From Manihot esculenta (lineage: Eukaryota > Streptophyta > Magnoliopsida > Malpighiales > Euphorbiaceae), in the NCBI RefSeq assembly GCF_001659605.2, contig NC_035177.2:34054136-34118135 (forward strand): a DNA stretch of 64,000 nt, written 5' to 3'. The notes below the pieces were generated by a model, which did not search any database, was not told the origin of the DNA, and saw only the letters and a program-made list of their open reading frames with translations. Shown piece after piece: positions 1-64,000 of this stretch (the first letter of the stretch is position 1; each line of letters starts with the position of its first letter). A program made the translations under genes and the position numbers.

Positions 1-1
1 G

Positions 2-3000
2 AAGATGCGAGGAACTCGTCGATCCACGAGATTGACTGGAGTCCCACCAGGAAGTGAGGGTACAGCTGCTCGTCCTCCTGCTTTGCCAAGGGCAAGATCT
101 CACAGGTCAAGCAGGGAAGGAATGTCACGAGACCCTAGAAGGTCTTCTGACGAGAGCAGAAGATGAGTAGATAGAGGGGGAAGATCAGAGGAAGAGAGAG
201 AGGTTATGGATGTTGGTCAGAGCAGAGATGAAAGTATGGGTAGAGGAAGGTCTGAAGAAGGTATGGGAGAGTCCCAAGGAGGCGCACAGGCCTCGGGGTT
301 TCGCTATCCACCCTTTCCACAGGGCCCGGGGTATCCGATGGGAGGTACGTCGGATTTTTCCAGCTTTGCCCCATATCCACCTTATATGCCATATATGCCT
401 TATCCTTCTTTTTACCCACCATATCACATGTCTCCACCCCCACCTTTTTAGCCAAGTCCAGCACAACCTGAACCAAGAGAAACAGTACCTCCACCACCAC
501 CAGAACCTGTAGCCCCTGTTGTTGAAGCACAGCAGCCTAGTTCATCAGGGGGATATAAGGTGAAGATGACCGAGTACTTAAAGTTGGATGCTCCTAAATT
601 CAATACAGGAGATGATCCCTTTGAGTACCTTAGTGCAGTCAGAATGATAACCAGTGAATTGGGAGCTGATGAGAGTAGGGCCATTGAGATGGCAGGGTTC
701 ACATTAAAGTGCAAGAAAGCCAGAGAATGGTTTAAGAACTATGTGGACCCCAGAATAGACAGCCTGACATGGGAAGAGTTCGCCAATGAGTTCGCAGGGT
801 GGGCTTTTCCTTACAGTTCCAGGGAGATGAAGGTTGTCGAGTTCGAACAGCTGAGACAGACAGAGGAGATGAGCGTTGATGAGTATACAGATAAGTTCCT
901 GGAATTGTTACCATACGTAGGTCAGGCGTATGATACAGATCAGAAGAAGGCAAGGAGATATGCCACAAGGCTTCACCCCAGGTATTTCTCCTTGATTCTT
1001 CCAGCAGAGAAAGAGAGTTTCCACTCCATTGTGGATGCAGCCAGAAAAATGGAGGCGAGTGCCATTATACAGGGAACAGGAAAGCAGCAGGTGGCACAGT
1101 CTTCGGGTTCTAAGACCCCCAGTGCAGCAGTTTCTGGCAGTAGAAAAGGAGAGAAGTTTAAGTCCAAGAGAGGCAAGTTCTGGAGCAGGATGAAGTCAGG
1201 ACTGGGAATGGGAAGCGGCTCTAGCTCTGGCACAGGCAGTCCAGTATGTCAAAAATGTGGGAAACCACACAAAGGAGTTTGTCTGATGGGATCTACAGCC
1301 TGCTATAGATGTGGGCAAGAGGGACATATTGCACGAGAATGTCCCCAGGCGACCTTTATGGCACCATCCCAGCAGATGACCTCAGGCAGTATCGCACAGC
1401 CAGCAGCTTCAGCCATACCACAGAGTAGTGGCAGAGGTAGAGGAAGAGGGTCAGCCTCTTCATCAGGGATGGGTTCCCGAGGTGCAGGTCCGTCAGCCCC
1501 AGCATGAATTTTCACCATGACTCAACAGGAGGCAGATACATCGAACACAGTGGTGTCAGGTAATCTCATCATTGGGTGTTCAGAGGTGTATGCTTTGATG
1601 GACCCCGGTGCTTCTCACTCTTTCATTGCTTCTAGAGCCGCAGAGAGGTTGGGTTTGATAGTCTCCGAGTTAGAGTGTCCTCTCTGGGTCAGTAGACCTA
1701 GATGTGACCCATCATTGGCAGAGTCAGTCTGTCAAGTCAGTCCAGTGTGTATAGAGAGTAGATACCTTCCAGCTGACCTTGTGGTTCTAGAGTTGGCAGA
1801 TTTTGATGTCATTCTAGGGATGGATTGGTTATCTACGTATAATGCTACCTTGAACTGCAGGGACAAGGTAGTCAGTTTCAGAGACCAGGATGGGTCAGAG
1901 TGTGTCTTCAGAGGAGACAGGAGAGGGACACCTAGAGGTTTGATATCAGCCCTTCAGGCTCGTCGGTTGTTGAGGAGGGGTTGTCAGGGGTTCCTAGCTC
2001 ATGTAAGAGAGCTAGACATGCAGGTTAGGGAACCATCCTCAATACCAGTTGTTAGCGAGTTCCCAGATGTGTTTCCTGAAGAGCTTCTAGGACTACCACC
2101 TGATAGGGAAATAGAGTTCGAGATAGAGTTAATGCCTGGTACGAGACCGATCTCTATTCCTCCCTACAGGATGGCACCAGTAGAGCTGAGAGAATTGAAA
2201 GAGCAGTTACAGGAGTTGGTAGACAAGGGTTTCATCCGCCCGAATACCTCACCTTGGGGTGCTCCAGTACTGTTTGTCAGGAAGAAGGATGGACCTCTTA
2301 GACTTTGTATCGACTATAGGCAGTTGAACAATGTCACTACCAAGAACAAGTATCCTCTACCCAGGATCGATGATCTCTTCGACCAGCTGTCAGGAGCAGG
2401 ATGTTTCTCTAAGATAGATCTGAGATCCGGATACCATCAGTTGCGAATCAGGGAAGAGGATGTACTCAAGACAGCTTTCAGGACCAGATATGGGCATTAT
2501 GAGTTCCTAGTAATGCCGTTCGGGTTAACGAACGCCCCTGCAGCATTCATGTATCTCATGAACAGAGTTTTCAGAGAGTACCTGGATCACTTTGTGATTG
2601 TCTTTATAGATGATATCTTAGTGTACTCCAGGGATGCAGAGGAGCATGCCCAGCATCTGAGGATAGTCTTGCAGACTTTGAGGGAGCATGGCTTGTATGC
2701 CAAGTTCTCTAAGTGCGAGTTCTGGCTGAGGAGCATTTCTTTCTTGGGGCATGTAGTATCAGATAAAGGTATAGCAGTGGACCCCAAGAAGGTAGAGGCA
2801 GTAGCCAACTGGCCTACACCCATGACAGTAACAGAGATCAAGAGTTTCCTGGGTTTGGCAAGCTACTATCGGAGGTTCGTTCAGGACTTCTCGAAGATTG
2901 CTGCTCCGATGACCAGATTGACCAGAAAGAACCAGAAGTTCGTATGGTCAGAAGAGTGTGAAGAGAGTTTTGAAGAGCTGAAGAGACGGTTGACTTCAGC

Positions 3001-4945
3001 ACCGGTGTTAGCTCTACCGATCAGCGATGAAGACTTCACCGTGTTTTGTGATGCATCCCGAGTGGGATTGGATTGTGTGTTGATGCAAAATGACAGAGTG
3101 ATAGCTTATGCTTCTAGACAGCTGAAGAAGCACGAGCTGAACTATCCTACACACGATCTGGAGATGGCAGCAGTTATCTTTGCACTCAAGATGTGGAGGC
3201 ATTACCTCTATGGAGTAAAGTGTGAGATCTTCATGGATCATAAGAGCCTGCAGCACATCTTGAGCCAGAGAGAGCTAAACTTGAGGCAGAGACGGTGGGT
3301 AGAATTGCTCAGTGATTATGATTGCAAGATCCAGTATCACCCGGGTAAGGCTAATGTTGTAGCTGATGCCTTAAGCCGGAAGTCACTCGGCAGTTTATCC
3401 CACATTACAGCAGAGAGGAGGCCGGTGGTGAAGGATTTCTACAAGCTCATGGAAGAAGGGCTACAGTTAGAGTTATCTGGTACCGGTGCTTTGATTGCAC
3501 AGATGAGAGTTACTCCCGTGTTTCTAGAGCAAGTGGCTCTAAAATAGCACGAGGACCCTGAGTTAGTGAAAATTGCCAGGACTATTCAGTCAGGCAACAG
3601 TGCGGAGTTCAGATTTGACAGTGAAGGGATTCTTCGTCACGGGAAGAGGTTATGCGTGCCAGATGACAGCAGTTTAAAGGAAGACATTATGAGGGAAGCT
3701 CATCATGCTCGATATAGCGTTCACCCTGGAGCCACCAAGATGTATCAAGACTTGAGAAAGATGTATTGGTGGCCAGCGATGAAGAGAGAAGTGGCACAGT
3801 ATGTGTTAGCCTGCGAAACATGTCAAAGGGTGAAGCTAGAGCACCAGAAGCCGGCTAGAATGCTTAACCCACTGTCGATTCCAGAGTGGAAGTGGGAGAA
3901 TATAGCGATGGATTTTGTAGTGGGGTTACCGGCGACGTCCAACAAGCTAGACTCCATATGGGTGATTGTGGATAGACTGACTAAATCTGCTCACTTCATT
4001 CCAGTCAGGAGTAACTATTCTGTGGACAAGCTAGCGCAGGTGTATGTAGAAGAGATAGTAAGGCTGCATGGAGTTCCTGTGTCAATCGTATCAGATAGAG
4101 GACCTCAGTTCACCTCTAGGTTTTGGCGGAGTCTGCAAGCTGCTATGGGCACAAGGTTGGATTTTAGCATTGCTTTCCATCCACAGACAGACGGTCAGTC
4201 AGAGAGGACCATCCAGACAATAGAGGATATGCTCCGAATGTGTGTGTTAGACTTTGGCGGTTCTTGGAGGCAGCATCTACCTCTGGTGGAGTTTGCCTAC
4301 AATAACAGCCATCATGCTAGCATAGGGATGGCTCCTTATGAAGCTCTGTATGGGAGGAAGTGCAGAACACCTGTTTGCTGGGAAGAGGTCGGAGAGAAGG
4401 CTCTTGCAGGGCCCGAGTTAGTCGAGATTACCAGCAGATTAGTGCCTATCATCAGAGAGAGGATCAAAACAGCTGTCAGCAGACAGAAAAGCTATGCAGA
4501 TGTTCGTAGGAAGCAGATAGAGTTCCAGGAGGGGGATATGGTTTTGCTGAAGGTGTCTCCAATGAAGGGCGTGGTTCGCTTTGGGAGAAAGGGTAAGCTA
4601 GCTCCACGATACATTGGTCCCTTTGAGATTCTGCAGAGGATCGGGAATGTGTCGTACAAGCTGGATTTACCTGCATCGATGGAAAGAATCCATCCGGTTT
4701 TTCATGTTTCTATGCTACAGAAATTTGTGTCAGATCCGGGCCAGGTTCTCAATGAGCCTGATGTGGAGATCCTAGGAGATCTCACATATGTAGAACAGCC
4801 AGTGAGGATCATTGACACCCAGATCAGAAAGTTGAGAAACAAGGAAATTCCGATGGTAAAAGTCCTGTGGAACCACCATAACCTAGAAGAGTGCACCTGG
4901 GAGACACGGGAGTCTATGCTCCAGCAATACCCATATATGTTTTGA
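2..4945 (+). pseudogene. gag-pol polyprotein of the Tekay-type element, four in-frame stops
   Basis: One reading frame runs from base 2 (possible ATG at 5) to the TGA at 4943-4945. It is interrupted by TGA 164-166, TAG 449-451, TGA 1505-1507 and TAG 3545-3547, with no frameshift. Gag includes a retrotransposon-gag domain (about 570-1080) and a CCHC knuckle (CYRCGQEGHIARECP, about 1300-1345). Protease carries DPGASHSF near 1590-1620. Reverse transcriptase has the FIDDILVYS box with the Asp pair at 2609-2614. RNase H spans about 3040-3380. Integrase has an HHCC zinc finger (about 3690-3830) and a DDE triad at codons 3911, 4094 and 4202. The C terminus (about 4770-4945) looks like a chromodomain. 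The catalytic motifs are intact, so the stops are probably recent, but the copy cannot make a full polyprotein. Stop positions are observed; lineage assignment is from family knowledge. Confidence 0.93.
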
Positions 4946-4992
4946 GGTTAGTTTTCCCCTTTTTTTATGTGTTTATGTGCTTCGTGTTTGAG

Positions 4993-5014
4993 GAACATTC
5001 GGGGACGAATGTTC
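4993..5014. repeat. perfect 9-bp inverted repeat before the polypurine tract
   Basis: GAACATTCG (4993-5001), loop GGGA, then CGAATGTTC (5006-5014). It forms a perfect 9-bp hairpin three bases before the polypurine tract and just after the gag-pol stop. I recall similar motifs at this place in other Tekay-like elements, which suggests a conserved cis signal, but its role is not known to me. Confidence 0.8.
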
Positions 5015-5016
5015 TT

Positions 5017-5029
5017 AAAGGGGGGAGAA
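5017..5029 (+). promoter_or_regulatory. polypurine tract of the Tekay-type element
   Basis: AAAGGGGGGAGAA lies directly against the TGTAATACCC start of the LTR. This is the expected primer site for plus-strand DNA synthesis and fixes the left edge of the 3' LTR at 5030. Confidence 0.9.
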
Positions 5030-5296
5030 TGTAATACCCGGCTAGAGTCCGGCGTCAGAAGTCCTGTAGTCCCGTGGAATTTCTGATGTCGGAATCCTCT
5101 GGAAGGGTACGGATGATGTTTTCCTATGTTTTGAAAGCGTTTTCATGTTTTAAAGTGTTTAAAGAAGTAAGGTTTTGCAAGAAAAGCACCAAGGCAAAAA
5201 AGCCAAGGTTCGGTCGCCGAAAGTGACTTTCGGCCGCCGAACGTGCATGGCATTCGGGTTCTCATTCGGCCGCCGTAGTTGGTCTGGCCAGCCAAC

Positions 5297-5305
5297 TATA
5301 AAAGG
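5297..5305 (+). promoter_or_regulatory. LTR TATA box
   Basis: TATAAAAGG lies 267 bases into the LTR, consistent with the U3 promoter of an LTR retrotransposon. In this 3' LTR it could drive transcription rightwards into the copia remnant. The transcription start would be expected about 30 bases downstream (inference). Confidence 0.65.
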
Positions 5306-5821
5306 CCCTAGGTCGGTCAAATGGATAAGATTTTCTTTCCATTTGCACGAGCTGAGGTGAGACTTGATCTTCCTTGAGTGATTTATGTGTTTTCTCAAAT
5401 CTTTCATGGTTTTGATGGCTTTTCATGTGGTTTTGAAGTTTTTGAGACATAGAGTAAGGTTGGAAGCTTGGAGAGTTTGAGAGAGGATTTCTCCATATCT
5501 CCACGTAGGGATCGTTCAATCTCTTGTTTGGAAGAGGTAAGTGAAGATCCTGAACTTCCTTTCTTGATTTTGAAGGTTTTATGGGAGTTGTATGGGTAGT
5601 TATGCATGTTTAGGTTAAGGGAGGTTTTTGAGGATTTTGGTGTATCAGCATGGTTCAGTATTGTTTGATATGTTTATTGGACGTGTTAGGATAGGTTTAG
5701 ACCTCTTTATGCATGTTATATGGTATATGCTAGTTGGGAGTAGTTGCTATGCATGTTGGATAGGTTTTGGGTGAAGTTTGCATGAAACAGAGCAGGTTTC
5801 TACCCAACAGGCAAAATCAGG

Positions 5822-5891
5822 TTCGGCCGCCGAAGGAAGGTTCGGCCGCCGAAGGAAGGTTCGGTCGCCGAAGGAAGGTTCGGCCACCGAA
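5822..5891. repeat. 19-bp tandem repeat of near-palindrome TTCGGCCGCCGAA in the LTR
   Basis: Four head-to-tail copies, each starting TTCGG and ending CCGAA (5822, 5841, 5860 and 5879), are joined by GGAAGG spacers; the third and fourth each have one changed base. Related single copies occur at about 5205, 5229, 5964, 6004 and 6059. Each has 5-bp complementary arms around a short GC core, so all can fold as small hairpins, and each is rich in CpG and CHG cytosines. Confidence 0.85.
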
Positions 5892-7120
5892 TCCCTTGTG
5901 GAGGCAGTTTCGGCTGCCAAAGCTTGCCCCCGAACATTTGGACTTTCATCTCTGGAGGCAAGGTTCGGCCGCCGAAGGTTGAGTTTCGTCTCTGGACGAG
6001 ACTTTCGGCTGCCGAAGGTGCCGCCGAACATGCATGAGTTTCGTCTCTGGAGGGGAGTTTCGGCCGCCGAACCTGCCGCCGAAAGTGCCCTGTCCAGCTT
6101 TCTTTTGCATGTTTTTTGTGATTGTTCTAGGATGCTTTAGAGGGTTTTTGGGGAGTTTCTTAGAGATGTGCTTGAGTTAGTTTGGTCCCTCATTTCAGTC
6201 CACCTATGTAGGAACGGACCAGAGGAACCAAGGAGTTTAGTAGTGACCACTGCTTCGGAACATGCAGAGTCAGTACAGAGTCAGCCAGAGGTGAGTGGAA
6301 CGGAACTAAATCTTTTAATATGAGAACTCAAACATTTTTAGCATGTTTCATGCATCATTTATACCATGTTTATAGTATTGCATTAGTGAGCACGAAGATG
6401 TTGCATTAATCAGTGCATGTACAGATCGGGCGTAGCTTGGATTCATTAGCCCCCTAAATGAAGACCTGAGGAGCCCTGAAAGGGCCGGGCACACGGTACC
6501 ATAGGGTGCTGAATGAAGACCTGAGGAGCTCCTTCGCGGGCCGGGCAATGTGGGGGAATTTTGAATTAGTCCGTTTGAGATTATGTGATTTACTTGTGTT
6601 GTGATGCACTCCATGAGATCATGTTTTATCACATGTTTTATATGTACTACTCACTGGGCTAGTATAGCTCACCCTCTCCCTTAACCCCAGTCTTGCAGGT
6701 TCAGAGTCCAGAGGTGTCAGCAGGGTACAAATGAAGAGAAGGGTTATGTAATAGTTAGTATGGACATGTGTATGTACGAGTATTGTTTTAGCAGAGTTGT
6801 AATCCTTTTGTATACTTGATCTTTTATGTAAATGTTTTATGTTATATGTATGAAAACCCAAGCTTAACAGGATATGAGTTAGCCCACCTAGAGCAAAGAC
6901 GAGAGCTCTAGCAGGGGTTTACAGTGTACAGATAGTGTATGCACAAGTTAAGCCTTGGAACAGAGAAAAGTTTTAATGTTTACAGAAAATGTATGATTAT
7001 GTATGGGATTTCACAGGTACACAGAGTTCACAGCAGGCTTGCTATGGGTCCCGGAGGCCTTAAGCCGATCTGGATCCTAGTGCCGGTAGCAGTTCGGTTT
7101 CCGGGCTGTTACAGAAAGGT

Positions 7121-8636
7121 TGTACACCTAATTTAAAATATTTAAAAGTGTAGGAGTGTCTTACTAAAGAATTTTTCTTGATCCTAAGAAACAAAAAATA
7201 GACTCAAAAACTTCTGATTGTATGTTTATAGGTTATGCTGAACATAGTGCTGCATATCGATTTCTTATTTTGAAAAGTGATGTGCTTGATTGTAACACTA
7301 TAATTGAGACAAAAAATGCTGAGTTTTTTGAATATATTTTTCCTTTAAAAGTTGAGAAAATTTCTCATGCACCTAATGAAGATATTTATGAAAATCATTT
7401 TGGAAATAATAATAAAGATTTAAGAAGAAGTAAAAGACAAAGAAAATTGATTTCTTTTGAAAATGACTTTTACACTTATTTTGTTGAAAATGAACCTTTA
7501 AGGTTTTTTGAAACTCCTTTTTGGAAAGAAGCAATTAAAGCTGAAATTGATTCTATTACTCAAAATGGTTCTTGGACTTTAATAGACTTGCCTCCAGGAG
7601 CTAAACTATTGGTTGTAAATGGATTTTCAAAAGAAAATATAACTCAAATGGGTCAATCGAAAAGTATAAAGCAAGGCTAGTAGCAAAAGGTTTTTCACAA
7701 AGATAAAATATAGATTATTTTGACACCTTTACTCCTGTAGCTAGAATTTATTCTATTAAAATATTAATTGATTTAGCTTCTATACATAAACTTGTTATTC
7801 ATCAAATGGATGTTAAAACAGTTTTTTAAATGGAGACTTGGAAGAATAAATTTATATGATACAATCTGATGGTTGTATTGTTTCTGGTCAAGAAAATAAA
7901 GTTTGCAAACTTCTTAGGTTATTATATGGTTTAAAACAAGCCCCCAAACAGTGGCATGAGAAATTTGATCAAATTTTGTTGAATGATGGTTTTACCTCTG
8001 TTGAAGTTGATAAGTGTGTATATACAAAATGTATAAATGATGAATCTGTGATTATTTGTTTATATGTGGATAATATGCTTATTTTTTGTACAAGTTACAA
8101 TATAGTTTGTAAATCAAAAGCTTTCCTTACCTCTAAATTTGATATGAAAGATATGGGAGAGGCAAACGTGATTTTGGGAGTTAGAATCATAAGGAAGAAT
8201 TATAGTCTAATGCTATCACAAGAGCATTATGTTGAGAAGCTTCTAAGGAAGTTTGGACATTTCAATGTCAAACTAGTGAGTACCCCTTGTGATCCTAACT
8301 GTCAATTAAAGAAAAATAGAGGTGACTCTGTTACTCAATCTGAATATGCATAGATCATTGGGAGTCTGTTGCATTTAATGAATTTTTCACCAACATCATC
8401 TGTATCAATGCGTTGTGATTACCAACCGGCAATAGCAATTGCAAAGAATAAAACTTTCAATGATAAGAATAGATATATTCATCTGAGACATAATGTTATT
8501 AAGCAACTGCTGAAAGATGAAACTATTTCTATTGATTATGTGAAGTCAGAAGTGAATTTGGCGATCATCTGACTAAACCTTTAGGGAGAAAACTAATAGA
8601 TGAAACATCGAGGGGAATGGGACTTGAGCCAATTTG
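7121..8636 (+). pseudogene. copia pol fragment (integrase end, RT, partial RNase H), multiply broken
   Basis: Copia-like blocks appear in order but in different frames. They are NLKYLKV (7130s), FIGYAEHSAAYRFLILKSD (about 7225-7280), a shifted segment with ARLVAKGFS near 7675-7700, LLYGLKQAPKQWHEKFD (about 7920-7970), YVDNMLIF (about 8062-8085), GVRIIRKNYSLMLSQEHYVE (about 8180-8240) and DKNRYIHLRHNVIKQLL (about 8460-8510). Stops include TAG in the first block, TAA near 7706 and 7827 and TAG at 8351. The second residue of the usual YVDD catalytic pair is Asn. The middle of RNase H is missing near 8385-8405, where the text jumps to its last third. The C-terminal LTKPLGRK...RGMGLEPI ends at about 8636. 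Not functional. Confidence 0.88.
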
Positions 8637-9188
8637 AAATTAACAGTGATGGAAACCCAACATTTGTTATTGGAGATCCCATGAAAAATGTTCATATGGG
8701 TAATAACAAGTCACTTGTTAGTTCTGATAGCACTATTTATTGTTGTCTTTTTCTATGGTGTGAGAAGTGCTAGACTGCATTAATGAGAGAATGAGATGGA
8801 AGCTCTTAATGATATTCATATCTCTTATGGGTGGTGTATAAATTGCAATATATACTTGATGATATCACCTATATAAGTGTGTAGTGGGGCCGCTTCTATG
8901 AGATTGTGGCATAATCTCTAGAGCACTTATGAACTACCAGACACGCACATGGCCTATTAGCACAAAACAGCTTTGACAACAAAATCTGTGGAGTGTTATG
9001 AGATTGATGGGATATTAGCATACAAAAAAGAGTTTTTGGTTCATAGAAACAAAAGTTTCACCAATCCCTTTGTATGTTAAGTCTTATTAATCTAGGTATG
9101 GTTCATAATTTAAAAGACACCAGATTCGAAATATATACACTAAATTTCTAAACCCAGCAATGAAAATTCTTTTGAAATCTGTGGGGAT

Positions 9189-9547
9189 TGTTGTAAAATT
9201 AGTTTAGATTTCAAAAGATTTTATGGTCATTAAATATTTTATGATCGTTGAAAATTTTATAGTCATTAAATATTTTATTTATGAGATTTAAATATAATAT
9301 TAAATCTGACCGTTATGATTTTATTATATTATCTTAATATTTTTATAACCATATATAACGGTCAATTTTTCCATTATAAATAGTCTTCATTTTTACAAAG
9401 ATAGCGACTCACATTTTTCTACTTTATTATTTCTTTCCTTTGTGTTTTCTACTGGGTTACAAATTAAAGATAAATTCTTGTTGTCCTGATCTTAAAAATT
9501 AAATTCTGAGGGATTACAAAATAAATCCTTAAGGACAGTGTTCAACA
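9189..9547 (+). repeat. 3' LTR of the copia element
   Basis: It begins TGTTGTAAAATT directly after a purine-rich GTGGGGAT (9181-9188) and ends GTGTTCAACA. TGTTG/CAACA form a terminal inverted repeat. A TATA-like TATAAATAG is at 9376. The length of 359 bp is usual for copia. There is no second LTR in the window for comparison, so the right edge rests on the termini alone. Confidence 0.68.
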
Positions 9548-11371
9548 TGACTCAAGTTTCATTATTTTATCCTAATTTTTCTAATGGAATGAAGATCTAG
9601 TAACAACTGCTAAGAAAGATTCTTTCAACCCCAATTAGGCTAACCATAAAAACCTGCAAAACACTACTCCACATTCACACTCCCAATGACAAGAAAATCC
9701 ATACGATGGTGAGAGTAAGATATTAAATGCAAAGAAAGCTGCTCAGTCCACAAGCATGCCAACCCCTACCAAAGGTAGTACCATGAACAACAAACAAATG
9801 TTTAAAACTCAATATATGTTTAATAAAATTCATCTTATTATCATAAATATGTGAATTTTCATAAGAAACAAGACAGTGGGACCTTATTGCGACTTTTTAA
9901 CAAGTGTTTAATAATATATAATTAATTAATTAATTAATTACTATAATTTTTGTAAATTCAAATACTCCATAATGTTAAAAAGTTAATATGAAATAATATA
10001 TGATATAAATATACAATTTTTTCAAGTTATTAATGATGAACCAATATGCATTAGCAACAGCTGTTTATTGTTAAACCATATTATTAATGAATAATTGATG
10101 TAATTTTTAGTAGCTTATTCAATTTTTCCAAAAAAATAGTTTATTTTATTAATTATAATAAAAACTTTATTAAATAGAATTGAGTATTAAAATAGTACTT
10201 AATTATTTTGTATTCCTATTAATTAATTGATGGTTGTGAGATTCAGGGAGGATTAGGACTCTGATATACGGAGGGTGGTTCTTCAAGATTTTAAGAGAAA
10301 TACTTGAGGTAGCAGCAAATGAGGCTAGTAATTAATAGAGTTAAGTGATTTACTTTCGAAGGTGGTATTTATTAATGTTTAGCCCGTTAAGGCCATACTT
10401 TCCATGATACACGCTATGTCAGAATTATCATAATACATATATTTAAAGTTTTATATGGTAAAGGAGCATAGGCTCAAAGCCAAAGAGGGGCTAAATTAGT
10501 AATGGACGCTCTTTTGGTTGAATATCCTATTAGCCTAATCAGACTGATGAGTCGTAAATAATTTATTATGGCTGATAGAGCCTAGACCAGAAATTTACAC
10601 ATATTCTAAGCCGGTCAGTACTTATGTTTTATATATTATTGCTAATGAAATTAAAAATTTTAAAAATAATAAATCATCATATTATTTTCTAGATAATTAA
10701 AGTAAAGATTAATTAGTATATGAACATATGAGTAATTTTGGTAACTTTATTATTCTCTCCTTTCCACTTTTATGTCAAAAAGAGTAAAGTGTTTGGTTTT
10801 GGTTTCGAAGAGCAGGAATAATAGATTTAGAGAAATTCTAAATGGAGAAATTTTGAGTAGAAATCTTAAGCGGGAAATCATTGAAATTCTATATATCTTC
10901 ATTTGCATATTATCCAACTCAACTCTCTTTATTTTCACTATACCTTTATTTATTATTTTATATTTATTGTATTTGTCGAGTGTTGATAAAAATTATTTCA
11001 GAAGACTTTATAATTTTATATTAATCTTTTTAAGAAATCAAATTCATCCCCTCTTAGATTACCTCTAAATCTACAAGAAGAAGGATTTTGTGGAGGTGAT
11101 GAATTATAGCTCAAAATAGTCTTAATGGTTTTGCTCCTTGGCACATGTTAAATTGAAACAAATCCTTTTACTTAACTTCTCCGCTTGAATTAAATTTGAT
11201 CATTCTACATGTAAAAAAATATTGTGTGATATTTGTGAAAAGTAACCAATCTCTTTAGAAGTAATGAACTAATTAGGAGATAAAATGGCATATCTTACAA
11301 ACTATTCAAGATTAAATGAACATAGTGGAATGTTTGCTTTAATTAAATTTGATTTAGTATCCCTTGAAAAA
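9548..11371. other. AT-rich intergenic DNA, no gene seen
   Basis: No conserved protein block, RNA gene or clear transposon terminus was recognised. There is a short TAAT-type simple repeat near 9920-9942. A 98-codon frame at 10772-11068 has a hydrophobic, low-complexity translation and no recognisable family, so I do not call it a gene. Confidence 0.6.
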
Positions 11372-12330
11372 GATTGCAATCAAAATACAATTTATTTGCA
11401 TTAAGCATATGTGAGTGATCATAAAGTATATTTCACATTAAAGTCGAAAGATCACGAATAGTCTAGTATAAATACACTGAATATAAAAATATTTACGATT
11501 CGATTCTTATTTTCTTATTTTGTTGTAACTTAAAAGAAAAAGTTAAAGAAAAAATGAAATGTATCCATTTACCAATATCATTTGTGAAGTCATAGGAAAT
11601 ACATCTTGGAAGAGAAAATGCTTCTACTTTTATCTCTGAAAATATTTTTTTCTATATTTATAATATGTATTTCGGCTACCTTTGTTCAAGATTTTCCCAT
11701 TTAACAATCAAAATATTTATATTCGACTCTCCATTCTTTTATCTTGTATTTTTATAAAAGATTGCACTCAAAATACAATTTATTTTCATTAAGCATATAC
11801 AAGAGAACATAAAGTATGCTTTTACATTAAAATCAAAAGATTATGAATAGTCTAGTAACAATTGCACTCGATATGAAAATATATACAGTTTGATTCTTCA
11901 TTTTCTTATCTTGTAATTAAAAAAAAGTTAAAAATAATGAAATATATCCATTTACCAATATCATTTGTGAAGTTATAGAAAATACATATTGCCAGAGAAA
12001 AATACTTTGGCTTTTTATATATGAAAATATTTATTTTTTATGCTTATGTATTTTGATTAGTTTTTTCAAGATTTTTCTATTCAACAAATAAGGATATGAA
12101 ATATTTATGTCTAACTCTCCATTCTTTTATTTTGGAATTAAAATAAATAAAAAAATATATATCCATTTATTAATATCATTTGTGAAGTCATGAGAAAAAC
12201 ACATTGAAAAGTCATGAGAAAGACACCTTAAAAGAGAAAATGCTTTTGCTTTTGCTTCTGTTTCTGCTTCTGAAATTTTTTTTTTTATGCTTGTAATTTA
12301 TATATGGACTATTCATGTCAAAGATTTTCT
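11372..12330. repeat. degenerate tandem repeat, period about 388 bp
   Basis: The motif GATTGCAATCAAAATACAAT starts at 11372 and recurs with few changes at 11760. The motif ATCCATTTACCAATATCATT recurs at about 11554, 11947 and 12160. The first two spacings are about 390 bp, and the third partial unit is shortened to about 213 bp, so it carries a deletion. No coding potential was seen. It ends some 400 bp before the start of the SIN3-like transcription unit. Confidence 0.75.
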
Positions 12331-13024
12331 CCTTTATTAAACACAGAACTTTTTATTTAGTGTATACATCTATTTAATTAATAACAAATATAATTTTATT
12401 ATAAAATATAGTAAATTCTAATAATAAATATAATTTTTTAATTTTTAATTAATTGGATGTATAGTTTATTTTATACACCTCAGTGTAATTAAGAATTTTT
12501 TAATATCATAAATTTTATGAAAAAGCAAAAAAAATTCTATAAAAAAACATGAAAGTCATGGATAAGGGTGATCATCAAATTCAACATCAATTAAAAGGGG
12601 GATAAAAAAGGCAAAGTACGACACCGTTTTAATGTCTGCCGGTTTTGCAGTTAACCATGGGCTGATGAATCCGGATCGACCCGAATCCATAATAGTGGTC
12701 CGGTTCCAAATTTAGAACGATCCGATGCAAAACCCCCAAACACAAGCCATCTTTCTTTTTCGCCAATTTTTCCAAATCGAACTTAGGATTTGTATTTGGT
12801 TTTCACTTTTCACATTTTTTTTCTAAACTTCCTTTCCCCTGCATATTTCTCTCTTTCAATCCTAATAAAATTCTCTTTTCCAACGTTAAATATAATTCAA
12901 AGGCTACACGGAGAAACTATTCCTTCTGTTTTTCTGCTTATATATGCGATCAATTACAGCTTAGTTACTGCTTCTCCTCTGAGATCTGGCTCACTCTTTC
13001 GAAGAGAACAACGAGGAGGAGAAA
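12331..13024 (+). promoter_or_regulatory. probable promoter and 5' UTR first exon of the SIN3-like gene
   Basis: The sequence changes from AT-rich repeat to a more mixed composition near 12600. A first untranslated exon probably begins around 12700-12760 and ends at 13024, where AAA is followed by a GTGAGT donor. No convincing TATA box was found. The start site is inferred, not seen. Confidence 0.45.
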
Positions 13025-13115
13025 GTGAGTTTCTTTTTCACTTCTACGAAATGGGTTTTGTTTGTTTTCTTCGTTTATTTCTTTTCTTGTTTTGCTTTAA
13101 TGGTGGTTTTTGCAG
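13025..13115 (+). other. intron in the 5' UTR of the SIN3-like gene
   Basis: Donor GTGAGT at 13025 and acceptor TTTTTGCAG ending at 13115 give a 91-base intron. The ATG used as start follows two bases later at 13118. Confidence 0.7.
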
Positions 13116-13117
13116 GT

Positions 13118-16100
13118 ATGAAGAGAATAAGAGACGACGTTTATGTAGGCTCGCAATTTAAACGTCCTTTTCCCTCTTCCCGTGGGGAATCGTAAGTTTG
13201 TTTTTTTGGAAAATCCTGATTCTCTTCTTTGCAGTTGCTTATTTTGTATTACTATTTTAAATGATTGATTATGTTGTTTGAGAGTGGGGTTTTGTTTGAA
13301 ATATTAGTTTCTTTTGCTGGCTTTGTCATGATCCATAATGTAATGCAATTGATCACGGTGGTGGTGTTAGTTATTTTCTGTGTCTTTCATGCGTATTGCT
13401 TTTCGCTTTTCTTGTTTTTGGTCGTGAAATTTATATTGGGGTTTTCTGGGATTTTTTCTTTTAGAAAAATGGACTTGAGCTAAATAATTATTTGGGGATC
13501 ATGTAGCCCTTTGCTGTTGCATGTAATATTAGAACTTCAGTTAGGTTTTATAATAGGTTATGCTTTTTTGAGGGATATATATGAAGGCTTTTCTGGCAAG
13601 TACGTATATTGGTTTAAATCCAAAGCTGAGTGACTCTGCACTATTGCATCTTTCAGAATTTTACGGTTAAATATATGTCAAGAAATTGAAGCGTCTTTGT
13701 GTGTCTATATATATTGTTTTAGATAAGATTGTCTTAAGTTTGGAACAGTTAAAGTGATTGGTTTGCTCTTTTTTCTTTTTTGAAGAAATCTTTATCATTA
13801 TACTGTTGCATCTGTAGTTCAACATGCTAATAGGTTTGGTCTTTTGGATAATTGTTGGGTATCTTAACTATTTTTCTCTTTATTCTGGGTATGAAGCTAT
13901 GGGCAATCACAAATTCTGGGAGGTGGTGTTGGTGGTGGTAGTGGTGGTGGAGGAGGAGGAGGAGGAGGAGGAGGAGGTGACGGTGGTGGCGGCGGCGGTG
14001 GCAGCGTAGGAGGTGGTGCTGGAGGAGGAGGTGGTACTTCACAGAAATTAACTACCAATGATGCCTTAACGTATCTCAAGGAAGTTAAGGACATGTTTCA
14101 AGACCAGAGGGAAAAATATGACATGTTCCTTGAGGTCATGAAAGATTTCAAGGCTCAAAGGTCAGCTTTCCAAAACTTTTTTTTTAAATGATGAGTGTTA
14201 TTTTGTGTGACTAAAGATTTATGCTGATGTATTGCTTCTCACAGAACTGACACTGCTGGTGTCATTGCAAGAGTTAAAGAGTTGTTCAAGGGTCATAACA
14301 ACTTGATCTTTGGATTTAACACTTTTCTACCTAAGGGATATGAGATAACCCTTGATGAGGATGAGGCTCCACCAAGGAAAACAGTTGAATTTGAAGAAGC
14401 TATCAATTTTGTGAACAAGATAAAGGTGAAAAAACAATAAATTTGTTTCTTTGTCTTGATCAGAATTCAGAAATTGTGGATAATGTTTCTTGACTTATGA
14501 AACCTGTTGGCTTTGTGTTGTACTTACAGAAACGTTTCCAAAATGATGAACATGTTTATAAATCCTTCCTAGACATTTTGAATATGTATAGGAAGGAGCA
14601 CAAGGACATAGACGAAGTCTACAGTGAGGTGTATATATAACACTTCTTGTTGTTGCCTTTTATTCTTTATGTTGGTCTTCATTTATGAGCACATTTTGTT
14701 CAGAAATTTATTCTTTGAATGAATATCTTAGTACCTTTTCTTTTCTTTTTTTTTATTTAATCATTTTTCAGGTTGCTACTCTCTTTGAGGACCACCAAGA
14801 TTTGCTTGATGAGTTCACTAGATTTTTACCGGATACTTCAGTGGCGCCTGTGAACCAAAATGCTCCATTTGGCCGAAGTTCAATTCAGCGTTACAATGAG
14901 CGCAACTCTACTACTCCCACCTTGCGGCAAATGCACATGGACAAGGTGAGTGCAATTATTGCATCCCTTTTTTCTTTTGCTCTTTTCCCATCTTTTTTGA
15001 TGGGTGGACTAGCATTACTTAATTGGAATGTATCTTTTATTTATAAGGATGAATTTATTGGTTTAACCTTTATGTAAAATAAATGATTTCATCTGTGCAA
15101 AATGGGTTCCTAATGATGAGCAAATGAATCTCTTTTAGCAACGTCGGCGGGATAGGATTGTTACTTCACATGCAGAATGTGATCTTAGTGTTGATCGACC
15201 TGAGCTAGATGACGATAAAGCAATGATGAAAGTGCACAAAGAACAGAGAAAGCGTGCGGAGAAGGAAAATAGAGATAGGAGAAATCGGGAACAAGATGAT
15301 AGGGAGCCGGAGCACGATAGCAATAGGGACTTCAGCTTGCAGTGTTTTTCTGATAAAAGGAAATCTGGCCGAAAGGTTGAAGGTTTTGGAATGCATTCAA
15401 ATGTTTCTCCTTATGATGACAAAGATAATTTAAAGAGTAAGTCATTTGCACTGCCCCCCTGAAATATTTTGTTTACGTAGCTTTTTATTGAAATTTTATG
15501 TCTTTTTATATGTTGCTTGTAGTATAGTTATGTAAGTTTTGTTTTTCAGGTGCAGAAAACAGATATCATTTACTGCATAGTGTTAATATGTTCTTAATAT
15601 GTGTTAGGGTAAATTGAATCTTAATCATTGATTTTGTCCCTTAGATTCAAAGTTCTTCAAAAATCACAATCCCACATATATGAAAACGAGCATTCAGATG
15701 AAATTTCACATGCTATCCAATAGCAAAATATTAGCATTAACTAAATAGCTACTAGATTCTGGGAATTTTTTTTTAAAAATAATTTGAGTAGCCAATTTAA
15801 CAATAAAAGAAAGAGAAAAAATAAAGAAAAAAAGAACTTAGAGCAAAAGGGATTAAAAGATACGTAAATTTGGAGAGAAATTAGAGATTAACATAATTTC
15901 TGAAAAAAAAGGCTTTTTTTTTTATCTTTTCAATAGCTGTGTAATTTAATTAGAAAGATAAAATGAATAATTATGATGTAATAATATCATCCAATACATT
16001 TTAAGGGTATTTAAGGAACTATAATTTTTTTAAATGCATTTTGGTTTAATTATTATGAGTGAAGTAAGGTTTGGGGTGGGTTGTAAATTTAATAAAATGT

Positions 16101-19100
16101 ACCTGACTCATAAATATGAGTGAAGTGGACCTTATTTTAAATGCATAATATACCTTATATATATTTTATTTTTCTTAAATAGGTCTTTGTAGTGCAATTG
16201 TTGTGGTTGGATTCCATGAAATATCCCTAGTCCTTCCTCCCTGCATTTTATAAATGGGACTAATGTGGCAAAACAGGTGCACATGTCACCCTTGGATGAG
16301 CAAATACTTCTGCAGAAAATGTCGTGGTCTAATCATATTTGCAAATTGGCTGCATTTTGTTATTTGAGAATTTAACTCTATTAGATTTACTCCTTTACAT
16401 TTTTAATATAAAGTGAGCTAGGGGTGCTAAATCCAATTAGGATATGTGATTTTGCTTCAGTAGAGTGAAGCCCAAGTCAACTTGTTCTGTGATTTTGTGA
16501 TCAGTAATTTAACTTGTGGAATCCGGTACATCTTCTGTGATGACAAGTTCTATGTGTGAATATATATTTAATGCTAGGAAAGACTAATATCTGTTTCCCT
16601 GAGACTGCCCATTGCAACACTAAGAATAAGTTCTGATTTTTGTGTGGCTTTATTACATTAATTGCCAGTATGCTGTCTTTTTTCAGGTGACTATTTAGTG
16701 TCTTTTTCTTTTTATTTTTTAATCTTATCCTTTTAAGTGTCTTTGACATGGTTTCATGTGTTCCAACCTGTCAATTTTTGACTCCGGTTGCTAATTCTAA
16801 TGCCAGGTATGTGCAACCAAGGAATCATGTTCTGTGAGAAAGTTAAGGAGAAGTTAGGCAGTTCAGATGATTACCAGGCGTTTTTAAAGTGCCTTAATAT
16901 ATACAGCAATGGGATAATAAAAAAGAATGATTTACAAAATTTGGTACGTGTGAAATTATTTGAATACGTTTTCAGGCTGAAATCTGCAAGTCAAATTATT
17001 TTTGTAGAAGCCTCTGGTGCACATTCCTTTTTTGTCTGGTCTGTTCACAATTATTATAAGTTGACAGATGATTAAGAGTTAGGAGTATCAGTTTATTTGT
17101 AATGTTTGCTTAAACTTGACAACATAAGAAAGCATATACTCTATTGTTTACCATGATATGCCTGAAATTTGATCATTATAATCTTTCAATAAGCTCTATT
17201 GGTCATCGAAGCCTGATCCTGCACTAGGTGAGTAGCATACTCACGAAGCTCTTGAAAAAGTCATCCAATACTTACTCACAAAGTGTTGTCCCTGTCCAAG
17301 TGCCTCAGCTCAGCAGCTCTGTTCCTCACGGTGCTCTCTGGCAATAGGTCTCTAAAAATTTCCTCATGAACTAACCCCAATTGGTTACCCTACCCACTAC
17401 ATTACTCTCAGACCAACCACTAAGAGTACTCTTCATCCAGAGCCCAGTCAATCTATAAGTATGCATTGAATTAGGACAATACTTAAGTTGATTTTTGACA
17501 CTTCAATTTTTGGTCTGACAATGTAATTATGATCCAAATGAAGTTGGGTATGGTTGTCAAACTTAGGTTCACCTTTTTTAAAGCTTTTAGGTACTCATAC
17601 AATCTGTGCATTTCAGGTGGCTGATTTACTTGGAAAGTATCCTGATCTTATGGAGGAATTCAATGATTTCTTTGAGCGATGTGAGAATATTGGTAACTGT
17701 CGAAAATTACTGTTAATGAAGCTGTTTGTTTTAGGTTTTGTTTAATGTTTATTTTTTTTTTCTCTAAATTTCTTTATTCCTAATTAACATCATTCTTGCA
17801 GATGGGTTCCTAGCTGGTGTTATGAGTAAAAGTACGTATTATTGATTCTTTTGGTTGTATACCTTATAATATAACTTTTGGCTCATCATTTTTTGAGGTG
17901 TATTGTAGATTTAAGTTTCTGCCAATATCTTGCAAAATGTAACTTTGCTGATGTTTTGATGGCAGAATCACCATGTAGTGATGGACATGCATCCAGACCA
18001 CTAAAATTGGAGGACAAAGATAAAGAGCAGAAGCGAGAATTTGATGGAGCTAAAGAAAAGGAAAGAAACAGGGAGAAGTATATGGCAAAATCCATTCAAG
18101 AGCTTGACCTTTCAAACTGTCAACGTTGTACTCCCAGCTACCGTCTTCTGCCAGATGATGTATGAAACTTTGAATGTGTTCTTTTTCTTATTGATTCTCT
18201 CAACTAGTTCTATGCAGATGTTTTTACTTCGTCCTTGTCCCTTTGCAGTATCCCATACCTTCTGCAAGCCAGAGATCAGAGCTTGGTGCCCAAGTATTGA
18301 ATGATCACTGGGTATCTGTGACTTCAGGAAGTGAAGATTATTCTTTTAAACATATGCGCAGAAATCAATATGAAGAAAGTTTGTTCAGATGTGAAGATGA
18401 TAGGTAAATTGCTACGTCGTATGTGACAATCCTGCTTATTGTCCTGATTGGTGAATTTAATGTACCTCCATGAAAAGTAATTGTGGAATTTTATTTTTTT
18501 ACATACTAGATTTGAGCTTGACATGTTGTTGGAGTCTGTGACCTCCACAGCTAAACGTGCGGAGGAATTGTTAAACAGCATCAATGAAAATAAAATAGAC
18601 ACTCCAATCCATATTGAAGACCATTTTACTGGTCAGTCTTAAGCAGCTGAAGATTAACTATTATTTAACTTTAGTTATATGAGTTTGTGATATGCATCTG
18701 ATTACCATGTGTTTTTTTCTTCTTTGCTGCAGCTCTAAATTTAAGGTGCATTGAACGTTTATATGGTGACCATGGTCTTGATGTCATGGACATATTGCGT
18801 AAAAACCCATCTCTTGCACTACCTGTCATATTGACTCGCTTAAAACAGAAACAAGAAGAGTGGACTAGGTGTCGAGCAGATTTTAACAAGGTTTGGGCTG
18901 AAATTTATGCAAAAAACCATTACAAATCACTGGATCACCGCAGCTTTTATTTCAAGCAGCAAGATTCAAAGAACTTGAGCACCAGATGTAAGTTGAATTT
19001 AATAATAAAATGTAGTAGATTGTGTATGTAGGTTTACATCTTTTGTAGTCATCGTGCTCCACTTCTTTTTTCATGCATGGTATTAGGTATGTTGCAATGG

Positions 19101-22100
19101 GTAAAAAATAAACTTGAAGAGATAATATAATAATTTCTTAAGAAAAACCATGTGCATATCACATAATTTTTGTCACCTACGAAAACCATTCTTTCGTGTG
19201 CTGATTGTCTGGGCCCATATTTATCAATCAATTTAACTAATCATTAATCCAATCGGAATATTAACTTTTTCCTCTACTTCACTTGGTTGAGATCTACAAG
19301 TTAGAAGCTTGAGGGCATATTATCATTTCAATCCTTTTCATCTTTTCTGCCTGGTTTAGTGCATGTGTGCTTATTATTCATGTAAAATGGTCGAGTGAAT
19401 TATTGACTACTAAGGGATGATTTGGCTACAATGTTTTTTTGGGATGAGTGAGTGGAAAGCTTTTACGAATCTGGTTGATATTCCATTTGATGAGATATGT
19501 AGATAGGTCTGCTGAAGCACTCATCTTTCTTGCCAAGAACATCAGAGTGTGTTGTATTTTATAAATCATTAACTGTCATCTGTAGTATTGTCCATGGTCA
19601 TTATTGCTTGTATTAAAAGATGTTTAAAGAGTAGGAAGTAATTGAAAGGCAATGTATTGAGTCTTGGACTGTTTTTACCCAAACAAAAGTTTGTGTGAGA
19701 TAGTTCACGGAACACATCTCTCCTAAAGAAAAAAGAATGTAGTTTGCAGTTAAATGTATCATTGATTGTATTTTATATCTTCTTCCATATTATTGACTTT
19801 TGCATAAATAATGCTCAATGGTCCTGACCTTAAAATACAGCTTTGGTGTCTGAGATCAAGGAATTGAAAGAAAAGCAACAGAAGGAGGATAATGTTCTGT
19901 TAGCTTTTGCTGCTGGAAACCGACAACCGGTGGTTCCACATTTGGAGTATGAATTCCCTGATATGAGCATTCACGAGGACTTGTTTAAACTTGTCGAATA
20001 TTCATGTGAAGAGGTTTGCACAACCAAAGAACAATTAAGTAAAGTTATGAGGCTCTGGACCACATTCATGGAGCCAATGCTTGGCATTGTTTGTCGTTCT
20101 AATGGCAAGGAGAGTAGTGAAGATAGAAAAATTGGGCATCAAGCTACGAATTGCACTACATCAAGCACAGTAGAAAATGGTGCTGGTCCTACCACAATGA
20201 GTTCTAAGCCCCCAAAATTTGCAAGCAACGGAGAGGAAAACAATTCACTGGAACTAGCCAACTCTTTTAGACCAAGTATGGCTAATGGAGATAATTTGGC
20301 TAAAAATAGTTTACTTGAATTAGATCGGGTTAGTAAAGATGATCAGACATGTAATTTGTTTAGAGTAGAAAAGGTGCACACAGATGCAGATGTGACCAAC
20401 AAAATGTGTGGATTCAATACACAAGTTGCCTCTGGTCAGGGAGTGACTGATTCAAAAATATCACTTGTGGTGGGAGCAGAACAGAATCATGGTAGAACCA
20501 GCATCTGTGGGATGGCAGGTGTGTTTTGGATCAGTTCAATGATAATCTCTACCTTTCCATGATTCTTGGTTTTTGGTTGATATTGAGTTAGTTATCTGTG
20601 ATATATTCTAATAATTGCTGTCTTTAAATTTGAAGGATCTGGTTTGGCACAGTCCATTCCTGGTGGTGGTGCTGTTGAGGATCATAAATTCAAAGATGGC
20701 ATTGACATTGGACCTTCATTAGAGGTATGAATTTGAATTTAATGTTTCAATAATTGGTGGTAAATTTTGGATTGCTAAAGTTGATCTATAATTAGTTGTG
20801 GTTTGTGTTTTCTTTCCCAATCATCCCTTCCTCTTTATTTTTTCTTCCTTTGGTTGCAGAGGAAGCGGTTTTTGTTTATTTAAGAGATAAATTCTATTTT
20901 TTAGCAGCAGAACCTTTGTTTCTGTTTTCGTATTATTTTTTCCCTTCCTAATTATTAATTTGTTTTCCATAAATATACCTTCTTTAGGTGCTTCAGGGTG
21001 GGCTTGGTGCAAAATCTGTTTTACCGGCAAATGGAGGGTTGACAGATGATGCTAAATCTAGTAGATATCATGAAGAGGCCACTGGACCCTCCAAAACAGA
21101 AAAGGAGGAGGGTGAGTTATCCCCCAATGGTGATTTTGAGGAGGACAATTTCGCTGTCTATGGGGATAATGGATTGCAGGCAATGCCTAAGGGAAAGCAT
21201 GGAATCGAAAGCAGGCAAAATGAATCTGGAAATGGGAAAGAGTTGCACTGTCAAGATGCTGGAGTGGAAAATGATGCTGATGCAGATGCTGATGATGAGG
21301 ACAGTGATAATGCTTCTGAGGCTGGTGATGATGCATCTGGCAGTGAGGCAGCTGGTGATGAATGCTCTCGTGAAGAGCATGAAGAGGATGAAGATGTTGA
21401 ACATGATAATGTGGACGGGAAGGCTGAGAGTGAAGGTGAGGCTGAGGGAATGGCTGATGCACAGTTTGCAGATGTGCCATTACTGGAACGATTTCTTCTG
21501 TCTGTGAAGCCTCTTGTGAAACATGTTCCAGGAAGTTTACTTGATGGGGAAAGGAAGGAATCTCAGAAATTCTATGGAAATGATGATTTTTATGTGCTTT
21601 TTAGGCTTCACCAGGTATGAAGCTTTACTTGACTAAAAATGTTTTTTAAAACTAGACACTTGCCCTCACGTTGTGCGGGTCTTTAATTTTTTAAAATTAA
21701 AATTATATAAAATTATGTAACATATCTTGGTTTTTTTATATTTTAATTATTTATATTTATTGATTACACACAATTACTAACATATAAAAAGAGAAAAATA
21801 TTGCATAGGAAATTATCGAATTCATGATTTACTTTAGTTTGATATTGGAATCTTTAATATAATTTTTCTTTGTGGAATTATTATTGCTTATGAGATACTG
21901 TTAGTAAAAAATATTTTAACACCCTACTAAATGTTAGGACAAAATAGTTATAATATATAGTTGGAATGTTCTTGCATATTATGTATGCATTTGGCCTAAT
22001 GATTACTAAAGGAAGAGAAATGTTAAACTGAAGGGAAATGAAGAGTAGAAGAAAATCATCCTAAAAACGGTAGTAAACAATGGCCATTAAAAAGGAGATG

Positions 22101-25100
22101 GAGAACATATTTCTTCATATAAGATGCCACTCGACTAAAAGATATATTTCCTCTTGGCAATATTGTGTTAACCAATTCTAAAGGAAGGAGACATAACTGA
22201 GGTGCGAATAGGAAATTATATGGCAGTACGAGTGGGCACAATACCCAGGATAATGTTATCCTAATAAATATAAAATCTATCTCATAAATTTCCTTACGGT
22301 TAGTTCTTCTTTTTATTAGATAATTGTATTTTGATTATCCTTTGAAACTGAAGTAAGGTAATGAGAAAGACACAACAAAAGAGAGAGCCATAATTAAAAA
22401 TGTAAAAGCTACCTCATAAAATTTCTAGCGGTTAAATTCTTCTAGTTATATAGATTTGCCTTTTAATTATTCATCAAAACCAAAGCAAAGGAATGTGAAA
22501 GAATAGTAAAAGAGGGAGTCGTAATTAAAATTGAATGAGGTGGATGATGGTGAGAGGTGGATGATGGAGAGGGATGGAAACATATGAGCTTAGATGCCAC
22601 TTGGCAAAAGAGTGTGATAAATACTTGGCAACATTTTGTGAACCTATTTCTAACCTCAGTTTTATAGTATATATATAGATTAATAGATTAAGAACTATCT
22701 TTTTGCTTTAGAAGTATTGTATTTGGTTATTTTTAACTGTGCTTGATTTATCTTCTCTATTTGAACATGTCAGACTCTATATGAAAGAATTTTATCAGCA
22801 AAAACAAATTCAAATTGCGCTGAAATGAAATGGAGAACTTCTAAAGATTCTAGTTCTTCAAATCCCTATGCCAGGTATTTTATTCTACTTTTTAACTTCA
22901 GCTCCAAAGGAGTTGACCTAATCTTTGAGAGCTTGGGCTTAGCTATGCAAATGTATAAAGAGATTAAGCTCAATTTGAGCTTTATTAACAAACATCAAGC
23001 TTGACTCATTACATATTGTAGTATTTTATTTATTTAATTTATTTTAGAAAATAAATTTTGTACTATATCACATCATATTGTAAAGGCATGGTACAAGTAA
23101 CAGGATATGCAGCCACAAAGTATCCCAACTCTAGCTTACTGATACCAATACTTTTAAGCCTAATTTATATCCACAATTCATGTACTTATCAACAACAAAA
23201 TTCTAAAGGTATAACCTTGCACAGATTAGGATTAACCTATTGAATGCCTGAAATAAAATTTTAACCTATTCTAACACCTGAACTTATAAAAATCATAACA
23301 ATTAAACACAAATTAGTATTATTAATATTTTATTATCAAGTGTTTAATCGGTTAATATAAAATAGTATAGGGGTGTAAGTAAATATTTGACCAAATTCTA
23401 AATTTGTTATTATGCATATTCAATTTTTTCCTTGAGAATTGAGGTCACATTGTAAATCATACAGTTGTGACTAGCTATGGTACCTTGAACTAAAATATGA
23501 GTGAGAATTGGTTAAAATATGAGATAATTGCTCCTTTTTTGGTTCTGGTTCCATTTTGGCACGGTTTGTGATCCCTAGGAACTGTGTACATGCCAACTAA
23601 GCCTACCAACCTACCCCCAACATACATCTACTTAGGTGGCGTACCAATGGTGCCATGTATGAGGGGGTACACATTCTAGGTTACTGTGCTCTGCACATGC
23701 TAATGAATGAGTATTTAAATGAGTTGGCTCATGAGTTTACCAAGTCGAGTATTAATATTATCAAACTTTACCATATACCCTACAATATTTGAAAGTAGGA
23801 TCAAGTTTGTTTTCTTAATGAAATTGGGTGCAGTTGAGCATTAATTGAGCCATGCTCCAAGTAGCTCGACTCATTTCAGCCATATTTATAACTACTGTGT
23901 TAAGTTGAATTAGGTATTCTTGTTTGCTTCTAGTTTGAACCAACTGGTATGTATTAATTATGCTGTTTTTTATGTGCTTTGCAGATTTATGAGTGCATTG
24001 TACAATTTGCTTGATGGATCTGCTGATAATGCCAAGTTTGAGGATGAATGCAGAGCTATTATTGGAAATCAATCATATGTGTTATTCACACTGGACAAGT
24101 TAATATATAAATTGGTCAAACAGGTTTACTTACTATAATCACTACTTCTATGTATTTTGTAATGTTTCTGGTGCAATGATTCTGAATTGCAGTTCTTGCT
24201 TCAGCTTCAAACTGTTGCAACTGATGATATGGACAGTAAACTTCTTCAATTATACGAGTATGAAAAATCCTGTAAAGCTGGGAAGTTCATCGACTCAGTA
24301 TATTACGATAATGCACGTTTTCTTCTTCACGAGGAGAATATTTATCGCTTGGAATTTGTTAGTTCCTTTTCCTTTGCCTCCCCCCCCCCCCCCACAAAAA
24401 AAAAAAAAAAAAAGAAAAACAACTGTTTGTGTACACACACATGCATGTGTGTATATGTACTTGTGGTACTTTTTCTATAGTATTACTTTAATTTAATACT
24501 TGACAGTTTTTTGCAGTCATCTTCTCCATCACGTTTGTCCATCCAGCTGATGGACAATGTAACTGAAAAGCCTGAGGTGTTGGCAGTTGCCATGGATCCT
24601 AATTTTTCAGCATATTTGCACAATGATTTTCTGTCCATCTTTCCTAGCAAAAAGGAGCCACGTGGTATTGCGCTGCTGAGGTAGAGAAAATTATTCAGAT
24701 ATTCACAGTTTAGTTTTCATTTGTTTGATCTCCAAAAATAGCAATAGAAGATTTGTTTCTTCTAACGCACTAGTGCATTAAGTGGTTTATGACCCACTGT
24801 TACAGTGGTTTTCAATTGCTTTCTGTCACATTGTTTCATCATGCATTTTAAACTACTTGCTGTGTTTATCTTCCAATCCAACCTCCCACCTGAACACAAC
24901 CTTCAAAGAAAAGGCGCAAGGAGAGGAAAACGATTTCTGTTTGTTAGATGGCTGTTGAGATTTTATTAGTGAAATATGATGATTTTAATTTATTTAATTT
25001 TTAAGACATTCTCATTATTTCAGTGAGCCATTTTGAAATCAATCACATCAGTTAATCTTTCAAAATTGGTACTTGCAGAAACAAAAGGAAATACACAGGC

Positions 25101-25744
25101 CTAGATGAACCTTCTGCTTTATGCATGGCCATGGCAGGTGTTAAAATGTTCAATGGTTTGGAGTGTAAGATCTCCTGTAATTCATACAAGGTATCTTTGT
25201 TTTTGTTCAGCACATCAGCTTTTGCTTCATTATCATATGTAGCATCTTGCTTTGGTGTACCAATGGCCATTTGCTTCTCATTTTTTCTTGTTTATATTTT
25301 TTGTAACTGTATACTGGGGCTGGTTTAACATTTTTCTAATTATTTTCAGATTGATCTGATTGCATGCAGATAATTTCATCACTTACCTGTGCTTTTTGGA
25401 AGAGTTTTCGTTGGTTGTTGCTGTTGTTTATATTTAGTTTTGATATGCGTGTGCCAGTTCTATTGATCTATAGATATTCTGCATTGCATCATCTGTTTTT
25501 TTCTTTCTTTTCCTTCCCTTCCTTTCTTCTTTAGCTTTCTATATTTCTATTATTTACGTGTTTCTCCACGTGCAAGTACTGAATATCAAGTACTATGTGA
25601 CAGATTTCCTACGTGTTGGACACAGAGGATTTCTTCTATCGAGTAAGAAAGAAAAGGAGAAATTCATCACAGGTCAAGTCATCGTATCATGATCAGGTTC
25701 AGGCAAGAGTACGTCGCTTCCACAGATTCTTATCAGCCACGTGA
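13118..25744 (+). CDS. SNL: SIN3-like paired amphipathic helix co-repressor (22 coding exons)
   Basis: SIN3 proteins are nuclear scaffolds that bind DNA-binding factors through PAH domains and recruit histone deacetylases to repress transcription. Coding exons: 13118-13191, 13897-14160, 14245-14425, 14530-14628, 14772-14945, 15139-15436, 16807-16943, 17617-17692, 17802-17831, 17966-18159, 18249-18403, 18510-18631, 18733-18987, 19841-20518, 20636-20724, 20988-21614, 22774-22874, 23985-24123, 24193-24357, 24517-24680, 25079-25190, 25604-25744. All introns are GT-AG, and the exons sum to 4275 bases in one frame (1424 residues), close to the plant family's usual length. The start MKRIRDDVY matches plant SIN3-like proteins. 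PAH1 is at about 80-150, PAH2 160-235, PAH3 365-434, the HDAC-interaction domain ([19 protein letters not shown] onward) 490-600, an acidic tract 1034-1086 and the SIN3 C-terminal domain 1105-1290. A Gly tract precedes PAH1. Exon edges are my manual call; the family is certain, the paralogue number is not. Confidence 0.95.
13915..14037 (+). repeat. GGN-repeat encoding a poly-glycine tract in SIN3-like exon 2
   Basis: A run of GGT, GGA and GGC codons, with few interruptions (Ser, Val, Asp, Ala), encodes about 40 mostly glycine residues between the N terminus (residue 31) and PAH1 (about residue 80). It is purine-rich on the + strand and includes an uninterrupted GGA run at about 13948-13977. 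Plant SIN3-like proteins often have glycine here, but tract length can vary by slippage, so this stretch may be polymorphic. Confidence 0.85.
21652..22679 (-). mobile_element. non-autonomous Helitron in intron 16 of the SIN3-like gene
   Basis: Read on the minus strand, it starts TCTATATATATACTATAAAA (ending + strand 22679). It ends with a hairpin CCCGCAC-AAC-GTGAGGG (+ strand 21663-21679; 7-bp stem with one mismatch), followed by CAAGTGTCTAG. A 5' TC, a 3' CTAG and a hairpin about 11 bases before the end are the Helitron hallmarks. The flanking bases are A before TC and T after CTAG, the expected A/T target. The 1028-bp body is AT-rich with no helicase or replication-initiator coding, so it depends on proteins from elsewhere. 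It enlarges intron 16 to 1159 bases without touching the splice sites. Confidence 0.82.
24380..24413. repeat. C14 and A18 homopolymers in an intron of the SIN3-like gene
   Basis: Fourteen C (24380-24393), then AC, then eighteen A (24396-24413), lie 22 bases inside intron 19. This could be a length-variable or assembly-sensitive site. It does not affect the exon boundaries. Confidence 0.9.
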
Positions 25745-26170
25745 TAATTCCTGATTTCCGTTTTGCGAATTAAGGTAGAGATAAGTTGCTATATGAATTT
25801 ATTAAATCTTTTTTCCCCCCTTTAGTTTGACACTTGCATTTTCTGTTTGTATAGTAGTCCTTTGCACACCCAAAAAGTATAAAAACTTCCCTGAGACGAC
25901 GTCTTCGGGTATTTATACTAAGCGACTACTTGAGGAAGGAATGGCTCATGAACTGCTGAGGAGTGTAATTTCTTTGAGAGCACTGGGAATGGCTCGCAAA
26001 CTCTCAGGAATGTAATATCTTTTAAGGACACGCAAACGAGCTATTGTGGTGTAAATAGAGTTGACGCCTGATGTTCTCATAGAAATGTATTTTATTGTCC
26101 ATGTCTTGTAGGTAGGAGTTCATCAACCTTTCCTTTCCTTGTTTTTCCCACATTAACAGTTTGTGGATCC
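25745..26170 (+). other. probable 3' UTR of the SIN3-like gene
   Basis: Follows the TGA at 25742-25744. Its composition is mixed, unlike the AT-rich DNA beyond 26500. No canonical AATAAA was picked out, so the polyadenylation site is unknown and the end given is approximate. Confidence 0.4.
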
Positions 26171-27378
26171 AAGTTGCCTAATTAAAATTCTCAGAGTAGA
26201 ACAAACTTGAATCTGTAAGCATAAGAAAATGAAGACGACAGGGAAAATAACACAAGTTATGTAAAGATCCCAGCTCCTTTCCTAGGCTTTTTGGTTATTA
26301 AGCACCACCAATTTTGTTGGCTTTTGAAGATATTGTATTTTCTCTTTCTCGGTACTTCTTTCTTTCTTTCTTGTTCTTCTATTTTCTGTTCTCTCTATAT
26401 TGAGGGATTTGTTCATAATGCAATTGGTCAGGTACCTTTTTTCTCTGTCAGTATCCAAATCTGTTGAGGTATTTCTTCACTTCACTAAGACAAACAACAC
26501 TTTGGCCCTTTTAGACTTCACTAAAATAAGCTTAGCTTATAAATTTAAATGTTTAATTTATCTTTTTTATTAATAAATTCTTTAAATAAATCCTCAAAAT
26601 ACAAAGAATTACAAAATAGTAAAAATAATTAATTTTTTTATAAAAAGATGTAGCTAAATTTATTAAATATAAAATAAATTATTTATTAAAATATATTATT
26701 ACCTATAATAAAAAAATTAAAATTTTTTTATAATAATTTCAAACTGCTATTAAAGCAACGAACTCTAAAATCTTTTAACACTATAGGTACCGTTACTGTA
26801 AGTAAGGTAAGTAAATTAAGAGGGACTTCTTTTCTGCTCATTCTCCTCTCTTCTCCCCGACTTTTATAAGAGAAACTTTCACCTTAATAAAAAGTAAAAA
26901 AGAGAAAACATTTTCATCACATATATATTTATTACTTAAAACAAACTTCAACCGAAGATATATAGCCAAGATAAAATGAAACTTGCGGAATGAGATTTTA
27001 TAACTCAGCACGGTATAGTCTACACTTGCTACTTTTAATCTTTTTTTTTAAATATATGTTTTTAAATTACCACCCTTTACAAAGAGGATGGGGTAATTTT
27101 TTTAATTATTTTAGCTTTCTTTTAAATTATATATATATAAGCTTTTTTTAATAATATTTTTTATTAACTAAAATTATTATGTTATTGCATTTTATAGGTG
27201 CAGTAGAAAATAACCTTTTTTAAAACAATTTTAGTTGTCATGTTTATGGGTTGTTATTGATGCTTCCTGCTCCATCTTCATCTTAAGGAGACCTTAAGTT
27301 ATCAAAGTCGTCTTTTTCATTTAAATGAAACATATTGTTTTGTTAGTCTTAGAAAGGGTTACTTATGAAGGGTGGGAG
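26171..27378. other. AT-rich intergenic DNA, no gene seen
   Basis: Simple-sequence-rich, with short AT and pyrimidine runs (for example CTTT repeats near 26360). No protein family, RNA gene or transposon end was recognised. Confidence 0.6.
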
Positions 27379-27790
27379 TTTTTTTTTTTTTTTTTTTTTC
27401 AAAGAAACTTCATTTTATTAGAAGGATTAAGGCCAGGATTAATTATACAAATATTTAAGTCACAGTTTTAAAAAAATAAATCTGAAAAAACCTAATACAG
27501 GAATTTCAAGACCCATATGCAGGTGATCCGGATTAAAACCTACAATAACAATCTCAGTGCTGCCTCTCCTTCAAAAGACATTGGTTGCTCGACTATAATA
27601 ATGTCGAGGCTTAGAACTTTTTTAAATCTCTAGAAAATGGCTAATCGGCCATAAGAGGCAATCTGAAACGCTTAGAGAAAAAAGTATTCAGACACTATCT
27701 TCTAGAGCAAAAACTACCCAAAACATGCAATAAGTGTCGCGCTCTCTTTCATGAGAAACTCCAATTATTATTTCTTCTAGCTGAGAAAGA
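27379..27790 (-). mobile_element. possible 5'-truncated LINE or other retro-insertion ending in a poly(A) tail
   Basis: A run of 21 T (27379-27399), read on the minus strand, is a poly(A) tail preceded by AATAAAATGAAGTTTCTTTG, which looks like the 3' end of a polyadenylated transcript. The next roughly 390 bases have non-repetitive composition and differ from both neighbours, but I cannot identify a protein in them or find the target duplication. It could instead be a slipped T tract. Confidence 0.28.
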
Positions 27791-27879
27791 GGATGGAGCA
27801 TATACAACTCAAATCTTAATATCAAAATATCAAACAACTAAAATAGAAATAAAAAATTGTACTTTGGTTTCAATTCCAA

Positions 27880-30800
27880 ATGTTTATTTTCTATTTTATG
27901 CTAAAATTAAAATCAAAATATACATTTGAATGAATGCCAAATGTATAATTTACTTTTTTATTTGCTATTTTTTAATCACTTTAATTTTTTTATTATATTT
28001 TTTCATTTTATAATTTTTATAATTTTTTAATTATTTTAAAATTGTTATTTATTTTACATTTTATAATTCTATTTTATTTTTAAAATTTTTTTAATTTTTT
28101 TAATATTTAATAAAATTTATATATTTAAAATAAATATAAATAAAAGTTTAAAAAATATATTTTTTAATATATATAAAAAAAATAAAATAGATAAAAATTA
28201 TGAGAATGGAAAAATGAGAATGGGAGCATTATGTATTGATTTAAAGAAAAATTTTATTTTAATTTAAAATTATTTTTATACTCTTTTTCCAACTTTGAAA
28301 ACTCATTTTGCAAATCAAATTGAAAATACTTTTTATTTTTTATTTTTCTTTTATTATGTTTGAATTAATAAAAATAAAATATTTAGAATTATAGAATAAA
28401 ATTATTATATATTTAATATAATATAAATATTAATTTATAATATTTTATTATAATATATTATTTGGGGTCGGATATTAGGTGACAACCGAAAGGAGTGCGT
28501 CGCGCCATTAAATTGGCGGGCATTATTTGTTTTCTTTTTTTTTTTAAATTATAGCCATAATTTAGTTTTTTTATTTTTTAATTATTAATATATTATAATA
28601 AAATATTTATGTTATATTAATTTATTACTATAATATATTTTATTAATTTTAACATATTATTATAATAATATTATAATTAAATAATATTAATTATAAATTT
28701 ATTTACTATTATTAAATATATGTATAAGAGTATTGAATTAAATAATTAATAAATAAATAAGTTAATTAATTAATATGAATATTTAAAATTATAAAAATTA
28801 AATTTATTTTTTATTCGACTGCTATTTAAAATTATAAAATAAAATTATATTATAATTTAAATAATTAATGAATAAATAAATAAATATGGATATTTAAAGT
28901 TATAAAAATTAAATTTACTTTTTATTAGGTTGTGCATTGTTGTTGTGGTTCTAATTCAATTGAAAAATCGTGCAGAAATCATATAAAAAAAATTAATAGT
29001 ATAGAAATTAAATTGAATTTATTTCATTATTTAATTCAAGTTAAGATTTTTTATAAAAATTGTAACTAATCGAAATCGTATAAAAAAATTAATATTAAAT
29101 TAATATTATAGCTAAATATATAATTTACTATTTTATTTGTTATTTTTTAATAGCTTTAATTTTTTAATATATTTTTTATTTTATAATTTTTATAATTTTT
29201 TAATTATTATAAAATTGTTAGTTATTTTATTTTTTATATTTTATTTAATTTTATTTTATTTTTAAAAATTTTTAAAATTTTTTTAATATTTAATAAAAAT
29301 TATATATTTAAAATAAATATAATTAAAAATTAAAAAAATATTTTTTAATATATATATAAAATAAATAAAATAAATAAAAATTATGAAAATAAAAAATGAG
29401 TTACATTAGTTTTTGCAATTGGAGCATTATGTCTTTACTTCAATATATTAAGAATTAAATTATTAGTTTGGATTGATACGGAAAAAGTTGAAGGAAAGAA
29501 AAATATTTTCAAAAAAAATTGATTTAAGGAAAACATATTTTAATTTAAAATTATTTTTATACACTATGTTGCGATTCTTCTTATTTTTATTTTTTTTTAT
29601 TATGTTTGAATTAATAAAAATAAAATATTTAAAATTATAAAATAAAATTATTATATATTTAATATAATATAAATATTAATTTATAATATTTTATTATAAT
29701 ATATTATTTGGAGTCAGGTGTTTGGTGATAATCGAAAAGAGTGTTTGGCGTTTGTTAACTAGACATGCATTATTTGTTTTTTTTTTTAAATTGTGCCCAT
29801 AATTTAATTTTTTTATTTTTAATTATTAATATATTATAATAAAATATTTATATTATATTAATTTAATATATTACTATAATATATTTTTATTAATTTTAAC
29901 ATATTATTATAATTAAATAATATTAATTATAAATTTATTTATATGTCTATAAAGTATTGAATTAAATAATTAATAAAAAAATAAATAAATAAGTTAATGA
30001 ATTAATATAAATATTTAAAATTATAAAAATTAAATTTACTTTTTATTAAACTGCTATTGAATTATATATATATTTGAAATAAATGAATAAATGATGGATA
30101 TTCATACTCCTGGAAACTTGGATGATTCAGAAGATGATGATGATGAAACTGAAGCATATTAAGACCCTGGAAACTTGATGATTCAGAAAATGATGATGAC
30201 GAAGGAGCCCGAGGCATATGCAACTTAAATCTGGAGCCCAAGGCATATAAAAATTTCATTTATAAAATCTTTGACTATCAAGATTAATTAAAATTAAGTA
30301 GAAGTCACCATATGCTTAATTAGTGCTATGTTTTTTGGTAAATTCTAATCGAATTGAAAAATTTCGACATTGATCTCGTTATTTAGTTTGAGATAAGATT
30401 TTTTATTAAAAATTATGCTGATATTAAAAAATAATATTAAATTAATATTATATATATTTTTAAATAATTTATAGTAATATTATAATTTTAATATATATTT
30501 TCAATGATACATTTTATATTACATATAATTTTAATAAGATTACGTACATGTATATTTGCAATAATATTTAATTTTTAAATATTTTTTACCATTTTATTTA
30601 TATTATATATATATATAATATTATACTATTAAAATATAAATTATTAAAATAATTATATATATATTTATAATTGTTATTATTATCTATATAAAATATTATA
30701 CTATTAATTTTATAGTATTTTTATATTTTAAAAATATTTTTATAAAATATAATAACTATTTATAATTGATCTTATTACTTTGTAGAATTATAAAAAAATT

Positions 30801-31971
30801 ATTGATACTATTTAATTACAGATTTATTATATTAATTTATTAAAATAATAAAAAATTTTATCACTGGATAAATGTATATAATATGATTAAATTATTTTTA
30901 TACGTCTAATAGCAACATAATATTAATTTTAAGATTTTAAAATTATATAATACTAATAATTTTTTATTTAAATATTAATAATAAAATTTATTAAATATTA
31001 ATATATTAAAATTATAAAAAATATTTATTATTATAAAAATATAATATAAATAATATTATTAGATTAATATAATATAAATATATTATTATAATATATTAAT
31101 AAATAAAAAATAAAAAAAATTAAATCATTCCCTAAATCACTCTAAATTAGAGTCAGGTTATTATTATTATTTTTTTTTTTAAGAATAGCCCTGGTGTAAC
31201 TCACAGTGGCACCCGACTATAATTTAAATTTTTTATTTTTTTAATCATTAAAATATTATAATAATATAAATTAATTAATATATTATTTTTATATTATATT
31301 AATTTAATAATTTTATTCATATTATATTTTTTAATAATAATTTTTTATAATATAGTTTATTAATTTTACTGAGTTGTTATTATACCGTAGTAAATAATTA
31401 TAAAATAATATTAAATTTATGATATTATACATAATTATAGAATAATATTAATTTTATAATCTTGAAATTATATAAGATCAATAATATTTTTAATTTAAAT
31501 ATTAATAATAAAATATATTGAATATTAATATATTTTATATATTAATATTTAAAATTATAGGACAAAATTATGTTGTGGTTATCAACCGATTGTTTATAAT
31601 TTATCAAAAATAATAAATTTAATTAATTTATTTTATGATTAAATTGAATTATTCATTTACCTATTATAATTTTATTTTATTTTATTTTATTTTTTAAAAT
31701 TTTTTTAAAATTTTTAATATTTAATAAAATTTAATATATTTAAAATAAATATAATTAAAAAATTAATAAAAAAATTATATTTTTTAATATATGTAAAAAA
31801 ATGAGATACCTTATTTTTTGCAATTGGAGTATTATATCTTTACTCTAACATTTTAAAAATTAAATTATCTAGTTTGGATTGATACAGAAAAAGTTAAAAG
31901 AAAAATATTTTCTAAAAGAATTGATTTAAAGAAAAATATTATTTTAATTTAAAATTATTTTTATACTCTTT
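27880..31971. repeat. AT-rich backbone repeats, left part of the array
   Basis: About two and a half copies of the backbone (markers at 28465 and 29710). They are followed by a different AT block (about 30350-31130) containing TTACGTACATGTATATTTG, which reappears at about 37490 in the next large unit. Almost no G or C occurs apart from the markers. No coding potential was seen except the short acidic module at 30090-30255. Confidence 0.8.
30090..30255 (+). pseudogene. short CAP-H2-like acidic exon module
   Basis: GATTCAGAAGATGATGATG-type sequence reads PGNLDDSEDDDDE followed by an arginine/asparagine/leucine-rich tail. It matches the acidic end of exon 4 in the CAP-H2 copy at 31972-33420 (LENLEDSEDDDDKDG). 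A second, more decayed copy of the module follows directly. The flanking sequence after it also matches what follows exon 4 in the full copies. Confidence 0.6.
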
Positions 31972-33411
31972 GGAGCTGCTTTGCTGCTTCAAGAATCGGT
32001 TCAGGTGTATAGCCGGAGGGTTGAGTATTTATATAATATGGCGTTGCATGTTTTGGAGCTTCTTTCTAAAAAGAGGTTTGATTTCTGTATTTTCCCTCCG
32101 ACTTTTATCATTTCTTTATGATTAAGTTCTAATTGGACTAAATAAAGCAAATATTTTGTAAAAAGTTAATTTCTCTCTCTAAAATTACTGGATATATATT
32201 TTAGAGGACTTAGAGGTCATATCTTTTTTCCATTTAATTGTAAAAAGTACATGTAACTTTTAATTTTGTTATTATGCTCATGATTTTATAAATTTATTGT
32301 TGCCGAATTCACATTGACTTTTAATTTTCAAAAATTTGTTATCGCCTTTTATATATGATATGTAAAGCTGATAATGTGTTATATATTTTAGAATGCGTAT
32401 GTACCTGCTGCACACCCCAAGTTATGCTTATTTTGTCAATAAATTTCACAAGTTTTACTTTTGTGAATATAGCTGCCCAGATCATTTTATCAATATTTGA
32501 ATTTGATTTACTTTTACATCGGCTTGCCCATTTATTGGGAGCCACTATGCCAATTATATAGTACTTTTGTTGATTTTATGCATTTGGAATAGACAGGAGC
32601 AATCAGAGGGCACATCAGTTCAGCTAGAGCAAAGTGGTTCCCATGCAGTTTCTCATGAAGAAAATGATCAATTTTGGTGCCTAGATGATGTCCCTAGTGG
32701 GTTTAAATACTTCACTCTATATGGTGATGCTATAATGCAAATATCAACTAAATTGTTTATTATAAGGCAGTGGAAGCAAGGAATTCTTTAGATACTTCAA
32801 CTAGTAAAGATGCTCTTTCTATCACTTTGTGAAACCACCAGCAAACCTTGTTCTTGAAGGTGATTGCTTGAATACCAGTGGTGATAGTAGAGAATTAGAA
32901 TTATATCTGGTATGACTTATGTTTACACTTTTCCTATATTGATGAATTTTCTATCTGCTTGATAGTCTTTTTTTGCATTCTTTGTAGTTAGTCATCAATG
33001 ATCTTTACAGGGATTTTATTGTTTTAGATCCATGTCATTCCGTGGTAGTGGATGATTTTTTGAAGGGAGATGAAATTGGGAAAAGTACCAAACAGTATTT
33101 ATAGGGGAAGCTCAATTTGCAAGAGCTTTCAGTCCCCCACAAGACTTCCAGGGAACTGCACACAACTATGGCTTGGAAAGAACCTGGATGAAAATCTCAA
33201 TCAACCTCCTATGGAAGATTACAGTGTTGGAGTGAATAACTGTAATGTAGAGCCCATATATTTCTGCTTATGGTAATTATGAAGATGGTAACCATGGGTT
33301 TGATATGTTTGATATGGATGATGGATATGCAAAACTTGAAAACTTGGAGGATTCAGAAGATGATGATGATAAAGATGGAAGAGGCATACGCAACTTAAAT
33401 TTGGTCTGATA
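31972..33411 (+). pseudogene. CAP-H2 (condensin-2 subunit H2) gene fragment, copy 1, most complete
   Basis: CAP-H2 is the kleisin-associated HEAT-subunit partner specific to condensin II. Four exon-like blocks lie in gene order with introns kept. Exon 1 (31972-32075) reads [18 protein letters not shown]. Exon 2 (32593-32696) ends NDQFWCLDDVP. Exon 3 (about 32771-32909) contains [15 protein letters not shown]. Exon 4 (from 32988) begins with [20 protein letters not shown] text and ends in the acidic DDGYAKLENLEDSEDDDD. The first two blocks align with the N-terminal region of CAP-H2 known from plants and animals. It lacks the extreme N terminus and everything after the acidic stretch. Exon 3 has a one-base deletion near 32815-32820, and exon 4 changes frame after KGDE. 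GT and AG splice signals remain. Not functional; identification is from memory of the family. Confidence 0.85.
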
Positions 33412-36400
33412 GCTATCACTGAAAAAAGATTTTATTTTTAAAATTTTTGTCAATCGCGACAGATTGAAATTTAGTAAAGCCACTATATGCTTTAACTAGG
33501 GTTGTGCATGATTTTTGTGATTTTTGTGAGTTTTAAAATAAAATTAATTAAAAGTTAAAAAATATATTGCTTAATATATATAAAAAATAAAATAAATAAA
33601 AATTATGAGAATAAAAATGAGATATATTATTTTTTACAATTGGAGCATTATGTTTTTACTCCAACATTTTAAAAATTAAATTATCTAGTTTGGATTGATA
33701 CCAAAAAGTTGAAGAAAAGAAAAATATTTTCTAAAAAAAAGTTTATTTAAAGAAAAACATTATTTTAACTTAAAATTATTTTTATACTCTTTCCCCAACT
33801 TTGAAAACCCATTTTGCAAATCAAATTTAAAATACTTCTTATTTTTTTTATTTTTTTTATTATGTTTGAATTAATAAAAATAAAATATTTAGAATTATAA
33901 AATAAAATTAATACATATTTAATATAATACAAATATTAATTTATAATATTTTATTATAATATATTATTTGGGGTCAGATGTTAAATTATAATCGAAAAGG
34001 GTATTTGGCGTTTGGTATTATTTGTTTTGTTTTTTTTAAATTGTGGCCATAATTTAATTTTTTTATTTTTTAATTATTAATATATTATAATAAAATATTT
34101 ATATTTTATTAATTTACAAGAGTATTGAATTAAATAATTAATAAATTAATTAATTAATGAATATGAATATTTAAAATTATAAAAATCAAATTTATTTTTA
34201 TTGGACTGCTATTTAAAATTATAGAATAAAATTATGTTGTAATTTAAATAATTAATGAATAAATTAATTAATTGATTAATTAATATGGATATTTAAAATT
34301 ATAAAAACTAAATTTATTTTTTATTGGGTTGTGCATAGTTCTTGTGGTTGTAATTCAATTGAAAAATCTTATTGAAATTATATAAAAAAAATAAAAAATA
34401 AATAGTGTAAAAATCGAATAGAATTTATCTCGTTATTTAATTCAAGTTAAGATTTTTTTATAAAAATCGTACCTAATCGAAACTGTATAAAAAAAATTAA
34501 TATTAAATCAATATTATATATGCGAAATATATAATTTACTATTTTATTTGCTATTTTTCAATAGCTTTAATTTTTTATTATATTTTTTTATTTTATAATT
34601 TTTGTTATTTTTTAATTATTATAAGATTGTTATTTATTTTATTTTTTATAATTATATTTAATTTAATTTAATTTTTAAAAACTTTTAAAATTTTTTTAAT
34701 ATTTAATAAAAATTATATATTTAAAATAAATATAAATAAAAGTTAAAAAAATATATTTTTTTAATATATATAAAAAAAATAAAATAAATAAAAATTATGA
34801 GAATGAAAAACATTAGTTTTTGCAATTGGAGCATTATGTCTTTACTCCAACATTTTAAGAATTAAATTATCTAGTTTGGATTGATACGGAAAGAGTTGAA
34901 GGAAAGAAAAATATTTTCTAAAAAAAGTTGATTTAAAGAAAAACATTATTTTAATTTCAAATTATTTTTATACTCTTTCCCCAACTTTGAAAACCCATTT
35001 TGCAAATTAAATTTAAAATACTTCTTATTTTTTTATTTTTCTTTATTATGTTTGAATTAATAAAAATAAAATATTTAAAATTATAGAATAAAATTATTAT
35101 ATATTTAATATAATATAAATATTAATTTATAATATTTTATTATAATATATTATTTGGGGTCGGATGTTAAATAATAATCCAAAATGGTGTTTTGTGTCTG
35201 TTAAATAGGCGGGTATTATTTATTTTATTTTTTTAAATTGTGGTCATAATTTATTTTTTTTTATTTTTAAATTATTAATATATTATAATAAAATATTTAT
35301 ATTTTATTAATTTAATATATTACTATAATATATTTTATTAATTTGAACATATTATTATAATAATATTATAATTAGATAATACTAATTATAAATTTATTTA
35401 CTGTTATTAAATATATGTACAAGAGTATTTAATTAAATAATAAATTAATTAATTAATTAATATGAATATTTAAAATTATAAAAATTAAATTTATTTTTTA
35501 TTGCACTGCAATTTAAAATTATAGAATAAAATTATGTTGTAATTTAAATAATTAATGAATAAATAAATAAATTAATTGATTAATTTATATGGATATTTAA
35601 AATTCTAAAAATTAAATTTATTTTTTATTGGATTGTGCATGTTTCTTGTGATTCTAATTCAATTGAAAAATCGTATCGAAATCATATAAAAAAAAGAAAA
35701 TAAAAAATAAAAAATTAATAGTGTAGAAATCGAATCGAATTTATCTCGTCATTTAATTCAAGTTAAGATTTTTTATAAAAATAGTACTTAATCGAAACCA
35801 TATAAAAAAATTAATATTAAATCAATATTATATATACGAAATATATAATTTACTATTTTATTTGCTATTTTTTAATAGTTTTAATTTTTTATTATATTTT
35901 TTTATTTTATAATTTTTATTATTTTTTAATTATTATAAAATTGTTATTTATTTTATTTTTTATAATTCTATTTTATTTTATTTGTAAAAATTTTTAAAAT
36001 TTTTAATATTTAATAAAAATTATATATTTAAAATAAATTTAATTAAAAATTAAAAAAATATTTTGTAATATATATAAAAAAATAAAATAAATAAAAATTA
36101 TGAGAATAAAAAATGAGCTACATTATTTTTTCCAATTGGAGCATTATGTCTTTACTCCAACATCTTAAGAATTAAATTATCTAGTTTGGATTGATGCGGA
36201 AAAAGTTGAAGGGAAGAAAAATATTTTCTAAAAACTTTGATTTAAAGGAAAACATATTTTAATTTAAAATTATTTTTATACACTCATTTTGCAATTCTTT
36301 TTATTTTTATTTTTTTATTATGTTTGAATTAATAAAAATAAAATATTTAAAATTATAAAATAAAATTATTATATATTTAATATAATATAAATATTAATTT

Positions 36401-38571
36401 ATAATATTTTATTATAATATATTATTTGGGGTCGGGTGTTAAATGATAGTTGAAATGGGTGTTTGCCTTGTTAAGTAAGCGGGCATTATTTGTTTTGTTT
36501 TTTTTTTAAAAATTGTGCTCATAATTTAATTTTTTTTATTTTTTATTATTAATATATTTTTATTAATTTTAACATATTATTATAATTAAATAATATTAGT
36601 TATAAATTTATTTACTGTTATTAAATATGTTTACAAAGTATTGAATTAAATCATTAATAAAAAAATAAATAAATAAGTTAATTAATTAATATAAATATTT
36701 AAAATTATAAAAATTAAATTTACTTTTTTATTAGACTGCTATTTGATTTGATATATATATATATTTGAAATGAATGATAGATATTCAGACCTGTATGATT
36801 CAGAAGATGATGACGACGATGAAGCTCGAGGCATATTAAGTCCCTGAAAACTTGATGAATGATAGATATTCAAATCTGTATGATTCAGAACATGATGACG
36901 ACTTTGAAGCTCGAGGCATATTAAGTCCCTGGAAACTTGATGATTCAGAAGATGATGATGACGGATGAAGCTCGAGGCATATTAAGTCCCTGGAAACTTG
37001 ATGATTCAGAAGATGATGATGACGAATGAGTCCGAGGCTTAAATATGGAGTCCGAGGCTTAAATATGGAGTCCAAGGCATATGCAATTTAAATCTGAACT
37101 TATAGCTATCACTAATAAAAATTTTATTTGTAAAATTTTTGCCAATCACGATTAATTGAAACTAAGTAGAAGGCACCATATGCTTAATTAGAGTTGTATA
37201 TAGTTCTTGTAAATTTGATAGTTCTTGTAAATTCGATTCTTCTTGTAAATTTTAATAGAATTGAAATCATATCGAAATTCTAAGAGAAAAGAAATTAGAG
37301 AGTTTAGAAATCGAATCGAATTTATCTCGTTATTTAATTTGAGTTAAATTTTTTTATTAAAAGTTATATTGATATTAAAAAATTAATATTAAATTAATAT
37401 TATATATATTTTTAAATAATTTATAATAATATTATAATTCTAATATATATTTTCTTGTCATTTTATATTACATATAATTTTAATAAAATTACGTACATGT
37501 ATATTTGTAATAATATTTAATTTTTAAATTTTTTTATCATTTTATTTTTATTATATTATATCTAAATAAATTAAATATATATAAAATATTATACTATTAA
37601 AAAATAAATTATTAAAATAATTACATATATATTTATAATTGTTATTATTATCTATATAAAATATTATACTATTAATTTTTATAATATTTTTATATATTAA
37701 AAATATTTTTATAAAATATAATAACTATTTATAACTGGTCTTAATATTTTGTAAAATTATAAAATAACATTAAACGTGTATAAAATTACTGATACTATTT
37801 AATTATAAAATTATTATATTAATTTATTAAAATAATAAAAAATTTTATCACTAGATAAATGTATACTTTATGATTAAATTATTTTTATACGTTTAATAGC
37901 AACATAATATTAATTAAAATTCTGAAATTATATAATATTAATAATTTTTTATTTAAATATTAATAATAAAATCTATTAAATATTTATATATTAAAATTAT
38001 AAAAAATATTTATTATTATAAAAATATAATATAAATAATATTATTAAATTAATATAATATAAATATATTATTATAATATATTAATAAATAAAAAATAAAA
38101 AATTAAATCATTTCCTAAATCACTCTAAACGGGGCGAAGTCATTATTATTATTATTATTATTTTAAGAATAGCCATAGTGTAACTCACAGTTGCATTCGA
38201 CTATCATTTAAATTTTTTTATTTTTTAATTATTAAAATATTATAATAATATAAATTAATTAATATATTATTTTTATATTATATTAATTTAATAATTTTAT
38301 TTATATTATATTTTTTAATAATAATTTTTTTATAATATATTTTATTAATTTTATTGGATGGTTATTATGCGGTCGCAAATATTTATGAAATAATATTAAT
38401 TTTATGATACTGAATATCATTATAGAATAATATTAATTTTATAATTTTGAAATTATATAATGTCAGTAATATTTTTAATTTAAATATTAATAATAAAATA
38501 TAATATATTTTATATATTAATATTTAAAATTATAGAACAAAATTATTTTGTGATTAAATATTGTATTCAGT
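33412..38571. repeat. AT-rich backbone repeats between CAP-H2 copies 1 and 2
   Basis: Three backbone units (markers near 33970, 35157 and 36428; spacings about 1.19 and 1.27 kb), then the acidic module at 36780-37090. After that comes the AT block with the ACGTACATGTATATTTG marker. The order repeats that of 28.4-32 kb, so the region from about 30.1 kb to 36.8 kb is one large repeat unit of about 6.7-6.9 kb. Confidence 0.8.
36780..37090 (+). repeat. minisatellite made from the CAP-H2 acidic exon module
   Basis: Four tandem versions of a 60-75-bp unit of the form GATTCAGAAGATGATGATGA, then GCTCGAGGCATATTAAGTCC, then TGGAAACTTGAT. They are followed by two copies of GAGTCCGAGGCTTAAATATG. Each unit could encode a DDSEDDDD-type acidic string, but frames are interrupted by stops. 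It corresponds to the single module at 30090-30255, expanded locally. Confidence 0.75.
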
Positions 38572-38776
38572 TGCCCATTTATTGGGAGCCACTATGTCAT
38601 TAGTACTCTTGTTGATTTTATGCATTTGGAATAGACAGGAGCAATCAGAGGGCACATCAGTTTAGCCAGAGCAAAGTGGTTCCCATAATGATCAATTTTG
38701 GTGCCTATGTCCCTGGGTTTAAATACTTCACTCTATATGATGATACTATGATGTAAATATCAGCTAAATTGTTCAT
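38572..38776 (+). pseudogene. CAP-H2 copy 2, exon-2 part, separated from the rest
   Basis: Carries the end of intron 1, a shortened exon 2 (ACAGGAGCAATCAGAGGG then internal deletions) and the start of intron 2 up to AAATTGTTCAT. At 38777 it breaks into AT-rich backbone. The last 55 or so bases (ATACTTCACTCTATATG...TTGTTCAT) are present again at 39576, where copy 2 resumes. Confidence 0.82.
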
Positions 38777-39575
38777 ATTTTTATTGGGTTGTGCATAGTT
38801 CTTGTGATTGTAATTCAATTGAAAAATCGTATCCAAATTATATAAAAAAAATAAATAGTATAAAAATAGAATCGAATTTATCTCGTTATTTAATTCAAGT
38901 TAAGATTTTTTATAAAAATCATACCTAATCGTAATCATATAAAAAAATTAATATTAAATTAATATTATATATGCAAAATATATAATTTACTATTTTATTT
39001 ACTATTTTTCAACAGCTTTAATTTTTTATTATATTTTTTTATTTTATAATTTTTACTATTTTTTAATTATTATAAAATTGTTATTGATTTTATTTTTTTT
39101 AATTCTATTTATATTTATTTTATTTTTAAAAATTTTTAAAAGTTTTTTAATACTTAATAAAAATTATATATTTAAAATAAATATAATTAAAAATTAAAAA
39201 ATATTTTTTAATATATATATATATAAATAAAATAAATAAAAATTATGAGAATAAAAAATGAGTTACATTATTTTTTGCAATTGGAGCATTATGTTTTTAC
39301 TCCAACATTTTAAGGATTAAAAGATCTAGTTTGGATTGATACGGTAAAAGTTGAACGAAAGAAAAATATTTTCTAAAATAATTTAAAGGAAAACAAATTT
39401 TAATTTAAAATTATTTTATATATATTTTAATTAAAATTTAAAATTAATTTAAAAAATTTAAAGGAAAACATACTTTGTAGAATTATGAAATAACATTAAA
39501 CGTGTATAAAATTACTGATACCATGTAATTGCAGAATTACTATATTAATCTATTACTGATACTATGTAATTGCAG
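38777..39575. repeat. AT-rich spacer splitting CAP-H2 copy 2
   Basis: About 800 bases of backbone, starting TTTTTATTGGGTTGTGCATAG. It ends in two direct copies of a short segment around ACTGATACTATGTAATTGCAGA. This ending is shared by the spacer before copies 3, 4 and 6. Confidence 0.75.
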
Positions 39576-40190
39576 ACATACTTCACTTTATATGGTGATG
39601 CTATGATGCAAATATCAGCTAAATTGTTCATTATAAGGCAGTGGAAGTAAGGAATTCCTTAGATACTTTAACTAGTAAAGATGCTTTTTTATATCACTTT
39701 GTGAAACCACCAGCAAACCTTGTTGTTCTTGAAGGTGACTGCTTGGATACCAGTGGTAGAGAATTAGAATCATACCTAGTATGACTTATGTTTGCACATT
39801 TCCTATATTATGAATTTTCTATCTGCCTGACCCTTGTCTTTTTTTCCATACTTTGTAGTTAGCCACCAATGATCTTTACAGAGATTTTATTCTTTTAGAT
39901 CCATGCGATTCCATGGCAGTAGATGATTTTTTGAAGGGAGATGAAACTGGAAAAAGTACCAAACAGTACTTATAAGGGAAGCTCAACTTGCAAGAGCTTT
40001 CAGTCTCCCACGAGACTTCCAGAGAAGTGCACACAACTACCGCGAGGAAAGAATCTGGATGAAAATCTCAACCGACCTCCTATGGCTGATTAAAGTGTTG
40101 GAGTGAATAACTGTAATGTAAAGCCCATATGAAGATGATGATGACTAAGATGGAACTCGAGGCATATGAAACTTAAATTTGGTCTAATGG
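39576..40190 (+). pseudogene. CAP-H2 fragment copy 2, exons 3-4
   Basis: Begins inside intron 2 (CATACTTCACT). Exon 3 is open through [18 protein letters not shown] and ends at a GTATGAC donor. Exon 4 starts after TTTGTAG with [17 protein letters not shown] and then changes frame. The acidic end is shortened: CCCATAT joins directly to GAAGATGATGATG, removing about 105 bases present in copy 1. The stretch reads GACTAAGATGG here where its sisters read GACAAAGATGG. Confidence 0.85.
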
Positions 40191-42202
40191 TTACCGCTAA
40201 AAAGAAGATTTTATTTTTAAAATCTTTGTCAATCGCGACCGATTGAAATTTAGTAGAGCCACCATATGCTTTAATTAGGGTCGTGTATGGTTCTTGTGAG
40301 TTCTATACAAAATTAATATTAAATTAATATTATATATGCCAAATGAATAATTTATTATTTTATTTGTTATTTTTTAATTGCTTTAATTTTTTATTATATT
40401 TTTTATTTTATTATTTTTAATTATTTTTTTCATAATTATATTTAATTTTATTTTATTTTAAAAATTTTTAAAATTTTTTAATATTTAATAAAATTTATAT
40501 ATTTAAAATAAATATAATTAAAAGTTAAAAAATATATTTTTTAATGTATCTAAAAAAATAAAATAAATAAAAATTACAGAATGAAAAATGAGATACTATT
40601 ATTTTTTGCAATTAGAGCATTATGTCTTTACTCCAACATCTTAAAAATTAAATTATCTAGTTTGGATTGATACGGAAAAAGTTGAAGGAAAGAAAAATAT
40701 TTTCTAAAAAACGTTAACATTATTTTAATTTAAATATATTTTTATACTCTTTCCCCAACTTTGAAAACCATTTTCCAAATCAAATTTAAAATACTTTCTT
40801 ATTTTTTTATTTTTCTTTATTATGTTTGAATTAATAAAAATAAAATATTTAGAATTATAGAATAAAATTATTATATTTTTAATATAATATAAATATTAAT
40901 TTATAATATTTTATAATAATATATTATTTGGGGTCGGGTGTTAAATAATAATCCAAAAGTGTGTTTGGCGTTTGTTAAATAGGCGGGTATTATTTGTTTT
41001 GTTTTTTTTAAATTGCGGCCATAATTTAATTTTTTTATTTTTTAATTATTAATATATTATAATAAAATGTTTATATTTTATTAATTTAATATATTATTAT
41101 AATATATTAAATTAATTTTAACATATTATTATAATAATATTATAATTAGATAATACTAATTATAAATTTATTTACTGTTATTAAATATATGTACAAGAGA
41201 ATTGAATTAAATAATTAATAAATAAATAAATTAATTAATTAATATGAATATTTAAAATTATAAAAATCAAATTTATTTTTTATTGGACTGCTATTTAAAA
41301 TTATAGAATAAAATTATGTTGTAATTTAAATAATTAATGAATAAATAAATTAATTAATTGATTAATTAATATGGATATTTAAAATTATAAAAATTAAATT
41401 TATTTTTTATTGGGTTGTGCATAGTTCTTGTGGTTGTAATTCAATTGAAAAATCGTATACAAATTATAAAAAAAAATAAATTGTATAAAAATCGAATCGA
41501 ATTTATCTCGTTATTTAATTCAAGTTAAGATTTTTTATAAAAATCGTACCTAATCGAAACCATATAAAAAAATTAATATTAAATTAATATTATATATGCG
41601 AAATATATAATTTACTATTTTATTTACTATTTTTCAATAGCTTTAATTTTTTATTATATTTTTTTATTTTATAATTTTTACTATTTTTTAATTATTATAA
41701 AATTGTTATTTATTTTATTTTTATAATTCTATTTATATTTATTTTATTTTTAAAAATTTTTAAAAGTTTTTTAATACTTAATAAAATTTATATATTTAAA
41801 ATAAATATAATTAAAAATTAAAAAATATTTTTTTAATATATATATATATAAATAAAATAAATAAAAATTATGAGAATAAAAAATGAGTTACATTATTTTT
41901 TGCAATTGGAGCATTATGTTTTTACTCCAACATTTTAAGGATTAAAAGATCTAGTTTGGATTGATACGGTAAAAGTTGAACGAAAGAAAAATATTTTTTA
42001 AAATAATTTAAAGGAAAATAAATTTTAATTTAAAATTATTTTTATATATATTTTAATTAAAATTTAAAATTAATTTAAAAAATTTAAAGGAAAACATACT
42101 TTGTAGAATTATGAAATAACATTAAACGTGTATAAAATTACTGATACTATGTAATTGCAGAATTACTATATTAATCTATTACTGATACTATGTAATTGCA
42201 GA
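40191..42202. repeat. AT-rich spacer between CAP-H2 copies 2 and 3
   Basis: Backbone with the GGGGTCGGGTGTTAAATAAT marker near 40930 and two versions of the CTAGTTTGGATTGATACGG text (about 40660 and 41955). It closely resembles the spacer at 42753-44778, so the two units are recent duplicates. Confidence 0.8.
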
Positions 42203-42752
42203 CATACTTCACTTTATATGGTGATGCTATGATGCAAATATCAGCTAAATTGTTCATTATAAGGCAGTGGAAGTAAGGAATTTGTTGTTCTTGAAGGTGA
42301 CTGCTTGGATACCAGTGGTAGAGAATTAGAATCATACCTAGTATGACTTATGTTTGCACATTTCCTATATTATGAATTTTCTATCTGCCTGACACTTGTC
42401 TTTTTCTGCATACTTTGTAGTTAGCCACCAATGATCTTTACATAGATTTTATTCTTTTAGATCCATGCGATTCCATGGCAGTGGATGATTTTTTGAAGGG
42501 AGATGAAACTGGAAAAAGTACCAAACATTACTTATAAGGGAAGCTCAACTTGCAAGAGCTTTCAGTCTCCCACAAGACTTACACAGAAGTGCACACAACT
42601 ACCGCGAGGAAAGAATCTGGATGAAAATCTCAACCGACCTCCTATGGTTGATTACAGTGTTGGAGTGAATAACTGTAATGTAAAGCCCATATGAAGATGA
42701 TGATGACAAAGATGGAACTCGAGGCATATGAAACTTAAATTTGGTCTAATGG
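42203..42752 (+). pseudogene. CAP-H2 fragment copy 3
   Basis: Same layout as copy 2, but exon 3 has lost about 65 bases: GTAAGGAATT joins directly to TGTTGTTCTTGAAGG, deleting the HFVKPPA part. Exon 4 is present with the common frame change and the short acidic end (AACTCGAGGCATATGAAAC form). Confidence 0.85.
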
Positions 42753-44778
42753 TTACCACTAAAAAGAAGATTTTATTTTTAAAATCTTTGTCAATCGCGA
42801 CCGATTGAAATTTAGTAGAGCCACCATATGCTTTAATTAGGGTCTTGTATGGTTCTTGTGAGTTCTATACAAAATTAATATTAAATTAATATTATATATG
42901 CCAAATGTATAATTTATTATTTTATTTGTTATTTTTTAATTGCTTTAATTTTTTATTATTTTTTTATTTTATAATTTTTATTATTTTTAATTATTTTTTT
43001 TCATAATTCTATTTTATTTTATTTTATTTTAAAAATTTTTAAAATTTTTTAATATTTAATAAAATTTATATATTTAAAATAAATATAATTAAAAGTTAAA
43101 AAATATATTTTTTAATGTATCTAAAAAAATAAAATAAATAAAAATTATAGAATGAAAAATGAGATACTATTATTTTTTGCAATTAGAGCATTATGTCTTT
43201 ACTCCAACATCTTAAAAATTAAATTATCTAGTTTGGATTGATACGGAAAAAGTTGAAGGAAAGAAAAATATTTTCTAAAAAACGTTAACATTATTTTAAT
43301 TTAAAATTATTTTTATACTCTTTCCCAACTTTGAAAACCATTTTGCAAATCAAATTTAAAATACTTTCTTATTTTTTTATTTTTCTTTATTATGTTTGAA
43401 TTAATAAAAATAAAATATTTAGAATTATAGAATAAAATTATTATATTTTTAATATAATATAAATATTAATTTATAATATTTTATTATAATATATTATTTG
43501 GGGTCGGGTGTTAAATAATAATCCAAAAGTGTGTTTGGCGTTTGTTAAATAGGCGGGTATTATTTGTTTTGTTTTTTTTAAATTGCGGCCATAATTTAAT
43601 TTTTTTATTTTTTAATTATTAATATATTATAATAAAATATATATATTTTATAAATTTAATATATTATTATAATATATTAAATTAATTTTAACATATTATT
43701 ATAATAATATTATAATTAGATAATACTAATTATAAATTTATTTACTGTTATTAAATATATGTACAAGAGTATTGAATTAAATAATTAATAAATAAATAAA
43801 TAAATTAATTAATATGAATATTTAAAATTATAAAAATCAAATTTATTTTTTATTAGACTGCTATTTAAAATTATAGAATAAAATTATGTTGTAATTTAAA
43901 TAATTAATGAATAAATAAATAAATTAATTGATTAATTAATATGGATATTTAAAATTATAAAAATTAAATTTATTTTTTATTGGGTTGTGCATAGTTCTTG
44001 TGGTTGTAATTCAATTGAAAAATCGTATACAAATTATATAAAAAAAATAAATTGTATAAAAATCGAATCGAATTTATCTCGTTATTTAATTCAAGTTAAG
44101 ATTTTTTATAAAAATCGTACCTAATCGAAACCATATAAAAAAATTAATATTAAATTAATATTATATATGCGAAATATATAATTTACTATTTTATTTACTA
44201 TTTTTCAATAGCTTTAATTTTTTATTATATTTTTTTATTTTATAATTTTTACTATTTTTTAATTATTATAAAATTGTTATTTATTTTATTTTTTATAATT
44301 CTATTTATATTTATTTTATTTTTAAAAATTTTTAAAAGTTTTTTAATACTTAATAAAATTTATATATTTAAAATAAATATAATTAAAAATTAAAAAATAT
44401 TTTTTTAATATATATATATATATAAATAAAATAAATAAAAATTATGAGAATAAAAAATGAGTTACATTATTTTTTGCAATTGGAGCATTATGTTTTTACT
44501 CCAACATTTTAAGGATTAAAAGATCTAGTTTGGATTGATACGGTAAAAGTTGAGCGAAAGAAAAATATTTTCTAAAATAATTTAAAGGAAAACAAATTTT
44601 AAATTAAAATTATTTTTATATATATTTTAATTAAAATTTAAAATTAATTTAAAAAATTTAAAGGAAAACATACTTTGTAAAATTATGAAATAACATTAAA
44701 CGTGTATAAAATTACACTGATACCATGTAATTGCAGAATTACTATATTAATCTATTACTGATACTATGTAATTGCAGA
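42753..44778. repeat. AT-rich spacer between CAP-H2 copies 3 and 4
   Basis: Near-identical to 40191-42202 by eye, with the marker near 43500. It ends with the duplicated ACTGATAC...GTAATTGCAGA segment. Confidence 0.8.
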
Positions 44779-45392
44779 CATATTTCACTCTATATGGTGA
44801 TGCTATGATGCAAATATCAGCTAAATTGTTCATTATAAGGCAGTGGAAGTAAGGAATTCCTTAGATACTTCAACTAGTAAAGATGCTTTTTTCTAACCAC
44901 CGGCAAACCTTGTTGTTCTTGAAGGTGACTGCTTGGATACCAGTGGTGATGGTAGAGAATTAAAATCATACCTAGTATGACTTATGTTTGCACATTTCCT
45001 ATATTATGAATTTCTATCTGCCTGATTTCAGACACTTGTTTTTTTCTACATACTTTGTAGTTAGCCACCAATGATCTTTACAGAGATTTTATTATATTAG
45101 ATCCATGTGATTCCATGGCAGTAGATGATTTTTTGAAGGGAGATGAAATTGGAAAAAGTACCAAACAGTACTTATAAGGGAAGCTCAACTTGCAAGAGCT
45201 TTTAGTCTCCCACAAGACTTCCAGAGAAGTGCACACAACTACTGCGAGGAAAAAATCTGGATTAAAATCTCAACCGACCTCCTATGGCTGATTACAGTGT
45301 TGGAGTGAATAACTGTAATGTAAAACCCATATGAAGATGATGATGACAAAGATGGAACTCGAGGCATATGAAACTTAAATTTGGTCTAATAG
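44779..45392 (+). pseudogene. CAP-H2 fragment copy 4
   Basis: Has the end of intron 2 including TTATAAGGCAGTGGAAG, then exon 3 with a short deletion after AAAGATGCTTTTTTCTA that removes part of the HFVKP text. Intron 3 carries a small insertion (TTTCAGACACTTG). Exon 4 shows the shared frame change and short acidic end (AACTCGAGGCATATGAAAC form). Confidence 0.85.
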
Positions 45393-47594
45393 TTACCACT
45401 AAAAAGAAGATTTTATTTTTAAAATTTTTGTCAATCGCGACCGATTGAAATTTAGTAGAGCCACCATATGCTTTAATTAGGGTCTTGTATGGTTCTTGTG
45501 AGTTCTATACAAAATTAATATTAAATTAATATTATATATGCCAAATGTATAATTTATTATTTTATTTGTTATTTTTTAATTGCTTTAATTTTTTATTATA
45601 TTTATTATTTTATAATTTTTATTATTTTTAATTATTTTTTTTCATAATTCTATTTAATTTTATTTTATTTTTAAAATTTTTTAATATTTAATAAAATTTA
45701 TATATTTAAAATAAATATAATTAAAAGTTAAAAAATATATTTTTTAATGTATCTAAAAAAATAAAATAAATAAAAATTATAGAATGAAAAATGAGATACT
45801 ATTATTTTTTGCAATTAGAGCATTATGTCTTTACTCCAACATCTTAAAAATTAAATTATCTAGTTTGGATTGATACGGAAAAAGTTGAAGGAAAGAAAAA
45901 TATTTTCTAAAAAAGTTAACATTATTTTAATTTAAAATTATTTTTATACTCTTTCCCCAACTTTGAAAACCCATTTTGCAAATCAAATTTAAAATACTTT
46001 CTTATTTTTTTATTTTTCTTTATTATGTTTGAATTAATAAAAATAAAATATTTAGAATTATAGAATAAAATTATTATATATTTAATATAATATAAATATT
46101 AATTTATAATATTTTATTATAATATATTATTTGGGGTCGGATGTTAAATAATAATCGAAAAGGGTGTTTGGCGTCTGTTAAATAGGCGGATATTATTTGT
46201 TTTATTTTTTTTCAATTGTGACCATTATTTAATTTTTTTTATTTTTTAATTATTAATATATTATAATAAAATATTTATATTTTATTAATTTAATATATCA
46301 CTATAATATATTTTATTTATTTTAACATATTATTATAATAATATTATAATTAGATAATACTAATTATAAATTTATTTACTGTTATTAAATACATGTACAA
46401 GAGTATTCAATTAAATAATTAATAAATAAATAAATAAATAAATTACTTAATTAATATGAATATTTAAAATTATAAAAATTAAATTTATTTTTTATTGCAT
46501 TACTATTTAAAATTATAGAATAAAATTAGGTGGTAATTTAAATAATTAATGAATAAATAAATTAATTAATTGATTAATTAATATGAATATTTAAAATTAC
46601 AAAAATTAAATTTATTTTTTTTATTGAATTGTGCATGATTCTTGTGGTTCAAATTCAATTGAAAAATCTTATCGAAATCATATAAAAAAAATAAAAAATA
46701 AAAAATTAATAGTGTACAAATTGAATCGAATTTATCTCGTTATTTAATTCAAGTTAAAATTTTTTATAAAAATCGTACCTAATCGAAAATATATAAAATA
46801 ATTAATATTAAATCAATATTATATATCCGAAAGATATAATTTACTATTTTATTTGCTATTTTTTAATAGTTTTAATTTTTTATTATATTTTTTTATTTTA
46901 TAATTTTTATTATTTTTTAATTATTATAAAATTGTTATTAATTTTATTTTTTATAATTCTATTTTATTTTATTTTATTTTTAAAAATTTTTAATTTTTTT
47001 TTAATATTTAATAAAAATGATATATTTAAAATAAATTTAATTAAAAATTAAAAAATATTTTGTAATTCTAATATATATTTTGTAATCGAATCGAATATAT
47101 ATTTTGTAATTCTAATATATATTTTGTAATCGAATCAAATTTATCTCTTTATTTAATTTGAGTTAAGATTTTTTATTAAAATTTATACCGATATTAAAAA
47201 AATAATTTATAATAATATTATAATTCTATTATATATTTTCAGTGATGCATTTTATATTACATATAAATTGTATGTGTGCAATAACATTTAATTTTTAAAT
47301 ATTTTTTACCATTTTATTTTTATTATATTATATGTAAATAGATTATATATATATATATAATATTATACTATTAAAATATAAATTATTAAAATAATTACAT
47401 ATATATTTATAATTGTTATTATTATCTATATAAAATATTATACTATTAATTTTTATAATATCTTTATAAAATATAATAATTAATCTTAGTACTTTGTAGA
47501 ATTATGAAATAACATTAAACGTGTATAAAATTACTGATACTATGTAATTGCAGAATTATTATATTAATATATTACTGATACTATGTAATTGCAG
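45393..47594. repeat. AT-rich spacer between CAP-H2 copies 4 and 5 (type II end)
   Basis: Starts like the preceding spacers (marker near 46133). Its right end is different: short repeats of TTTTGTAATTCTAATATATA and GTAATCGAATCGAA (47055-47150) lead into the AT block with TTGTATGTGTGCAATAACAT. The same right end occurs before copies 7 and 8. Confidence 0.8.
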
Positions 47595-48199
47595 ACATAC
47601 TTCACTCTATATGGTGATGCTATGATGCAAATATCAGAATTCCTTAGATACTTCAACTAGTAAAGATGCTTCTTTTTATCACTTTGTGAAACCACCAGCA
47701 AACCTTGTTGTTCTTGAAGGTGATTGCTTGGATACCAATGGTGATGGTAGAGAATTAGAATCATACCTAGTATATCTTATGTTTGCACATTTCCTATATT
47801 TATGAATTTTCTATCTGCTTGATTTGTTTTTTTCTGCTTGATTTGTTTTTTTCTGCATACTTTATAGTTAGCCACTAATGATCTTTACAGAGATTTTATT
47901 CTTTTAGATCCATGCGATTCCGTGGTAGTGGATGATTTTTTAAAGGGAGATGAAACTGAGAAAAGTATCAAACAGTACTTATAGGGGAAGCTCAACTTGC
48001 AAGAGCTTTCAGTCCCCCCACAAACTTCCAGGGAAGTAGACACAACTATGGCTTGGAAAGAACCTGGATGAAAATCTCAACCAACCTCCTATTGCTGATT
48101 ACAGTGTTGGAGTGAATAACTGTAATGTAGAGCCCATATGAAGATGATGATGACAAAGATGGAATCCGAGGCATACCAAACTTATATTTGGTCTAATGG
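47595..48199 (+). pseudogene. CAP-H2 fragment copy 5
   Basis: Intron 2 is shortened: AAATATCAG joins GAATTCCTTAGATAC, removing about 35 bases that include the exon-3 acceptor, a deletion shared with copies 7 and 8. Exon 3 keeps [18 protein letters not shown]. Exon 4 has the common frame change. The acidic end is of the AATCCGAGGCATACCAAAC form. Confidence 0.85.
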
Positions 48200-50354
48200 T
48201 TATCACTAAAAAGAAGATTTTATTTTTAAAATCTTTATCAATCGCGACCAATTGAAATTTAGTATAGCCATCATATGCTTTAATTATGATTGCGCATGGT
48301 TTTTGTGAGTTCTAATTGAGTTGAACAACCGTACTCAAATCTTATATGAAAAAAAAAATTGATAGTGTAACTCGTTTAAATTAGGATTTTTTATTAAGAA
48401 TCGTAACAAATGGAAACTGTATACAAAATTAATATTAAATTAATATTATATATGGCAAATGTATAATTTATTATTTTATTTGTTACTTTTTTAATTGCTT
48501 TATTTTTTATTATATTTTTTTATTTTATAATTTTTATTATTTTTAATTATTTTAAAATTGTTATTTATTTTATTTTTCATAATTCTATTTTATTTTATTT
48601 TATTTTTAAAAATTTTTAAAATTTTTTAATATTTAATAAAATTTATATATTTAAAATAAATATAATTAAAAGTTAAAAAAATATTTTTTAATGTATATAA
48701 AAAAATAAAATAGATAAAAATTATAGAATGAAAAATGAGATACTATTATTTTTTGCAATTAGAACATTATGTCTTTACTCCAACATCTTAAAAATTAAAT
48801 TATCTAGTTTGGATTGATACAGAAAAAGTTGAAGGAAAGAAAAATATTTTCTAAAAAATGTTGATTTAAAGAAAAATATTATTTTAATTTAAAATTATTT
48901 TTATACTCTTTCCCCAACTTTGAAAAGCCATTTTGCAAATCAAATTTAAAATACTTCTTTTTTTTTCTTTATTATGTTTGAATTAATAAAAATAAAATAT
49001 TTAGAATTATAGAATAAAATTATTATATTTTTAATATAATATAAATATTAATTTATAATATTTTATTATAATATATTATTTGAGGTCGGGTGTTAAATAA
49101 TAATCGAAAAGTGTGTTTGGCGTTTGTTAAATAGGCGGGTATTATTTGTTTTGTTTTTTTAAATTGCGGCCGTAATTTAATTTTTTTATTTTATAATTAT
49201 TAATATATTATAATAAAATATTTATATTTTATTAATTTAATATATTATTATAATATATTTTATTAATTTTAATATATTATTATAATAATATTATAATTAG
49301 ATAATACTAATTATAAATTTATTTACTGTTATTAAATATATGTACAAGAGTATTGAATTAAATAATTAATAAATAAATTAATTAATTAATTAATATGAAT
49401 ATATAAAATTATAAAAATCAAATTTATTTTTTATTGGACTGCTATTTAAAATTATAGAATAAAATTATGTTATAATTTAAATAATTAATGAATAAATAAA
49501 TTAATTAATTGATTAATTAATATGGATATTTAAAATTATAAAAATTAAATTTATTTTTTATTGGGTTGTGCATAGTTGTTGTGGTTATGGTTATAATTCA
49601 ATTGAAAAATCGTATCCAAATTATATAAAAAAAATAAATAGTATAAAAATCGAATTGAATTTATGTCGTTATTTAATTCAAGTTAAGATTTTTTATAAAA
49701 ATCTTACCTAATCGAAACCATATAAAAAAATTAATATTAAATTAATATTATATATGCGAAATATATAATTTACTATTTTATTTACTATTTTTCAATAGCT
49801 TTAATTTTTTATTATATTTTTTATTTTATAATTTTTACTATTTTTTAATTATTAAAAAATTGTTATTTATTTTATTTTTTATAATTCTATTTATATTTAT
49901 TTTATTTTTAAAAATTTTTAAAATTTTTTTAATACTTAATAAAAATTACATATTTAAAATAAATATAATTAAAAATTAAAAAATATTTTTTAATATATAT
50001 ATATAAATAAAATAAATAAAAATTATGAGAATAAAAAATGAGTTACATTATTTTTTGCAATTGGAGCATTATGTTTTTACTACAACATTTTAAGGTTTAA
50101 AAGATCTAGTTTGGATTGATTGGTAAAAGTTTACCGAAAGGAAAATATTTTCTAAAATAATTTAAAGGAAAACAAATTTTAATTTAAAATTATTTTATAT
50201 ATATTTTAATTAAAATTTAAAATTAATTTAAAAAATTTAAAGGAAAACATACTTTGTAGAATTATGAAATAACATTAAACGTGTATAAAATTACTGATAC
50301 CATGTAATTGCAGAATTACTATATTAATCTATTACTTATACTATGTAATTGCAG
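48200..50354. repeat. AT-rich spacer between CAP-H2 copies 5 and 6
   Basis: Begins with a GAGTTGAACAACCGTACTCA segment seen only after copies 5, 6 and 8. The backbone marker is near 49083. It ends with the type I right end (AATTTAAAGGAAAACATACT, then the duplicated GTAATTGCAGA segment). Confidence 0.8.
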
Positions 50355-50973
50355 ACATACTTCATTCTATATAGTGATGCTATGATACAAATATCAGCTA
50401 AATTGTTCATTATAAGGCAGTGGAAGTAAGGAATTCCTTAGATACTTCAACTAGTAAAGATGCTTTTTTCTATCACTTTGTGAAACCACCAGCAAACCTT
50501 GTTGTTCTTGAAGGTGACTGCTTGGATACCAGTGGTGATGGTAGAGAATTAGAATCTTACTTAGTATGACTTATGTTTGCACATTTTCTGTATTTATGAA
50601 TTTTCTATCTGCCTGATTTGTCTTTTCTGCATACTTTATAGTTAGCCACCAATGATCTTTGCAGAGATTTTATTCTTTTAGATCCATGTGATTCCGTGGT
50701 AGTTGATGATTTTTTAAAGGGAGATGAAACTGGAAAAAGTACCAAACAGTACTTATAGGGGAAGCTCAACTTGCAAGAGCTTTCAGTCCCCCACAAACTT
50801 TCAGAGAAGTGCACACAACTATGGCTTGGAAAAGAACCTGGATGAAAATCTCAACCAATCTCCTATGGCTGATTACAGTGTTGGAGTGAATAACTGTAAT
50901 GTAGAGCCCATATGAAGATAATGATGACAAAGATGGAATCCGAGACATACCAAACTTATATTTGGTCTAATGG
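50355..50973 (+). pseudogene. CAP-H2 fragment copy 6
   Basis: Among the better preserved tandem copies. Intron 2 end with TTATAAGGCAGTGGAAG, exon 3 open through [18 protein letters not shown] to a GTATGAC donor, and exon 4 from [17 protein letters not shown] with the shared frame change. The downstream form (AATCCGAGACATACCAAAC) matches copies 5 and 8, while the upstream form matches copies 2-4. Confidence 0.86.
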
Positions 50974-52653
50974 TTATCACTAAAAAGAAGATTTTATTTT
51001 TAAAATCTTTATCAATCATGACCAATTGAAATTTAGTATAGCCATCATATGCTTTAATTAGGATTGTGCATGGTTTTTGTGAGTTCTAATTGAGTTGAAC
51101 AACCATACTCAAATCGTATATGAAAAAAAATTGATAGTGTAACTCGTTTAAGTTAGGATTTTTTATTAAGAACCGTAACGAATGGAAATTGTATACAAAA
51201 TTAATATTAAATTAATATTATATATGGCAAATGTATAATTTATTATTTTATTTGTTACTTTTTTAATTGCTTTAATTTTTTATTATATTTTTTTATTTTA
51301 TAATTTTTATTATTTTTAATTATTTTAAAATTGTTATTTATTTTATTTTTCATAATTCTATTTTATTTTATTTTTAAAAATTTTTTAATATTTAATAAAA
51401 TTTATATATTTAATATAATATAAATATTAATTTATAATATTTTATTATAATATATTATTTGGGGTCGGATGTTAAATAATAATCGAAAAGGGTGTTTGGC
51501 GTCTGTTAAATAAGCGGGTATTATTTGTTTTGTTTTTTTTAAATTGTGGCCATTATTTAATTTTTTTTTATTTTTTAATTATTAATATATTATAATAAAA
51601 TATTTATATTTTATTAATTTAATATATTACTATAATATATTTTATTTATTTTAACATATTATTATAATAATATTATAATTAGATAATACTAATTATAAAT
51701 TTATTTACTGTTATTAAATACATGTACAAGAGTATTCAATTAAATAATTAATAAATAAATTACTTAATTAATATGAATATTTAAAATTATAAAAATTAAA
51801 TTTATTTTTCATTGCACTACTATTTTAAATTATAGAATAAAATTATGTTGTAATTTAAATAATTAATGAATAAATAAATTAATTAATTGATTAATTAATA
51901 TGAATATTTAAAATTATAAAAATTAAATTTATTTTTTTATTGGATTGTGCATGATTCTTGTGGTTCTAATTCAATTGAAAAATCTTATCGAAATTATATA
52001 AAAAAAATAAAAAATAAAAAATTAATAGTGTAGAAATTGAATCGAAATTATCTCGTTATTTAATTCAAGTTAAAATTTTTTATAAAAATTGTACCTAATT
52101 GAAACCGTATGAAATAATTAATATTAAATCAATATTATATATGCGAAATATATAATTTACTATTTTATTTGATATTTTTTAATAGTTTTAATTTTTTATT
52201 ATATTTTTTATTTTATAATTTTTATTATTTTTTAATTATTATAAAATTGTTATTTATTTTATTTTTTATAATTCTATTTTATTTTATTTTATTTTTAAAA
52301 ATTTTTTATTTTTTAATATTTAATAAAAATTATATATTTAAAATAAATTTAATTAAAAATTAAAAAATATTTTGTAATTCTAATATATATTTTGTAATCG
52401 AATCGAATATATATTTTGTAATTCTAATATATATTTTGTAATCGAATCGAATTTATCTCTTTATTTAATTTGAGTTAAGATTTTTTATTAAAATTTATAC
52501 CGATATTAAAAAAATAATTTATAATAATATTATAATTCTAATATATATTTTCAATGATACATTTTATATTACATATAAATTGTATGTGTGCAATAACATT
52601 TAATTTTTAAATATTTTTTACCATTTTATTTTTATTATATTATATGTAAATAG

Positions 52654-52717
<64 letters not shown>

Positions 52718-52932
52718 TACTATTAAAATAATTACATATATATTTATAATTGTTATTATTATCTATATAAAATATTATACTATTAATTTTTATAATATCT
52801 TTATAAAATATAATAATTAATCTTAGTACTTTGTAGAATTATGAAATAACATTAAACGTGTATAAAATTACTGATACTATGTAATTGCAGAATTATTATA
52901 TTAATCTATTACTGATACTATATAATTGCAGA
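50974..52932. repeat. AT-rich spacer between CAP-H2 copies 6 and 7, with a long (AT)n
   Basis: The usual backbone is shortened by an internal deletion near 51400, where TTTATATATTTAATATAAT joins directly to the block before the GGGGTCGGATG marker (51461). It has the type II right end (52370-52460 short repeats) and an (AT)n run at about 52656-52711. Confidence 0.8.
52656..52711. repeat. (AT)n microsatellite
   Basis: An uninterrupted alternating TA run of about 56 bases. The same site is much shorter in the sister units at about 47345 and 55478, so it has expanded in this unit only. Confidence 0.85.
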
Positions 52933-53526
52933 CATACTTCACTCTATATGGTGATGCTATGATGCTATGATGCAAATATCAGAATTCCTTAGATACTTCA
53001 ACTAGTAAAGATGCTTCTTTTTATCACTTTGTGAAACCACCAGCAAACTTTATTGTTCTTGAAGGTGATTGCTTGGATACCAATGGTGATGGTAGAGAAT
53101 TAGAATCATACCTAGTATGAGTTATGTTTGCACATTTCCTATATTTATGAATTTTCTATCTGCTTGATTTGTTTTTTTTCTGCATACTTTATAGTTAGCC
53201 ACCAATGATCTTTACAGAGATTTTGTTCTTTTAGATCCATGCGATTCAATGGCAGTGGATGATTTTTTGAAGGGAGATGAAACTGGAAAAAGTACCAAAC
53301 AGTACTTATAAGGGAAGCTTAACTTGCAAGTGCTTTCAGTCTCCCACAAGACTTCCAGAGAAGTTCACACAACTATCGCTAGGAAAGAATCTTGATGAAA
53401 ATCTCAACCAACCTCCTATGACTGATTACAGTGTTGGAGTGAATAACTGTAATGTAAAGCCCATATGAAGATGATGATGACAAAGATGGAACCCGAGGCA
53501 TATGAAATTTAAATTTGGTCTAATGG
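52933..53526 (+). pseudogene. CAP-H2 fragment copy 7
   Basis: Intron 2 has the 35-base deletion of the type II units and a 9-base duplication (GATGCTATGATGCTATGATG). Exon 3 reads on to [18 protein letters not shown]. The donor is now GTATGAG. Exon 4 has the shared frame change. The downstream form (ACCCGAGGCATATGAAATT) is like copies 2-4, not like its upstream relatives 5 and 8. Confidence 0.85.
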
Positions 53527-55721
53527 TTACCACTAAAAAGATTTTATTTTTAAAATCTTTGTCAATCGCGACCGATTGAAATTTAGTAGAGCCACCATAT
53601 GCTTTAATTACGGTCGTGTATGGTTCTTGTGAGTTCTATATAAAATTAATATTAAATTAACATTATATATGCCAAATGTATAATTTATTATTTTATTTGT
53701 TATATTTTAATTGCTTTAATTTTTTATTATATTTTTTATTTTATAATTTTTATTATTTTTAATTATTTTATTTTTCATAATCTATTTAATTTTATTTTTA
53801 AAATTTTTAAAATTTTTTAATATTTAATAAAATTTATATATTTAAAATAAATATAATTAAAAGTTAAAAAATATATTTTTAATGTATATAAAAAAATAAA
53901 AAAAATAAAAATTATAGAATGAAAAATGAGATACTATTATTTTTGCAATTAGAGCATTATGTCTTTACTCCAACATCTTAAAAATTATATTATCTAGTTT
54001 GAATTGATACGGAAAAAGTTGAAGGAAAGAAAAATATTTTCTAAAAAAATAGAAAAGTTAACATTATTTTAATTTAAAATTATTTTTATACTCTTCCCCA
54101 ACTTTAAAACCCATTTTGCAAATCAAATTTAAAATACTTTCTTATTTTTTTTATTATGTTTGAATTAATAAAAATAAAATATTTAGAATTATAGAATAAA
54201 ATTATTATATATTTAATATAATATAAATATTAATTTATAATATTTTATTATAATATATTATTTGGGGTCGGATGTTAAATAATAATCGAAAAGGGTGTTT
54301 CGCGTCTGTTACATAGACGGGTATTATTTGTTTTGTTTTTTTTAAATTGTGGCCATAATTTAATTTTTTTTATTTTTTAATTATTAATATATTATAATAA
54401 AATATTTATATTTTATTAATTTAATATATTACTATAATATATTTTATTAATTTTAACATATTATTATAATAATATTATAATTAGATAATACTAATTATAA
54501 ATTTATTTACTGTTATTAAATACATGTACAAGAGTATTCAATTAAATAATTAATAAATAAATTACTTAATTAATATGAATATTTAAAATTATAAAAATTA
54601 AATTTATTTTTCATTGCACTACTATTTAAAATTATAGAATAAAATTATGTTGTAATTTAAATAATTAATGAATAAATAAATAAATTAATTGATTAATTAA
54701 TATGAATATTTAAAATTACAAAAATTAAATTTATTTTTTTATTGGATTATGCATGATTTTTGTGGTTCTAATTCAATTTTGTGGTTCTAATTCAATTGAA
54801 AAATCTTATCAAAATCATGTAAAAAAAATAAAAAATAAAAAATTAATAGTGTAGAAATTGAATCGAAATTATCTCGTTATTTAATTCAAGTTAAAAGTTT
54901 TTATAAAAATCGTACCTAATTGAAACCGTATGAAATAATTAATATTAAATCAATATTATATATTCGAAATATATAATTTACTATTTTATTTGCCATTTTT
55001 TAATAGTTTTAATTTTTTATTATATTTTTTATTTTATAATTTTTATTATTTTTTAACTATTATAAAATTGTTATTAATTTTATTTTTTATAATTCTATTT
55101 AATTTTATTTTATTTTTAAAAATTTTTAAATTTTTTTAATATTTAATAAAAATTATATATTTAAAATAAATTTAATTAAAAATTAAAAAATATTTTATAA
55201 TTCTAATATATATTTTGTAATGGAATCGAATATATATTTTGTAATTCTAATATATATTTTGTAATCGAATCGAATTTATCTCTTTATTTAATTTGAGTTA
55301 AGATTTTTTATTAAAATTTATACCGATATTAAAAAAATAATTTATAATAATATTATAATTCTAATATATATTTTCAATGATACATTTTATATTACATATA
55401 AATTGTATGTGTGCAATAACATTTAATTTTTAAATATTTTTTACCATTTTATTTTTATTATATTATATATAAATAGATTATATATATATATATATATATA
55501 ATATTATACTATTAAAATAATTACATATATATTTATAATTGTTATTATTATCTATATAAAATATTATACTATTAAATTTTATAATATCTTTATAAAATAT
55601 AATAATTAATCTTAATACTTTGTAGAATTATGAAATAACATTAAACGTGTATAAAATTACTGATACTATGTAATTGCAGAATTATTATATTAATCTATTA
55701 CTGATACTATATAATTGCAGA
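53527..55721. repeat. AT-rich spacer between CAP-H2 copies 7 and 8
   Basis: Backbone with its marker near 54265. A small tandem duplication of TTTGTGGTTCTAATTCAATT lies at about 54758-54800. The right end is type II (55195-55285), with an AT run near 55478. Confidence 0.8.
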
Positions 55722-56327
55722 CATACTTCACTCTATATGGTGATGCTATGATGCAAATATCAGAATTCCTTAGATGCTTCAACTAGTAAAGATGCTTCTT
55801 TTTATCACTTTGTGAAACCACCAGCAAACCTTGTTGTTCTTGAAGGTGATTGCTTGGATACCAATGGTGATGGTAGAGAATTAGAATCATACCTAGTATG
55901 AGTTATGTTTGCACATTTCCTATATTTATGAATTTTCTATCTGCTTGATTTGTTTTTTTCTGCTTGATTTGTTTTTTTTCTGCATACTTTATAGTTAGCC
56001 ACCAATGATCTTTACAGAGATTTTATTCTTTTAGATCCATGCGATTCTGTGGTAGTTGATGAATTTTTGAAGGGAGATGAAACGGTAAAAAGTATCAAAC
56101 AGTACTTATAGGGGAAGCTCAACTTGCAAGAGCTTTCAGTCCCCCCCACAAACTTCCAGGGAAGTGCACACAACTATAGCTTGGAAAGAACCTGGATGAA
56201 AATCTCAACCAACCTCCTATTGCTGATTACAGTGTTGGAGTGAATAACTGTAATGTAGAGCCCATATGAAGATGATGATGACAAAGATGGAATCCGAGGC
56301 ATACCAAACTTATATTTGGTCTAATGG
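55722..56327 (+). pseudogene. CAP-H2 fragment copy 8
   Basis: Type II upstream form with the 35-base intron-2 deletion. Exon 3 is open through [18 protein letters not shown]. Intron 3 has a duplicated TGCTTGATTTGTTTTTTTC segment also seen in copy 5. Exon 4 begins [17 protein letters not shown] with the common frame change. The downstream form (AATCCGAGGCATACCAAAC) is as in copy 5. Confidence 0.85.
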
Positions 56328-57026
56328 TTATCACTAAAAAGAAGATTTTATTTTTAAAATCTTTATCAATCGCGACCAATTGAAATTTAGTATAGCCATC
56401 ATATGCTTTAATTATGATTGCGCATGGTTTTTGTGAGTTCTAATTGAGTTGAACAACCGTACTCAAATCTTATATGAAAAAAAAAAATTGATAGTGTAAC
56501 TCGTTTAAATTAGGATTTTTTATTAAGAATCGTAACGAATGGAAACTGTATACAAAATTAATATTAAATTAATATTATATATGGCAAATGTATAATTTAT
56601 TATTTTATTTGTTACTTTTTTAATTGCTTTAATTTTTTATTATATTTTTTTATTTTATAATTTTTATTATTTTTAATTATTTTAAAATTGTTATTTATTT
56701 TATTTTTCATAATTCTATTTTATTTTATTTTATTTTTAAAAATTTTTAAAATTTTTTAATATTTAATAAAACTTATATATTTAAAATAAATATAATTAAA
56801 AGTTAAAAAAAATGTTTTTTAATGTATATAAAAAATAAAATAGATAAAAATTATAGAATGAAAAATGAGATACTATTATTTTTTGCAATTAGAACATTAT
56901 GTCTTTACTCCAACATCTTAAAAAATTAAATTATCTAGTTTGGATTGATACAGAAAAAGTTGAAGGAAAGAAAAATATTTTCTAAAAAATGTTGATTTAA
57001 AAAAATATATTATTTTAATTTAAAAT
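56328..57026. repeat. AT-rich spacer after CAP-H2 copy 8, cut by the Tat-type insertion
   Basis: Matches 48200-48895 closely and stops at TTAATTTAAAAT, where sister units continue with TATTTTTATACTCTTTCC. The break coincides exactly with the LTR start at 57027. Confidence 0.82.
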
Positions 57027-57533
57027 TGATGACCGCTAGATTTCCCTACCCCCAATCCTGGGCCTAGATTACGGCCACGACCCATGAAAGGAAGGCCCGC
57101 GCGCCCTCTCAAAACAAGCCCAGATCATCAGATCCCCGAGGCCGGACTCCACCCGATTCTTTCTCATCGAGATCGGCCCAGCCCGTATAACCTTCCCATG
57201 GATTCCTTCTCCTCCTGGGTTCAGCGTCCAACCCAGCTCTCGGCCCAGTCCAGAATCCAGAACGAGACTCGTCATACAGCCTGGCAGATCCGCTCGAGCG
57301 TACGCACGGGGGAGAATCAGAGGCCGTTACGCATGGAGCAGGCGCCTGATATCCTCGTACGCCCATATCTGTATGGCAGAGACTCGTGGCCCAATCATGA
57401 GAGAGCCGTTATACGTCACCAGCAAGCAGAAAGAAAGGATAAAAGGGATACCCCTCTAGGGAGATGGACCAAACTTTATTCTTCAATACCAAAACCCTTG
57501 TAAAACCCTATTCTATTGGATCTCAGATCATCA
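57027..57533 (+). repeat. 5' LTR of the Tat-type element
   Basis: It begins TGATGACCGC and ends CAGATCATCA, with a 6-bp terminal inverted repeat TGATGA/TCATCA, and is 507 bp long. The preceding AAAAT (57022-57026) is the likely left target duplication. GATAAAAGG at about 57438 may serve as a TATA box. A 139-codon frame inside the LTR has no recognisable family and is not called. Confidence 0.85.
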
Positions 57534-57535
57534 AT

Positions 57536-57551
57536 TGGCGCCGTCTATGGG
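57536..57551 (+). promoter_or_regulatory. primer-binding site of the Tat-type element
   Basis: TGGCGCCGTCTATGGG starts two bases after the LTR end. TGGCGCCGT-type primer sites are common in Tat-like and related plant gypsy elements. The matching tRNA is not assigned here. Confidence 0.78.
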
Positions 57552-57614
57552 AAACGACGGAGATTTTTTCATCACCGGAGTTTTCACTCTTAACAAAACC
57601 CACTGAGATCCACG

Positions 57615-59915
57615 ATGGCTAATCACCAAGAAAGTAACCTTAACATCCCAAATGACCTAAGCTCTGCCCAAGAGGGGCAAAAATTCTCCTTTTCTAGTCC
57701 TACGACATTAAACAACCAAACACCTGTTCCTCTTAATCCCTCGCCAAGTTTGGCAGGGAATGCTCCCACTGTTACCTTGTCTAACCAGGATCTTCAAAAC
57801 ATGGCTTGCCAGTTACAGAATACCGCCCACTGGTTGGGGCAGATAATGCAACAGAGAGGCCTCAACACCCCAGTAAATACACTACCGGTTGTAGAGGAAC
57901 CTCAGACCAATGACCCCCGACCTGCACCTGACCGTCTTCAAACTAGCAGCCGCGATACTGAAGAAAGAGGAAGAAAAGCCGGCGAAGAGGAAGGACCGGA
58001 GGCCCGAATCCATGCGAGGAGGGCGAGAGAGATGATAGAAAATGAGGAGGTGGATAACTATTCCGCCGAAATAACCGGGTGGACGGGAACTGAAGCAGAG
58101 GAGGAGGAATACCACCTGGAGAAAAAACCCAGCCCAGAAGACGAGAAGGTGGACCAAAAGTTGAAGAAATTGAGAGAACAGCTCCTAGCCGAGCTAGGTA
58201 AGAAAGACCAAAGCCAAACCTCTTTGCCTACTTCTTCCCCTTTCTCAAAGTGGGTGCAGCAAGAGACTGTCCCTAAGAAGTTTATGATGCCATCAATGGC
58301 GGCTTATGATGGAACTGGTAACCCGAGGGAGCACGTCATGAACTATAAGACCTTCATGGAGTTGCAAACTCTGTCAGATGCCTTAATGTGTAAAGTATTT
58401 CCAATGACGCTCTCGGGATCGGCGCGGGCGTGGTTCAACAGCCTTGAGGCCGGAAGTATCAGAAGTTTCGGAGATCTAGCCATTCGCTTCATCAGTCGAT
58501 TCATAGCCGGGGTGCCAGCAGAGAGGAAGACGAGCTACTTGGAGACAGTAAGACAGAGAGAGGGTGAATCACTCAGAGAGTATGTCGCTCGTTTCAATAC
58601 GGAGGCCCTGCAGATTTCCGATCTCGATGAAGGAAGGGCGGTAGAGGCAATGCAAAAGGGAACAACCTCTGCCGAGTTCTTCGGTTCCTTAAGCAGGAAA
58701 CCTCCGACCTCCCTGGCCGAGCTGATGCAGAGAGCAGAGAAGTATATAAGGCAGGATGACGCCTTAGTAACAAGCCGATTTGCCAAAAGGATGACAGGAA
58801 AAGAGAAAGCCTCAGAAGAAAGGAGGCCGGAGAAACATGAAAAGAAACATGGCAAGAGGCCCGAGCCGTACAAGCAGGCCTGGGAGCGACGAGATCAAAG
58901 GCCTCCCCCTCCACGGGTCCATGAGCCAAGATTACCTCCCCCTTGGGTTCCTGAGAAGCCGACTCCACTAAATGCGTCCAGAGCCGAGGTGCTCATGGCT
59001 GTCCAGGATAAGGAGTTTCTCCAGTGGCCCAAACCTATGAAGTCGGAAGCAGACCAATGGAATCCTGACAAGTATTGTCAATATCATCGGACGCATGGCC
59101 ACGATACCAACAACTGCTTCCAGTTGATAGCAGAGATCGAGAGGTTGATAAAGAGGGGGCACCTAAAGAACTTTGTGAAGAAATCAGAGGGACAAAGGCC
59201 TCAATCCAGTCCGGCGGTTCAGATGCCGAGGAGAACAGGAACTGGACCGGTGAACGATGGATCCAGCGGGACCATCAACATGATTGTTGGCAGAACGGGA
59301 GGTCGGATGGGCCTCCGAGGGAAGAAGAGAAATCGGGAGGGAAAGAGCAGCAGTACTGAGGTCATGCAAATCGTTGACCACTCTCCCATGACCATCACCT
59401 TCTCTTCAGAAGATGCTCAGGGTATTCAGATGCCCCATGACGACACGCTCGTCATTGAAGCCGTCATTCACAATTATCGAGTAAAGAAGGTCTTAGTGGA
59501 TGACGGGAGTAAAGTCAACTTGCTACCATACCGGGTTTTTCAGCAGATGGGAATTCCGGAAGAACAGTTGGTCCGAGACCAGGCACCAATCAAGGGGATC
59601 GGAGGAGTACCGGTGCTCGTGGAAGGGAAGGTGAAGCTGGCTCTCACCTTAGGTGAAGCACCCAGAACTCGTACTCATCATGAGGTATTTTTAGTGGTCA
59701 AACTTTCGTTAAGCTATAATGTGATCTTGGGGAGGCCTGCGCTATTCAATTTCGAAGCTGTCACCAGTATCAGGTATTTGGCGCTTAAATTTCCAACAGA
59801 AGAAGGAGTGGGAATAGTCCAGGGCAGCCAGGAAGAGGCAAGAGCAGTATACTTAGCCACAGTAGCAGAACCCGACATGGATGACCCCTTACTTAGAATA
59901 CCTGGAGCAAGGTAA
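57615..59915 (+). CDS. gag-protease of the Tat-type element
   Basis: An open frame of 766 codons after an 81-base leader. The N-terminal part is low-complexity and charged. A retrotransposon-gag domain lies at about residues 223-385 (AAYDGTGNPREHVMNYKTFM, later SGSARAWFNSLE). A CCHC-like knuckle of the CQYHRTHGHDTNNC form is at about residue 487-500. A retropepsin-like domain has VDDGSKVNLLPYRVF at about residue 630 and ILGRPALF near 700. Gag would package element RNA and the protease would cut the polyprotein. The last dozen or so residues are out of frame with integrase, because the reverse transcriptase and RNase H region has been deleted at about 59875. Confidence 0.9.
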   Translation: MANHQESNLNIPNDLSSAQEGQKFSFSSPTTLNNQTPVPLNPSPSLAGNAPTVTLSNQDLQNMACQLQNTAHWLGQIMQQRGLNTPVNTLPVVEEPQTNDPRPAPDRLQTSSRDTEERGRKAGEEEGPEARIHARRAREMIENEEVDNYSAEITGWTGTEAEEEEYHLEKKPSPEDEKVDQKLKKLREQLLAELGKKDQSQTSLPTSSPFSKWVQQETVPKKFMMPSMAAYDGTGNPREHVMNYKTFMELQTLSDALMCKVFPMTLSGSARAWFNSLEAGSIRSFGDLAIRFISRFIAGVPAERKTSYLETVRQREGESLREYVARFNTEALQISDLDEGRAVEAMQKGTTSAEFFGSLSRKPPTSLAELMQRAEKYIRQDDALVTSRFAKRMTGKEKASEERRPEKHEKKHGKRPEPYKQAWERRDQRPPPPRVHEPRLPPPWVPEKPTPLNASRAEVLMAVQDKEFLQWPKPMKSEADQWNPDKYCQYHRTHGHDTNNCFQLIAEIERLIKRGHLKNFVKKSEGQRPQSSPAVQMPRRTGTGPVNDGSSGTINMIVGRTGGRMGLRGKKRNREGKSSSTEVMQIVDHSPMTITFSSEDAQGIQMPHDDTLVIEAVIHNYRVKKVLVDDGSKVNLLPYRVFQQMGIPEEQLVRDQAPIKGIGGVPVLVEGKVKLALTLGEAPRTRTHHEVFLVVKLSLSYNVILGRPALFNFEAVTSIRYLALKFPTEEGVGIVQGSQEEARAVYLATVAEPDMDDPLLRIPGAR

Positions 59916-61113
59916 ACTCCCCGAGGATAAAGATGAAGCCAAAAAGATAGAAGCTCGTGCCGCTAACTACCAAGCGATAAGGGGGACCTTGTACAGAAAA
60001 GGAAAGTCCAGTCCGTGGCTCCGATGCGTGAGCCCGGAAGAGGCTACGAAGGTGATGGAAGAAATACATAGAGGCATGTGTGAAGCCCACGAGGGAGGAG
60101 GGACATTAGCTAATAAAGTATTCAGGCAAGGGTATTATTGGCCCACTGTTAAAAAAGAAGCAGAAGAGTTCGTCCGAAGGTGCGACGTATGCCAGAGATT
60201 TGCCAATGCCATCAAGACTCCAGCCACTCCTCAAGCCAACATATCCAGTCCATGGCCTTTCTCGCAATGGGGAATTGACATCCTGGGACCTTTCCCCAAA
60301 ACCACGGGGCAAAGGAAATTTGTAGTGGTGGCTGTAGAGTACTTCTCAAAATGGCCAGAGGCAGAAGCAATAGCTACAATCACAGCTCGAAAGATGATAG
60401 ATTTTGTGTGGGGGCATATCATCTGCAGATTTGGTGTACCCAGAGTGCTTATTTCAGATAATGGCAGACAGTTTGATTGCAGCACCTTCAGAGCTTTCAC
60501 AACGAATATGGGTATCTGGCATAAATTCTCCTCTGTGGCTCATCCTTAAACTAACGGCCAAACAGAGGTCACCAACAGAGCCATCCTACAAGGATTAAAA
60601 AAGCGACTAGATGGAGCAAAGACAAATTGGGCAGAAGAACTCAACAACATCCTGTGGGCACTCCGAACCACTCCTAGAGCACCCACTAAAGAAACGCCCT
60701 TTGCACTTGCCTATGGTACAGAGGCCGTAGTCCCAGTTGAATTGCAGATTCCTACTCATCGAGTCCAATTTGCTAGCGAGAGCACTAACGATGACAAGCT
60801 AAGAAGCAACCTGGATGCCCTTGAGGAAATCAGGGACGAAGCTCAAATCCGAACTGCCGCCTATCAACAACGGGCAGCACGATACTACAACCAAAAGGTC
60901 AGAGAAAGAAGCTTGAAAGTGGGAGACCTGGCCTTAAGAAACCTGGAAGCCACAGGAAAAAGGGCGGCAGCTGGTAAGCTAGCACCAACCTGGGAGGGTT
61001 CGTTCAAAGTAACAAAAATGGTCCGGCCAGGAGTATACTGGATTGAAGATATGCAAGGGAACCATGAGCCCCACGCTTGGAATATTCAACACCTAAAGAG
61101 GTATTTCCCCTGA
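59875..61113 (+). pseudogene. integrase of the Tat-type element, joined to protease by deletion, one stop
   Basis: Starts with the linker that normally follows RNase H (TPYLEYLEQGKLPED) in a frame different from gag-protease. An HHCC zinc finger spans about 60085-60200 (RQGYYWPTVKKEAEEF, CDVCQRF). The catalytic core has Asp codons at 60277 and 60457. TAA at 60547-60549 cuts the frame before the catalytic Glu codon at 60565. The same frame then continues to the TGA at 61111-61113 through GQTEVTNRAILQGLKKRLDG and a C-terminal domain ending HAWNIQHLKRYFP. No chromodomain. It cannot make active integrase from this copy. Confidence 0.9.
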
Positions 61114-61263
61114 TATAGTTGTAAAGAAAAACATTGTATTCTGATAAATATGAAGAAAACGAGTTATTTACACAATGAGATTATCTTTATTATCATGAAT
61201 AATATTCCTCCATGAAAAAGAAAGGTAGGTGTCAGGACCCCCTAGATTTCCTGACACCACAAA

Positions 61264-61945
61264 CCAAATTAAGAGCACAAACAGCCGGCGGGGCCCCGAG
61301 GTCACCCCGGAACGAAAATGACTAGGATCCCGTAAGATCTCCTGGAGCAAAAACAACCGGCGGGGCCCCGAGGTCACCCCGGAACGAAAATGACTAGGAT
61401 CCCGTAAGATCTCCTGGAGCAAAAACAACCGGCGAGGCCCCGAGGTCACCCCGGAACGAAAATGACCAGGATCCCGTAAGATCTCTTGGAGCAAAAACAA
61501 CCGGTGGAGCCCCGAGGTCACCCCGGAATGAAAATGACCAGGATCCCGTAAGATCTCCTGGAGCAAAAACAACCGGCGAGGCCCCGAGGTCATCCCGGAA
61601 ATACAAAAATGACCAGGATCCCGTAAGATCTCCTGGAGCAAAAAATAACCGGCGAGGCCTCGAGGTCGTCCCGGAAATACAAAAATGACCAGGATCCCGT
61701 AAGATCTCCTGGAGCAAAAACAACCGGCGAGGCCCCGAGGTCATCTCGAAAATACAAAAATGATCAGGATCCAGTAAGATCTCCTGGAGCAAAAACAGCC
61801 GGCGAGGCCCCGAGGTCATCCCGGAAATACTAAAATGACCAAGAACCCGTAAGATCTCCTGGAACAAAAAAAGCCGGCGAGGCCCCGAGGTCGTCCCGGA
61901 AACACAAAAAAGACCGGGACCCCCTAAGAACTCCCGGGAAAACAA
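61264..61945. repeat. 72-75-bp minisatellite in the Tat-type element (about 9 units)
   Basis: Units of the form CTCCTGGAGCAAAAACAACC, GGCGAGGCCCCGAGGTCA, CCCCGGAACGAAAATGACC, AGGATCCCGTAAGAT. The first five are about 72 bp. Later ones have an added AATACA and are 74-76 bp. The last unit (about 61873-61945) is the most diverged. GC-rich tandem repeats between integrase and the 3' LTR are common in large Tat-like elements. The minus strand is open through several units only because 72 is a multiple of three. Confidence 0.92.
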
Positions 61946-62711
61946 AGTAAAAAACAGCTGGAGAAGGCCTTAAGACCATCTCTAAGCAAAAAATTCCCAT
62001 ATCATATGCAGGGACAATTCAGGAAAATACAGTTCCGACCTCACAAAAAGATGCGCCCAAAGGCATCAAAGCAAGGCCAAACTCCGATCTCCCGAAGGAG
62101 CTCGGAGCACTATGGCCAAAAGGTACTTAAAAAGTGATCGCTGACGCTAAGCTCAGCTTACAAAGAGGTCTAGACAGCAAATAACCTAGAAGATACCCAG
62201 GGATATACGAAGCATCACAAGCCATAGGTGTAAAAGCCTACGTAAAGAGTGAAGAGCCGAGCTCTCAGCCCAAAAAAAAAAAAAAAAAAAAGGAGGACCG
62301 TACTCATAACTCGAGTCAGTTCGCCATACATAGACATCCGAGCTCATAACTAAGGAAACAGGACAATATTATTTACCCCCTCAACACTCATGTAATGAAA
62401 GGTTGAGGAGGTAAAGGGGGCAATTTGGGAAGAAAGGACCTCAGCTTCATTTCCTGGCAAGACAGAACTAAAAGCAAAAAGGCAGCCCTGCTAATCACCA
62501 TGAGAAGGTATGTGATCTGACTTATAAGTTCAGACAGTTAGCTAAGAATCGAGCTCATGACTAAAGGATAATCTAGTTCAGAAAAAGCTTATGAATAAAA
62601 ATATACAATGTAAGCATTACAGTTACGAGAAGGAGAGATAAATTATAAAGCGGAAAACAGCTCAAGTAAAAAGAAATTAAAATTTCATTAAGAATAGAGG
62701 GCTGTTACAAT
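61946..62711. other. non-coding part of the Tat-type element
   Basis: A region with no recognisable coding, between the minisatellite and the end of the antisense ORF. It contains an A20 run at 62272-62291. A purine-rich GAGGTAAAGGGGGCAATTTG at about 62408-62427 resembles a polypurine tract but is not followed by the TGATGACC start of the LTR. Confidence 0.6.
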
Positions 62712-63995
62712 CTACTTATCAGACGAGGTTGAAGGAAAGATAGTCCTTAAGGGACTTACATTTGTAAGAACATCCTCGCCTACATTATGTTTATTTACAA
62801 CTGTATCTGGAGGAAGCCCGGCATCCTTTGGGTCAGATGTCTTAGTATCAACAACAGGGGCAATCTGCAACCCTGGATTGAGGTCCTCCCCTCCAGATTC
62901 GGGGTCGCCTCCTTCAGACTCAAGGGCTCCCAGGTCCTCCCCATCCGACTCGAATTCTTCTTCAGAAGATACAGCCGACGGACCTCCAACACGACAGTCC
63001 CCTCTAGGCATAGGGAAATCATCTTCTCCATACAACACCGGCTCACCATCAGAGTCCACTTCAGCCATACGAAGCTTTGCCAGAGGAGTATCAGGAGCAT
63101 GCCTAGCCTCTCTTATACCGCGATTGTAACCAGTTACATACATGCGGAAGGCTTTCTGAAGAACAGCAGCTTTCATGTCTGCAGAGGCTAGATATTCGTC
63201 AAGATGCGTTTCACAGGCCTCAGCTATAAATGCCTTCAACTCAGGAGAATCCTTGTAGTCCTGAAGGTGAGCTTCACAGGCCTGCTCAATCTTTCTTTTC
63301 AGCTCCTCCGACTCCTGATATTCTGCTAGACACCTCTCGCGTTCTAGCAGGACCTTGCCTTCAGCATGTTTCACCACCTCGAGCAAGGCTGAACATTTAC
63401 GTTCCAAAGTCCTGACTTCATGGTTAAGCTGTTGATGGCGAAGTTGGGACTCCTCCGCCGATGAAGCCAGGACTCTGATACGTTCAGAGCTCGTGCTCAG
63501 CTCCTGCTCAAGGACTTCCACCCGAGCTAAGGCCCTCTCCTTTTGAGCATTCACCTCATTCAGGCGAACTTGAAGTCCTTCAGAATCAGCCTTTAAGGCT
63601 TCATATTGGCACTGGACTTCATCCCTTCGACTTACAACCTCATCTCTTTCCTGAAGAGCCGTTGTCATAGAGGACAGCTGCTTTAAAACTTCTACACAAC
63701 GAACTTCTACCTCAGCTGTCCTCTCATCAAACTCCTGGAGAACCCTACGAGTACAAGACAACTCTGCTTCCAGGGATTTGGTGTGCTCTGCTGCCTCAGC
63801 CGCTCTGCCTTCAGCTCTTTTAAAGGCCTCCAACGCAGAGTGCAACTCCACCTGGAGGGACTGGGAATGTTCCCGAGCAGCTAGAAGATTGCCTCTGGCA
63901 CCATTAGTGGCAGATATATTCTCCTCCAGGTGCGCCTCTTCAATCCAGTGATCCACGGACTCCCGGAGAGAGTGGTCGCGAGCGTCCACCTCCAT
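62712..63995 (-). CDS. antisense ORF of the Tat-type element, coiled-coil protein (partial)
   Basis: At least 427 codons are open on the minus strand, from an ATG at 63995 to a stop at 62712. No stop precedes the ATG before the window edge, so the frame probably extends further. The N-terminal two thirds are heptad-rich, with long Glu/Lys/Leu/Gln stretches (for example RVEVLEQELSTSSERIRVLA) predicting coiled coil. The last third is acidic and Ser/Gly-rich. The motifs ACEAHLQDYKDSPELKAFI and ACETHLDEYLASADMKAAV are internal duplicates. Tat/Retand-type elements are known to carry an antisense ORF after integrase, and this fits. Function is unknown. Confidence 0.78.
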   Translation of the reverse strand: MEVDARDHSLRESVDHWIEEAHLEENISATNGARGNLLAAREHSQSLQVELHSALEAFKRAEGRAAEAAEHTKSLEAELSCTRRVLQEFDERTAEVEVRCVEVLKQLSSMTTALQERDEVVSRRDEVQCQYEALKADSEGLQVRLNEVNAQKERALARVEVLEQELSTSSERIRVLASSAEESQLRHQQLNHEVRTLERKCSALLEVVKHAEGKVLLERERCLAEYQESEELKRKIEQACEAHLQDYKDSPELKAFIAEACETHLDEYLASADMKAAVLQKAFRMYVTGYNRGIREARHAPDTPLAKLRMAEVDSDGEPVLYGEDDFPMPRGDCRVGGPSAVSSEEEFESDGEDLGALESEGGDPESGGEDLNPGLQIAPVVDTKTSDPKDAGLPPDTVVNKHNVGEDVLTNVSPLRTIFPSTSSDK

Positions 63996-64000
63996 AAAAA

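Follow-up and report, generated by a model that had tools for sequence, protein, structure and literature searches.

Described systems of comparable make-up

Tandem repeats built in part from a protein-coding gene are known from Drosophila, where each Su(Ste) unit consists of sequence with homology to a protein gene and an AT-rich region, carries frameshifts and is reported to be transcribed and processed (excerpted text of PMC9031259). In the grasshopper Eyprepocnemis plorans, a transcribed CAP-G pseudogene has been reported from the B chromosome (abstract of PMC5732253), and plant satellites are described as having arisen from tandem repeats of LTR retrotransposons (excerpted text of PMC7004042).

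The locus described here lies in a window (the whole stretch of DNA from a spurge-family plant that was analysed, 64,000 nucleotides) and is probably a local tandem array, decayed and non-coding, built from a CAP-H2 pseudogene fragment, in which one captured fragment led to one founder unit. It has in common with Su(Ste) the tandem arrangement of gene-homologous and AT-rich units with frameshifts, whereas the Drosophila repeats, according to the excerpted text of PMC9031259, exceed 500 copies, lie on the Y and have a hoppel insertion and a piRNA function, as against eight copies in the window that derive from another gene. The likeness to Eyprepocnemis plorans lies in a condensin subunit gene that has become a pseudogene in an unusual chromosomal setting; however, CAP-G belongs to condensin I and sits on a B chromosome, and the abstract of PMC5732253 speaks of neither tandem units nor AT-rich spacers. 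With the retrotransposon-derived satellites the array shares the growth of a short, pre-existing repeat array, although their source is a retrotransposon rather than gene exons and introns combined with AT-rich modules (excerpted text of PMC7004042). A sequence-only reading of this DNA had proposed a repeat class not yet described. The general kind is known from Su(Ste) (excerpted text of PMC9031259), while a CAP-H2-derived tandem repeat is named in none of the titles and abstract openings among the literature matches listed, a scope that leaves subscription papers mostly outside.

Layout and extent of the array

The array has a GC content of 17.7% over 27903-57026 and holds, between 30091 and 56439, eight + strand copies of CAP-H2 exon 5-intron 5-exon 6 and three smaller pieces (Table 1). 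The eight direct copies of one exon-intron-exon order, the smaller pieces and the AT-rich setting had all been noticed in the sequence-only reading and are confirmed by blastn, module tiling and composition. Its spacing of 6.9 kb for the first step and 2.55-2.8 kb thereafter likewise agrees with the start-to-start steps measured from c1 to c8 (6871, 2626, 2576, 2817, 2760, 2577 and 2789 bp; 2576-2817 bp after the first). Since blastn with an exon 5-6 query gave E values of at most 2.4e-148 at all eight places, chance matching is excluded. Module tiling moves the left edge, earlier put at 30090, to 27903. The right edge at 57026 holds as the point where the array stops, but it is the site of an LTR insertion and not an established natural end; a PBS-like site at 57535 and a Retrotrans_gag match in the ORF at 57615-59915 belong to this element.

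The units follow one another head to tail, as in satellite DNA; nevertheless, eight units at a single locus within the window do not establish the label "satellite". Among copies c1-c8, exons 3 and 4 are additionally present only in c1. The two acidic repeats of small piece 1 sit in different frames.

Table 1. Features of the CAP-H2-derived array, in window positions
Feature	Position	Strand	Basis
Whole AT-rich tandem array; right end cut by LTR element	27903..57026	+	module tiling, composition
Two tandem AT-rich X modules, unit ~1.3 kb, first partial, without gene fragment	27903..30066	+	module tiling
Small piece 1: exon 6 acidic segment (PGNLDDSEDDDD) in duplicate, and fusion tail T	30091..30317	+	
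AT-rich module Y, first copy	30364..31580	+	module tiling
c1 exon 3, 5' side joined to X, donor GT at 32076	31972..32075	+	edges by eye
c1 exon 4 (NDQFWCLDDVP)	32593..32696	+	edges by eye
Copy c1, fragment span including exons 5-6	32707-33525	+	blastn, module tiling
c1 exon 5	32771..32909	+	edges by eye
c1 exon 6, with +1 frame lesion; CAP-H2 homology stops at ~33376	32988..33376	+	
Fusion tail T, non-CAP-H2, reads ...RGIRNLNLV-stop	33377..33499	+	
Three X modules in succession, the middle one alone full-length	33532..36744	+	module tiling
Small piece 2: nested minisatellite with periods of 85 and 61 bp, from exon 6 acidic segment, and tail T	36759..37216	+	
AT-rich module Y, second copy	37316..38555	+	module tiling
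Small piece 3: exon 4 with adjoining intron sequence	38571..38776	+	
Copy c2, founder-type fragment	39578..40302	+	
Copy c3, exon 5 largely deleted	42204..42864	+	
Copy c4	44780..45504	+	
Copy c5	47597..48311	+	
Copy c6	50357..51085	+	
Copy c7	52934..53635	+	
Copy c8, spacer removed by LTR element	55723..56439	+	
5' LTR (TGATGA...TCATCA) of element inserted into array	57027..57533	+	end by eye, before PBS-like site

Identity and source of the gene fragment

The assignment of the exon texts to CAP-H2 of condensin II, made earlier from the letters alone, is upheld by protein search, Pfam and tblastn. The joined c1 exons match CNDH2_N (4.1e-19) and CNDH2_M (8.1e-15), residues 2-80 of the query match PDB chain 9f5w_H (condensin-2 subunit H2) at 6.6e-7, and the best protein matches are CAP-H2 of Hevea (74% identity) and Manihot (73%). 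In a tree, the fragment groups with the Manihot esculenta CAP-H2 proteins P0002 and P0003 (91% ultrafast bootstrap), and sequence comparison thus identifies the putative source as a CAP-H2 gene of Manihot type. These two annotated proteins (CNDH2) represent the source gene type, and each has matches to all three domain models (N, M and C), whereas the window holds only part of N together with M. The CAP-H2 comparison points to Manihot or a close neighbour as the origin of the DNA. In a SIN3 search, the 120 rows listed of 752 have Jatropha in first place at 88% and name neither Manihot nor Hevea, some of these rows being nameless.

The tblastn matches in the window are limited to residues ~61-316 of 674 (E up to 1), and seven CAP-H2 protein queries found nothing N-terminal to residue 60 or C-terminal to residue 328 at the same threshold. 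A whole CAP-H2 gene that extends across the window and houses the array in intronic sequence is ruled out by these missing ends. The locus is no functional CAP-H2 gene either, as full length, the C-terminal winged-helix domain and an open frame are all lacking. The earlier picture of a gene turned into an array therefore gives way to that of a partial fragment, whose frame was already broken before amplification (8/8 copies).

Capture, founder unit and exchange between units

Intron 5 is retained in all eight copies with donor GT and acceptor AG, and introns 3 and 4 are retained in c1; capture therefore happened at the DNA level, and a processed (retro)pseudogene is ruled out. The view that a genomic segment was captured with its introns and amplified in tandem inside AT-rich repeats is borne out by these introns and by the tandem units. 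A +1 frame lesion, scored against CAP-H2 proteins rather than source-gene DNA, is common to 8/8 copies and indicates a single origin, with one broken fragment captured once. Furthermore, an identical Y|fragment 5' junction and an identical 96-nt deletion occur in all seven of c2-c8, which points to the multiplication of one founder unit.

The array probably formed as follows. A genomic CAP-H2 stretch (exons 3-6 with introns) would have joined the short foreign tail T, come to sit among the tandem AT-rich modules X and Y and lost its frame. One rearranged derivative, consisting of exon 5-intron-exon 6-T with its 5' side on module Y and 96 nt gone, would have served as the founder, with gene fragment and AT-rich spacer together making a unit of 2.6-2.8 kb. 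Misaligned units, undergoing unequal exchange and/or gene conversion as the mosaics suggest, would then have increased to at least seven, with their spacer types shuffled, and the LTR element would have cut into the array later.

The mosaics resemble the exchange between units seen in satellite DNA and fit unequal exchange or gene conversion. Unit u4 is u3-like on its left side at 44 of 56 informative sites and u6-like on its right side at 153 of 164, a switch that none of 2000 permutations equalled. With parent units chosen after inspection of the unit comparison, and with alignment less secure in the AT-rich spacers, seven recombination tests gave 0/2000 in the case of u4 and in four others, and weak or null results in the remaining two (29 and 327 of 2000).

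The array thus displays early steps in the life of a repeat family (capture, frame loss, one founder junction and exchange between units) in layers that shared lesions keep legible, and it offers a clear example of a repeat growing from part of a gene.

The fusion tail outside the window and alternative explanations

A public protein, P0241, from a contig of 960 bp, ends in a similar fusion tail and shows a duplicated acidic motif and an open frame; its exons 5 and 6 are precisely joined without the intron, so the fusion exists elsewhere in spliced or processed form. Judged from this sequence, the fusion would have been, or still be, transcribed or retro-copied somewhere, with at least one form in an unbroken frame. 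This open-frame form counts against the explanation preferred here. DNA patterns of tail T and X gave no matches in viral contigs, and that of tail T gave none in genome contigs, as expected for plant DNA.

Instead of a local array, a Helitron, Pack-MULE or hAT-type transposon might have captured the CAP-H2 exons with tail T and spread the fusion, leaving the array as a by-product of transposition or self-insertion. Plant Helitrons and MULEs are noted for gene capture; this background favours such an origin, as do the occurrence of an exon 6|T-like fusion in P0241 and the direct passage of tail T into an X-type start in c1-c8. It is nevertheless considered unlikely. The terminal inverted repeats of a TIR transposon (Pack-MULE, hAT, CACTA) showed no excess at the fragment edges of c1 and c2, whose inverted-match scores were reached by 141 of 300 (c1) and 79 of 300 (c2) random pairs of the same array, and the X start GGTTGTGCAT has ten forward and no reverse matches inside the array at one mismatch or fewer. 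A crude shuffle test for inverted repeats (0/200 as high for c1 and c2) was set aside, since a control edge pair exceeded its shuffles too. Target-site duplications and Helitron ends (TC...CTRR with a 3' hairpin) were looked for by eye without scoring; c1 is the only copy in which tail T was seen to end near CTAG. An assembly artefact, with a single unit duplicated in silico, is barely credible: tandem repeats of such size are hard to assemble, but false duplications are expected to be nearly identical, whereas the eight copies are 89.1-97.9% identical (2.1-10.9% differences) with many private indels, and units 2-8 are 89.7-98.5% alike.

The Su(Ste)-like anatomy (excerpted text of PMC9031259) and the spliced or processed P0241 form would also accord with an array that acts in trans, its unit transcripts giving rise to small RNAs that reduce the activity of the intact CAP-H2 gene(s). 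This is very improbable, as the eight copies share one orientation, so that the array by itself forms no hairpin, and signs of constraint are few. The wider proposition that the array and the P0241 form belong to a dispersed, transcribed CAP-H2-derived family in Manihot-like plants, with small RNAs against CAP-H2 and hence a plant counterpart of Su(Ste) directed at condensin II, is at most a very slim prospect. Should the fusion prove dispersed and transcribed, one could examine whether repeats of this sort act back on condensin II, itself a shaper of chromosomes. Otherwise, the locus would serve as a clean example for modelling how satellites are born, and as a caution for CAP-H2 annotation in spurges.

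Coding potential and variation among copies

The array most likely has neither a protein product nor a selected function. It contains no ORF of at least 100 aa, and no known RNA family was found in the window at gathering scores.

Variable sites indicate little coding constraint, with counts at the three codon positions of 6/5/5 for exon 5 and 3/6/10 for exon 6. The lean of exon 6 towards third positions, small as the numbers are, counts against the reading as a non-coding pseudogene array. So does the divergence within c2-c8, where exon 5 (0.043, against 0.084 for intron 5) is the least diverged part save for the short preceding intron piece.

Identity and Genomic Origin of the Fragment

The exon texts that the sequence-only reading had assigned to the condensin II subunit CAP-H2 do belong to this gene, as protein search, Pfam and PDB matches agree. 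When joined, the exons of c1 (the longest copy) match CNDH2_N (4.1e-19, profile 51-117) and CNDH2_M (8.1e-15, profile 1-137) in Pfam as well as PDB chain 9f5w_H, condensin-2 subunit H2 (6.6e-7). When a composite, padded query was run against the protein database, the matches listed (best 120 of 341) were headed by the CAP-H2 proteins of Hevea (74%) and Manihot (73%). The fragment also clusters with two Manihot CAP-H2 proteins (91% ultrafast bootstrap) in a 13-sequence protein tree; its alignment used a fragment composite read through the frame lesion described below. Searching the window by tblastn (E up to 1) with seven full-length CAP-H2 proteins confined the matches of all queries to residues 60-328, and neither exons 1-2 nor the C-terminal half was found; for the annotated Manihot protein (P0002), residues 61-316 of 674 were matched, the last stretch (280-316) at E 0.001.

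At the 5' border of c1, module X meets the start of exon 3. Similarity to CAP-H2 ends past exon 6, in a GAT-rich run at about 33376, after which the non-CAP-H2 tail T begins and finishes in frame in c1 (...NLNLV-stop). Since three introns are retained in c1, and intron 5 in all eight copies with its GT donor and AG acceptor, the captured material is DNA, which bears out the earlier proposal of a genomic capture.

Organisation of the Array

Three modules make up most of 27903-57026 (GC 17.7%), the tiling missing 14 stretches, each 32-330 bases long, one of them the 103 bases before the array. The copy counts and coordinates first proposed are correct, but the AT-rich array starts about 2.2 kb earlier than had been given, at 27903. 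The step from c1 to c2 is 6871 bp, followed by steps of 2626, 2576, 2817, 2760, 2577 and 2789 bp.

Modules of the array and occurrences of the gene fragment
Feature	Position	Strand	Length or occurrence	Basis
Module X (AT-rich)	34327-35639 (reference)		about 1.3 kb	module tiling
Module Y (AT-rich)	30364-31580 and 37316-38555		about 1.2 kb; partial copies in some spacers	module tiling
Module G (gene fragment, then short tail T)				module tiling
Longest G (c1)	31972-33499	+	single occurrence	
Shorter G, exon 5-intron 5-exon 6 (c2-c8)	39578-56439	+	seven occurrences	
Small G pieces	starts 30091, 36759, 38571		three	

At the right edge, an LTR (TGATGA...TCATCA) starts at 57027, with a PBS-like site at 57535 and a gag ORF matching Retrotrans_gag in Pfam (2.4e-13). 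As this element interrupts an X module, the array may continue past it, beyond the window. A 72-bp step repeat (61273-61947) lies near the element and overlaps minus-strand repetitive ORFs. Within the array, a second, smaller tandem repeat is present as a nested minisatellite (36770-37029; 85- and 61-bp periods), derived from the codons that encode the acidic run in exon 6 of CAP-H2.

Probable Order of Events and Growth by Exchange

All eight copies carry an extra base in exon 6 (an interval of 13 nt, for which the protein frame implies 12), a lesion judged against the CAP-H2 protein frame and not source-gene DNA. A 96-nt deletion, absent from c1, is common to all of c2-c8, and in these seven Y is joined identically to the intron before exon 5; c1 differs from them by 9.3-10.9%, and they differ among themselves by 2.1-10.4%. 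The shared lesion, together with the deletion and junction common to c2-c8, points to a single capture, followed by loss of the reading frame, the rise of one founder unit and its amplification. The tandem amplification claimed earlier is upheld. Judged from its sequence, present-day c1 is not the direct parent of the other copies, because it is missing a codon in ANLVVLEG that c2, c4, c5, c6 and c8 have kept.

The fusion of exon 6 to T has a counterpart in P0241, a public contig protein read together with six others of the 32 matched by a short fragment query. This protein (147 aa; contig of 960 bp; source label 'lgn', taken to mean assemblies of public reads) matches CNDH2_M at 1.2e-17 and ends in ...EPENLEDSEDDDDNPGNLEDSEDDDDNDGAQGICNLNLD. 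The window piece at 30109-30236 has a P0241-like tail (PWKLDDSENDDDEGARGICNLNLE) and the same duplicated motif, but split over two frames. In P0241, exon 5 is joined precisely to exon 6 without the intron, and the frame lesion is absent, yet the protein has in-frame gaps of its own. The fusion of exon 6 to T is therefore probably older than the lesion, and a second data set contains it in spliced or processed form.

Units (gene fragment plus AT-rich spacer) are 98.5% alike both between neighbours 2 and 3 (2561 aligned columns) and between 5 and 8 (1298 aligned columns), and their spacers are of two types, X ending at about position 646 and X ending at about 445 followed by part of Y. Unit 4 resembles unit 3 on its left side (44/56 informative sites) and unit 6 on its right (153/164), a switch that none of 2000 permutations equalled. 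Five of seven mosaic tests gave 0/2000 and the other two 29 and 327 of 2000, the permutations taking sites as independent and the parents having been chosen after inspection of unit similarities. In tandem repeats, mosaic units are an established sign that gene conversion or unequal crossing over has taken place, and those of the array are read in the same way.

Coding Constraint

The ORF scan found no ORF of at least 100 aa inside the array. Counted by codon position, exon 5 has 6/5/5 variable sites and the part of exon 6 before the shift has 3/6/10, a pattern close to neutral with a weak third-position lean. Mean divergence among c2-c8 is 0.043 in exon 5, 0.084 in intron 5, 0.075 in exon 6 and 0.068 in T; the low exon 5 value argues against the copies being fully neutral, but the short piece of intron preceding it is equally low (0.042). 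In the window, the array shows little sign of function.

Comparison With Known Systems

The Su(Ste) unit of Drosophila is about 2.8 kb long. As described in PMC9031259, which prints the unit as 28 000 nt, Su(Ste) is a transcribed tandem repeat and the nearest described anatomy to the array, with a gene-homologous part, an AT-rich part and frameshifts. Another case involving condensin is the pseudogene of condensin I CAP-G that a grasshopper carries on a B chromosome (PMC5732253), and there are documented plant satellites that arose from tandem repeats of retrotransposons (PMC7004042). With these systems known, the class already exists, and the earlier suggestion of an undescribed one is narrowed to CAP-H2 as the gene and a plant as the setting, both new as far as the literature searched shows.

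Neighbouring Features

Upstream of the array lies a SIN3-like (paired amphipathic helix) gene, whose relatives, together with those of CAP-H2, identify the window as plant DNA. One of its ORFs (20988-21620) is 88% identical to a SIN3-like protein of Jatropha, the match covering 82% of the query; Jatropha comes first, and no Manihot or Hevea name appears, among the matches listed (best 120 of 752, some nameless). A Ty3-type retrotransposon occupies 560-4945, with Pfam matches to gag, protease, RT and RNase H in two long ORFs, and a further ORF at 3566-4945 is integrase-like by eye. Downstream of the Ty3-type ORFs, a short GC-rich tandem motif with repeated TTCGGCCGCCGAA lies at 5819-6083, and two ORFs at 7222-8353 resemble, by eye, a decayed copia-type polyprotein.
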